DNA from: Cymodocea nodosa
Lineage: Eukaryota > Streptophyta > Magnoliopsida > Alismatales > Cymodoceaceae
Reading direction: 5' to 3'
NCBI GenBank assembly: GCA_036874045.1
Contig: CM072347.1
Span: 3,412,501-3,476,500, forward strand
DNA: 64,000 bases
The number at the start of each line of letters is the position of its first letter. Position 1 is the first letter of the stretch. Below are positions 1-64,000 of this stretch, one piece after another. The notes under the pieces are model-generated. The model made no database searches. It was not told the origin of the DNA and was given only the letters and a program-made list of their open reading frames with translations. The position numbers and the translations under genes were made by a program.

Positions 1-1006
1 CCTAGGTAGGTGTTCTTGCTAATCGTTTAGTGCTTAGAGAACGAGTCCATGTGCTCATAAATAAATAGCAGAAGATTAATTACATACCAGTCTGAAGCTT
101 TCCATTCCATAAATATTTGTTGTCGGATGAAGTTGAATCAGCTGCTTCTCCTTCCAATTCCTCCAAAGCATTCTCCTTTCTTTTAAAAGTGCTAGTAACT
201 CGTAAATAACATTCTGTTTTATATATATACTGCGCATCCATAAAGTGAATAAATCTTGTTGCAAGAACGTGGCTTGCAACATGCATTGTGGTTCCTGTTT
301 ATATAGGTACGTGTACCACTACTAATTTCAAATTTTGGTAACCGCTAAATTAACGAAGTTTCGTTCGTGGTTAAAAGAATAACCGTTCTGCTTAATCCAC
401 GAACTAACCTCGTTGAGTTACAGAAAAATCAAAAGAATACAATCGGTTACTGTTGCTAACTCCACGGACTAACTTCGTTGAGTTATAAATAACTCAACGA
501 AGTGACTTTATATTATATTATTGACCTCATGGAGTTACAGTTAACTCAACGGACTTACTTCATTGAGTTAACACTTAGCAACATCTAAGTTTTACTCTCG
601 TAAGTTCCTCTCTCTATTTTTTTTTTTTTTTTCATTCTGCTAACTGTAATAAAGTTAAATCTATGTCATTAATGCATCATTCTAATTAAAATACGTTTAA
701 ATCTGAGCATAATATAAAGATTTAACTTGCAGGTCATTTTATGTTATGTAGAATTTACATTTTACCTTATAACATGTAGAAATTTTTAAGCAGTTATCCT
801 GTCATTCAGCAAATTGTAAATCTGTTACATATTCATTCATAAAGTTTCACAATAACATAATATTCAATAAATTCCATTCATTTCACATCCAAAACACGTA
901 TGAAAATTGCATCTGAAAAATTTACATTCATTAATATGAATCAATTACATTAAAAGTACATCATACAATTTCATACAATTTTACACAAGTAGACGAACAA
1001 TACAAT
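1..1006. other. Non-coding internal DNA of the LTR element
   Basis: No convincing gene. Positions about 400-560 hold repeated, mutually inverted copies of a CGTTGAGTTA / TAACTCAACG motif, also seen in the family A LTRs. A T-tract lies at about 617-632. A 68-codon minus-strand ORF (286-80) has no recognisable domain and is not called as a gene. Confidence 0.5.
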
Positions 1007-3232
1007 TTAATCTCTATGCCTAAGTTCATCTATTTCCTTTTGGAGTTTTTCTAGTTGAAGCTCTAATTGATTAATCCTCTCTACTACTCTTGTAATTCCT
1101 CTAGAAGGTACAGCTAGTTTTGCAGCTACAAAATTTCTGTATTCTTTCATTGAAATGGTTCTTGATCTAATCCTTTTTGATGTTCATTTAGTGAAATCGA
1201 TACAGTCCACCATCAGCAGTGGAATCAAATCTCCATAAAATAATTTCTTCTTTACTGTTTTCAGCTTGGAGATAAAAACTGTAGACCAATTTATTTGGAT
1301 CTTATTTACAACTGCATATGTGGCCTATTTGACAAATTGACTTAATTCTATGTCATGGCCCTATCGTTGATAAACATTTTTAATCAGAATGTTAGCTACC
1401 ATGTGTGCTTTACCATTTAAATGCTTCAATCTGTTTAATAATGGTACACCAAGATTGATAGCTAAACAATCCTTAATTTGCTGTTCAGTCCATTCAACTA
1501 CAGTTGTATCTTCCAAAATTTTTGTTCCTTCATTCTTTAAACCAAAAATGTTGTGGAGAAGCTCTAGTGTTATTTGTACATCAGCTTCCTCCACGTTTGA
1601 AATTAATCCTCCTTCTCCTTCTCTCAAATTTGCATAGAAACAGGGCACTAAATTTTCATATACTACATACTCTCTTTCTTGAGATATAAATTGTAGTAGA
1701 CCTTGGAATTCAAATAATTCTTTGATTTCTTGCATTCCATCCCAATTTACTGGTCTACTGTAAATAATATCATAACCCCTTATTTCTTGATATTTGGTAT
1801 AAGCTTCCTGACTACAAAAATGTACTTCATTCAAAATTGTTGTTTCAGTCGGGTCAAGAAAGTGGCTTTGTTGCTCTAGAGGGGTTTGCTCTTGCTCTTA
1901 CTCTTCTATAGGCTACATTTGAATATTTTCTACAAATTCCTGAATTTCTATTTCTGTTTGTGGCGGTGAGCCGGTAGAACTCTCCACTCTGTCTTGAATT
2001 CTCTCCATAAATTGCTGAAGAGTTTCTTGTTCTTCAGTGGAATCTATGAAATTATTTTTGTCCAAATAGTTTCTTTCAGCTTCTTCATTTTCTACTCTTT
2101 CTTTTTCCTCCTAACTACCGATCTGTTCTATTACTGTTCTTTCTGATTCTGTAACAGATTGGGATGGAGTCACGGGCAATTCAGTTTCTGCCCTAATTTC
2201 TGTTTCTTCTTGTACAGGCTGTAGACTAATTTTAGCCTGATTTTTTTCTTTTCTTTGCTCCTCCTCAGAATCGGATAGCAGGTTAATAAAAATATGTTCC
2301 ATAGGCCTTGTAAAAATTGGTACTTTAGATTTAATTTCCTCATATTTAGGCACTTTTTCTTTTCCTTTCTTTTTTCTGATTAGTTGTGCCTGTTCTTCCT
2401 CTTCATCTTCTGAAATTAAATCTACAAAAATAGGCTTTGCAGGCCTTCGAGCCATAGATATTGGCTCTTCTTGTTTAACTTTTCCTATAATTACTAGTCT
2501 CGAAGGACTAGCTTCATCTCCTTTTGCAGCAGGTTTGGCAGCAGTTCTGGTAGTAGCTTCGTGATGCTGTTCCAATTTGATTTTATATTGGGCTTTCAAC
2601 TTTTCTGTAGCCCTCTTTTTGTAAAGTGCATTAAACACTAGGTGTGCTTTGGCCACTACCAAATCTTCTGATTCTCCTTGGTTCTTCCCAACTTGAACCA
2701 GCTCTGCAAATTCTCTTATCTCTTCTTCAGTCGAAGGCCCCATCATTTCTGCTCGTGCCAACGGCTTAAATGGTGGAACTGAAGGTTCAGGCTATTGCTC
2801 CTTAGGAACAAGTCTTCCAGCAGTCGGCTCCTCTTGTCCTTCAGTTGCCTATTGTTGTTCTTGCCACCATATTTCCCAACTTCCTCAACCAACAATGCGT
2901 TTCTTAAACCATAATCTAGCTTTACGTTGAATTAGCTCTAGGGCTACTTCATTGTTTGGCCAGATTTTTCTTTCATTGCTAACTGCAATTTCAGTTGCTA
3001 CTCTGATTCGTGTCTCCATTATATGGGGTATTTGTATACCACAATCTACTAATATTTTTCTTAATCTAAAAAGTTCAGATTCTACCTTCTGTAACTCTTT
3101 TTCTCTCGTTGTATTTCTAATCTTCTGCCTCGTGTGCCATTCTTTAGATTCCTTCAGAAACTGTGCGGTATCCACTACCTCTTCACAAAATTCAGGTGTC
3201 ATCTTCCTCATCGTGGAGTTACACAACAGCAC
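1007..3232 (-). pseudogene. Decayed single-frame gene of an LTR element, 742 codons, resembling 'putative plant transposon protein'
   Basis: The open pieces 3232-2885, 2761-2111 and 1834-1361 all share one frame. The same frame continues past 1361 to a TAA at 1007-1009, so this was one protein of about 740 residues. Nine in-frame stops interrupt it, and I see no frameshift. The N-terminal part is charged and helical. The middle (2111-2761) is rich in Lys/Glu with acidic DSEEE-type patches. The 1834-1361 part has a YENLVPCFYANLRE-like motif and, further on, LFYGDLIPLL, which recall the plant-transposon protein domain I know as Transposase_32. The C-terminus is a likely coiled coil (VVERINQLELQLEKLQKEID). 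Family assignment is from memory and moderate; the single-frame reading is seen directly. Confidence 0.65.
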
Positions 3233-3905
3233 AGAATCGCTCTGATTTCTACTGTTCTAGATTCTAAATGATTTACCGGATAATGCCCCCAAAACCCTAG
3301 GTTTTAGTTTAAATAAGCCCTAAGTTTAGGTGGGTAATCGGGTCATTTTCCGAACCAACTATTACTATTTTATCTAAGGTCTTAGCTATAGTACTCCGTT
3401 GAGTTAACTAGGTTACAGTTAACTCAACGGAATAAGCTCGTTGACTAGCTCAAGACTCAATGGAGTAAGCTCGTTGAGTTAAGCGTAACTCAACAGACTC
3501 CCCGTATAAGCAAATATAATAATAAAAATATTACAGAGAATAGTTTTTCTGGTTTTTTACCGATTTAAGCAATACTATGTTTTAGTTAGACCTAAATATT
3601 TTTTTATTATTTATTATTATTATTATTTTCTTTTGGTTGAACCATTACTATGTTTCGGTAAAACCAACATTTTTTTTTTGAAAATTAATATACAATTTTT
3701 ATGTTCCGGTCATGCCGATGGATCTAGTCGGTTGAACCGCAACGATTTTTATGTTTTATATATATTTTTAATGTTTTTGTTTTTGTTTTTCTTTTTATAT
3801 ATAAACATAAAAACTGATTTCTTACTAAGTAAAGCTCAAGTAGTCCTCTACTTTGACTTCTTCTATCATTTTCTTTATGCTTTTTTCAGTTTCGTAAATT
3901 ATATC
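3233..3905. other. Spacer in the LTR element, no gene
   Basis: About 3390-3500 holds a second cluster of the inverted TAACTCAACGGA / CGTTGAGTTA motifs. About 3600-3830 is T-rich with TTATTATT and TTTTTG runs. The plus-strand ORF at 3633-3920 is low-complexity and is not a gene. Confidence 0.5.
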
Positions 3906-4346
3906 CTATTTAGGTTCTGAATATGCTTCCTTATAGTTTAATTGGTTGACTTCTTGTTGTTGACACATAAAGTATTCCAGTTTGTCTAGATTTTGCTCTA
4001 TACTATGCTCCAGTTTGTCATAGCTATCCCAAACTTCAGTGTCTCTCATCATATTACACATTCTATATTGACCATCAGTTGGGTAAACTATAGGATTCTC
4101 ATACTCGGCTCTATTATATTGAGGATAATTCATTTGTTGTTCATGGGATCTAACCATCTGTAAATGTCTCAATTTCAAACAATCAGAAATGTCGTGTCCT
4201 TCAGAATTGCAAAATTCACATATGCTAATTATAGGTTTCAGAAATCTTTGAGCATAAGCATATGCCATATTCTCAATTACAGAAGAAAACACACAACTCT
4301 GGCTATTAAAATGAAACAGCTCTAACAATTGCTTATATCTATTCAA
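3906..4346 (-). pseudogene. Gag-like zinc-knuckle fragment
   Basis: An open 146-codon frame just downstream of the PBS. It contains CEFCNSEGHDISDC, an exact CX2CX4HX4C zinc knuckle of the retroviral nucleocapsid type, followed by a Gln/Asn/Tyr-rich tail. A full plant gag is several hundred residues with the knuckle near its C-terminus. Here only about 45 residues precede it, so the capsid region is missing or the element is reduced. The frame differs from that of the 1007-3232 pseudogene. It would bind element RNA if functional, which is doubtful. Confidence 0.55.
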
Positions 4347-4360
4347 TTCAATTCAATTCA

Positions 4361-4380
4361 ATTCCCCGGCAATGGCGCCA
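4361..4380 (-). other. Primer-binding site, tRNA-Asp type
   Basis: Read on the minus strand the site is TGGCGCCATTGCCGGGGAAT. It differs from the tRNA-Asp 3'-end complement used by many plant gypsy elements by one internal base and by the last few bases. It lies 7 nt from the LTR end, which fixes element orientation and the LTR boundary. Confidence 0.8.
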
Positions 4381-4387
4381 TAAAACT

Positions 4388-6437
4388 TGTTTGGGTTTTC
4401 CCAGCACTACACTAGAAGAACTTGGATTTGTTACTTCTGTTTTTACTTAGTTAATTTATCTTTATACCTATTCTTTCTTTTAGAAGTAAATAAACAACCT
4501 TTAATACAATTTAGATATTAATTCCAATTTGTACTTTAACTGCAAGTGCATAGTGTCTATTGTATCAGTGTGCAAGTACAGGTCGATCCCATAGGGAATT
4601 GCTGACGAACTTGAGAACTGTTTGCTTGTTAAAAATCAAATTTATATATTCAATAAGCTCTCTGTTGAATTACAGCTAACTCAACGGACTAAGTTCGTTG
4701 AGTTATGGATAACTCAACGGACTAACCTCATGGACTTAAGTTAACTCCACGAGCCTGTCTTTTCTTTTTAATACTGCTATTTATAGAGGAATTCAGATAA
4801 CCATTGGGCGATTCCATAGATTGTAAATAACATCAATTAAGCTCTTTAATGTTAGTTAATATTGGATTTATCATGAATCAATACTAACATTCAGATAATT
4901 CAAACAGTAACCATTAAAATCTTTAAGTCTTTTAAACGAATCAATTTCAGTAAACTATAAAACTAAAATAAACATAAAACAATCACAACACTAACAAAGA
5001 TAACATTAATCACAATACAACACTCAAATACAACATACAAACATAGATAAATTATTTTTGGTATTTTTGTTTTAATATGAACATGGAAATGGGCGAAAGG
5101 TGAAATGTAAAGTAATCTCACTTGACAGTAAATACTTCCGACACTACTTGCAACGCGATTACACCACTGAAAATTAAACCACTTACAATTCTGTCTCCTC
5201 TCCCTATAGAATCGCGAGTCTAGAATTGCAAGATGATCTCCTCTTCAGCATACAGGCATCAACCCGAAGCCAAGGCTAAAAGCTTTACGATCTCCTGTAA
5301 TATGAGTCGGCGCTTGGTGAAAATGGCTTCCCTTCCTGCGACGCGATCACTCCTCACAGTGGTTGTCAAGCACTGTGTTTGGCTCGGAATTGACCCGACA
5401 TCAGGCAAGTATCCTCACAGACCTTCGATGGTTGGTGATTATGGTGTGGTGATGGTGATACGTGCAAATATGATTTTTCTCTTCCAACTGTCTGTTCCTA
5501 CAACCGCTACAGTGGCATATTAGAAAATATAAAGAAATAAGCTACTAACATAACGCGTTACCTTAGTGTAATATTCATGTAACTCAATGTGTATAGTTAT
5601 GCTAACTTAACGAGTTAAACATGTGCATCTCACGTGATATTCTAAAGCATTTAAATTCAACACGTGCATAAATTTAACTATCTGATGCTCAGGTGCATTT
5701 CAGATACTTATAAACTTAACTATCCGATGCTTAGATGCATTTCGGATAGTTACAAATAACTCACCGATATATAACTTAAGTAAATCTATCAGATCTTGAC
5801 ACATGTCAATAGTAGTTTAATCATAAAATAACATTTCAGAGAGTTATAGGTCTAACTATCCGATGCTCAGATGCATTTCGGATAGTTACAGCTAACTCAC
5901 CGAAAATCCACTTAAGTCACTTTCCCAGAACATGACACGTGTCCTTAGCTATTTATAAATAAAAAGAGATTTCAGAGAGTTAGAGGGATAACTATTCGAT
6001 GTCCAACTGCAATTTCAGATAGTTATAGATAACTCATCGAAAGTTCACTTAAGTCATTCATTATGGTTTCGACACGTGTACTTCAGGAAATAATAAAATA
6101 TTTTCTCAAAACATAACTGTTCGGCAATTTAAACATAATTATCCGATACATACTCGATCTATTAAACATAACTGTCCGAATTTGTTCGGTATGTTAAACA
6201 TAACTGTCCGAAATATCAGAAAATTCGGATACTTAAGAATTTCACAGCTTGCAACTTACCGACAGTTCATAAATGTACTAAATTAACATTAATTCCCCCA
6301 AATTAAGTAAATTCTTCAATTAAAGCATATAACAGTGTAATTATAACATAATGACTTAATTCTTATATGATAAGCTAAATATTATGCAATTAACCATCAT
6401 TTAACCGTTAATAATATACACTTTTTCATTTTAAACA
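4388..6437 (-). repeat. 5' LTR of family A (2050 bp)
   Basis: On the plus strand the LTR runs TGTTTGGG...TTAAACA, giving TG...CA ends with short inverted termini. It is homologous along most of its length to 27396-29423 (same strand) and to 9401-11272 (opposite strand). Inside are palindromic GTTGAGTTA repeats (about 4670-4750) and a second repeat type at about 5680-6080, in which ATCCGATG and ATTTCGGATAGTTA recur about every 100-180 bp. The plus-strand ORF 5233-5523 is carried in this LTR and is not thought coding. Confidence 0.8.
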
Positions 6438-6857
6438 TCACTCATCCATATAAGCATATGTATTTTAATAACATTAACTTTTTACATATGGTCATGCATT
6501 CTGAATTATAAAGTATAACTAGACGAATAATAATTTTATGGATTTTTTTTTAAATATTAAATTTTTCAATAATTTTAATGAATAATAATTACATAACAAT
6601 CAAGAAGTATTTTTTATTACTTAGTGTTATTAATAAAAATAATTATGTACTAATTATTGTATAAATGTATTTACTATAATAATATTATAACAAATAATTA
6701 ACTACTATTAATATATTATTACTAATACCTAATTATCATTATAATATTATTACTAAGTAATTGGTAATTATTATTTTAATGTATTCATGATTAGTTAATT
6801 ACATACTATTAATTAATTACATAGTGGTGTAATTACAAATGCCTATCACTATTTAAT
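6438..6857. other. Very AT-rich spacer
   Basis: Composed mostly of A/T with TAATTATTA-like runs between the family A LTR and the copia element. No coding or structural signal is seen. Confidence 0.6.
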
Positions 6858-6862
6858 GTTAT

Positions 6863-7114
6863 AGTGAGAAAATCTCAACAATACTTGAGATTAGCCTAAG
6901 GTGAAAAAGGTGAGAAGGATTGAAAGATTAATAGAGAAGAGAAGGAGTTAAGGCTTGGTTGGGGAGAATGATGAAATGTCCACTATAAAATAACAATAAA
7001 TACATATATATACAAGTGTTCAGAACTCTAGAATCTTCTCTAGAGTTAGTAAAAAACAAGTACAATGATTAGCTTATTTAATAACAACATGTATAGATAG
7101 TTAATATATTAACT
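6863..7114 (-). repeat. 3' LTR of the copia element
   Basis: 252 bp. Together with the PBS, polypurine tract and TSD, the ends read AGT...ACT instead of the usual TG...CA. Point differences from the other LTR indicate an old insertion. Confidence 0.88.
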
Positions 7115-7768
7115 TCCCCCTCAAGATGGATGTGGTGGAACCATAGACAACTTGCAACATAAGTTTTTGAAGGCTTGTGTGCCAATAGCCTTTGTAAAGG
7201 CATCGACAACTTGTGGATTAGACTGGATAAACTTCACAATGAAGTCCTCTTGAAGTGCATGATCTCTTATGAAGTGAATGTCCACTTCCATATGTTTGGT
7301 TCTTGAATGTTGAATGAGATTGGCTGTTAGATGAATAGCAATTTGATTGTCACACTAAATATTTGGTGTTTGGAAACTAATGCATAGCTCATTAAGTAAC
7401 ATCTTTAGCAATAAAATTTCACAAGTTGTGTTTGACAATGCCCTATATTCAAATTCAGTGCTTGATTTTGAGACAATTCTTTGCTTGCATAATTTCTAGG
7501 AGATTAGATTTTGTCCCATAAAGATGTAGTAGCCTAAATGTGATCTTTGATCATCCAAATCTCCAACACAATCTACATCGTTATAGCCATATAGATAGTG
7601 TATAGTTCTATTTTTAAATTTTCTAAACATCAAACCATAATCAATAGTGTTTTTAAGGTATCGTATGATCCTTTTTGCAACATTTAACTACTTTGAGGTG
7701 GGTACAATAAGAAATTGACTAACTTTGTTCATTGCATAAGATATATCTAGCCTAGTTATGCAAAGATA
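7115..7768 (-). pseudogene. Copia RNase H C-terminal remnant
   Basis: The minus-strand translation shows the typical copia end: a CDNQIAIHLTAN-like stretch, then HMEVDIHFIRDH, then VVDAFTKA and the terminal CCKLSMV. Stops are scattered through it. It is followed by the polypurine tract and the 3' LTR. Confidence 0.8.
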
Positions 7769-8603
7769 CTATAACGAATAAATTAAGCTTTTGTAAATTG
7801 AAGGATTTAAGAGTTTTTCTCCATCATTTCTCCTAAGTTTGTTTCCACTAGCTATGGGAGTGTGACAAGGTTTAATGCCTTCAAATTTAAATTTCTCCAT
7901 AACATCAACTAGATATTTTGTTTGATTTAGATGCAAATGATCACCTAACCTTTTTACCTCAACTCTTAGGAAAGAGTGCACTTCTCCTAGATCTTTAATA
8001 GCAAATGTGTCACTTAGGTAGTTGATAGTGTTGTTGATTTTAGTAGTGGAAGAACTTGTTATAATGATGTCATCAATATATATTAAAATATATGTCACAA
8101 ATTGTGATGTTTTCCTAATAAATAAGGAAACATCACACTTTGAATCCTTGAATAAGGAGACCTTTTCTTAATCAATTAAACAAATCCCTAAGAGCTTGTT
8201 TTAGCCCATATAGAGATCTTTGTAATTTACATACAAAATTAGGATAGACATTGTCAACAAAACCAGGAGGTTGCTTCATATATATCTCTTCTTCAATATC
8301 TTCATAGAGAAATGCATTAGAGACATATAATTGCCCTATATCTCAATCATTGTTGAAGGCACAACTGAGAATTAATCTTATAGTTATTAATTTAATAATA
8401 AGACTGAATGTTTCAATATAGTCTAAATCATATTGTTGAGAAAAATCTTGTGCTACCAACCTTACTTTATACCTGTCTATTGTACCATCTGGTTTTTCCT
8501 TAATGCGATAAATCCATCTACACCCCACAATATTAGCTCCATTTGGAGGACACACCAAATTCCAAGTGCTGTTCTTCAATAGGATAGCATATTTTGCTTC
8601 CAT
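7769..8603 (-). pseudogene. Copia reverse transcriptase remnant
   Basis: The N-terminal portion (8603-8343) has the motif series TWNLVCPP, GCRWIYRIKEKPDGTIDRYKVRLVA and DYIETFS. The second part (8098-7769) has YIDDIIITSSS, the copia form of the YVDD catalytic box, followed by FAIKDLGEVHSFL. The stretch between them is broken by stops, so no active enzyme can be made. Confidence 0.92.
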
Positions 8604-9017
8604 AGTCTTCTTCTAGTCTAGATCATTGATTGCTTGAGCTATAGTGGATGGTATTGGTCTAGAACCTACAACATGTAAGATATATTTTGGATTAAGTTTA
8701 TATATTCCATGAGAGGCCCTTCTAGCGGGTCTAGTTGTTTCAGAAATAATTTCTATTGTTGGCATTTGTAGATTCTCTAATTTAAGTTGCTTGAGGAATC
8801 TTCAACAATCATAGGACTACTTAGAGGATAGTTTGTACTATTATCTTCATTTTTTATTGCTAGTTAATTGCCAATAGCTTCATTCTAGGACAAGTTTTGA
8901 TCACTTTTGTTGTAGCTTGGTTTGCTATAGGGCAAGATTATAGTTGGTGGAAACATAACATCAACTTTAACTTGGGAAGTAGAGGAAACTTGATTAAGAA
9001 CAGTGTTCAAGGAAAAA

Positions 9018-9400
9018 TCATCTTGATATGTACACACGTTCATGCTTAGGAGAAAAACATACATAGCTTTTCCTATCTAAAGCATATCCCAAAAAAATGC
9101 ATTGAACAATTCGGTAATTGAATTTATTTTTAAGATATGGCCTTAAGTTTGGAAAAGACTTACAACTGAACACCTTTAGAAAATCATAGTTTGGCTGTAG
9201 AGGACTTTTATTGTCAAGTTGAGTCACTAGGAATCTATTGATAAGATAGACAACTATATCAAAGGCTTTTGGCCAAAATTTTTTTGAAAGATTTGCATGG
9301 TGTAAGAGGGTAAGACTAGTGCCAACTACATGCCTATGCTTTCTTTCAACATTTCCATTTTGTTCATGAGTGTAGAGACATGAAAATCTTTATTGAATGT
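9018..9400 (-). pseudogene. Copia integrase, C-terminal half
   Basis: It shows CLYTHEQNGNVERKHRH (the integrase motif carrying the catalytic Glu), then PLQPNYDFLKVFSCKSFPNL and FLGYALDRKSYVCF, typical of the copia integrase C-terminal region. It is cut off at 9400 by the solo LTR; the N-terminal half resumes at 11273. One in-frame TAA lies just before the THEQNG motif. Confidence 0.9.
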
Positions 9401-11272
9401 TGTTTAGAATGAAAAAGTGCATAATATTAATGGTTAATGAATGGTTAATTACATAATATTTAGTTTATCATATGAAAATTAAGCCATTATATTACAAATA
9501 TACAATTACATGTCTTAATTACAGAATATACATAATTTCAAGGAATTAGCATTAATTAAATATCATTTCTAAAAAATTGAAAGCCTAATACGTGTGGTTT
9601 TATAGAAGTTTACAGAAGCTCATAAAGTTACTAAGGTAAGTTTATAAACCCTCATAATATTACTCAGGTAAGTTTACGGACCCTCGTAATGTTATTCAAG
9701 TAAGTTTACAAACCCTCATAATGTTATTCAAGTAAGTTTATAGACCCTCGTAATATTACTCATGTAAGTTTACGGAACCTCGTAAAGTTAGAAATTATTT
9801 CACACGTCAACTTTTGAATGATTAAGAATTACTTCTTTTACATATTAAATGTTAAATGTTATAAAAGTATTTATTTTATTTAATTGCAAAACTGAATGAG
9901 TCCGTTGAGTTAAGCTTAACTCAATAAAGTAAGTTTGTTGAGTTACAATTAAGTCAACAAAGTAAGTTCATTGAGTTACACTAACTCTATGGACTAGTTA
10001 TTTTCTAATATTTAATTATGAGCAGTTGCACGAACAAAAAGTTTGAAGGAAACCATGTTGCATGAATTACGTTATGATCTAAATCATGGAATAAAGAAGT
10101 AATCACCATCGTCGATGTGAAGGAAGGAAATCCAACCAGTTATTTAAGTAGAAATAGTTATTACTAAAAGAAATATAAAAGAAAAAGAGAAAAGAAAGAA
10201 GAGATGTGGGGGGAGACCACGCTAACTACAGGAAGTGTCAGACGTTCCTTGAAACTCCACCACCATCACCAATCACCAACCATCGGAGGTTTGTGAAGAT
10301 ACTTTCCGGATGTCAGGTCGATTCCAAGCCAAACATAGTGATCGACAACCATCGTGAGGAGTGATTGCATTGTAGGAAAGACATTTTCACTAAGCACTGA
10401 ATCATCTCTCAGGAGACAATAAAGCTTCTAGCCTTGGTTTTGAGTTGATACCGCTATATTGAAGAGGAAATCAACTTACAAAAGTCTTGGTTCATGATTC
10501 TATAGGGAGAGGGATGCGTAACAGTAAGTGATTAAATTTTCAATGGTGTAACCGCATTGCATATAGTGATGAGAGTTCTTACTGTCAATAGAGAATTTTA
10601 CCTTTCACATTTCGTTCATCTTTAGGAACATATCGTAACAAAAACAAAACAAAAACTTATTATCTATTTTTATATTTATTAAATCTATGTTGTATCGTTT
10701 GTTTTGTATTGTTAGTATTGTTGAATATTTTATATTTACTTCATTCTAGAAAATAAAAAATCATATTACTGATTATTGAAATTAGTTCGTATTCAATTCT
10801 AAAATCTTAATGTATATGTTTACTGTTTGAAATATTTGAATGTTAGTACTGATTAATGATAAATATCGTATAAACTAACATTAAAAGCTTAATTGATATT
10901 GTTTACATTTTGTGGAATTACCCAATGGATGGCTATATTCCTTTATAGATAGTAATTTTAATTTGAAGTTACTAGAGAAGCTTGTTGAGTTAACTTAACT
11001 TTACGATGATAGTCTATTGAGATAACTGTTAGCAATAATTCAACGGAGTCAGTAATTTAGAACACAAAAATCTCTAATTGTAAAAATTTAAATAGTCTAA
11101 AATTTTTAATCATTCTTGGTGGGATTGACTTGTACTTGCACACTTATGTAATAGACACTATACACTTGTAGTTAATTACAAATTGGATTTAATATCTTAT
11201 TTGTGAAAATTATTTGTTTACTTATAAAAGAAAATATAAACATATATTTAAGTAAACAAAAATAACCAAACA
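9401..11272 (+). repeat. Solo LTR of family A inserted in the copia integrase
   Basis: 1872 bp, TGTTTAGAAT...CCAAACA, the reverse complement of 4388-6437 with indels. It is flanked by AATGT (9396-9400) and ATTGT (11273-11277), an imperfect 5 bp TSD. Excising the LTR plus one TSD rejoins the copia integrase frame, which proves insertion into a pre-existing element. It carries a private minisatellite at 9604-9795 and palindromic GTTGAGTTA motifs at about 9900-9990. No internal region or second LTR is seen, so it arose by LTR-LTR recombination. Confidence 0.88.
9604..9795 (+). repeat. 32-bp minisatellite inside the solo LTR
   Basis: The start of the unit GTAAGTTTACGGACCCTCGT recurs at 9636, 9668, 9700, 9732 and 9764, exactly 32 bp apart, with mutated copies before and after. 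Units differ by a few transitions. I do not find this array in the other two family A LTRs. Confidence 0.85.
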
Positions 11273-11691
11273 ATTGTCATTTGACTGCAAGTAGCTTTTA
11301 AATGATATGAACTCTCCACCATTGTCACTTTGAAGTATCTTAATATTTTGTTCCTAGTCTCTTCTCAATATATACTTTAATATTGATAAAGACATTTAGA
11401 GCTTCTGACTTACATGATAAGGGAAACAACTAAGTGTATTTTGACCAAAGCATTAATAAAGGTGATATAATATCTATATCCTTGTTTAGAGGTAATGGGG
11501 GTTGGTCCCCATAAATCTGTGTAAATTAAGGTGAGAGGACCATCCACCATAGATGTACTATTTTTAAAAGGAAACTTAAGTATCTTACCAAAACAACAAT
11601 CATCACAAAAATGCAACATGTCATTACCATTAACTAATAAAAAGTTTGAATTTATTATAGATAGTGTTTGTTGGGGATTAGGATGCCCCAA
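11273..11691 (-). pseudogene. Copia integrase, N-terminal half
   Basis: It contains the pre-integrase zinc region (GHPNPQQTL...CDDCCFGK) and the core start (LIYTDLWGPTPITSKQGYRYYITF). A QSDNGGEF-like stretch near 11310-11345 marks the second catalytic Asp region. Broken in places by frameshifts or stops. When the solo LTR and one copy of its TSD are removed, this joins the 9400 end in frame. Confidence 0.88.
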
Positions 11692-11699
11692 TCTATAAT

Positions 11700-12044
11700 G
11701 CCAAACATCATAAGTGGTTCGAATAGCAATATAGGCCTAAATTAAATCCTTATTTCCTTATGATACTTGCATCTGATAGAGATCACGATCAACAAGTCTT
11801 CGATGAACCAACTCTAGTGTTCAACAATCCTTGATTGAAAAACCCTTGTCACCAAACTCAATATTCATAGGATTATCTTTACAAAATTTATAAACTGACA
11901 TGAGATTCTTTTGAATTTGAGGAACCAAAATGTCATTGAGATAAATTTTATCATGATCTGAAGCAACACTTACATTCCTAGTATGTGTGATTGGTGACTA
12001 TGCTTCATTGCCTATTACAATTGAATCAACCCCTGCATATGAGG
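11700..12044 (-). pseudogene. Copia protease / pre-integrase remnant
   Basis: The minus-strand reading gives YAGVDSIVIGNEA, SPITHTRNVSVASDHDKIYL and LVPQIQKNLMSVYKFCKDN, the stretch between the protease active site and the GAG-pre-integrase domain in copia polyproteins. It has internal stops. It is separated from the protease active-site region (12549-12640) by the 5S-like insertion. Confidence 0.8.
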
Positions 12045-12548
12045 TGTATTTACACCTATTACCAAACACTCACTCCTGTAAGAACTTTGGAGTTAACTGT
12101 GTTTGGGCGAGAGCAAAACTAGGATAGGTGATCACTTGGGAAGTTCTCGTGTAATGCCTATGGGTAATAGTGTTGGCTCTACTCAAGCGTTAGCAAACCG
12201 TAGGTGTGTGCACCACTTACCCAACTCATGTGCCAACATTGTAGGCCTTGCTTTAGTTGGAGAAATCTACCATGTTATCATACTTGGAGAAATCAACCAT
12301 GTTAGGGTCTAGCAAAGCCTCTTACAAGTTTTCGCCTCCTTGGATACTCTTAGTGCATACTAGGTTGTTTGAGTGTTCATTGAGACTCACATGTTATCAC
12401 CTCCATAGATACTCCTAGTATATACCAAGCTGTTTGAGTGTCCATGAAGGTTCACCTTCTATCACTTCCAAGGATACTCCTAGTGTTCACTAGGTTGTTT
12501 GAGTGTTTGAGGATCAAAAAAAATTTAAAATTTTTTTTTAAAAAAACC
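12045..12548 (+). repeat. Insertion in copia carrying 5S rRNA-like sequence, possibly a Cassandra-type LTR
   Basis: The copia frame is interrupted between the STPYV and YAGVDS parts by about 0.5 kb of unrelated DNA. It begins with 5S rRNA-like sequence (12078-12158) and continues with three roughly 70-bp repeats (about 12340-12510) whose unit includes GATACTC(C/T)TAGT and TTGTTTGAGTGT. It ends beside an A/T-rich tract (12508-12547). Cassandra TRIM elements are known to carry 5S sequence in their LTRs, which makes them the best candidate, but no TG...CA ends or TSD could be fixed. Edges are approximate. Confidence 0.55.
12078..12158 (+). pseudogene. 5S rRNA-like sequence (3' two-thirds)
   Basis: It matches the plant 5S rRNA order: AGAACT..G.AGTTAA, then TTGGGCGAGAG, ACTAGGAT.GGTGA, GGGAAGT.CTCGTGT and a final GCC. 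This part includes the internal control region used by TFIIIA and RNA polymerase III. Several substitutions and the lack of a clean 5' third and of a T-run terminator argue against a functional 5S gene. It is embedded in a retroelement insertion, not a tandem 5S array. Confidence 0.75.
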
Positions 12549-12640
12549 CTTACATATGGTGTACTAATAGTCAGATTTGCTAAGTCATTAGTTACATGAT
12601 GTGTAGCACCTAAATTTGGGTACCATAGAGTATTATCCAT
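12549..12640 (-). pseudogene. Copia protease active-site remnant
   Basis: The reading includes LWYPNLGATHHVTNDLANL, the copia aspartic-protease neighbourhood. The usual catalytic D-S-G triad is N-L-G here, so the catalytic Asp is lost. The 5S-like insertion follows immediately. Confidence 0.82.
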
Positions 12641-12699
12641 CGTGGTCTCACCTTTGTAAGCAACATTAATATTTGGATTATTAATAGTAGGATTATTGT

Positions 12700-13600
12700 T
12701 AGTGTGAGTAAGAGAAAAGTTTTCAACATCAAGCCTCTTGAAATAATTTAATGCAAAGTGACCTAATTTACTGCAAATTTGACATTAGATATTGCTTTTG
12801 TGATGTCCACCTCTTCCTCCATTGTTCTAACTTCTACGTCCACCTTGAGACTGAAAATTTTTCTAATTCACTACAAGATTAATGGATATATTTGCATTGA
12901 TGTACTTATTAACTCGTAGTTCCTGATTCAACATCATGCTTTGCAGATTTACAAGATTGACAATGGAAAGTTGTGTTATTATACTTGTAACAAAGCTATC
13001 ATATTCTAGGTTGAGACCTCCAAGCAAGCATTGGGCAATTTCTTCCTCATTTAAAGGATTTCCTATAATAGCAAGATTATCAGCAAGTAAAGTGGCATGA
13101 GTAATATAATCTAACATAGATTTATTCCCTTTCTTTATTGTCTAAAGTTTAAACTTCAATTGAAGTAATCGAGCCTAGAAGCATAAGTGTGTTCCAAGGT
13201 TTGCCATACACCTATGGTAGAGGTTTGACTTGCTACTTGAGTAAAAATCAAAGGTGACAATGACACATTAGGTGAATCAATGGTGACTTGCTACTTGAGC
13301 CTGTGGTGGATGGTTCTCAGATGCATTAGGTGGCAGATAAGGGAAATTGCCATTCCACATACCTTAGAAGATCATAACCATGAAGCATCATAAGAAATGA
13401 GTCACACTAGATGGTATAGTTGCTTTTATTAAACTTGATTGGAACATGGTTTTGAACATTGATAGTGGGAAGCATGGTGGTAGGAAGGATCAGTGATGGA
13501 GAAGTAGGAGGGGAAGCATTTAAGCATTTGGCTTCTATTGCAATGATAATTGAGAACTTCAAGGATGAGGAGATGGAAGTCATGATGACAAAAACAGGAG
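12700..13600 (-). pseudogene. Copia gag remnant
   Basis: 13117-12863 encodes LADNLAIIGNPLNEEEIAQCLLGGL..EYDSFVTSI, typical of the copia UBN2-type gag. A degenerate zinc knuckle CQICSKLGHFALNY lies near 12740-12785; its last Cys is now Tyr. Upstream, near the start, is VPIKFNKSNYT, the usual copia gag N-terminal motif. Stops and frameshifts throughout. Confidence 0.82.
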
Positions 13601-13609
13601 AGGTATTGT

Positions 13610-13621
13610 GCTCTAATACCA
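13610..13621 (-). other. Primer-binding site, initiator tRNA-Met type
   Basis: Minus-strand TGGTATTAGAGC directly adjoins the 5' LTR. It differs at one base from the usual TGGTATCAGAGC. Confidence 0.85.
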
Positions 13622-13868
13622 AGTGAGAAAATCTCAACAATACTTGAGATCAGCCCAAGGTTAAAAGGGAGAGAAGGATTGAAAGATTGATAGAGAGGAG
13701 TTAGGGCTCGGCTGAGGGAGAACAATGAAATGTTCATTATAAAATAACAATAAATACATATATATACAAGTGTTCATAACTCTAGACTCTTCTCTAGAGT
13801 TAGTTGAAAATAAGTACAATAATTAGCTTATTTAATAACAACATTTATAGATATTTAATATATTAACT
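13622..13868 (-). repeat. 5' LTR of the copia element
   Basis: 247 bp, matching 6863-7114 with scattered substitutions and small indels. The outer end abuts TSD GTTAT (13869-13873), and the inner end abuts the PBS. Confidence 0.9.
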
Positions 13869-13873
13869 GTTAT

Positions 13874-16162
13874 TGTTAATAATAATATCGATAGAGGAGA
13901 ATGAATAAGAATGTGATAATTAAGGTTTCTCTTGATTGTAGACAATATACCATAAAATCGTTTGATTATTTACAAAATCTATCATGTCATGTGGTATTTA
14001 GGAATGATTATGTCCAAAAATAAAAAAACTAAATAATCAAAATTTTCATAATTATTTTGGTAGTTTTTACCTTTAATTTGAAATTTATTTATGATCTTAA
14101 CAGTGAGAATGATCACTTGTTGATGCTTAAGTTTCAAACAAACAAGTTACCTATAATACAATGAAATGTAACCCAAATTTTATTGAAATTTAACCAACAT
14201 TGTATTTGTATTGAATTGTACCTAGGAAAATTTTACTTGATAGATGTTGGTTATTTAAATTAATTAAAAATTATTTATCTATTTTGAAGTATTAAATATC
14301 ATTTGATCAAGTATAATATTAATTAATTTCCAATCAATACTATAAATAACTCCAATTATAGATGTTTATAGTTAAGAATAATAACTAAACATAGATTTAG
14401 AGTAATAAAATATTGTTTCTCAATATCATAAGGTTAAAGTCATTTCCTTAAAATATAAGTTAAGATTGTTTTAATATGCTTTCTATTTTATTTTTTTTTT
14501 TTGTAAGGTAGATACAACAAATTTACTTGAAGATTGTCAAAATTTATAATTCTCATTTTGAATAACTTATATTTAAACTTTTTGTACTTTTATTGGTAAT
14601 CTTGTAGTTTCAATTTATGATAATTATAGTAATATTTGGGTTAATTACTTTTATTAAAGTTAAGGTTAATTATATTAATCTATAAGTTAAAATTTAGTTT
14701 ATATTATTTTACCTTTCTTCAAGTTTATGACCATACCCAAACAACTATAAATTTCATATTCCTCACTTTTTACAAGAGATAGAAAGGACATGATCCATTC
14801 TTATGAATTTCTTTACTTTTCTAACTTTCATTTTTATGGCTTATGGAATGTACACACACCCTTTCAAGTAATGAAACATAACAAACATTATTTTCATTTT
14901 TTATAAATAGTATTTCTACGTTAACATGAAATCCTTCCGTTATATTTGAATGAATATAGAATTATGACTTTGAAAATTTGAATCCCGGACAAAAACTAAC
15001 TAAAGTAATGAAGCATAAAAATATTGTTTCCTTTTCCATAAAAAAATCATAATGGACTTGGATTTTCAAATTAGACTTTACAGTTTTTTTTTTAAAATTT
15101 TTTTATTATCACACATATCAAGAAAATCAAAACTAAATTCAAAAAATACCTTTGACATTTTAAAAAGAAATGCACATCTAAATTTTCACACAATTATGAC
15201 ATTGTGTTAATATGTTTGGCTAAAATAACAGAGTACTTTTAGATTCTTTTAAAATTTAATATGTTTTATCAATTTTATAATTAACAATTATTATTTTTAG
15301 CTGTTTAAATAACAACTCTATCTCTCTCTCTCTCTCTCTTTTGTACCTATTGATCGATATACTATTACTTAAACACACACGTGGATGTTCTTATTTTTAA
15401 GATAAAAGGATAATTAGGGTAGATTAGCCATTTCGTAACATAATTAGGGTTCGATATAAAAATCAAAGATAAATAATACGCATGTATTTTTAAAAGTATC
15501 GATTATCAATTCTCCAGGTAAATATTTAAGTTCATAACTATTAACTTGAAATCAACGAGAGGAAGTACCACCACAGCAGCTTGGGCGTTTTCCTCCTTTT
15601 CCAAAAGTTATTAAATTTTAATCCAAACAAAATAAATATTAATATTGTGAAATCTAACCTTCCCCGACCCCACCCAACATTAATCCCTGAATATAATAAT
15701 AATAATAATTTAATCAATCTGGAGGTCTCGTGGGGTCCACCTCTTGTCCGCCGACATGCAACGGTGGCCAAAATTCATTGGAAAAAAGAAATGTCCGGAA
15801 TTACACCGGAAACGAGAGCGTCCGAGATTTTTTAAATACAGAATAAAAACTGTAAATTCTAAAGTTAAAAAGAAAATTATATAAATATTTTTTACGAGTC
15901 GAGGTATTGGACCGTGAAGTACAAGTACATGTAAAAAGTCGTACACAGATGAAGGTAATATTGTAAAGGATAAAATTAAAAAGTAAAAGTTGTGTTTACG
16001 GTTTACTAAATATAAAATAAGAAAAAATTAGTTTTGATCATATTCTGGAGAGACCAAGAAAATACTGATAAAGAACAAAAATCAAAAGAAATATGAATAA
16101 GTCTAAAACTATTCAATTAAGAATGATAAGAAGAAAAAAAATCTAAATTTATATAATTTAAC
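13874..16162. other. AT-rich intergenic DNA upstream of the patatin-like gene
   Basis: No gene recognised. A (TC)n microsatellite lies at 15321-15339; TC/GA repeats are common near plant promoters. Short overlapping ORFs at 15541-15946 lie on both strands without domains. Otherwise A/T-rich, with no TE coding signal. Confidence 0.55.
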
Positions 16163-16170
16163 TATAAATA
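16163..16170 (+). promoter_or_regulatory. Possible TATA box of the patatin-like gene
   Basis: TATAAATA, a textbook plant TATA sequence, about 460 bp before the start codon. It would put transcription start near 16195-16200 with a leader of about 430 nt. The region is AT-rich, so a chance match is possible. Confidence 0.35.
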
Positions 16171-16323
16171 AAAACATTGAATTTATATGAGCTACTTAGT
16201 AGAATTGGATTTGAATTAATGTTGTAATATAAAATTGTGACATTGTTTGGATTAAGTAATAATAGTAAGGACAGATGAAAAAAGATATGGAAAAATGTTC
16301 TACGGTCTTGTCGTCATGTCCCG

Positions 16324-16602
16324 GTGAATATTAAGCAGCCGAGAGCGTCGCCTACCGCTACTCCGCCATCCTCCGCCGTCCGATCTCTCTTCAACGGTGA
16401 TGCTTTAGACGACCGTTGCGACAAAAGCCACGGCCGGGGATGCCAGAAGCCTTTCTCTGTCCCTTCTTTCTTCGTCCCGCCTGTCTCCTTCCTGCTGCAA
16501 TGGGGATGGCATAAGTCTCCTGGTCTGGAACTCGATGCCGGCGAGAACCCATCATGGGTTGAGCACATCAAGGGAGTGGAACTGGTGCCTTTCATGCTTT
16601 GA
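16324..16602 (+). other. Possible upstream ORF (92 codons) in the patatin-like leader
   Basis: A plus-strand ORF in the GC-rich 300 bp before the gene, ending 21 nt before its ATG. No domain is recognised, and an overlapping ORF exists on the other strand, as expected in GC-rich DNA. It could be an inhibitory uORF if the leader starts upstream of it, or simply untranslated leader. Confidence 0.25.
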
Positions 16603-16623
16603 GTTTTGTTTCCGGCGTAAGCA

Positions 16624-18174
16624 ATGATGGAGGTGGAAATGGAGGCGGCGGTGTCGAAGACGATGACGACGACGACGACCCATCAGAACCCCCACCGCCA
16701 CCAGCTCTTGGAGCCCAGCATCGAGACTGACAAGCTCAGCTACGAGATCTTCTCCATCCTTGAGAGCAAGTTCCTCTTCGGTTACGACGATGATCGCAAC
16801 AATAGCAGCAACGAGAACAACGACGACAACCACCCGTTCCCAGTCCCTCCTCCTCCTCCTCCTCCTCCTCCTCGCGCCTTTATTCCAAAAACCCAGAGAG
16901 GAAAAGTTTGTGTTCTCACCATCGACAGCGCCGGCGCCGGCATGCGCGGTGTGATGGTCGGAAAAGCACTCTGCCATCTCGAACGGAGCCTCAGGTCCGT
17001 CTCCGGAGACCCAGATGCTCGGATTTCCGATTACTTCGATCTCGCCGCTGGCACCGGCGTCGGGGGGATATTCACCGCCATGCTCTTCGGAGGAGGTAAG
17101 GGCAGGACGGTCTACCATGCCGACGATACGTGGAAGTTTCTGACGGAGAAGGGTGAGAGGTTCTTCTTCCGAAGGAGGAGAAAGAGACAAAGGTCGCCCT
17201 CTCTCCTCCGGTGTGTGGTCGGAGGAGGTCAGAGGAGGATTGCAACGGCGACGGCGGGGATGGAGAGGTCTCTGAAGGAGACGCTGGGAGAGGAGATAAC
17301 GCTGAGGGAAACGGTGAAGCCAGTTCTGATACCGTGCTACGACCTGCGAAGCTCGGCGCCGTTTGTTTTCTCCCGCGCGGATGCCTTGGAGTCCGAGAGC
17401 TACGATTTCCGGCTCTGGGAGGTTTGCCGGGCAACTTCGGCGGAGCCCGGGATGTTCGAGCCCGTGGAGCTGCGGTCTGTGGACGGGTTGACGACCTGCG
17501 TTGGGATCGACGGCGGGTTGGTCATGTCTAATCCGGCTGCCGCCGCGATTACTCATGTGTTGCATAACAAGCAGGAATTCCCATTTGTGAGAGGGGTGGA
17601 GGATTTGCTTGTGTTGTCGTTGGGAGCTGCCGGCGGTGGGGAGATGGTGTTTACCGAGAAGGATTTGGATTTTGAGAACGTGAGACGGTGGAAGGCCAAG
17701 GATTGGGCAAGACCGGCGACGAAAATTGCAACTGATGGCACGGCGGATCTTGTCGATCATGCGGTGGCAATGGCATTCAGCCATTCCCGGAGCAGCAGCA
17801 ATTATGCACGCATTCAGGTATGTGCGTGTGTTGCTACAGGTTGATTTGATCAAAATTGTAATCCAAACATGATTGAAACGGTAATTCCTGTGAATTGTTG
17901 TGGGCAGGCAAACCTGACCGGATTGGCCGCCAATGTGGATTGCGATTCGAACTCCAAAAATGTGAAGAAGCTCTTGCACTTGGCGGAGGAGACATTGAAC
18001 CAGAAAAACGTGGAGTCCATCCTATTTGGTGGGATGAAGAAGATTGGTGAAAGAACAAATTCGGAGAAGCTTGATTCGTTTGCACGGGAGCTGGTGAGCG
18101 AGCATCGTAGTAGGGGTGACCGGATCGCACCAACTGTAGCATTCAAGCAGCTTGAAAGCACCTCGACGGCATGA
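16624..18174 (+). CDS. Patatin-like protein, pPLAIII type (two exons)
   Basis: Exons are 16624-17817 and 17908-18174. A 90 bp GT-AG intron (17818-17907) splits the gene in phase 0, giving 486 residues, normal for plant patatin-related acyl hydrolases. Thr (15-19) and Pro (75-83) runs and an acidic Asn-rich stretch (55-69) precede the patatin domain (about 95-335). The oxyanion-loop motif is DSAGAGMRG (101-109). The nucleophile-elbow position reads GTGVG (143-147), GXGXG instead of GXSXG, as known for the pPLAIII (PLP6-9) clade. The Asp motif DGG is at 296-298, and TSAEPGMFEPV at 271-281 is typical of the clade. Family members act on phospholipid or galactolipid acyl chains and affect cell elongation and lignification; the substrate here is unknown. 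The tandem ATG at 16624/16627 follows an in-frame-independent GC-rich leader. It is intact, with GC content far above its surroundings. Confidence 0.93.
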
Positions 18175-20030
18175 GTATGTGCTTATCACCCCCTTCACTG
18201 GTCAATAGTGCACACCGCACACTATATGTTTTGTAGGATATGGTAATGGTGATGAGCAATGCACCAACACCCAATTTGATGATTGAAATGTTCTTGTTCG
18301 CTGTTGTGAACTTCTCTTGCATGGTCCTGTTCTTTCACTCTCGATCATAGAAGATGATGATTTATGTGCATATTTGATTTATAACTTGCTTAATTTTGCA
18401 GCACATTTCAATTTCCTTCTATCTTTGAGGTCTACCTTGATCTCATTAGTTTTCATATTTTGTCCACCATGCTACAATCCTTGATGATCAGACCTTCCCC
18501 ACCACTCTGAAACAATACAATGTACGTGTGAGATGCTAAAAAACCTGCTTTCTAGACGGAAACGTCATTAGGTTATCTGTACATGTACCGTGGATGAAGT
18601 TTTGATGCTAAAACCATACCATATTGTTTTCCCTTGATCCCCAAGCTACCAACTTGTTCAAAGCAAGTCCTGCAAATGTGAGGTTCCATTTCCCTTGTCT
18701 GAGGATAATGATGATCCTGTTGAGTTGTTGGGTTGCATTCAAACAAGTCCATTTCCAATTATGTCAATGCCACCTATTACAATATCCTCTCTCAAATAAA
18801 CAATGCTTGAATACTGAGTTACCAACAAACCCCCACTCACATTTCTGGGTTTCAAAATCCTGTTATCCCAGCACTAAATCTGTCTGAAATTTATTATTGG
18901 AGAAGCAGTTTCGGTGATCTGTTGCCCATCACTGGTTGGTGATATTTAAAAGTCCAGGAGATGCAAACCTTCGCCTGAATTAGTATCAGATTCTTGGCAT
19001 GCTGGGCTTTCCTATTCCTGTAATGGTGGTCCACATGAAGATGAAGCTGCCTTTCCGTAGGATAATTACATTCCACATTTTGAAAGCTCTTCAAGATCCC
19101 ATTTTTAAATCATTCTTGTTTGACAAATTAAAGAGTTTCGCTTATTTTTCTTGGGTCCTTGGCACGGACTTATGAAGTTGCGTTCATGTCTTGTCTTCGA
19201 TTGTTGCAATCACACACACATGACCCAGTTGTATCAGTGCGGCCATAACATAATTATCAAGTCTGGACATTGCTTGGTTGGTGAAGCTGAGGTGAATAGA
19301 TCTGCAACTTCACCAAAATCCTACCTACATTTTTGGGGAAACCAAGAAGTGTGATCCAATCTTAGGAAAAGCAACATGTAGATTCAACTTGTTGTTCACA
19401 ACCTGTTCAAATAGCAGACGACGGTCAAAAAAAGAGAGAGGACAGAACTTTCCTGCTATTTTTATCTTGAGACAAACTAATTAATATAAGTGGATGTTTT
19501 CAGTTCTTTACCATACGTTGCAGGAACTTTGACTATGAATAGCAGCAACAATTCACGTCGTAATCTTATCATATAGAATCAACCATTTGTGTCTTTTCTT
19601 TTCTTTTCTTTTTTTGAAGTATTTCTATCTATCATTATCAAATCTTCTGTTAAATTATATAAGTTTAAAATCTTTCGGTACAAGTTCTAACAGGAACTTT
19701 GACTGAGACCCCTTTTTATTCTTTGTTTTTGCGTAATCCTTTTTTAATCTGTTGGAAACAAAGAACAAAGAACAAAGAACAAAGAACAGAGTTGTGTGTG
19801 TGCGTGCCTGAAATGACCAGAAAAGCTACAAACTGAACTGCTTTTGCTTCCTTTTCTTCCCATCTAATAACCATTATGGGATAACCACTTTTGGGTTGGT
19901 TAGAAGTTATAGTATTCATTGTAAGTAATTCCAATATTATTGAATGTAAAAAATTACCATTACTGTCAAAGAAGACCATGAAGCTTTTGGTACAGAATAG
20001 TCAATGAATGGCTCAGAGAAACAGCATTTC
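18175..20030. other. Intergenic DNA downstream of the patatin-like gene
   Basis: It includes the 3' UTR of the patatin-like gene, but no clear poly(A) signal can be chosen. A heptamer repeat AACAAAG lies at about 19757-19788. No gene or TE coding sequence is recognised; the small ORFs on both strands have no domains. Confidence 0.5.
19757..19788 (+). repeat. (AACAAAG)n microsatellite
   Basis: Four consecutive 7-bp units of AACAAAG/GAACAAA with a mutated end unit. Confidence 0.85.
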
Positions 20031-20481
20031 CTGTTTACGAAGAGTAAACAGAAAGCCGTGCAGGCGTGCTAGTGGACTGCATATGCAGCCAGCCACTTTG
20101 GAAGGGGGGAGAGGAGATCACGGCCTGCATGCACTTGTGGTGGTGCTTTTGCCGGCTTGACTCCTTCTCGGCCTTTTGGGCGGCAGAGAAGAGAACAGGC
20201 GTCTTTCTTTTATTTACCCCTTTCTCTTCTTCCCCTCGAACCTTGTGAGACCTCCTTTTCTCTCCTCCTTGGTCCAGACTGACAGTGTGATATATATATA
20301 TGGGGTCTAGACCAACGTCGCCGCCGGCCCGTTCATGCAAACCTCTTGGATGCTGGTAACACAGCTGGGGCATGGATCAATTTTGGACACAGGTGCCTCT
20401 GTTTTCCTCTTTTGTGGTATACACAAATTCCATGAAGGATCGACGATCCTTCTCGGAGGACTGTTGTAGTGGCGTGGACAT

Positions 20482-20503
20482 GGGGGGGGGGGGGGGGGGG
20501 GGG
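20482..20503 (+). repeat. Poly-G tract (22 G)
   Basis: Uninterrupted run of 22 G, rare in plant DNA. Length may be affected by sequencing error. Confidence 0.8.
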
Positions 20504-20716
20504 CATGTGTCTGGTCTACCGTACAGTACCCAAGATTAGGACCTGACGGCATTTTAGGCCTTCGAACGCATTATTTCAGATCATCACTTCTGTCCTTTTC
20601 TTTTTTTTCCTTTAAAATAATATATGATGGTGTTTGTTGAAATTCATTCAATTCATTTATACTTTCCCTCCTAACTTAGTTTTTTCGTTTTTTTCTTTTC
20701 TTATTATTATTGGTTT

Positions 20717-20733
20717 GGGGGGGGGGGGGGGGG
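20717..20733 (+). repeat. Poly-G tract (17 G)
   Basis: A second uninterrupted G run about 215 bp from the first, preceded by ATTATTATTGGTTT. Confidence 0.8.
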
Positions 20734-20847
20734 ACATGAGCACACAACAACGTACTGTTGTTGTTGTTGTGACGGGAAGGGTGGGGGGATGATGTGACGG
20801 TACGTCGGGAGGATCGTACGGACGGAGGTGAAGATTTTGGATGATTT

Positions 20848-20895
20848 CATGTGATTTTCCCCCAGCGACGAGAAGAAGCGTCAGAAAATCACATG
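20848..20895 (+). repeat. Inverted repeat (12-bp perfect arms)
   Basis: CATGTGATTTTC at 20848-20859 is the exact reverse complement of GAAAATCACATG at 20884-20895. GACG/CGTC pairs inside the 24-nt loop. It could form a short hairpin; no known small-RNA precursor is recognised. Confidence 0.6.
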
Positions 20896-21012
20896 CAGTG
20901 CGTGATTATTGTACGTACGACAGACAGGATTTTGGTAAGAGATCGAGATAATCATTTGCCCTTGATGGAAGTTGGTATATGATAAATAGTTATCGCACAC
21001 GAGTGTTCTTAT

Positions 21013-21032
21013 GGCTGGCTGGCTGGCTGGCT
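21013..21032 (+). repeat. (GGCT)5 microsatellite
   Basis: Five perfect tandem GGCT units. Confidence 0.9.
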
Positions 21033-21852
21033 CCTTGCCATGTATAAATTTATGGTAAATGCTGTACATCTCACCCCCCCTTTGTTAGGTAGGTAGGGTT
21101 GGGTTTGGTGAGCATGATTGCCGGGGCCCGAATTAGTTCAGGATTACATTGAATGATGCGGACATGATTAACTAGAAAGAGTCTACTACCAATAGTGGTG
21201 CGCGCACACATGATTAAATTAGAAAAGAGTCTCTACCAATAATAGCAGTGCACAACCGACAAGGGAGAGAGAAGAGAGCTAAGCAGATCGGCTTAACATT
21301 GAGAGCATGTGTTCTTTTTTGGTGTCATGAGATTCAACCAGAAAGCCAAGCTCTGCTAACTACGAGATTTAATGGACCCTTACCCTCAATAGTTGTAGGA
21401 AGGGGAACTACGGTCCAAAAAGTATCATCCATGTCTCATACTAGAGGAGCTTTTGGGCTGAAAGAAGCGGCAACTAAAAGGAATAACTCGACAACTCCCT
21501 CGTTCCCGGTATAGATATAGATGGTAGCACCAAAGGGGAGGAGCCGTGAAGGGAGGTGGGAGTGCAAGGACAACAGTCAGTTTGTGTAGTGGAGAAAATG
21601 AATTTATTATGAGATCTAATTTCGATAAATCCAAATTGTTAACCATTTTTTAATCGAATTACGAAGGTAGACAGGGGTTTTCTGCAATTTGAGTAGAAAG
21701 CTGAAATTGGAATGACGTGAATGATAAGAGAACATACGTAAAAAGCTGAAATTGCAAGTGATTGATTGATTGATTGAAAACGTAAATGACAAAAAGAAGA
21801 AAAAAAATTGATATTTGATATAAGTGGAATGGTAAACTAAATCCTCCAAGAT

Positions 21853-21867
21853 GGGTGGGTGGGTGGG
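21853..21867 (+). repeat. Perfect G-quadruplex motif (GGGT)3GGG
   Basis: Four G3 runs with single-T loops, the loop arrangement that gives the most stable parallel quadruplexes. Confidence 0.85.
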
Positions 21868-24121
21868 AGACCAGGATTTGGTTAATAAAATGAAATGAAA
21901 ATTTGTCACGGCTAACCATGGCAAATTAGTAATCTTTTACTTTTAAGTATGTTTATATCTGCATGCCTAATCTAGGTTTTCCATTTGGAAAGATGATTTT
22001 TCCTTTTGTGGTGATCTATGACATATGTTATTGAAGATACAGCTCATGGTCGTTACTAATCAAGCAATGCACTAAACAAAATTGGGTACTGGAAGAGTAG
22101 AGTTTAGAGAAAATTCTTATAATTGGCGTAGTACATGGTATACTTGTGTTATGAATGTACATGTATTAATCATTTGATTTGACTACTCATCAACTCGATT
22201 TATACTCTTTAAATATAATTATAAACGGAGTATAATTTTTGACACTTCCATTATGCGTTTGTACAAGGATTGTAAATGAAGGTTGTTAACACAGGATCTC
22301 CATCTCCTTACTCAATGCTCTATCAAATGCCATTCAAGAGACAAGGGCTTTTGCCATCCTAGACCTTCAATTTTCTAGCTGCAACTGTCTCTCCACTTGG
22401 GCTAGCTAGTTAGTTGACCATCTCTTAATTTGATCATCCCCACCCTTCATTATTATTTTAAATTCAATGACCTGTAGTTCAACAGTTGCATGGTAACCAC
22501 ACAACAGTTATGGTTTTAAGTCCCATAATTGAGCCTAAGATAAGAATTTCCTTTCCCCTGGGGGCAAACACTTAAGTATAAGAGAGATTCGAGGTGAACC
22601 TCCTTATCAGTTGAGACCAGTGATGCTGCTCTCTCTCATTTGAATGGAGGGAATCTCCCTCTCTAAGTGGAGCATGCCTTCCTTGTGACCAAAACACAGC
22701 TAGAGGGGGGGGACTCTCTTTGGATGCTTTCTTTGTGTAAGCAAGCTTGGCTCCCTTAGTTGACTAGGGTTGGTTGGTGTTTCTCTCTCCTGACCTTGCT
22801 CTCAATGATGCCTAATCTTCATCAATTTGGATTGCTTGGGAATGCATGCATGTAAGAAGCATCTGGTCAACCATTCCCACAATTGACACCAACTAATTTA
22901 CCTTCCACTAATCTAGACTAGTTGACCGGGGAAAGCTTCCACATGCAAAACAGCGAAGGACAGACCGAGTCACGGTCGATTGGCCTTTTGTGATGTTCAA
23001 AAGTCAATGATGAAGTGTGCTAAGGGGAGATAGATGATAGGACAAGCATATTGTAATGCCACCATTGCTAAGATACCTAGACAATTAAACTATTATAAGT
23101 TTCAATGGAAAAAATGTTGAAAATGGTAAATGGTGGGGGATTTTGTATTTACTGGAATTCAAATCTTGAGGAAAATTATAAATACAACCACTCCCAATTA
23201 ATTAAGTTATTACAGTCAATATTAGATGTTGTTTGGATTGACATTTTTCTATTCATGGTTAGAAATTCCTGTGCATGTAAAAAATCTAATGATAAATATC
23301 TTTTGCCAATAGACAAATTTTCTTATGGTGGCAGTTATAAATCTATTAAGGCTGCAATCTATCAAGCCCCAATCTAAAATAGTTTTAAAAGAAAACTCTG
23401 TTTATTTATTTATTTTTTCATGATTTTAAATTTCTTTCTTAGTTTTTAGTCTTCAGCTATAACCAGTCAACCAGCAGTGGGCCTGCACAGACAAACTTTC
23501 TCATACTACGACTACTAATTTGAATGCAAAAACTAGCAATATCAACTACGGTTTTCATAAAAGAAAAAACTGATCACATCAATTCAACCAACGGAAGTAA
23601 AGTTGGGTCTTGTAATTTACTTTATGAAAGTATACCTGGTTGAGTCCACTCGATGTGTTGGCGAAGCTGTGGATGACCATCATCGATGGACAAATGCCGG
23701 CATGTGTTGATGAGCCTCGATAGGTGTGCTACTGGTCGACTCTTTCCATTGGCCAGTTGACATTTCTAACTGGTTGGCCGACGGCTGCCGGTTGATGATT
23801 GACTGGTCTCTGGATGTGAAGTAGGGCCAAGTGTTTGAATCTGAATAGAGATATCATCACTGACTCTACATCAATTCTTCAAGTACACAACAAAAAACTG
23901 TCAGCGATTGTACATCAAATGAATGCATACATGTTATTATTATCATGACATATCTTCAAATAAACACATAATATAGACAAAAGATTAACTAACTACTGAA
24001 AAGCAAGATCTCATTCTTTCAACTATATATGTATATATATACATACATATACATGGTCGTGGAAAGTATTTCTGGCTTCCTGCTAAGTAATAATAATACA
24101 TGCAGATTGTGCAAAATATGG

Positions 24122-24547
24122 CTACATGTTGACTGCATATCTCTTTGGTGTAGATGACAATGACGGTGCAATGTATGTCTCTGAGATGGAGATTGCAACG
24201 TGGTGCAATGCTAGAGCAGTCGCCGATAAGAACACTGCAAAACAACTCCAGCTGAACCTGAGCAGCAGTAGAGGATCGGTTCTTATGGATCTCACAACCT
24301 TGTGTAAGATTACTTTCAGTCGACGATCACTTGGGACTGTCAAGAGTGAATGTGATGATGATGGACCAGGAAATGGAGGACTCTTCTCTCCTTGTTCTCT
24401 ATTAGTCCAATGCCGTGTTCTAGAGTTGTGTAGTCGTAGCATTTCTGTGATTGACTGGTGTATAACATTGGCAAGAGACCTGCTCACGAGTTGCCGGAAG
24501 AGAACTGCTTCACTGGAAATCATAGCCCGGATTAGGGAACGAGATTC
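24122..24547 (-). CDS. ABC1K terminal coding exon
   Basis: 426 nt, 141 codons plus stop. It begins ESRSLIRAMISSEAVLFRQL, the conserved C-terminal block, after acceptor TTAAGCAG. The rest is a variable tail with a Ser/Pro-rich part, then a hydrophobic stretch (LLLLRFSWSCFAVFLSATAL) that may associate with or cross a membrane. It ends in a basic region. The 3' UTR follows below 24122. Confidence 0.9.
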   Translation of the reverse strand, partial: ESRSLIRAMISSEAVLFRQLVSRSLANVIHQSITEMLRLHNSRTRHWTNREQGEKSPPFPGPSSSHSLLTVPSDRRLKVILHKVVRSIRTDPLLLLRFSWSCFAVFLSATALALHHVAISISETYIAPSLSSTPKRYAVNM

Positions 24548-27500
24548 CTGCTTAATGCAATAAACAATGGTCAAATTTTGAAGTGAATAATGGACACACA
24601 ATTCCATTTCAGAGAAAAACATAATATTTTAAATAGATTCAACCACCGTTGTACTATTTTGGATATTCTTCCTAAAGGTATTAGACAATAACATAGGCAG
24701 TTGTGTATCATGTTATTACTAGGTGACGATTCATGCCATATTTAACATCCCAGTCCTATATCAAGTTGATTTACTCTAGAGAATTGTTGTGTCCTTCCAA
24801 GCTTCAACGGGACAGCTGAATTTTTACAAATATTTGAAATTTTAATGCTTGATCAATGGAAATCATTTAAACATGGTCAAAGGTTCATCTGCCTATTTGC
24901 TTTGCCTTGGTACCAAGTAAAGTGCCTTGCTTCTTCATATCTTGTCCATGCATCATCGCTACTTGTATCATATATTCTCACCATTACATGCAATCCTCCT
25001 ATGACGTATGGGTATAATAATTTCTATGCAGGACATGAAGGAACACGAATGCTTTGGAACATGTAGATGTGTGGAGAATTAAGCCTACTTAAACATATTT
25101 TAACTCTGATATTATGTTGAAGTATGCACATTCCACGTAAAATTGACTACAAGTGATGAAATCTTTCAATGTATGAATTTAAGACTTGTCCTTGTATTTT
25201 CAATGTGAGACCATTCCGACATTGTCCTTTTGCAACCTTTTAGGACCTCCAAGCCTCCCTTTTTATATATGGTTAATGTGTGGGGAATTGGATCCATTTA
25301 GACCTTGAGTTGATAACATGTTCAGATATGGTCTAAATTAAAACCAATTATCTATATGAAAGGTCCTTCTATATATAACATGGTAAATCTTGTCCTCACT
25401 CTTTCCAATGTATGTATTTCAACAGATTCATTAACACATTTAGCAGGACAGGCAGGTATATACATGGATAGAAAAAGGGTTCTTTTTGACTCCAAGAATA
25501 GGTGCAACAAGAAATTGGCAAAGAGAATAGAAAAGGGGAAGAATAAAAATCTAATATGACGAAAAGGTAAAAGGAATTATTATCTTTTTCTTGTGGTTGT
25601 ATCTTTGAAACCCTGTTTTGATTTCGTTAGTGTTGATTTTTTAACCTACCTATGGCTTGTGCAGACCTTTTTCTTGATTTTAATATCTCTCATTACCGCT
25701 CAAAAATAAGGTAAGGAATACAAAAAAGCAATATAGAGCAATCATAGTAATTGAACTGTAAAATACCACATTCATTAGTAGTCTTCGCACTACAATCCCA
25801 TCATTAGATGTCAAAAGTCTCAAGACCAAATCTGCAGTTCTAACTATATCTGTATTTCTTCCAGAAGAATCGAGGTTAAAAGATGAATCCAACTTGGTGA
25901 GCCCACCCATGCTTTCCCTGCGTTTACATTTGAGGCACCAGTAAAAGAAAGAATAATCATTTTGGTAAGCATAAAAACTCCCTACATGTATACAACTAAC
26001 ATTGCTATAACATAACTAAGACAACTAAAAAAAATGATAATTTTGATTTTAAAGAATACAATCAAGTAAGACAAGGTGCACAGTCCAGTATACATTACTC
26101 TTATAGAAACCTATAGATATCTGTTTTGTAAGATATTGAAAATTGTGAAATACCTTATGGATAAAAATAAGCTTAGCAGTCTTGATGCAAAAGATTGCAT
26201 GTATAAATTGAGCATGGACACTACCCTATGAAAACTTTTATAGTCAACACTACTAGTTACGTTAATACCTTATAAAGCCTAATTTCAGAAAAAGTGAAAG
26301 ATTCCTCCAATGGAATTCCCTTCTTTTGTTGAACACAACCTGCATATGAGAGATCTTGGTTATGAAAATCATTTCTAAATGGCCTTTTCACATGCATAAT
26401 TCTACAAGAAATTTATATAAATTGAGCAAAAAAGAAAATTCCATGGATATCCCTGAAACATATTATTAGCAGAGTATCATTAAAAAAGATTACCATTATA
26501 CTCTCTATGTTAAATATATGACATATCTATAAGCATGTGATATTTACATTGTCACAACATTTGATTTTCTAGATGCATATAATAAAATGTTTCCTTATAG
26601 CCATATTAGCTATAACTTTGAGGCACATGGAGTAAAGGTGGATGCTTACAACATTTGATTTTGTAGAAGTTTAATAATCATTAGGATATTACTATTATGA
26701 ATAAAAAAGAGAAGACAAATCAAAATTCCTAAATAATCAAACCAGAAGTTTACCAAAGTCTCAATGACTAATCATGTTTTTACAATTTCACATTAGATGC
26801 AAAAGCTAATATAGAAATCAGAACTAACCCACTTAAAATTTGTTGATATAGTAAGTGCAACTTTATGATAAGCAACAATACAAGTGCTAGATAAGTAGAA
26901 TTTTTCTTTTGATTTTAGAGGCATTCTTTATTATATAATATTTTAGATGCATTTTTTCATTTCATTCAAGCTAATATAATTATATAAACCATATCTTCTA
27001 TAATTTTCTCATTATTGCCATGGGGATATGAAGTAGATACAAACCAATAATATGAATTTCTTTTAGCTGTATCTCAATTTGAAACCAAACTGATTAATTT
27101 CTAGATCCAAATTTGAATCTAACATATACAACCCAATTCAGGTATTATCCAAATCCAACAATCATTTTAAAATTCAAAGATTATTTATAAATGTTTAAAA
27201 AATTAAAAAGTACAAATTCAATTCTAAATATATCACAAGTAATTAAAAATAATTAAAGTAAATATTTTAGATGCATTTTACATGTTTCAATCATTTAAAT
27301 ATGATCCTCTTTGGTTGAGTAGCCTATTTGATTGGTCATCTAATCTACTTCTCTTCTAAAGACTTATTTGAGGTTGTTAAGTTAATTCTTAAACTTGCTT
27401 ATACAACGACACTAGAAGACTTGTATTGGATTTGTGAACTTATATTTGTTAAATGGTGTCAGAAATGCTTGTTTAATTTGCTTTTATGCTTATATAAATA

Positions 27501-30500
27501 ATTACTTTTAAAAGTAAATAAACAACATTTCACACAAATTCAATATTAAATCCAATTTGTACTTTTAACTGCAAGTGCACAGTGTATATTGTATTTGTGT
27601 GCAAGTATAGGTCGATCCTACAGAGATTGAGTAAGAATTGTGTACTGTTCTGATTTTTATATTGGAGTTTATGCGTGTTAAGTTAAGCACTCCATTGAGT
27701 TACAATTAACACAACGGACTAAGTTCGCGGAGTTATGGTTAACTCAACGGACTAACCTCGTGGACTTAGAGTTAACTCCACGAGCTTATCTTTTTAGTTA
27801 AATACTGCTATTTACAAAGGAATTCAGCCAACCATTAGGAAATTCCACAGATTGTAAATAACATCAATTAAGCTATTTAATGTTAGTTAATATTAGATTT
27901 ATTATTAAGCAATACTAACATTCAGATGTTTCCAATAGTAACCATTAAAATATTTAGGTATCTGGAACGAATCAATTTCAGTAAACTGTAAAACTATTTT
28001 CTATTTTCTGAATCAAACAAACATAAAATATTCACAATACTAACAATGATAACATTAATCACGATACAAAACAAATAATACAACACTTTAATACTAAATG
28101 TAAATATAGATAATTTGTTGTTTTTGGTATTTTTGTTTTGATATGTTTCTAAAGATGATCGAAAGGTAAAATGTAAAAATCTATATCGATAGTAAAAACT
28201 TCTATCACTACATGCGACGCGATTATACCACTGAAAACTTAATCACTTACAATCCTACCTCATTTCCCTATAGAATCACGAATCCAGAATTGTAAGATGA
28301 TCTTCTCTTCAGCATGCTGACATCAACCCGAAACCAATGCTAGAAACTTTATGATCTCCTAAGATATGAGTCGGTGCTTGGTAAAAATGACTTCCATTCC
28401 CACGACGTGATCACTCCTCACAATGATTGTCAAACACCGTGTTTGGTTCGGAATCGACCTAATATCAAAAAAGTATCTTCATAGACCTCCGATGGTTGGT
28501 GATTTTGGTGGTAGTGTGGAGCTTCAGGGAACTTCCGATGCTTCCTGCAGTTAGCGCGGTCCTCCACCTCTGCACACACCTTTTCTTTATTTTTCTCTTC
28601 TTTTATATTTCTTTCTATAGTAATTGCTTCTACTTATATGATCAGTTGGATTTCTTTCATTCATATCAACGATGATGTTTTCTTCTTCCTTCTACGAGTG
28701 AATTTCTACATGATACATGTAATTGTGGTTTTCCTTCGAATGTCCTGTTTCTGCAACTGCTACAGTGACATATTAGAAAATAAATGGTCCGTGGAGTTAT
28801 AAATAACTCAATAGATTTACTTCGTTGATTTAACTATAAAACACGTGTAATAAAGAAATAAGCTGCTAACATAACACGTTACCTTAGTTTGTATTTATGT
28901 AACTCAATGCGTATAGTTATGCTAACTTAACGAATTAAATATGTGCATCTCACGTGACATAATAAAGCATTTAAATTCAACACGTGCATAAATCTAACTT
29001 AATGAGTTCAGATATTTTGAATACTTACAAACCTTAACTATCTGATGTCCAAATGCATTTCGGATAGTTAGCAGATACTTACCAAAAATCTACTTAAGTC
29101 ATGCATTGAAGTTTCAACACATGTAATCTAAGAAATAATAAAATATTCTTCTATCGTTAAAAACATAATTGTCCGGTACATTAAACATAACTCTTCGAAA
29201 TAACAGAAAATTCGGATATTTAAGAATTTCAAAGTCTATAATTCACCGACAGCTTAGAAATGTATTAAATTAACGCTAATTCCTTGAAATTATGCAGATT
29301 CATTCATTAAAGCATATAACAGTGCAATTATAACATAATGACTTAATTCTCGTATGATAAGCTAAATATTATGCAATTAACCATCATTTAACTATTAATA
29401 TTATATACTTTTCATTCTAAATAAGACTTGAACCCTTTTCAATCCTATGTGAACTAAAGTCCCTTATCCTTCAAAAAGGAGAATACAAGGAAATATATAT
29501 GAATCATAAATGTACCCTAAATGGACACCTAAATAGATCTAATGCAACAAGATCCACTAATACTCACACTCCCCCTCAACTTGAAAAGTATATATTTCCC
29601 AAACCTAGCTTGTTACAAATATAATCAAATGAGATCTGGCTTAAACCCTTGGTAAGAATGTCAACAAGTTCATATGAAGATGGAGTGTATGGAGTACAAA
29701 TAACCCTTTTAGTGACCAAGTCTTAGATATAATGATAGTCAATCTTGATTTTGTGCGCTCATAAAAGGTTTCATTTTGAACTATATGAATTGTCATCTAA
29801 TTGTCATAGTGCATAGGCATAGGTTTTTACACAGCAACACCACATTCTTGAAGAAGGGATCAGAGCCATATCATCTCATAACTAGCTTCTTTCATTGATC
29901 TGTACTTTAACTCACAACTAGAGCAAGAGATGACACTTTGTTTCTTATTTCTCCAAGTTACAAGATTTCCTCTCACATATGTAAAGTACCTTAAAGTAGG
30001 CATCTTGTCTATCTTATCTCTTATGTAACCTACATCTAAGAAAGCTTCAATCCTCAAGTGTCCATTGGCCTGATAAAGAAGGCATTTCCCAAGTGTGTCC
30101 TTGATGTAAGTTAGGGAGGGTTAATGCCTAATAGAATTCAGTTAACGGAAAGGAAAATTACTAAATTCTGTCAAGTAAACAATAGTGTGACGTATTTGTA
30201 AAGGAAAAGAATGTCTCAACATTCCCAAATATAAAAGGAAAAATTTTCCTTTACTATTGTCCACCCTTTCGAAATCCCTCGAACATTTCCGAAATTTCTC
30301 ATGACCAACAGGTAGGTGATTGTTCCCGAAAGCCTTATTGGAGCTTCCGTCCATGCGCATTCCTGTTTCACCCTTGCGTTCATTCAATCATCATCCCTCA
30401 ACCATCTGTCCATGTGTTTCTTCCTTCATCTACACATCTTCTGTTGTCGTTTGTCTGCACATTCGTTCGAGCATCCATCCATATGCATTCTCCGTCTGTT

Positions 30501-33500
30501 CGTCCAAGTTGATGCATTGGAAGATCAAGCAACGCCACCAAATCATGAGGATCGACAATCCCCCAATTGAATCGTCTAAACCTTTATCGAAGATTTGTAA
30601 AGAAAAAAAAATCAAAACCACTAGGTGTTGGTTATCCTCAACCCCTCAAGTGGTCCAAGCAATGTCTAAAGTGTTCATGATGGTATTTTGCACGAAGAAT
30701 CGGTATTGTTGTTTGCTTTGACTCCATCATGTGGTCGGGGTTATGGCTTCACAAGTAGGTGGTGCTCAACCAATGATGGTTGTAATTGGATGGCGAACGA
30801 CTAGTGGACTCCATCGAAGAAGATAAAGGTGGAGGAGAAAGAAAAGAAAAAGAAACTTTTTTTTTTGTGAAAGAGGAAGAAAAGAAAATATAAAAAATAA
30901 GTTAAAAAACAAGAACGAAGGAAGTAGATGGGAGATATGAAAAAAAATAAATAAATAAATAAATAAGAAAAATAGAAAAGAAATATTATTGATGACATAC
31001 AACCAATAAAATTTTTGTCTAAACTTTCCATCGTACACTAAACCCTTGTCAAAATTTTTCTTTTTCTTTTCGTTAAAAATTTTCATTTTCTTTTTAATCG
31101 AAATTTTTCTTTTCATTTCCATTAAAATTTTCCATCGTACACTAACAACCCTTTAATAGCTATTGGACCCTTGTCCAATAGACCTATCTTGACTTATGCA
31201 TAAATTGGCTTAGCAACTCTATAATGTATGTAATATCTGGTCTAGTAACAATGAGATAAATAAGTTTTCTTATCAACCTCTAATATTGCTTGGGATTATC
31301 CAGTTTCTCAATTGTTGTGTCCTAAAATTGCGGTCTTTGTTCAATAGGCATACTTTCCAGTTTGCAACCAAGACATCCTATCTCCATCAAGATATTCAGT
31401 GCATACTTACATTGAAATAGCACCATCTTCCCTTTTGAGTATGAAAATTCAATACTAAGGAAATATCCAAGTCTCTCTGTATCCTTTGTCTAGAATACTT
31501 TGTCAATATGTTCTTTTGTTCTATTAATATCTTTAGTGTCACTACGTATAAGAAGAATGTCATCTACATAAACTACAAGTATAACAAACCCTTGAGCAGT
31601 CTATTTAATAAAGACAAAATGATTCATGGTGCAATGATGAAAACCTCTGCTAAACATAACTTGACTCAACTTGCCAAACTATGCTCATAGGCTTTACTTT
31701 AAGCCATAAATAGCTTTCTTTAATTTACAAATCTAATGTTACTCTTGAGCAACATAGTCTAGTGGTTACTCCATGTACACTTTCTCAGTGAGATCTAAAT
31801 ACAAAAAGCCATTCTTAACATCAAGTTAGTGGAGTTCCTACTATTAATTCACTACAAGTGAAAGTAATACTTAAGTAGAGTTGAAACGAGCAACTAAAGA
31901 GAACGTCTCAACATAATCAACTTCATACTCTTGTGTAAAACCTCGAGCAACCAACCAAGCCTTGCATCTATCTACAAAACCATCTAACTTGTATTTTATA
32001 GTAAAGATCCACTTGGAAAAAATTGTGTTCGTGCCTATACAACAAGAAACTAACTCCTACATACCACGAGATTGTAGTGTAACCATCTCATTATTCATAG
32101 CATCTTTCTAGTATGATAGTTGTAATGCCTCTTGATGTCCTTAGAATAGACTCAAATGAGATTGTCATAGCAAAGGCATGATAGGAGGGGTCTAAATGGT
32201 AATAAGAAATAAAATCGACAATGAAATGTTGTATGCTTGTACCTTTGCGAAGAACAATAAGAAGATTATGAGTGGAAGGTATAGTAGGCTTAACTTAGGT
32301 AGATGGACCTGTAGGAGAGGTTGTAGAAGGTGAAACCGAAGAAGCCACCATAGGGTGTTGGTGCTAATGATACACTTGCAATAGGCACTTAGAAACTCTA
32401 CTATCCTCGTTAGAGTCATGGCACTAAGGAAGAGGGGTTGCAACCTAAATATCCTCATCATGGTTATCCTTAATAGTAATAAGAGAGGGAATCGAGATCA
32501 ACTCAATGGAAGGACTCTCAAAGAAATAAGATTAATCTTCAAAAAAAGTAACATCGACAAAGGTATATTAACGATTGGTAGGGAGATGATAACATCTGTA
32601 TCTTTTTTGAGTCTAAGAGTAACCCACAAATACACACTTAATGACCCAAGCATCAAGTTTGTCAAGGCCTAAAGTAAGGTTTTGAACATAAGCAGTGCAT
32701 CCAAACACACGAAGAGAAAGCCTAAAAAGTTTACAATCTAGATAGAAACGATGAATAGGGATTTCACCCCTTAAAGAGATGGATGGAAGGCATCTAATTC
32801 ATAAGATAGGCTATGATAAGAACCGCATCAAACTAAAGATAATTTGAACATTCATTTGGAACAGAAGAGTGCAAATGATATTTAAAAGATGACAATGTTT
32901 TCGCTCAGCAATCCTATTCTGTTGAGAAATGTAGGTATATGTAGTATGATAAATGGTTCCCTAAGCAGCACAAAAATTTTCAAAAGACATACTAACAAAC
33001 TCCAAAGCATTATCAATTCGTAAACACTTTGGTGTAACAAAAAATTGAGTTTTTATTTCATTAAAGAACTTTTGAACAATGAACATGATATTTTGACGAT
33101 CTTTCAAGTACACTCAACAAACCCAAAAATAATCAACTAGTACAATGTAATAACAGTAGCTACTAGTAGACACTATATGACATGACCCCCATACATCACA
33201 ATGTATAAGATCAAACATAGAATCACTAGTGGTAAGGTTAACACAAGGATATGATGAACAACTATGCTTGCCTAACTAACACAACTCACACTCAAATTTA
33301 GAAACAGATATCCACAACAAGGCTTGTCAAAGCTTCTAGAGAGGAGTGACCAAGCCAATAGTGTCATAAGAGAGAGGACTCAATGGAAGATAACAAAATA
33401 ATAAGGCTACGAGAGGGTGTATCACGAACCAAAATATACACCCTAGTGCTCTTTTTGTGGCCCAAACTAATTCTAATTCTCTTTTCTATCTGTAGGTCCT

Positions 33501-36500
33501 TAAAAGTACAATGAAAGGAAAAAAAAGTTACATAAAAATATAACTAAGTGGTAATGGCACTTATGGGTAATAAATTTATAGGAAACTTAAGAACGTATAA
33601 GGTATTTTCTAGTCAAATATTGGAGGTGGTCTGGATAAACCCTTTTCCAGAAATCCGACAAGAACAATCATCAATACAGTAACACTATGTAAGTTAGGTA
33701 ATTGTTGCAAGTGTGTGAAAAGACTAGAATTACCTGTCATGTATTGTGATGCTCCTAAGTCTATAATTCAAGGATTATTACTCCTAACTACTATAGTCAT
33801 TCTCATACCCAAGATAGATGCCAAAGTTGTAGTGGCAAAAGAGTTAGAGGTTTGTAGCTACATAAATTGCTCGTAGTTAGCCTATGAAATGGTCACCTTT
33901 GAGAATCGTGAAGTAGAAGTGGAACTAGTCAGATTAGAAGATTCTATTGCTGCTCTCACCCATGCTAGCTTACCAACTTTGTCCCAACACCAATCTTGCT
34001 TGTGGCCAACCTTGCCACAATGATGACACTTTGGTTGCGAATGACCACCATTGGTTTTACCACGACCTTGAGAGGAGGTAGCCAAAGTTGCACCATGTAT
34101 AGTTGCCAATCGAATAGGATTGGACACCTACAAGACCTTACGAAAGGTCTCCTTCAAGTCCAACATTTGATCAACCTCCAAGACTTGCCCTCGAATCTAT
34201 AAGGATACCTTAGACTCACCTCAAGAGTGCTACCACAACTAACTCTTTAAGATACTAATTAAAGATGAAGATATTAGCAGTCAAAGGTTGATACAGATTA
34301 AGCTCTTGAATAATACCACGAAGAGCATCATAATAGTCTTCAGGGTATTATCACCTTGCTTAAGGGTGAATAGGTTCTCATAAGCATGAAACATCTTGAC
34401 AATATTTTTCTCATGATCATATGTTTGCTGTAAAGATAACTACATTTGACGAGCAAGATGCAACATGGAGATACCTCTAGCAATAGATGGTTCCATGTTG
34501 GCTAACATCCATGAAACAATAACGGAATTATCAACCAGCCAATCCATGTAGGTAGTGATCTTGTCGTTTGGTGGATCATTAGTCAAATGAGGCAACTTCT
34601 TATGAGCCATAACGATCATTTGAAAACTTTAAACCCACATGTAATTAGCTCCATTCAATTTCTCTAAAATAAGAGTGACGTACTTGATCAATGGGTCTTT
34701 ACTTACCATTGTAGCAAGGAATAAGGCTCCTGAACACTTATGCCCTCAATTGAAACCACAATCGTGGTTGGCACAACCTTCTAGCACAACTATTGAAGGT
34801 ATGGAAGTGGCAAGCCACACACCCACGACACAAATGTAGCCTAGACCATGAACCAAGTAGTGCAATGCAACTGGAACATCGCCTACATGAGAGAGGGATC
34901 AATGCCTAATCAATGAACCTGCAAAGATTGGTGGTCATGCAACCACACACCCAAAAGAAGAAAGCATGTGACAACGAACCCACTAGAGATAAAGTACAAC
35001 AACAATAGTAACAACAGCAGTAACAATGGATTAGGGCCATGACAATAGAAAGAATTAGGATTAGGAAGGATGATTAAGCTCTAATACCATGTGTGAACTA
35101 AAGTCCCTTAACCTTCAAAAAGGGGACTACAAAGAAATATATATGAACTATAAATGGATCCTAAATGGACCCATAAATGGATCTAATACAACAAGATCCA
35201 TTAATACTCACAAATCCATTATAAAACAAAAAATTGTAACACAACATGAAATGAAGAATCTTTTAGTATAATCATACCAAGGAAGGTGTCTTGGAATCTT
35301 TTGTTCATAAAAGGATTAATGATCCTCCTAACCTATATGACTATAGCTATTAGAAATTTTTATAAACCATAAAACTACTACTATAAAAATTTGGTATCTT
35401 CTCATAATCCCATACATTCTAATGAAGCCAAAGTGACCAGGATTTGAGTTCCATCAATGTTGCACAATCATTAATTGAAAAAATGAAGTTTTAAAGCAAC
35501 ATCCGTTACAACAACTGCAACTCTACCTGTCCCTTCATAGTTGATCCCAAGTTCAAATAAAGGAAGAAAGTTAACATTAGACAAGTAGTTGTAAAAGTTT
35601 GTCAACTTCTTATGAATATAAATTCTAAAGATAATTCATTGAGGCATAACTCTCCTAACATGCATTGCATTGGACCTCAAAGACAATGAAAAGAAAACAA
35701 TAAGGAAGCATTACATACCCTAGGTGCAATGTTATTAAGTCAAGGGCTTTACATTGATGCTCAAATGCAGATCAAAATAAACAAAGGATTCCACACCTTA
35801 ATAGATAGGTGCAAATAAAAGAAGTTAATCTAAAACACAAAAATTTGACTAAACTTGAAACATAAGTCTCTTGATTGGTTTAAGTATGAAATTAATGGAT
35901 ATAATATTAAGAAACATAATATTATCTTTAGAAAGATGGAAGGTTACTAATATTAATATTAAGAAACATAATATGAATATAAATTCTCTTGATTACTAAT
36001 ATTAAGTCTTGATAAAAGTTTAGAAATTAATATTATGAAAGGTAACATATTATGCTTGTAAGAAACTAAAAAGATGGAAGAAACAATTAAGTTACTTAAG
36101 ATAGTGGTTTTAAATTGTAATAAACAAGAAAAGATAAACATAGGAATGGAATAATAGTTAATAAGATTTTAAAAGATGAAATTGTTGAGACAATAAGGAT
36201 AAAAGATAAAATTATAGTGGTTAGTGCATATACTCCATAAATAGGCTTAGGAGAAACTAATAAAAGAAATTTTGGGAAAATTTAGATAGTTTAGTTCACA
36301 GTTTACCAATTAGTAAAAAATTATTTATTGGTGGAAATCTAAATTGTCATGCAAGTAAGACAAATAGAAGATAAGAAAGAAACCATGAAAAATTTGGTTT
36401 TGGTAATAAAAATGAAAAAGGAAATTCTATTTTAGACTTTAACGTAGCTTCTAACCTTTTAGTAGCTAACACTTATTTTAGGAAAAGAGATGAACATTTA

Positions 36501-39500
36501 AAAGTGATTCAAATGCCACTTAAATAGAATTTTCACTTACTAGAAAAATAGATTAAAGAATATGTAAAGATTATAAGCTTATTTTAAAAGGAAAGTTAAC
36601 TACACAACATAGGTTGTTAGATATTAGATTTATATTTCTATGTTCCTTGTAATTGGGTTATTAAATATCCATTTACATATGGGTATTCCACCCAATATAT
36701 ATATATTCTTGTACTCTTTCTTTCAAAGAAGGAAAAAGGCCATTTTTCTATTTTAACATGGTATCATAACTCCAAGCTAATGATCCCTAACTACCACCCA
36801 CCCCCACCTACCATCTTCCACCATTGTCACTACCCTCTTCTTCAGCAATGTCAACCTCTAGTTCCTTTCTTCCCTTGTTTCTCCCCTCTCTTGCCTACTC
36901 TAGTTCAAATTGACTATTCTAATCGACAAGATATGCCAAGGGAAACCAACTTTCACACAACAACCACTACAGGTATACAATCATCATCGACAAACACCTC
37001 CACCACCTCCTATACAAATTTCCTTCAATTTAGCTACAAGTTCACCATCCTCCCATACCAATGTGGACCTACTTATTTCTCTACAAAAGGGTAAATGTTC
37101 ATATACCTCACATCTTTTGTCCAATTTTATTTCTTATAATAACCTTAATCCTTCCTTCCATAGCTTTGCATTATCTATTTTATCAAAATCTCTCCTTAAG
37201 AGTCCATTAGTACACAACAAAAAGTTCAAACGGAGAAGAAATAGAATGTTCGAAAAGTCAAAATTTCCTAAAGAAGTTAGTGCCCGTGTCAAAAAGTCTA
37301 GAAAGTCAAATTTCTCTAAAAGGTTAGTGTACAATAGTGTTCAAAAGTTAGAACATTATTCATTCTTTTTTTTTTTCTCTCTCTTGTTTTATTCATTTAC
37401 TTAATTTTTTCATTTCATTTGTTTGTTTACTTTATTCATTTTATTATTTAGTTTCTTTCTTTTCTTTATAATATTTTTATTTACTTTTTTTATTCATTCT
37501 ATTCATTTTCTTTTATTCATTTCACTTATTGATTTATCTTATTGACAACAAGCTACTATGCTTAGGTACGATAGCAAGTTGCTACATTTGAGCTAGAGAT
37601 GACTAGCTATGGAGTGCAAAATCAAACAAGATTCATCCATACGTCGGCATGCCCTATTTCATAAAATTGAATCCAATAATTGCACAAATCACCCTAAAAA
37701 AATCACACAAACCAAAAATCAAGCACGAATGGTAGGCGATAGGTGACAACAGGCGTGAATATTAGATGACAAAGATCGTGGCAAACTTCCTGTTGTTGTC
37801 AACATTCTTGTTGTTGTGATACTATGAAACCGAGGGTTTGCATCAACCTTCCTATTGCTATCAAGGGAAAATGGGCAAGAAGAAGGAACAAGTTCGCATG
37901 AAGAGGCGTGAGTGGTGAGGGCTGATGGCTAGGGCATTTGTTTCCTATTCATGGAAAATTTTTTTTGTAGTCGAGGGTACAAAAATGAGAAAACGAAAAG
38001 GAAATTGATTCTTTATATATGATCAGAATTGTCCACTTTTCTTTCCGTAGATTCTAGTGTGCACTAACATCTTATTGACTGGAATTTAAATTTTTTTCCT
38101 TTCCTTAGATTCTGATGTGCACTAAGCTCTCATAAGACTTATTAGGAAGTTCTCCAAATCCCTCATTGAAAAGGTGCAATAGATGAGGAAATAGAAGCTC
38201 TCAAGTCATGTGGTATATGAGAGCTAATTCCCTATCCTGATGAATTCAATATCATCTTTTACCAATGGATGTACACTATGAAATACAAGCCTAATGGGAC
38301 AATTGATTGCTATAAAGTTAGACTTGTAGCATGTGACTTTTCTCAAACTTATAGTATTGATTATTCTAAAACTTTCTCTCTAGTGGTATGCCTTAACTCC
38401 ATTCAAATTATTTTTTCCAATGTCACTAACATTTGCTTATGTTTCAACTAAATGTTAAAAATGTTTTTCATTATAGTAATCTTTTTTAGTAGGTATTTAT
38501 GGAACAACTTCTTGAGTATGTTACTTAGAGGGAGTCTTAGGTTTTCCTATTCAAAAAGGCTATCTACAGAGTTAAAGTGTGGCTTGACAAGTTTAGTAGA
38601 GTTGTATGTGATAATAGCTTTCATAGGTGTGCAATGAATCATTCAATTTTTCACAAAAAAACTAATATTGGATGTATTATCCTAGTATATGTAGATGACA
38701 TTTTGCTTATAAGAAGTGATGTAATAGATGTTATCAATACAAAGGCATATTTAAATAAGCATTTTGACACAAGGTTATAGGAAGACTTAGGTATTTCCTA
38801 AGACTTGAATTTACATATGCCAAGGATACACTTTGCTTGTCTTAAAGGAAATATGTTTTAAATAACAAATATTATATAGTAATGATGACCAAACACAAAT
38901 GGTTGATAGAAAGAACCTCAAACATCACAAGTGACAACTTCTAAAGGACTTAAACTAAAGGATAACTCACAACTCTTATGGGTAACACAAAAGTGTTTAT
39001 CCAACATATAAGACCCACAAGTAATAGAAGATAAAAACACTTATAGAGGAGCTTCCTAAAACTTATGAAAGAAGGGATGACCTAACTAATGATGCCATAA
39101 AAGAGATAAATCACCAAAAGATGTAATAGAAGCAAGCCTTGACGAATGTCGTCTTTAGCTAGCATATAGACCCCATATCCATGGTTATGGTCTAAACCAA
39201 TTCTCCTTTTTATTTGCAAATCTTGAAAAATACAATGAAATGGAAAAAAAGTGATAGGACAATAAAATTGTTTAGTGATAGCATTTACAAATAAAAAATC
39301 AACTAGAAAATCAGGGACATACAAAACCTTTTCAAGAGGAAGTTGGGAAGTAATATTAATAGTCTTCACCAAAAATCATGCAACTTTGTCCATCTGCTAA
39401 GGCAACTGAACAAAAGTTGGATAGCTTAGAAAGGTGGGAAAAAAGGGTTTGCACACCAAACATATGTTGAGAGGCACTAGAATCAATTACTTAAGAATCA

Positions 39501-42500
39501 TTAGATATTGTATGAAAAGTGCTTGCACTTGGAAAGAGCATGAGTAGTAGTGATAACGAAGTTTTATTTGACCCAAAGAAAAAGGAGCTCATCATATCTA
39601 GTTTGTGAGAGGACAATTGTCCTTTGTGAAGTGGAGAGCTTGTCACTTAATGAAGCATCTAGAGTGACAAGATTAGTTGATGTCAAACACCCATATTTCA
39701 TCCAACATTTGTCAAACAAGTGCTTCTATTGGACATAATGTTCACATGGACCATGATTGCATCCTCTAAAGCATCCCTAACTGTGTGAAAATGAACTACC
39801 TTACCCACTATGATAGCCAACAATGTAAAAAAGTGCAAATGAATCAAAGGTGATGATAGAGGTGGTAGTGGAAATCCTTAAGACCCAATTGAACATTGTC
39901 TAAAGAGAGGGGATAGATTCCACCCTAAGAATATAGTTGTGGATCTATGTAGTGAGGGTGGGATTCAACCCAACGAGGAAGATGGCAACCAAATCCTCAT
40001 GGTATCATTTCATGGTTGTAATATTAGTGACAAATGATTGGTAGACTTCTAGTTCCTTCAAAAGAGTTCATAGACCATTGTAGTATTCATGGACAAAATG
40101 ATTTCCTTGATGGTGAGTGAATAGTTGTTTGCAAATCTCATATGCCTAGGCAATATTTTGCTCATTGTTGTATGTTGCTCAAAGAATGTCCTAGATTCAT
40201 TTTACATTGTTGATAATCCATGAAATCACTACACAATCAGCCACATGTCATGCCACATAGTTGGCAACCTTAAGATCAAGTGAATCTTCATGGAGCTCAT
40301 GTGCATGTGCACAAGGAGAAATGTTTAGAAGGCACCTAACCATAGATGATAGTTGTTAGGGTTGAACTTTACTCTAATGATGGTGAGCTTCGAAGTCTAA
40401 TCATTGTTGGTTAGTTCCATGAGAGATATCATGAAAAGAAAGAGTTTGGCAAGAGAGATTAGTCAAAAGACAATGTAGAGACATTATAGAAGAAACATGG
40501 TGGCAAAGAACATGGTAAGAAGAGAAGGGGGTGGGGGGGGGTCGGTATGGGCAATGACAGGGTTAGGAATCACTGTTAGCTCCTAATACCATGTTGTGTT
40601 ACTTTCATTAAAAAGAGAATTACAATATATAGAAGTGTGTACAAGAGGACCCAATAGCCCAATAATAGAAATATGACTTAAGCTCTCCAACAATTAATGT
40701 ATTAATCTACATACTACAAGAAACTAGAGTTTACATAAATAGATAGATAAAAGAATAAAGCATCTTCTTATAGTTTAGAAAGGTTAAAGTCTTGAATGCT
40801 AAAAAATCAGAAAAATCATTAGATTTTTTAAAAGGTAAATAGGGTGGCTCCCATTAATAAAATAAGCATCATCTTACAAAAAATCTAATCAAAAAATTCA
40901 ATATGATATTTAGAAAATAAAAATATGAAAAAAATTAATATATTGTATGCCTAAGATGAACAAAGAGTTTTAGTGAAGGGAAAATCATTGTAGGATGAGA
41001 AATAGCTCATCGGAGGACTATTGAAGTGGAAAAAATCAAGAAAATAAGGAAACATTGTTTCTTTGCTAACGTGGTCAAGGTGTTTAAGGCAAGAGATGAG
41101 TGAGATAACACCTAAGGCTACACAGGCAAGCACCTTACCGAACCTTAGAGTCTTAATTGGTTCTCGAACAAGGGCCCTTGCCTCATCTCAAGCAACTAGG
41201 CAAGTTGCCTTAGTAACCATGATTTCAGTAAATTAGTTTTAAGAGAATGTTCTATTTTTAATGCCATAAATGTCTATGTATTGAATTTGATTATTCCCAA
41301 ATGTTGATTATTGCCATCTTGCCCTAAATTTTTATAGCAAAATTTATAGGCCTTCTCAGGGCATCTGTGCTTTTATGACTCCGGCCAACATTTCCACCAC
41401 AAAATCAAAGATAGATTTGTTGACATTGATAAGCAGTAGTTCCTAGGTTGCAATGTTCCCTTCCTCACCAACTTCTACCTTAGTTCTTCCCAAAGAGATC
41501 TGTTTCAACATAGACACCACAAAGTCAAATCATTGTTCAAGTAGCTTCTTCAAAAACTGTTTGGTGCATAAATTGACTACTTGTGGAAATAATAGATCGA
41601 ACTGCATGATAGTGTGGTATAAGCATTGCTTACACCTTTTCATTTGATCTCAATGGAATAAATCCCACTGTAGAGATAACCCACTACAGATAGATTTTTC
41701 TTTTACATGTTAGTGAAATTTTTGCAAAAGTTATCAAGCAAAAAAGTAATGATTCTAAAGTTATTATAAACAATATATAAATCATATATAGGTCTTTGTG
41801 AGGTGATACCGACTGTAAGATTCTCCTTGTAGCAAGAGAATTATCGTAAATTAGTTTTTGAACAACATAAGGACATGCAGCTTGAAAAGTCTTGAAATCT
41901 GGATCTGCTGCCACTGCAAGGCCTGAAGATGTTGAGAAAATGTTGTTACACCACAAAAGAAATCCATCTCAAGGAAAGTTTAACTTATTTTTCACCTTTT
42001 ACAATATAATGGTATCTTCTCTAGTTGGTATATTTGATTTTTGTAATCAGAAAACAAAATGCCAGGTTATAGAACAAAATAGAAAGTAAGAGATAAAGAA
42101 ACTTATGATAAAGTTTACCTTCCAAGGAGGCTAAAGACCTTAACACCAGAGTGTAGTATGGAGGCATTCGAAAATGGTACTTAAGAGCTATAGACCAAAT
42201 TTTTCCTAGTACCTGTGAGATTTGTGCAGCAGGTCATTAGTAGGCAAATAAAACAATGCCAATTATCAGTTTCCATACAAGTTACTGGCTTTTTGTCAAG
42301 CACTACCTTGAACTGATACATAAAAAAAAATTGACAGCATCTAGAGAGCAGTAAACAAATATGCATCAATAAATAAATTGAGTATGCATTGCATTCCATT
42401 CATATTTTCCCTTTCATGTATATTCACTAATGTATCCATCAAAATATAAATGTAAAATATGTTTACAGGAAGATACTGATGTAAACCGAAAACTACAAGT

Positions 42501-45500
42501 CCAAAAGAGTTGTAGAGAAATGATAATAATTTGATAAAACTTATACAAGTAAAACTGAAAATGTGCGTAGCATGATTAGTGTTGTCAAGGCAACTGCCTG
42601 AGGTGACTTCTGTGGCTGTTACGTAAGAGACGTAATAGGCAACCCCCATTCAAACAGGTGTGCACCCATGTCACCTTTTTTTCCACCTTGCATGCCTACT
42701 GACCACATGACATAACTGCTTGATTAAAATGGATGTTAATCTTAGACCCCTCTTTTTGGAAATGAAACATCAAGAAAATATCAGACATCTGACACTGGGA
42801 CATGACAGTAAATTCACCCAAGCATATGTAACTATCACCCAAGCTCCAGCAGCCCCTATACCTCCACCTTGAGCCTCTAACCCATAATCCAACTCCCACT
42901 GCATCACCTCCTCCCGCACCCTGCTTGGAGCCCCTACAGCCACACCATCATCAGAACATTGTCATAGCTCCGACTTCCACCGTGACTGCCCCCTCCTCCA
43001 TTTGAACCAAATCCTCCACTCCCCATGCTCCCACTCCATTCCAGCAACTTTGCAACAAAGCCCCTTGCTGCTGGGAAGATCATCGTTCATAACATTGGAA
43101 GATTCATGAATCTATGGTGGAAAGGTGGAGTGAAATGAAACTAGGGTTGCTACTGTTCAAGAGGTAGCAAGCTCTCCCAATGTTCTCAACACAATGTTCA
43201 TCAGAATGATTACAAACTCAAACCCAAGTTGCCCTAATACAAGATAGCTAAACCAAACAAATTACTACAAAACAACAAACCTTAAACTAGGAAGCCAAAC
43301 CAGCCAGTCCACACCTTCAACCCATTACATCACCTTGCTCGCTCCATAGACGAAACCTTGTCCTCGAGTTCTGGAAATTGTGACAATAACTTGCAGTAGT
43401 CCTCCCAAGTAGCCGACACCACATCTTTGCCTATGCACTACATGAGCACCCTTGTAATGGCCATGTTTCCACACCTTTCCATGTAGCATTCCAATATTTT
43501 GTAAGGCTTCCTACTAATGACTAGATATGAAACAAGAGAATCTGGGGAGATGACATTGTTTATGGAGTCTATTCTCTTGTGTAGCCAAGGTACATGAAAA
43601 GCTTGGTGTATCCAAGATTCAAGAGGCAGTTGGAGACAATAAGTCACCTTGCCTATTCAAGCTTTGATTAGAAAAGGACTATGGCAGCAGGCTACCAACT
43701 TCTAGGATGCCTGAGACCTAACACTATTTTGGTGATAAAGTTGTAACTTTAAATAGACCCAATCACCTACATCAAACTCCTCCTCACGATGGTGTCAATC
43801 AATCATGACCTTCGTTCTATTTTGAGCCTTGCTGAGATTTTCTTGCAACTTCATAAATAAGGCACCAGGATTTCACAACTCATCATCAAATGCCACTACC
43901 TTTGTCATATCTGGGACATAAGAGAGAAGAGTGGGTGGTCAAACCCCATACAAAGCCTCATTAGGCGAAAATCCTGTAGAACTATGTGTGTTAGTATTAT
44001 ACCAATACTCCACCTAAGGGAGCCAATGGCACACCATTCACAAGGCTGTTGTAATGCAAAACATCTAAGGTATGTCTCCAAGGTGCAGTTGAGATTCTCT
44101 GTTTGCCCATTACTTTAAGGATAGTATGTTGAAGACATGAATAATTACAACCTTTACAGTCACATCAACTCTCTTTAGAATACACTTGTAAGCAATGGAT
44201 CTCTATCACACACTTTGGGATCTCATACAACTTGACCACATGCTCAACTGTGCAATCTCCTTAGCTGTGTAGAAGTGCTTGAGTGGTACAAATGACCATA
44301 CTTAATGAATCTATTTATCACCACCAAGATATTTGTCCTCCCCTTTAAAGGCAGCAATCTCTCATCGAAATTCATATTGACATCTGTCCAATTTTGTTGT
44401 GGGATGGGTAATTGTTCTAACAATTCAGTGAGTATAGTGTTGATATGTTTAATTCTTTGGAATGTATCACATTCCCAGTTATAACTCTAAAAATCCTTGC
44501 ACCATCCATTCCAATACATGTTAACTTTCAACCTTTGGGCACTCTTATCATAAGCCTAAATAACCTATCATTGGGGTGTAATGGAACTCCTTCAATAGCA
44601 AGTCTCGCAATTGTTACTCATCTGCCATCACCAGTCACCCCTTATAAAACAAAACTCCTTCAACCAGCCTATATACATCTGGATTGAGCTATCCTTCCTG
44701 CCATTTTTTGAGTAGCTTCACATAAGATGTTGACTTTTGGTAAATTTCTTTGACCTGCCAGGAATAGGTGGGGGCAATCAGAGCAATGGTGCAATCCTAC
44801 ACAGTGCCCAATTGCTTTGTCTTGGACAACGTATCTGTTGCATTGTTGTCATTCCCTAGCTTATACTCTATTTTGAAGTTGAATCTAAGCAATTTTATGA
44901 GCCAACACTCTTGCACAGATGTCCTAATCTATTGATCATCCAAATATTTTAGGTTGAGCTGTTCAGTATAGATAACAAATTGCCTTCATTTGTTAACTAC
45001 AGTTAGAATCACTAGCATCTCCTTGTCGTATATCAATAACTACATTTGTCTTTCTTTATAAGCTTTGCTAATGTATGTCAAAGGGTGTTTATCTTACATT
45101 GAAACAACTCCCACCCCCACTCCTGATGCTCCACATTCAATCACAAATGTTTTTGAATAGTCTGGTAATGCTAACAAAGGGGCTATAGTTAACACTTCCT
45201 TTAGAGCTAAGAAGGTCGCATGCATTTGTCATCCCATCAAAATCCTTCCTTTTGTAACACAACATTTAAGGATTGCACTATCTTGTTGAAATCCTTAATA
45301 AACCAATGATAATAACTTGCTAAGCCCAAAAAGCTCACAAACCTTTTAAATTCTATGCTTCTAGCCATTCTACTATAGCTTAGACCTTCTTGTCCTCCAT
45401 CACCACTACCCCAAGCCCACCACATGCCCTAAATATGAGATTTTATTTACTACAAACTCACATTTGTTCCACTTTGCATAAAATTTATTAGCGATCAAAC

Positions 45501-48500
45501 TTGCAAAACTATTTCTAAGTGTTGCAAATGATTCTTGTAGGAGATGCTATACACCAAAATATCATCAAAAAAACTAAAACAAATTGTTTTAAATACAGTC
45601 TGAACAAGTCATTCATGATAGCCTAGAAAGTAGTTGAGGCATTATAAAGTCCACATGACATCACCACAAACTCGCAATGTCTATTATGTATTCTGAATGT
45701 TGTCTTATGGATATCCTCCCTGGCTATTTGAATCTGGTATTATCCAAATCCAAGATTGATCTTGGAGAACCACCTTTGCTTGCCCTAGTTCATCCAATAA
45801 TTTATCAATTATCAGCATTGGATATCTATCCTTAACTATCCTTTTGTTCAATTCCCTATAAGTGATATACATTTGCCACAAACCATCTTTCTTTTTAACT
45901 AACAACACCAGCGAGGCAAACTCACTAATACTAGGTTTAATCTGTTGCACTGAAAGGTAGTTTTTTTGTCTTTCAATTTCTTTAAACTAAAAATAAGCAT
46001 ATCAGTATGGTTTTGCTGCTACTAGCTTGCTATTCTCCTTCACTATAATCCTCTGATCCTGGGTTTGCATCTTTGGAACTCCTAGCTTAGCAAAAATTTG
46101 TTAGTATGCCTGTAGTAACTTATTGACTTCAGGATGTTCTATTTCTTGACCTCAGCTGTGCTCATCTATCTCTGATATTTCTTTCTGAACAAGCACCACG
46201 TAAGCTATCTGTTTGGTCTCTCTAGAGATCACATATCCACTGACCCGAGAGAGGACAGGATAACAAAGCAGTATTAAGACATCACACTAATCTGAGAAAG
46301 TAGTACTATATGACATCATACTAACGTACAACATTAGCACACAACCAAACAACAATAAATGGAAGTATACTAGCAGAAGGCAAAAGAGAAACAAACCTAA
46401 GGAATATTAGGGATTACAACCAAAAAATAATTGGTTACTTCCATAGAGAAGATCCCACACAAGACTCCCACTAATGAAAAATAAATCTAATGCCAGATTT
46501 CAGTCACTATTTATCAACCTCAAGCTACAAGTCTTCACCACAAAACACTGATCATGGATGGGATTAATTGTTCAGCATCCAAAAATACAATCTGGGTCAT
46601 AAAAATTACAGTTAACTAGCAGAAGCTATTCAGCATCCTAGAAATCATTGTAGTGCATGCTGGGATAAGCTGTCGCACTCACTTTATTACCATAAAATGT
46701 AAAGGGAAACTATTAAAATCTATCACAGAAAGATAACTTGTAGATAAAAATACCATAAAGATCACAGATGGTTTTATGACTTATTCTTCTCATTGTCAAT
46801 AAAAACCATTCTAACAAATGAAGGGAATAAAGTGAAGTACTAACCTTGCTAAATTTGATATCAGGGACGCCATCAACCAAAACCATTTCGCCCAGTGTTT
46901 GTTCCAAATCCTGTAATATATTAAATATTAGCATTTTAAGAGATGAAAATAAAGATCAAGTTGACATAAAATTTTCTACATTTATTTCTCAAATTATTTA
47001 TTAATGCAATTTGAGTTCTGACAAAATGATTGAACATGGCCATAAAGCTTTTTCATAGAAAATTAACCGAACAAGCAAAGCCACATAGCCTCTAAAATTA
47101 TATCTAGATTAGGATATACGTTAATCTTTACTAAGATAACCACTACAACAACATGTACCATAATCCCACTATGTGGTGTCAGTCACAAATCTTTTTCTTC
47201 CATATATTTTATGATTAAATCTTCAATTAAATTATATAAATTTAAATCCTCCTTTCACAATTATTAACCAAGTAGTTTCAAGTCTTCCTTTACTTATTTT
47301 AGTTTCTTCTATACTAATTAATTTATCTTTTCTAATGGATACAAATTTTGGTCTCCTAAAAATATGATCAAAACACCTAAATTGATTTTCTCTTATCTTC
47401 AATTAGTGCAATTCCTATTCTATTCTTTATAAAATCATTTTTTAACCTATCTCTTTATAATATTACCATTGATCCATCTGAGTATTCAAATCTCTACAAC
47501 ACTAATTTTTTGCATATAATCATATTTTACAACCTAACATTCTAAGTCATAAAGTATAGCCAAATAAATATTTTTATAGAATTTTCCTTTTAATTTTAAA
47601 GATATTCTCCTATCATCTAACATTTCATAAGTATTTCTCCACTTCATTCACCTTGCTTTAATCCTATAAGTAGCATCCCCTATAATTCATCCATTGTTGC
47701 TTATTATAGATCCTAAGTATTTAAAAATTTATTTTTATGAATTTTATAACCATCTACTTGTTAATTTTGTAAACCTTACTTTAATCCTATAAATAATATT
47801 GTTACTTGTAATCTTCATTATTATTACTATTTATATTGAACCAACAACCTATATATTCAATTTTTGACCTACTCAATTAAAACCCTTTGGACTTTAAAGT
47901 ATTTCTCCATAATTCCAATTTAGAATTAATTTCTACCTTACTTTCATCAATCAAAATTATCATCAACAAATAATATACACGAATGTATTTCTCTTTGAAT
48001 TTTTAAAATTATTTTGGCTACAACTTAGACAAAAAGGTATGAACTTAGGAAAGATTCTAGGTGTAAACTTATGTCTATTTCAATAAGAAATCCTAAAGCC
48101 TATACTAAGATAACTAGGGATGTATATTGTTAGTACTTAGTACTTATATGTTAGGATCCATTTAAGAGTAAATGAATATCTATGTAACATATTGTATGTA
48201 TATATTCTCTTGTAACATACTGTATAGGAGACGATCTATTTTTTTTCCTCTTCGTTGTTCAACTTGGTATTAGAGCACATGACGCATTCATTGAACCTTG
48301 CCTGTCCGTCCGCCGATGCTGACCACGAGAAGTCCTCTTGTTGTCTGCTGGTGCTGTCCCAACACATCCACTAAACTCTGTTACTCCGTCTTCAACGCGT
48401 CTAATCCGACATTTCCCGATGCGTCCACTCCGTCCACCGTCTGGTCGTTCGCTCATCGTTTACAGTCTACGTCCAATTTTCTTTGTGGCATCGTTTGAAG

Positions 48501-51500
48501 CTCGACATTTAGCCACTTCCAAAGCCCACTAGCATCCGAAGTCACTTCCAAAGCCCTTGGTCTACCCTTGATCTAAGTCAACTGTTACTATTGCTAATGG
48601 TCATTCATACTGTGTTTCTGGTCAGGGGGAGGTTCAAGTTTCCTCCTAGTTAAGGCTGAACAATGTCCTTGATGTACCTAAATTTCTATTCAACTTTTTA
48701 TCTATTGACACTATTACTGTCCAGCTACAATGTTCAATTACCTTCTACCATTTCCATGCTACCTTTCAGGACTTGCAAACGGGACAGAGGATTGGTTTGG
48801 ACCATAGATGGAGGGTTGATGAGATGTACTTGCTGGTTTGCAACGATGTTCCCTATGGATTGATTGTGTGCTTGTCAAGTACAGACACTTTAGTTTTGTG
48901 GCACCACCGCTTGAGTCATCCGTCATAGGCCAAACTTCATCAAGCTCTCCTATAGATGTTTACTCCATCTTTTGACCAAGTCCTATTAGCTTGAGAAACA
49001 TCATTGTGCTACGTTTAAACACCTACATCTTGCATCATCTGCTAGTATTTTTGTTCTTATTCATTGTGATATTTGGGGTCCCAACCATGTTGTGTCTATT
49101 CTAGGTCACAAATATTACATAGTCTTTGTTAACGATTTTTCTCAGGTGTCTTGGGTGTATTTATTGAAAGATCATCAAATTGTTCTATATGTATTTCAAA
49201 CCTTCTTAGCTAAAATACAAACTCAATTTTCCATCTATCTAAAAATTTTAAGAACTGACAATGCCTTTGAATTTGTTCAAAATGATTTTTAGAATGTGTG
49301 TGCTTCTCGTGACATCATTCATCAGACGACTTGCCCTTATACCTCCCAACAAAATAAGGTGGTTGAGCGCAAACACCGTCATATACTTGATATAGCTCGC
49401 ACTCTCTTGATACATATGCAAGTTCCTAAATATCTCTGATTTGATGTTGTCCTTACTACCACTTATTTGATCAACAGGATACCCTCAACGTCCTTGGGAG
49501 GTGTTATCCCTATTCAACGCCTTATACCTAAAACTGAGCTATTTTCTATTACCTTTCATGTGCTTGGGTGTGTTGGTTTTGTTCAAAATCTATCTCCAAG
49601 ATTAGATAAGTTATTCCCTAGGTCTATCAAGTGTATGTTTGTCAAGTACTCTCGTACCTAGAAGAGGTATCGTTTGTATCATCCTTACCAAGAAATATTA
49701 TACTTCTATGGATATGACATTCTTTGAGTCTCAGCCTTACACCAACTCTATGGAAGTCTCTCCTTTGGTAGGTTCTATCTCTGAGAGTACTCCTCTTCAA
49801 ACCTACTCTCCTCCTCTATTGAATATCCGAAGTTTTACTAACACCAGTGATGTTGATGAGACCTCAAATACTTATGCCACAGAATCTGAATGCTAGCCTG
49901 TACAAGACATAAATAATCAACCTATGTGCTAGGTATATCGTCGAAGACCGCAACCTCTAGCTCTGCCTACGTCTCCTCCTTCCATTGCTCTTGTCGATGA
50001 GTCCACTTCTTTGTCACCTGATGATGACCTACCTATTGCTTTATGAAAAAGGACCTGCTCATGCACATATCTCTTATCTCATGTTGTCTCCTATGCTAAC
50101 CAGGATTCCAATTTTCATACATTTGTTCTATCCATTATTTCTAAATACTTGCCTAGGGATTATCATGAGGCACTCTAAATACCTCATTGGAAGATAGCTA
50201 TAGATGAAGAAATAGATGTTCTGCTCTCTCGTGATACTTAGGATTTGATTCCTTGTCTTGAAGAAGGCAATGTAGTTTCATGTAGATGGGTTTACACCAT
50301 TAAACATTGCTTAGATGGTTCTATTAACAGATACAAGGTGTGATTAGTGGTTAGAGGATTCTCTTAAGAGTATGGTATTGATTATTTTGAGACTTTTTCT
50401 CTTGTTGCCCGCCTTGATTCCATTCGTATGATTCTATCTATGGCTATGAATAAATCATAAGGGTTGACCTAACTTGATGTTAAGAGCGCTTTCTTATATG
50501 GAGATCTTAATGAATAGGTATTCATAGAACAACCCCCAAGTTATGCTGCTCAGGAGGACCATCAGGTCTGCATGCTCAACAAGGCAATTTATAGACTTAA
50601 GCAAAGTCCAAAGGAATGGTTTGAAAAGTTTAGCAATGTCATGTGGAGTCATGATTTTAACTACAGGGTTGATCACTCTGTCTTTGTTAAGTGTACTGAC
50701 AAGGGAGTTGTTATTCTTACAGTATATATTGATAGCATGCTTCTAACAGGCGATGATCATCAAAGCATAGAAGAGACAAAACAATTTCTTCGAAGAACAT
50801 CTACCACCAAAGACATGGGCTTACCGAGATATTTCATTAACATTGAGCTGGCTTATTCTAGAGGGTGTCTATCTCTATCTCAAAGAAAGTATACCTTAGA
50901 CTTGTTGAAGGAAACAGGGCTTAAAGGTTGCAAATCGAATAATACTCCCATAGAATAAAATCATTCTTTCTGGGATGAAAACTCTCCTCCCTTTGAAGAC
51001 ATAGGGAGACATAAGCGGCTAATAGGGAAGCTGATATACTTGACTGTGACAAGACCAGATATTTCTTATGTTGTAAGTCTTCTCAATCAATTCATGCATG
51101 TCCTGAAAAACGTTCATTGGCAAGGGGCTCTTCGTGTTTTAGCTTACATCAAAAATGCCCTAGGGAATGACCTTCTATATCAAAAACATGGCTACTTAAA
51201 TGTTAAAGGGTACTCAGATACTGGTTATGTAGGAGACAAAGTTGATAGAAAGTCTACCTTTGGTTTTTATACTTATCTTGGAGGAAATTTAGTTACCTGG
51301 CAAAGCAAGAAACAAAATGTGGTCTCCAAGTTAAGTGCAAAAATTGAGTATCAAGCTATGTCACAGGCTACCACAGAGCTTATCTGATTAAAGACATTAT
51401 TACAGGAACTACAAATTGACATGAACCTACCCATTCCTATGCACTATGATAATCAACCAACTATTTATATTGTCAGCAATCTTACATTTCATGAAAAGAT

Positions 51501-54500
51501 GAAACATGTTGAGGTTGATTGTCATTTTATCAGAGACTATGTAGCCAAAAAAATTATCTCCATGCCTTTCACTTGATCTGAAGATCAAGTTGCTAATATT
51601 TTCACTAAAGGGTTTGGTGTTAATGTTTTTAAAAAATTTTGTAACAAGTTGAGCATATTTGATATATATGCTCTAACTTGAGGGGAAGTGTTAGTATTTA
51701 GTATTTATATGTTAAGATCCATTTAAGTGTAAATGGATATCCATGTAACATATTGTATATATATATTTTCTTGTAACATACGATACAGGAGACGATCTAT
51801 TTTTTTTCTTCTTCATTGTTCAACTTATATTTTATAGGCAACTACTAGATTGTAAAATTCACTTACACATTTTGGTTATGTAGAATTTCCCAAGATAACT
51901 CCATAAATTTCAAATGATATAAGAAAAAGTTCAATAATAGTAACAATGGTGGTAGTATTAGTTCTTAAGAAAGAAATGAATGACCAATGCATTGATAAGA
52001 CAACTTACATATAAATAGTGTGAGAATAAATGATGTATTAAGTTATTTGTACATTGTAGGTTTAGTCCTACATTGTTTAAATGTGTTTTGTCCTTTTTGT
52101 GTAGGTTTTATATATAGAAGTATTATGTTTTCTTATTAATAACATTTCGTTTCTACTTAATTTCTTGTATTTCAACATGATATCAAAGCAAATTCATGCA
52201 TATCCACTTGATCTAAATAAAAAGGACTTGTAAATATAAAATAAGTCATAAATGAATGAGAGAAGTGTGGAAAGTTCCATATCAATCCATGTAGAAATAA
52301 GATTTGAGCTAATATATAATGAACTTTACTCAATATCAGTTGATTTTGCATAACATCAAAGCCTAAGTTTTAAGAATTCAAAATTGTATAATATCTAAAG
52401 TTGTGTTTGATATGACTTTTTTGAAAAACAGATTTTTTTAAGAGCAATATCATAACTTTGAATTAAAAGAGCAATTCTTTTTTAAAAGAAAAGGAAATCA
52501 AAAGTGATGTTTGATAAGAGTTACAACTCTTTTTATTTTCCAACTTTGGCCTTAAGATGAAGTTTTTTAGGAGTAGAAATTAATATGTTTTTAATCTTTA
52601 TAATAACAATTAGTGATAATAATTAATCTATATGTATTTATTTGTAATTTTATAATTAATATTAATACATAATAATAATTTTAGGCAACATATATATATA
52701 TTAATATAAATTAATACATATATATTAATACATATATAAGTATAATATGCTTTGGTTTGACCGAAGATGAGCAAACCAAAGGGATGTTTTAGTCTGATCG
52801 AGAAGAAGAGGTTGGTTAAATCAAATGTGCAACCTGGTTTGATCAAGAATTGTTGATTCAGGTGATGGATGAATATCGTAAATGGTCAGATGTCATGAAA
52901 ATGCGAAGGGCAAGATTGTCTTTTTATAGAAAGATTGACAACACTTCTACATCACAACCTTATACCTATGTTGGACTTCACATTATACACTATAGTATTT
53001 TAAGTAAATGTGTCATGTATTTTACCATGTGGCACGCTTACATTTGATATCTATGACCATGCCAATCATGATACACAATAAAAAGCACAGCTGGTGCAAA
53101 TCTATCACAAATATCAAACACAACCTAAATGGAGAGGAGAGAAACTTTAGTTTTCATCCTCCTCCTAATTAACCATCATTAGCCATCAACTCCACCTACA
53201 TTGAATACATCACTCCTACATCCCAGACTCTCTTTCTTGCAATTTGTCTACCTTCTCTTAACCACCATCATTGTCACCAAATATTGTCATCCCAATGTCT
53301 GCCACCCTTGTTCCTTATCTCATTCCCTCTCTTACTTTCCACCTATCCACCTCTACCTTCCTCTCTAGCACCACTTTAGGTTTGTTTTTCTTTGTCGACC
53401 CCTTTGTCCTCTTTGTCTAATGTCTCTGTTGAGTCATTTATTTACTTTAGTATCCATATACATATGAATCTATATATGTACTCTAATTTTTCATTAATGT
53501 GATGATGATAATGATTAGGGTTTTACTCAACATGATATCAAAAGTCAACCCATCACTAACCAACCTACAATAAAAGGGGTCATCTCCAATATAGACAGAA
53601 TATAGATCAATGGTGGCAGCTAGTTGTGAAGTGGTTTGGCTGAAATTGTTATTGCAAGAATTTGGTGTGATAGTTGAAGAGCCAATACCAATGTACTATA
53701 ATAATCAGGTCGCTATACATATAGCTCAAAATGAGACATTCCATGAATGAATAAAATATATTGAAATTGATTGTCACTATGTTTGTGACTTGGTGACAAA
53801 AAAGGTCATCTCCACTCCTTATGTCTTGTCATCGAAGGAGCTAGCTAATATTTTTACCAAAGGCTTAAGTCATGGGGTATTTGATACAATTTGTAACAAG
53901 CTAGGTATGAAAAATATATATGTACCAGCTTTAAGGGGAGTGTTGAGTCATATATTTACTTTAGGATCCTTATCCATTTAAGGATCCATATACATATGGA
54001 TCTATATATGTACTCTAATTTTTCATTAATGTGAGGACGATAATGATTAGGGTTTTACTCAATAGTCTCCAATACTACTAACAATGGATTACAAAATAAC
54101 AAGAATAGAGGACCAAAGTTTAGTCATCAAAGACCATACAAATGGATTTCTGAATAATATACATAGAAATGATGCTCCCAAGTTCCTTATCCACTTGGTC
54201 TTACTCTTGAGTTACCTCCCAAGCCTATGTTGACGTTTTCTATTTCCATCTCCATTGAAAACCTTCTCATGACCTTGTGCACCCTAATCAAGACACTAAC
54301 AAGCATTGACAAACATCGACTACCGGTGTACCACAAGTGCTGCCACTCCCTCTTTGACCTCAAGACACTAAGGATTGTCCATCTTGAAGACAGACTTTGC
54401 CAAAAGCTGTTCACATTCCTCAACCCCTTCCTACTCTCCTCATCTGAGAATGTTGCAATTACATGGACTCTCTTCTTTGAAATTCTTTGTAAGCTCAAAC

Positions 54501-57500
54501 TCTCCATTATTATTGAAAAAGCTTAGAGGAACCCTTGTCACCTGCACCCATTAGGGTTGTAAAGGCAAGACAAATAGTTGTAGACAAAGAGGGCCAAGGA
54601 GAAAAGAAAGGAAAGAAAAGAAAAAGGTGAGAGAAAAATAAAAGGAAAAAAGGAATAGATAATAAAAGAAATGAAGATGACAAAGAAGGAAAAGGAAAAA
54701 AAGAAGAAAAGAAAATGAAAGAAATGAAGGAGGAAGAAGACAAAGAAATAAAAGGAAAGAAAAAGAAAAAAAGGGAGAGAAAGATTAAAAAAGGAATAAA
54801 AAGGGAGGAGAGAGAGACGGAAAAATATAAAAATATTACCAAAAATAGTGGTTAAAAAAATATAGTGGAAGTATAAAAAATAAAAAAAGAGAAAAAACTT
54901 TAAAAAAAAAACAAAAAATTCAAAAAAAAAAATCTTAAGGGTAGAACCCAGATAAAATAAGTAAATCACACATAAAAATGTATCATCTAAGTAAGCAAAT
55001 GATGCATGTTATGTAAATGCATGAGTTTTGTAAAAATAAAAAGGATTTCACCAACCATGATGCATAAACATACTTGACTTACCTTAAAATCAAGCGATAA
55101 AATGCATATGAAATACATGAGCATATAAATAATGCATGTGCAACCTTAGAAAATTATAATTTAATTCACACATAGCAAAATAACACGAAATAAATATGAT
55201 TCTATAACTAATCAATCATACTTCATGAGAAAAATACAAGATTAAAATTTCATGTCATGGAAGTTCACATTAAAATTACATTATTAAATCTCCTATAAAG
55301 TAGAAGTCGAAAACCTAATTGCAATTTTAGAAAGGTTTTCTACAAAAACTTTAAAGGACTAAACTGCAATAGTAGACTTATTTGTAATATGAAGAAATTC
55401 ACTAGTAAAACATGCAAAATGCCTAATTTGTGAGGAAAAACCTTATTTTGTAAAAATAAAGCTACAGTAATTGGACTAATGAAGTTTGACACCTATTCCA
55501 ACCCAAGAGGGTGGCACAATTGTGGAGAAGGGTCGTCGACAATGCATAAGCATTACCTAGTTATTGACAAGAGGTTGTAACTACAAAGGAAGCTCAAACA
55601 TTGTTTTAGATGCTGCTAGATCTTCATTCAACTTGGTGGTCCACCATCGCTGGATTAGGGGAGGTGGTTCTATAACAGAGCAATCAACCTCTCAAGGGTA
55701 AGGGGGTGTCTGGAAATAGTGCAACACAATCTTCTAAAAAATTAAAGGCATTAGATGAGCGATTTCACAACTAAAGGACACAAGAGGAGCCAACAAAACT
55801 TTGACAATTGCACGGTTCAAATGGGTTGATAGGATTGTTCACTAAGGCCCATCGTCAGACTTTGGGTGGCCTAAAATCTGGGGTGGTCGAGCAGAAAAGG
55901 TTTATTCTGGCTACCCTATGGCATTTATGCCTTGTAAGGAGGGGCATCAATGATTGTTTGCAAGCAATTTGGCAAAAACAAAGGTTGGCCCATTGCTCTC
56001 CGTTTCTTTTTCTTGTCCATTGCTTCTTCCCCCTTCCCAAGTCGTTGTCTTACCCTCTTTTTTCTTTAAATCTCAACAAAATGGTCCAACATGGTGGTGG
56101 CAGAGAGAGGTGTGGTTGTCCAATCTGATGGTGGCAAGAAGAGAGTGATAGAATGGATGCTTAATTGGGTGACAAAAAATGTTAACCAAGGTCAAACGAC
56201 AGACTGATTGGGAGGCTAGTAGGCTAATTTCGATAGATTGACAAACCATTTAGGACAATAGCATATCGATTGATGACATGGTGTATGGTAAGGCAAACTG
56301 ATGAACAATTGGTAGACCAATTTTGAGAATGGTGTACCAATTTCGACAAACTATTTAATGTTTCAGCAAATCGATGTTGACATAGTATGTAGCTAAGCAA
56401 GCCAATAAACAATCAACATACCATTTTAAAGAACATATCAATTTCTGACATGGCAGTTGCAAACATGGTGAGCACCCTGATGACCCAACACCCATCCTAA
56501 TAACATGACATTTGTCTTAATGATGTGGCAAAATGTCTTGATGGCATGGCATCCATCCTATTGATGTGGCATCTGTCCTAATGACATAAGATCCATCCTA
56601 ATGGTGTGGCAAATACCTTAATGGCATAGCATTCATCCTCATGACATGAGATCCATCCTAATGACATGGCAAACATTCTGATGACATGGCATCCATCTTG
56701 ATGACATAGTATTCATCCTAATGACATAGTATTCGTCCTAATAATGTGGTAAAATGTCTTGATAATATGGTAATATGTATTGATGACAGGCATCCATTCT
56801 GATGATGTAATAAAACATCCTGATGACATGGTAAACATCTTAATGATGTGGTAAAATGTCCTGATGACGTAGTAAAACATCTTGATAATGTAGTAAACAT
56901 TCTAATGACACGGTAAAAGAGGAAAGCATGATCAGCCCTTTTCTGCCTAGGTTCTAGGTAATGGGCCTTTGGGCCCAACAAAGGAACATGGGTCATAGGA
57001 CTTGCAAAAGGGATAATGGGCCTTTAAACCCATGCAAGGAGGCAATGGGCCTTTAAGCTTACAAAAGGGGCAATGGACCATTGAGCCCATGCAAAAGGAT
57101 AGATGGACCATGAAGCCCAATAAAGGGGTCAGTCATTCTACTTGGTCTAGATACCTGATCTTGATTGAGGCTCAAAAGTGGGATGCCTACATCTATTATA
57201 GCAATTGGTTTCCTACCTCAAATTGTATCTGATGGTCATTCTACTATTTAAAATATAGTTTTCAAATTACTATCTATTATTGCTATAGCAATTGGTTTTT
57301 TATATTTCTCTATGTATCTATTATTTCTTGTTATAATTATTAAATTATTATTGAGTCTATTGTGTTATTGAATCTATTGCAAGATAGATGCTCCAATTTG
57401 AGAGTGTGAAAATAAATAATGTATTAGGTTATTTGTATATTATGAGTTTAGTCTCACATTGTTTAAGTATATTTTGTCCTCTTTATGTAACCTCTATATA

Positions 57501-60500
57501 TAAAGGTCTTATGTTTACTTATGAATAACATTCCACTTCTACCTAATTTTCTTATGTTCCGACAAATAGGATTTACAATATCCTAACCAAATGAATATCC
57601 AATAACCTACTTATTTGCCAATTACATAACTAGAGACATCTAACAATATCTAATAGAATTAATAGTATACAATATACATTTTAAGGTGCCTACCTAGATG
57701 ATGCTCCACCTTGTTTGGATACCTAAGATGTTGCAACACCCTTGACAGGTTCCATGGTGAACCAAAGCAGTTAATGTATCCTGGTCAGGTTCCATATATC
57801 CTTGAGATCCATATATTTTAATATAAAACCTAAAAACACAACAAAAACCCTATATTCTTTCTTTCATCCTCTCCTCTCATTCTTCCCCACCAACAGAACC
57901 ACCTCTTCCAACAGCCCTGGTTTAGGGTTTCAGTCGGTTCTGCTCTGTTAACACTAGTGGTGGGTTTTGACAACTCTGTTCATGGCTTCTGACAGCTCAG
58001 ATGGTGCACTCAAGTAGCACCAGCAGCAATTCTAGAAACTATGATGGTGGATTCTCAAGGCACTGGCGGCTACCTTGCTGCATTCCAGGCAGTCCGACAG
58101 CTTTAGTGGTGGATCTGGCTGCTTCCAAAGTTTCTTAGTTTCTTCACTTTTATTTTATTTGCCTTTTTATCTATTTTTCCACTGGTTTTCTTAATTATTC
58201 CTTAATCCACTTCTATCTATTTCTTTTCTCATTACTTATTGACTTATTTTTCTTTGTGAATTTCATTAATATATATAGATAAGATAACTATTAAGTATTA
58301 ATATATATAATCGTATATGGTATATGGATATCTACATGTGTAAAATCATGTGTGTTTGTAGGAACTGACTAAGCACGAAGGTGCCCAATGCACCCAATCA
58401 CATTGCCATGGCACCTGGGTGACAATAAAAGGTATACTATACATGGTTAGGTCTCAACACAATGATAATTCTTATCAAATAAAATTGTTTCCATAAGAAA
58501 TCACCACCATTCCTTTTATATAAATGATCCATCTGCTAAACTAAAGCTGGCAAAATTCAATGATGTAACTCTATTAATTGGCTTGCAACAAAAGGAACTT
58601 TTCTTAAGCAACTTAGAGATAGAGTCTATCTCAGCATATGATCAGTAGATGGTGTATTTGTGGTGGTGTGTTGAGCCCATGGAAGTCTTCGTAACTTGTC
58701 TAAAGATCTGTCACATGCATAATTAGTTTGACTAAAATGATAACTATGAGATGGTTCAATCATTGGTAAGCCAATTTTCATAACAAACACCCTTAACACA
58801 AATGGTATAACAAGTAAAATGTTGAATACCATGGTAGACACCAAAAAGGTCACAAAGACTAAACATCATGCAATAGAGTGAAAGGTGGGCCATCTGGTCC
58901 ACAAGCACCGGTTCAGCACTGCCAGCTCATTTTGCATTCATAAGGGTTAATTCCTAGGGTTTTGCTAGGCAATTGATTTTTTGTTGCAAAGACTTGGAGA
59001 GGTTGCTACCTCTCAAACAGTAGCATCTCAGTACCAATTCCACTGTTTTCCACCACTCTTCCACCATTGATCCAAGGTTTTCCTAGTGTTACAGGTGCCA
59101 GACTACACACACTCATGAAGGTTTGTTGCATATCACATGTGTTAAACTTCAAAGATGCACTACCAAGTTTATTCATGAATGACTCGCACAATCTAGAAGA
59201 AGAGGCCATGGATTAAGACTTAGGACTATTAAGACTTGGGACAATTATGTCACTAATATAGTCAACAGAGCAAGAAAAATGAGGGAAACAGATCTGGAAA
59301 TGGCTAAAAAAAAATCTGATTTTCAAGAAATCAACGACACATACACTTACAGGGTAGACATAAAAGAGAGGCACCCAAATGAACATGAAAAGGGTTCAGG
59401 CAATAGATCACAGATGGATTGCACCTGTCCACAACACCAACTCTTAGACACAATACAACTGACAGCCCAACACATGGCTGGAATTGCACTGGTGAGGATG
59501 CTGAGGATGAAAAGGGCAAAGAAAATCACCAGTAGAATGGTCAGAACTCGGAAGAGACCTGCATTAGTGGACAGAAGGGCAGCAGCAGAAGACAGCAATG
59601 GGAGACGAAGAACCAGCAATGTAAGAGGTTGATTGCACAATGGCAAAGGGGACTGCAACTTCTCTCTATCATTTTTGTAGATTTAAATCCTAAAACTCTA
59701 GCACCAAGTGAGATTAAAAACTCATTAGTGCATGACATAATATTTAGATGGAAAGGAAATGGAAAGTTCAGAATGGTCAAAAATGAAATGTTCGAAAAGT
59801 TAGAATTCTTGGAAAGGTTTAGTGCACGTGTCGAAAGGTCCAAAAAATTTGAATTCCCTAGGAGACCTATATTGTTATAGGTCTAGAATAATTTGTTAAG
59901 ATCAATTTCTTAATTAATAAGAATAGAGTGTATTATAGACATCACACTATATTTATTTCATTATAAATATCTATCTCTTGGTTAATTAATACCTTATCCA
60001 ATTTTACTATACCTTTCTTTTATAGTAAGCACCTCACTGAAGAAATCATGGCAACAATTGGATCACTTCCCATGCTGACGTCTCTCAACCTCTTGAACGA
60101 TAATCTCTCCAAAGAGATCTCAAGCAACATGGGCAAGCTAAAGCTCAATGACCTCAACCTCTCATTCAACTCTCTCTCTAACCCTGTCCCATTGTAGTTC
60201 GAGAATGCCACATACACCAATAGCTTCTTGTTCAATCTCAACCTCTGCTTGTTGGGCAAAGGCACTGTCACCGCCCATCTACCACTCTGTAATTCCCAGT
60301 CAGAACCCGTCTAACTTTCCAAGGGGTGACTTGCCTTATTCATCTCACTTGGAACGGTCATCTTCCTTGCAACCATGGTGTTCGCATTCTTCATGGTATG
60401 AAAACTAGGTCTACAAGGTCGATGTCAACTATTGAGCGGGAGACACTATGACCATAAAAAACATCTAGAACAAGAGACTTGACCCAAAACTAGAGAGAGC

Positions 60501-62228
60501 ATTTGATGCAAGACAGAAAAATGCTACATTCAGGCAAGAGTTGGAAAGGAGCAGTGCACGATTTTTGGACCCTAAGCAATGGGAAAGCAAGAGACGGAAA
60601 GGAAAATCACTCCTTTTATATGGTTGGAATTTTTAAAATTATTTTCCCTTGTTTCCAATACACACTAACATCTTAAGGATCAAAATTTAGCTACTTTCCT
60701 TTTCCATGGTTGAATTCCACTAAGCACAACACCCCTAAAGGAAAGTGAATAAAAAATTGTTTATTGGTAAGAGGGTATTACATAGATGGATATCCAATAA
60801 CTCATATAATTCATACATGATATGCTACATCTCTAATAAATATATATGGAGAAAAAAAAAATAGAGAAGAACTTGAAAGAAGGTGCAAAAGGGAGGATGG
60901 AAATACTTGTATGAAATGTCCAATTAGTTGAGACCAAGGGTTTTAGGGAAGACACTTGGGCAGTGCCAAGGTGCCCAAGTGGATTTTTAAGTCCAACTTC
61001 ACCCTAGACGCCCAAATTTGTTGAGTTAGGTGGATTATGGTGAATCCAATTAAGTATCTAATAAAGATCCAGGTATGGCGAATCATATATAAATGTTTGT
61101 TAGGGTTTCTAAACCCTAAAAAAAAAAATCTTTGCGCACTCTTCTCTCCCCCCACCTCTCACCTTTGGCAGCTGCAATAATGTTTGTTAGCTCTCTACCC
61201 TAAAATATATTCTATATATTTTGGGAATATTATACATGTATATGTTATTTTGAAAAAAAATTAATTAATAGGAACACCTAGGCACCCTTGGCTAGTGCCT
61301 TGCTGCCTTAACAACCTTGGTTGGGACAACACAAAAGTGGAGAGATTATGGAACAAGGATTAACATCATGGAAGAAAGAAGGCAAGTTTAGTTCCAAAAT
61401 TGTTTGCCATTTTCTGGAACACGTGACACAAGAAATGCAGAAGCATAGTGTAGGTCAAGGTTATTAGGGTGCCAAGACACCTAGGCTGCCTTGGAGGCCT
61501 TAAGTACTCGCTTATGTACCCATATTAATATATATATATTTTTTAAATATGTATATGTATATTAGTTAGATATTTTTATGTATATTAATAATTAATAATA
61601 CATAAACAAATAGTGTAAACTAACTTATAAAAATGAGTCAGCAATAAACACAACAATATGGTATTTAAAAGTCACCAACTTATAAATTAATTTGGTTAAA
61701 AGTCAATACACTATAACAAATAAAATATTCAAAGTCTTAATAATATAACAGTCCATACCATAATCCTACTATGTGAGATCAACCATATAAATCATCTTCT
61801 TCCATATATTGTCATCTATGGTTAAATCAACAGAGAAACTGACGTTATGTAGTTCAAAAAGGAAAAAGCTGCAAATAAAGTATTTTCCATCTTGTACCTC
61901 TTTAAAGTTAATCTGTCATAATGATCCAGGGAAAATATATGATTGTTTTATGGTTCATTTAGGGAAAAATATCGTATGCAAATAAAGGAATTGTAATGAC
62001 TAACAAGTGCTGAAGACATTGGACAACTAATCCCAGCAAAAAGAAGTTAGCAAGTGACTGAGTACCAGGGTGACACGACAAATGTTTGTTTTCGGGGGTA
62101 CCACATCCATCTGGCCCAAATCTTCAACAAGGGCACTCCAATCACCAGTTACTATATGTATTATGGATGCAAGCATAGCTAATTGGTGTCTTTTCTCCAT
62201 TCGGCAAAGTAATCCAAAATCAAGAAAC
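24122..62228 (-). CDS. ABC1K (ADCK/UbiB-type) kinase gene, seven 3' coding exons across 38 kb
   Basis: Seven minus-strand exons join without frame conflict: 62228-62066, 46910-46845, 42212-42119, 41922-41810, 26339-26269, 25917-25767 and 24547-24122. Together they give 360 residues plus a stop. The product starts one codon before FLDFGLLCR, the kinase DFG motif, then runs HQLAMLASIIHIVTGDW, MDVVPPKTN, LGKIWSIALKYHFRMPPYYTL, LAVAADPDFKTFQAACPYVV, LVLRLLTSNDGIVVRRLLM and ESRSLIRAMISSEAVLFRQ. This is the conserved order of plant ABC1K proteins. These atypical kinases regulate quinone/prenyl-lipid metabolism in plastids or mitochondria. The N-terminal kinase exons and any targeting peptide lie right of the window, so the exact member cannot be named. 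The coding sequence is intact, and every intron has GT-AG ends. Confidence 0.92.
25767..25917 (-). CDS. ABC1K exon (1 nt + 50 codons)
   Basis: 151 nt: completes Arg, then ESMGGLTKLDSSFNLDSS and the conserved DLVLRLLTSNDGIVVRRLLM, ending NV. The donor is GTG|GTATTT. An alternative donor two codons... one codon earlier (AAT|GTGG) would also stay in frame; the chosen one restores the usual family spacing before SLIRAM. Confidence 0.9.
26269..26339 (-). CDS. ABC1K exon (23 codons + 2 nt)
   Basis: 71 nt: VVFNKRREFHWRNLSLFLKL then GFI, ending two bases into an Arg codon. The acceptor is TATGCAG and the donor ATAAG|GTATTA. Separated from the preceding exon by a 15.5 kb TE-filled intron. Too short to appear as an ORF. 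Confidence 0.92.
26340..27395. other. Intron DNA of the ABC1K gene, no TE recognised
   Basis: AT-rich, unique-looking sequence at the 3' end of the 15.5 kb intron, before the solo LTR. No coding signal on either strand. Confidence 0.5.
27396..29423 (-). repeat. Solo LTR of family A in an ABC1K intron
   Basis: 2028 bp, same orientation as and homologous to 4388-6437 (shared blocks include the GTCGATC region, the MITE-free central part and the ATTCGGATA end). The ends are TGCTTA...CTAAATA, so the final CA has decayed to TA. Flanking AAACT (27391-27395) and AGACT (29424-29428) look like a 5 bp TSD with one mutation. No PBS or internal region follows. Confidence 0.8.
29446..29568 (-). repeat. 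3' LTR of copia 29446-35212
   Basis: 123 bp. It starts only 17 bp beyond the TSD of the solo LTR, so two insertions occurred almost at the same spot. Its outer base pair reads TA where the partner LTR has TG. Confidence 0.88.
29569..30117 (-). pseudogene. Copia RNase H remnant
   Basis: The reading LTYIKDTLGKCLLYQANGHL, then AFLDVGYIRDK and FTYVRGNLVTWRNKK, is the copia RNase H start and core. Stops follow. Interrupted upstream at about 30118 by the 1 kb insertion. Confidence 0.85.
30118..31152. mobile_element. Insertion of about 1 kb in copia RNase H; TIR-like ends AGGGTT
   Basis: The copia frame stops near 30118 and resumes near 31153. The inserted piece begins AGGGTTAATGCCTAAT and, reading from the other end, AGGGTTGTTAGTGTACG. 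Subterminal GGAAAGGAAAATT-like blocks occur near both ends, similar to the elements at 37201-38128 and 59717-60675. The middle (30310-30720) has ORFs without recognised domains. There is no transposase. Exact ends and TSD are uncertain. Confidence 0.5.
31153..32080 (-). pseudogene. Copia reverse transcriptase remnant
   Basis: The minus-strand reading shows pieces such as VTRPDIT, SQFMHKSR, DGFVDRCKAWLVARGFTQEY and VDYVETFS, broken by many stops and frameshifts. Confidence 0.75.
32600..33340 (-). pseudogene. Copia integrase remnant
   Basis: Readable parts include FDLIHCDVWG, YYIVLVDYF, LRIDNALEF and YISQQNRIAERKH, the integrase core motifs (HCDVWG, D-N-x-x-E-F and QNGxAERKH forms) with substitutions and stops. 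Confidence 0.8.
33770..35077 (-). pseudogene. Copia gag with CCHC zinc knuckle
   Basis: The open piece 34127-33882 carries CHHCGKVGHKQDWC, a complete CX2CX4HX4C knuckle, after a basic SSQGRGKTNGG stretch. Upstream gag is in several broken frames up to the PBS at 35078. Confidence 0.8.
35090..35212 (-). repeat. 5' LTR of copia 29446-35212
   Basis: 123 bp, directly adjoining the PBS. The other LTR differs by scattered substitutions. Confidence 0.9.
35218..36029. other. Intron DNA, no gene or TE recognised
   Basis: AT-rich sequence between the copia element and a LINE fragment, with short direct repeats such as ATTAATATTAAGAAACATAATAT at about 35900-35970. No coding signal. Confidence 0.45.
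36030..36614 (+). pseudogene. RTE-type LINE endonuclease fragment
   Basis: Across broken frames the plus strand reads NGI, KIIVVSAYTP, then FIGGNLN, GFGNKNEKGNSILDF, LLVANTYFRKRDEH and a final TTQHRLLDI-like block. This is the apurinic endonuclease domain of plant RTE-clade LINEs ('craniofacial development protein 2-like'). The catalytic stretch is disrupted by stops. It is ended at about 36615 by a copia LTR. Confidence 0.82.
36615..36758 (+). repeat. 5' LTR of truncated copia
   Basis: 144 bp, TG...CA, directly followed by a tRNA-Met-type PBS. It contains a TATATATATATTC promoter-like stretch. Confidence 0.75.
37201..38128. mobile_element. TIR-like non-autonomous element inside copia
   Basis: The left end is AGTCCATTAGTACACAAC. 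The reverse complement of the right end is AGCTTAGTGCACATC, matching over the TTAGT(A/G)CACA core. A second copy of the right-end block (GTGCACTAACATCTTA) lies at about 38060-38076. Copia coding is intact in meaning on both sides. A subterminal GAAAAGTC..GAAAGTC stretch (37250-37330) is shared with 59770-59860. No transposase; the TSD is unclear. Confidence 0.5.
38881..40735 (-). mobile_element. Ty1/copia remnant, 5' part
   Basis: A probable 5' LTR (40592-about 40735), a PBS TGGTATTAGGAGC (minus, 40591-40579) and broken gag lead to the pre-integrase region 39372-39082 (LEKVLYVPDFLVDFLFVNAI, then FQDLQIKRRIG). It stops near 38900, where the oppositely oriented copia ends. Integrase core, RT and 3' LTR are missing. 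Confidence 0.75.
40736..41809. other. Intron DNA with CAAGGC-type repeats
   Basis: 41040-41220 contains AAGGTGTTTAAGGCAAGAG, GGCAAGCACCTTACC and ACTAGGCAAGTTGCC, part of a family of inverted CAAGG/CCTAGG words found again near 42.6, 58.4, 60.9, 61.3 and 61.5 kb. No gene is recognised in the rest. Confidence 0.45.
41810..41922 (-). CDS. ABC1K exon (2 nt + 37 codons)
   Basis: 113 nt: completes Gly, then LAVAADPDFKTFQAACPYVV and QKLIYDNSLATRRILQS. The acceptor is CATCTTCAG and the donor TCG|GTATCA. The intron to the preceding exon is only 196 bp. Confidence 0.95.
42119..42212 (-). CDS. ABC1K exon (31 codons + 1 nt)
   Basis: 94 nt: VLGKIWSIALKYHFRMPPYY followed by TLVLRSLASLE, ending one base into a Gly codon. 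The acceptor is TCTCACAG and the donor GAAG|GTAAAC. No long ORF shows it, since the exon ends quickly in intron stops. Confidence 0.95.
42213..43139. other. Intron DNA, no gene
   Basis: A CAAGGCAACTGCC...GGTGAC block lies at about 42575-42670, followed by a C-rich stretch (42830-43060) that may belong to the end of the gypsy element. No confident coding signal. Confidence 0.4.
43140..46260 (-). mobile_element. Ty3/gypsy element remnant (RT to C-terminal chromodomain-like region)
   Basis: Minus-strand order: a pre-RT segment with the HPEVNKLLQAY and PKMQTQDQRI equivalents (about 46150-46050), RT (45950-45550: VLLVKKKDGLWQMYITYREL, DRYPMLIIDKLLDELGQAKV), RNase H and connection (45425-45237: FVSFLGLASYYHWFIKDF), integrase core (about 44400-44290: NFDERLLPLKGRTNILVV) and the tail 43647-43340 (AYRLQLP-type, then SATWEDY, a chromodomain-like element). 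43140-43340 is probably 3' UTR/LTR. Gag and protease are not found. Stops are frequent; it is dead. Confidence 0.85.
46261..46844. other. Intron DNA upstream of the gypsy remnant
   Basis: No gene or repeat recognised between the gypsy remnant and the 46845 exon. Confidence 0.45.
46845..46910 (-). CDS. ABC1K exon (22 codons)
   Basis: 66 nt, phase 0 on both sides: DLEQTLGEMVLVDGVPDIKFSK. The acceptor is TATTACAG and the donor AAG|GTTAGT. It sits alone between a 15.2 kb and a 4.6 kb intron. Confidence 0.93.
47150..48122 (-). pseudogene. RTE-type LINE, reverse transcriptase and 3' end
   Basis: The minus-strand reading gives a CMLFADD-like box (ILFVDDNFD, about 47950-47990), then KISVVEI.ILRWINGN (about 47440-47500; the KMSVAEMRMLRWM motif of plant RTE elements) and FRCFDHIF. 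The end carries the widely conserved RTE 3' block CCATAATCCCACTATGTGG (about 47157-47176 on plus). Many stops. Cut at 48122 by the next copia. Confidence 0.82.
48128..48264 (+). repeat. 5' LTR of copia 48128-51825
   Basis: 137 bp, directly followed by the PBS. The RTE LINE lies immediately left of the TSD. Confidence 0.9.
48660..51640 (+). pseudogene. Copia pol remnant (integrase, RT, RNase H)
   Basis: Integrase: LGHKYYIVFVNDFSQVSWVY (about 49096), LRTDNAFEF (49250), KVVERKHRH (about 49360). RT: SCRWVYTIKH (50280), YGIDYFETFSL (50370), LNKAIYRLKQSPKEWFEKF (50572 on) and a YIDSMLLTGDD catalytic box in which the usual DD is DS. RNase H: GYSDTGYVGDKVDRKSTFGF (51210) and the terminal VANIFTKGF (51590). 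The 50572-50958 and 51040-51387 parts are open, the others broken. Confidence 0.88.
51689..51825 (+). repeat. 3' LTR of copia 48128-51825
   Basis: 137 bp, matching the 5' LTR with about a dozen differences. Confidence 0.9.
52019..52177 (+). repeat. 5' LTR of LARD-like element
   Basis: 159 bp, followed by the PBS. Confidence 0.88.
53427..54064 (+). mobile_element. 638 bp internally deleted copia nested in the LARD-like element
   Basis: The LTRs are 53427-53532 (106 bp) and 53941-54064 (124 bp, with an extra 18 bp block). A perfect TSD GTCTC lies at 53422-53426 and 54065-54069. The PBS TGATATCAAAAG follows the first LTR. The 408 bp interior keeps only the end of RNase H: YYNNQVAIHIAQN-like, then VTKKVISTPYV, ELANIFTKGL and CNKLGM (about 53600-53935). 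The rest of gag-pol was deleted, leaving a TRIM-like copy. Confidence 0.9.
54590..54950. repeat. Purine-rich low-complexity block
   Basis: About 360 bp of almost pure A/G on the plus strand (GAAAA, AAAGG, GGAAGAAG words). It generates long Phe/Ser/Leu-rich ORFs on the minus strand that are artefacts. Confidence 0.8.
56460..56935 (+). repeat. Imperfect minisatellite, GATGACATGGCATCCATCCT unit
   Basis: Around 20 diverged copies of a unit of about 22-24 bp with core (T/A)ATGA(C/T)(A/G)TGG(C/T)A. Variants replace CAT by AAA or GTA. Confidence 0.82.
56946..57130 (+). repeat. Imperfect minisatellite, AATGGGCCTTTAAGCCCA unit
   Basis: Five to six diverged units of about 30-36 bp with core GG(C/A)AATGG(G/A)CC(T/A)TT(A/G)A(A/G)CCCA. 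Confidence 0.75.
57405..57564 (+). repeat. 3' LTR of LARD-like element
   Basis: 160 bp, homologous to 52019-52177 with many substitutions, indicating age. Confidence 0.88.
57570..59716. other. Intron DNA, probably old repeat debris
   Basis: 57750-58140 is a pyrimidine-rich, leader-like stretch with TATAAAACC, which could be an LTR remnant. 58360-58430 has CAAGG/CCTAGG-type words. 58980-59210 (minus) has a short ORF resembling nothing known. No confident gene. Confidence 0.4.
59717..60675. mobile_element. TIR-like element carrying a captured LRR receptor-kinase fragment
   Basis: The left boundary region reads CTCATTAGTGCATGAC; the right reads CACACTAACATCTTAAG, whose reverse complement is CTTAAGATGTTAGTGTG. 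Both share the TTAGTG end with the elements at 37201-38128 and 30118-31152. The GAAATGTTCGAAAAGTTAGAATT subterminal block (59785 on) matches the corresponding block at about 37243. The interior contains host-gene sequence (60027-60401). No transposase. Exact ends, TSD and class are unresolved; it behaves like a Pack-type element. Confidence 0.5.
60027..60401 (+). pseudogene. LRR receptor-like kinase fragment (last LRRs to transmembrane segment)
   Basis: One frame runs from 60027 to 60401: GSLPMLTSLNLLNDNLSKEI, then GKLKLNDLNLSFNSLSNPVP, FENATYTNSFLFN and CNSQSEPV. A hydrophobic segment LALFISLGTVIFLATMVFAF follows. This is the final leucine-rich repeats, the LRR C-cap and the transmembrane helix of a class XI LRR-RLK (HSL/At5g25930-like). 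Three in-frame stops but no frameshift. It begins after a TTTTATAG, possibly an ancestral intron acceptor. No kinase domain follows, so it is a fragment and not a decayed full gene. Confidence 0.85.
60676..62065. other. Intron DNA with CAAGG/CCTAGG words and an RTE 3' tail
   Basis: Blocks at about 60925-61025, 61260-61330 and 61450-61520 contain GGTGCCAAG, ACCTAGGC and GCCTTGG words in inverted arrangement. At about 61750-61815 lies CCATAATCCTACTATGTG, the RTE LINE 3' block (minus), homologous to 47157-47215. No gene. Confidence 0.5.
62066..62228 (-). CDS. ABC1K exon with DFG motif
   Basis: 163 nt: 1 nt completing a split codon plus 54 codons. The acceptor is TTTCTTAG and the donor CTG|GTACTC. 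It encodes FLDFGLLCRMEKRHQLAM, then the HIVTGDWSALVEDL and MDVVPPKTNICRVTL segments. The Asp of DFG binds metal in this kinase family. The previous exon (HADPHPGN region) is not found between here and 64000. Confidence 0.93.
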
Positions 62229-62643
62229 CTAAGAAACACAAAAAATAATCAGATATTAAAGATCAAAAAATAGAAGTATTGTAAACAACATTTTATATAA
62301 GAGAAAAGAGTAAGGCTGCAAAGTGCAATGTCAAATTAAGTGGCAAGAATCACAAGACAGACATGGAAACCAAGATGAAAACTCAGAAAGATGTAGACAT
62401 CTGAGATTAATAAGAAACAAGGACCAATCTAATCAATGGTATTGATATATATGAAGGGCACAGTATGCTGTGTGATGCTAGATTATTTACATAAATTAAA
62501 TATATGATGCACACACTTGAAAATATATATGCATTCCCATTCTTGAGGACATGCATGAAAATAAACAATCACATTTGATGTGTATGCATATCGAGAAAAC
62601 ATAGATTTTTGAGCAAGTATTGAGAAATCATGGTTGCCAAGGT
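62229..62643. other. Intron DNA upstream of the DFG exon
   Basis: No upstream ABC1K exon or TE is seen here. 62634-62643 (TTGCCAAGGT) is the left target-site copy of the LINE. Confidence 0.5.
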
Positions 62644-63227
62644 AGCAAAGAGAATGTTTTTAGGTGGATCTAGACCTCCTAAGGAGTTCTCATAGTCAAG
62701 ACCACATGGGAGATGACTTGTAAGAGATGTCACTTAATTGGATGGGAGAGGGGTCTGTGGAATAAGTTCTTGTCATCCAAAATTTCCTTCTTTCCATGAA
62801 GGCTTTTCCAATCCATTTTACCAACTGAAATTAATGCTCAAAGGAGAGGCCTTCATCTGGCTTTGCATTGCAAATGTTGTCAGCTATCACCTCAAGCTGA
62901 CTCATCCCACTACCTCTGCTTTGAAGGAGAGTGGGCCACTCTTTGTAGAATCTAGATCAGCAGAAAGCTTTGACTACACATCGAGAACAAGGACAATGGT
63001 TGCTGTTTGTCAAGGAGGTGTTGTTCAGAAGTAGTAAGAAACTCTTCACAAACACCATCAAATACTTAATTGCTTCTACACTTTAGGAATGCTGGAAGGA
63101 GCACTGAGCTATGATTTATGACAAACAAAAAGGTTCCACTAATAGAATCCAATGCTGACTTGAGGACTTACAGATCTTCACTTGTACTCCTAGCAAACAA
63201 TGGTGTAGACTAGAGCAAACTGAGAGT

Positions 63228-63764
63228 TTGACTGAGTTGGGCTTTAGATCCCTTATTCTAAACAAGTCTGTGGTGCGATGGATTGGCTGGAAATGCCTTG
63301 AGGTTTCTAATTTTAAGCTAACTTTTAATGGAGCTGTGAATCAGGAAGGAAACGGCATAGGGAATGGAATTATTAAGGATGAGGAAGGCAATCTTATCCT
63401 TGCTTTTCATGACAAGTTTGGATTGTCCATTGCTGTCCTGGTTGAACTCCAGGCTCTGTATCAAACCCTGTCTACCTGCAGGAACGTTGGTTTCAATATA
63501 AAAAGGCTTGAGGTGGAGATAGACTCCCTTACTGTTTTCAAAGTGATCAAAGATGGAAGCTGCCCACTGATTCAAGCTGCTCCATTTTGGTGTGATCTTT
63601 GTGAGATGCTGAACCATGTGCACTCCTTCAATCATATACTTCGTGAAGGCAATCATGTGGTGGACATGCTAGCTAAGATGGGCCTCTACAAGTCTAAATG
63701 TGTATATGAGCAATTAAAGGACCTACCTTTGGGAATCCATAGACAGATCATGCTGGATAAATGA
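63228..63764 (+). CDS. RNase H domain at the end of LINE ORF2 (open, 178 codons)
   Basis: This is a plant LINE/retroelement-type RNase H (RVT_3 family) that would cleave RNA in RNA:DNA hybrids. It starts near W21 (WKCLEVSNFKLTFNGAV), where the first catalytic Asp position reads N34 (FNG instead of LDG). E73 (VELQALYQTL), D99 (EVEIDS) and D146 (REGNHVVDMLAKMG) are present. The frame is open to a TGA at 63762-63764. The ATG is internal to the ancestral ORF2 and not a real start; upstream frames are broken. Open by youth or chance, and probably not expressed as a host gene. The substituted Asp suggests it is inactive. Confidence 0.75.
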   Translation: MTELGFRSLILNKSVVRWIGWKCLEVSNFKLTFNGAVNQEGNGIGNGIIKDEEGNLILAFHDKFGLSIAVLVELQALYQTLSTCRNVGFNIKRLEVEIDSLTVFKVIKDGSCPLIQAAPFWCDLCEMLNHVHSFNHILREGNHVVDMLAKMGLYKSKCVYEQLKDLPLGIHRQIMLDK

Positions 63765-63918
63765 GAAATCCCCAGCTGCCGGTGCTATTAATGTCCACTA
63801 ATTTTCCATTTTCTGGCTTTTTTTTTTCTGGGTTGGCTCTTTTTGTGAGCTTCATCTAACCATGTAATTCACCATTTTGAGCGGGCCCCCACCCCAATAG
63901 TAGATTGAGGATTTACTT

Positions 63919-63943
63919 AAAATAATAATAATAATAATAATAA
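63919..63943 (+). repeat. (AAT)n tail of the LINE
   Basis: About eight AAT units directly before the TSD. L1-type LINEs end in A-rich or microsatellite tails. Confidence 0.85.
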
Positions 63944-64000
63944 TTGCCAAGGTGATAGGTAATGTCAACATGACACCACCTCAAAATGTCCAAGGTGAGA

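Follow-up and report, generated by a model that had tools for sequence, protein, structure and literature searches.

An intact ABC1K kinase gene with transposon-enlarged introns in Cymodocea nodosa, and the likely capture and spread of one of its exon–intron pieces by a PIF/Harbinger element

Can a conserved gene be drawn out to 25 times its coding length and loaded with mobile DNA while its reading frame stays unbroken? The question is raised by a locus of Cymodocea nodosa (assembly GCA_036874045.1, contig CM072347.1), where we analysed a window of 64,000 nucleotides, meaning the whole stretch from position 3,412,501 to 3,476,500 of the forward strand. A preliminary description of this window had proposed one ABC1K gene extending over more than 38 kb, assembled from seven minus-strand exons. 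All seven are present, the six introns between them run GT...AG, and the phases are compatible. The 360-residue joined reading, from FLDFG to the stop codon, was reproduced from these exons; the intron lengths given earlier agree with those measured, and the coordinates of the three short exons were exact. The proposal of a single gene was right, while its extent was incomplete. The right flank was taken from the same contig, with window coordinates obtained as contig coordinates minus 3,412,500, and the rightward extension suggested earlier for the HADPHPGN and N-terminal exons yielded nine more exons, up to an ATG at 84869. The whole gene comprises 16 exons over 60,748 bp of the minus strand (extended window coordinates 84869 to 24122), and its single open frame encodes 820 aa. 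The coding sequence amounts to 2,463 nt (820 residues plus stop) and the introns to 58,285 bp, and all 15 introns are of the GT-AG type. Introns 11, 12, 14 and 15 measure 4,632, 196, 351 and 1,219 bp, and intron 2, outside the window, 9,209 bp. Once the upstream exons are joined, the split first codon of exon 10 reads as G (GFLDFG). The features are collected in Table 1.

Table 1. Coordinates of the kinase gene, the captured piece and the mobile elements, in extended window coordinates.
Feature	Coordinates	Strand	Description
Exon 1 of 16	84869-84560	-	right of window; begins with ATG
Exon 2	84190-84015	-	right of window
Exon 3	74805-74643	-	right of window
Exon 4	74493-74441	-	right of window
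Exon 5	73229-73086	-	right of window
Exon 6	71431-71327	-	right of window
Exon 7	69793-69668	-	right of window
Exon 8	68098-67904	-	right of window
Exon 9	66614-66508	-	right of window; encodes HADPHPGN
Exon 10	62066..62228	-	GFLDFGLL..., activation loop region; phase 2/0; ortholog matches
Exon 11	46845..46910	-	66 nt; phase 0/0; ortholog matches
Exon 12	42119..42212	-	94 nt; phase 0/1; ortholog matches
Exon 13	41810..41922	-	113 nt; phase 1/0; ortholog matches
Exon 14	26269..26339	-	71 nt; phase 0/2; ortholog matches
Exon 15	25767..25917	-	151 nt; phase 2/0; matched by 4 of 6 orthologs
Exon 16	24122..24547	-	426 nt including stop codon; phase 0/0; ortholog matches
Intron 10	46911..62065	-	15,155 bp
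Intron 13	26340..41809	-	15,470 bp
Captured piece, donor site	68048-67314 (C21:3480548-3479814)	-	outside window
Copia element A, complete	48128..51825	+	intron 10; LTRs 137 bp, 13 mismatches; TSD TATAT/TATAT; PBS-like TGGTATTAGAGC
Copia element B, complete	29446..35212	-	intron 13; LTRs 123 bp, 14 mismatches; TSD AATCC/AATCC
Copia element C, complete	75179-78802		intron 2, outside window; LTRs 149 sites, 17 differences; TSD GTAAC
2-kb repeat	27483..29424	.	intron 13; four relatives in 96 kb: ~4455-6435, 9400-11237, two left of window
Repeat	35587..36629	.	intron 13; has an inverted counterpart at 82193-83342, intron 2
RVT_3 (RNase-H-like) fragment	63159..63761	+	intron 9; 49.5 bits vs cut-off 21.6

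The gene model was compared with six ortholog proteins (P0001, Magnolia, Vitis, Acorus, Dioscorea and Spirodela) searched against the 96-kb region with E up to 10. On the right strand, the numbers of exons matched by the six queries were 16, 15, 16, 16, 16 and 15 out of 16, and both queries with 15 missed exon 15. Reversed versions of the same proteins matched none of the 16 exons in this region, and stray matches elsewhere in the 96 kb numbered 0–4 per query in the forward and reversed sets alike. Since forward orthologs match 15 or 16 exons and reversed ones none, the exon matches are not due to chance. The many contigs of round-number size, which suggest scaffolding, could mean that separate loci were joined in assembly and make the gene look long; this is very improbable, because the 96 kb contain no N, all 16 exons stand in order on one strand, and copia elements A and B are whole, each within a single intron and with both target duplications present.

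By its sequence, the predicted protein is a plant ABC1K, that is, an atypical kinase of the UbiB/COQ8 type. The Pfam ABC1 domain (PF03109) matched residues 239–495 of the full protein at 213.8 bits against a cut-off of 22.9 (2.6e-63), whereas a Pfam search with the first 361-residue half alone gave zero matches, so that the full protein was required. The motif KxGQ, the Ala-rich loop, the catalytic Lys (VAIK), ExD, HADPHPGN and DFG, which are marks of the ABC1K/UbiB family, lie at residues 216, 276, 294, 345, 443 and 463. The protein thus shares with plant ABC1K/UbiB-COQ8 kinases the same ABC1 domain and all six motifs in the usual order, and no difference from them was seen at the protein level; the gene itself is about 61 kb long. 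The nearest solved sequences (six matches) are ABC1-type proteins and COQ8A/B by name, and PDB entries for the family include 4ped, 5i35, 7cy2 and 5yjz. A bacterial UbiB equivalog was ruled out, as TIGR01982 scored 267.4 bits, below its cut-off of 487.55. The best 120 of 7,373 protein matches, many of them from angiosperms, are 740–1,123 aa long and 54–63% identical, and each covers 83–100% of the query; this coverage, together with the PF03109 score, bears out the earlier identification as ABC1K. The database labels of the matched proteins disagree (slr1919, sll0005, ABC1K3). Arabidopsis ABC1K6 is given as 793 aa in PMC12587418. From family membership, the protein is probably located in the plastid.

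The introns in turn hold a variety of mobile elements. The preliminary description counted at least eight TE insertions; this number is plausible, and its firm part consists of two copia elements, the RVT_3 fragment and the 2-kb repeat, whereas the gypsy-like (45708-45986) and gag-like (39085-39375) pieces, named by eye, gave no Pfam match at E 0.1. Copia element A carries RVT_2 at 50518-50955 above the Pfam curated cut-off, and in element B a PBS-like stretch adjoins the right LTR. The stretches beside the LTRs of A and B resemble the usual initiator-Met primer site. The LTR ends of elements A–C were placed by eye, and the perfect 5-bp TSDs emerged only with these shifts of up to 2 nt, which makes 0.0016, the chance calculated for each 5-bp match, too favourable a figure; an automatic TG...CA scan found no TSD for A and B and one of 4 bp for C. 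At a substitution rate of 1.3e-8 per site and year, the insertions of the three elements would date back about 4–5 million years (intervals spanning 1.7 to 7.3 million years). The repeat at 35587..36629 is LINE-like by eye, without Pfam support. When 20 ORFs were searched against Pfam, TE domains were found in seven (five within introns and two outside the gene) and a Patatin domain in one, and the remaining 12 gave no match or sub-cut-off matches that were not believed. Among the five intronic TE-domain ORFs, RVT_2 at 50518-50955 and RVT_3 at 63159-63761 lie above cut-off, while gag_pre-integrs, rve and one RVT_2 lie below. Counting weak ones, nine repeat intervals occupy 13.9 kb of the window's introns, which leaves a large share of the intron DNA unassigned. 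Rfam gave no match in the window at the gathering threshold. A 150-bp MITE-like repeat was also observed in four copies, at 52017-52177 and 57403-57564 in intron 10 and at 68140-68285 and 69133-69279 in intron 7.

Outside the kinase gene, copia-type fragments (RVT_2, SH3_retrovirus) occur at 7772-9389 on the minus strand. A 407-aa open frame at 16621-17841 on the plus strand, past the kinase gene on its 3' side, carries a patatin-like phospholipase domain (61.8 bits vs cut-off 27.7).

An alternative is that this gene copy, its exons still open, is decaying or silenced, in that poly(A) signals in the TE-filled introns end transcription, so that truncated kinases and no full-length transcript are made. 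Translation continued from an exon into the following intron is halted by a stop codon after 1 to 43 residues in all 15 cases, and sense AATAAA motifs number 16, 12 and 14 in introns 2, 10 and 13 as raw counts. Furthermore, in the ibm2, cmt3 and ddm1 mutants of Arabidopsis, among others, transcripts of several genes whose introns contain methylated TEs are polyadenylated prematurely, and full transcription across heterochromatic intronic TEs requires special control in that plant (PMC4417168). This explanation is nevertheless quite unlikely, given that the 2,463 coding bases contain no frameshift, no stop and no broken splice site despite an estimated age of some millions of years for elements A–C, that conserved positions are kept as in relatives, and that no near-identical replacement copy was found among the scored candidates.

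These last two points can be quantified. Near-invariant columns were defined by at least 95% agreement among the 120 best-match rows, and 258 of the 268 such columns are kept by the query, compared with 251 in P0001 and Spirodela, 253 in Acorus, a median row of 265 and a lowest row of 251. In a tree of 32 rows (the query and 31 of the 120), the query pairs with P0001 (support 100/98) and then with Spirodela (98/94), a genus placed in Alismatales; this position points to a monocot, probably of that order. The query is 58–65% identical to ten compared plant rows, and Spirodela, Acorus and P0001 are about equally distant from the others. Its end branch (0.44) is twice the tree median of 0.22, and P0001, Spirodela and Acorus have even longer ones (0.51, 0.54 and 0.51). 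Relaxed selection on the kinase gene was considered and is not supported, the end branch being no longer than those three. In the genome-wide protein search, with 55 of 148 candidates scored, nine matches correspond to exons of the query gene and 44 to a single exon-8 piece present in copies; the remaining two, at 29–31% identity, would be other ABC1K genes, as expected. Because only 9 of the 16 own exons were listed, a near-identical second gene would show, and a strongly diverged one might not. An intact paralogue elsewhere, which the preliminary description had named as a reason to doubt its gene, was sought by local tblastn on 29 loci, comprising 20 selected regions and nine further loci, and in this whole-genome search, and no near copy emerged among the scored candidates. 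The predicted gene is therefore best regarded as intact, as had been claimed, and it is apparently single-copy.

The exons remained under constraint while the introns enlarged. The introns have grown to their 58.3 kb total at least partly through retrotransposons and other repeats. Most likely the normal spliceosome removes them from the pre-mRNA together with the elements they contain, and the 820-aa protein results. The rarity of long introns implied earlier was overstated, since three other ABC1K loci of this genome show gaps of 8–13 kb between matched profile pieces and TE-filled introns are documented in angiosperms. These gaps are 12.9 kb on C7 (pieces 46-99 and 127-175), 8.2 kb on C2 (pieces 2-46 and 45-81) and 8.6 kb on C1 (pieces 93-140 and 178-240), and those on C7 and C1 may each hide an unmatched exon. 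One survey puts MSH1 at more than 50 kb in 34 species, Zostera marina among the named examples, and its longest intron at 101,025 bp (PMC10487979); PMC3058033 describes grapevine introns that grew via LTR elements. The present gene shares with these cases a near-constant coding length and TE-driven intron growth; it is a different gene, and its largest introns, of 15.2 and 15.5 kb, are well within the range those sources give. Because other ABC1K loci are long and the MSH1 and grapevine cases are in print, the long TE-filled introns of this gene are ordinary in kind.

The 44 dispersed protein-level matches are less ordinary, as they all cover one piece of the kinase only, from residue 377 to about 427. 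At the DNA level, this piece measures 735 bp and comprises the last 145 nt of exon 8, the splice donor and 590 nt of intron 8. A nucleotide search using exon 8 plus flanking sequence, in which 40 of 101 candidates were scored, returned the gene and 39 copies at 93–97% identity. The left start of these 39 falls on the same base in 37, and 1 and 5 nt earlier in the other two. Combining the protein and DNA searches (55 of 148 and 40 of 101 candidates scored), the piece occurs at at least 51 distinct sites on 19 contigs. Its breakpoints are identical on the left in all three copies read and on the right in both copies read that far, and the copies compared share substitutions relative to the gene. 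In a copy on C5, the piece is 95.7% identical to the gene's 68048-67314, with differences at 5 of 145 sites in the exon part and 24 of 589 aligned sites in the intron part; four of the five exon differences are silent, and because the differences include changes on the gene's own line, no weight is given to this. Shared breakpoints and shared substitutions would most simply reflect one capture event followed by spread of the chimeric element. Purifying selection on the piece is not claimed, because a stop codon interrupts 3 of the 44 protein-level matches and the lists favour best matches; the piece looks like neutral cargo.

The carrier was characterized in the C5 copy, read over 5.6 kb (C5:5693650-5699250). 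Downstream of the piece and on the same strand lie a Myb/SANT-like ORF1 (Myb_DNA-bind_3, PF12776, 33.3 bits vs cut-off 23.6) and then a DDE_Tnp_4 transposase, detected in two of three pieces tried (25.5 and 52.2 bits vs cut-off 24.8), the third giving no DDE_Tnp_4 match. A Myb/SANT-like ORF and a DDE_Tnp_4 transposase form the gene pair that PIF/Harbinger elements carry. Some 0.7 kb separates the piece from the element's left end upstream of it, and this end follows TTA here, whereas a second copy has TAA in that place; no convincing right terminal repeat matching the left end was found in the 5.6 kb of this one long copy. This copy also seems to be inserted into another member of the ~2-kb repeat family.

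When the left end was searched, 39 of 41 matches started at query positions 128–148, about position 607–627 of the copy; the other two were the source itself and a flank-only row (C18:6344678-6344814), the latter left out of the pairing. Among the 40 best left-end matches, query locus included, the piece follows on the same strand 0.64–0.83 kb downstream in 22 and on the opposite strand in none, with 0.014 pairs expected by chance; in the other 18 it is absent, or present among the unscored candidates. ORF1 lies 0.8–1.1 kb downstream of the piece at five sites and the DDE domain 2.8–3.1 kb downstream at four, the query locus being included in both counts. The best 40 matches are 97–100% identical for ORF1 and 98–100% for the transposase, and this similarity suggests that the PIF/Harbinger family probably multiplied recently. 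No scored piece lies near 35 of the best 40 ORF1 and 36 of the best 40 DDE matches, so that elements with the piece either form a minority or escaped scoring. First-look candidates, all unscored, numbered up to 839 for ORF1 and 2,198 for the transposase, which hints at a burst both recent and large.

A PIF/Harbinger transposon placed a copy of the 735-bp piece in its 5' part, ahead of ORF1 and the DDE transposase, and transposition then carried the chimeric element to at least 51 sites; this is demonstrated by the breakpoints, order and strand that the copies have in common, while the mechanism of the capture itself is an inference. Because the intron is uninterrupted in the piece, unspliced sequence, most likely DNA, was copied. 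The direction of transfer could in principle be reversed, with transposon sequence exonised into the kinase gene as the exon-8 match, and the piece does recur in dozens of copies across the genome, against a single one in the gene. Such an origin is scarcely conceivable, as the residues belong to kinase exon 8 and are matched by all six orthologs, the element flanks of the piece are absent from the gene, and homology ends at both breakpoints. That the transposon took the piece from the gene follows from its being kinase coding sequence with its own intron, from the match of all six orthologs to the exon, and from the absence of element sequence beside it. Taken together, an intact kinase gene with TE-enlarged introns and the capture and spread of its piece by a PIF/Harbinger element constitute a very likely joint reading. 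An unlikely extension would be that the piece is more than cargo: sense-oriented and with an intact 5' splice site ahead of ORF1, it would give the transposase transcript a spliced leader exon and intron, and small RNAs from its many copies, matching exon 8 and intron 8, would dampen or methylate the donor gene, linking host gene and transposon in a feedback loop. With the donor, the breakpoints and many copies in one assembly, what the capture does to the donor in terms of small RNAs, methylation and expression is directly testable.

Comparable elements have been described in other plants. Grapevine has PIF elements whose 5' region contains host exon and intron sequence, and the 3-bp PIF target duplication is TAA/TTA (PMC2528002); Zm-Pack-PIF is a further capturing PIF case (PMC8903248), and gene capture was reviewed in 2026 (PMC13317346). 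Among the listed papers on PIF/Harbinger capture, no title or abstract opening mentions a case with an ABC1K piece. A Pack-TYPE (transposase-less) element was considered and rejected for the four sites, the query's included, that keep a DDE match downstream of the piece. With Pifvine-3, the element shares a host exon and intron placed in the 5' region upstream of ORF1 and transposase and common to multiple copies; it differs from Pifvine-3 and Zm-Pack-PIF in that the donor is an ABC1K kinase gene and the piece occupies at least 51 sites. Here a PIF/Harbinger element took up host exon–intron DNA, apparently a single time, and multiplied it, and several sites still have the transposase genes next to it. 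The process is a known one, of which a widely dispersed piece donated by a kinase gene is a clear new example.
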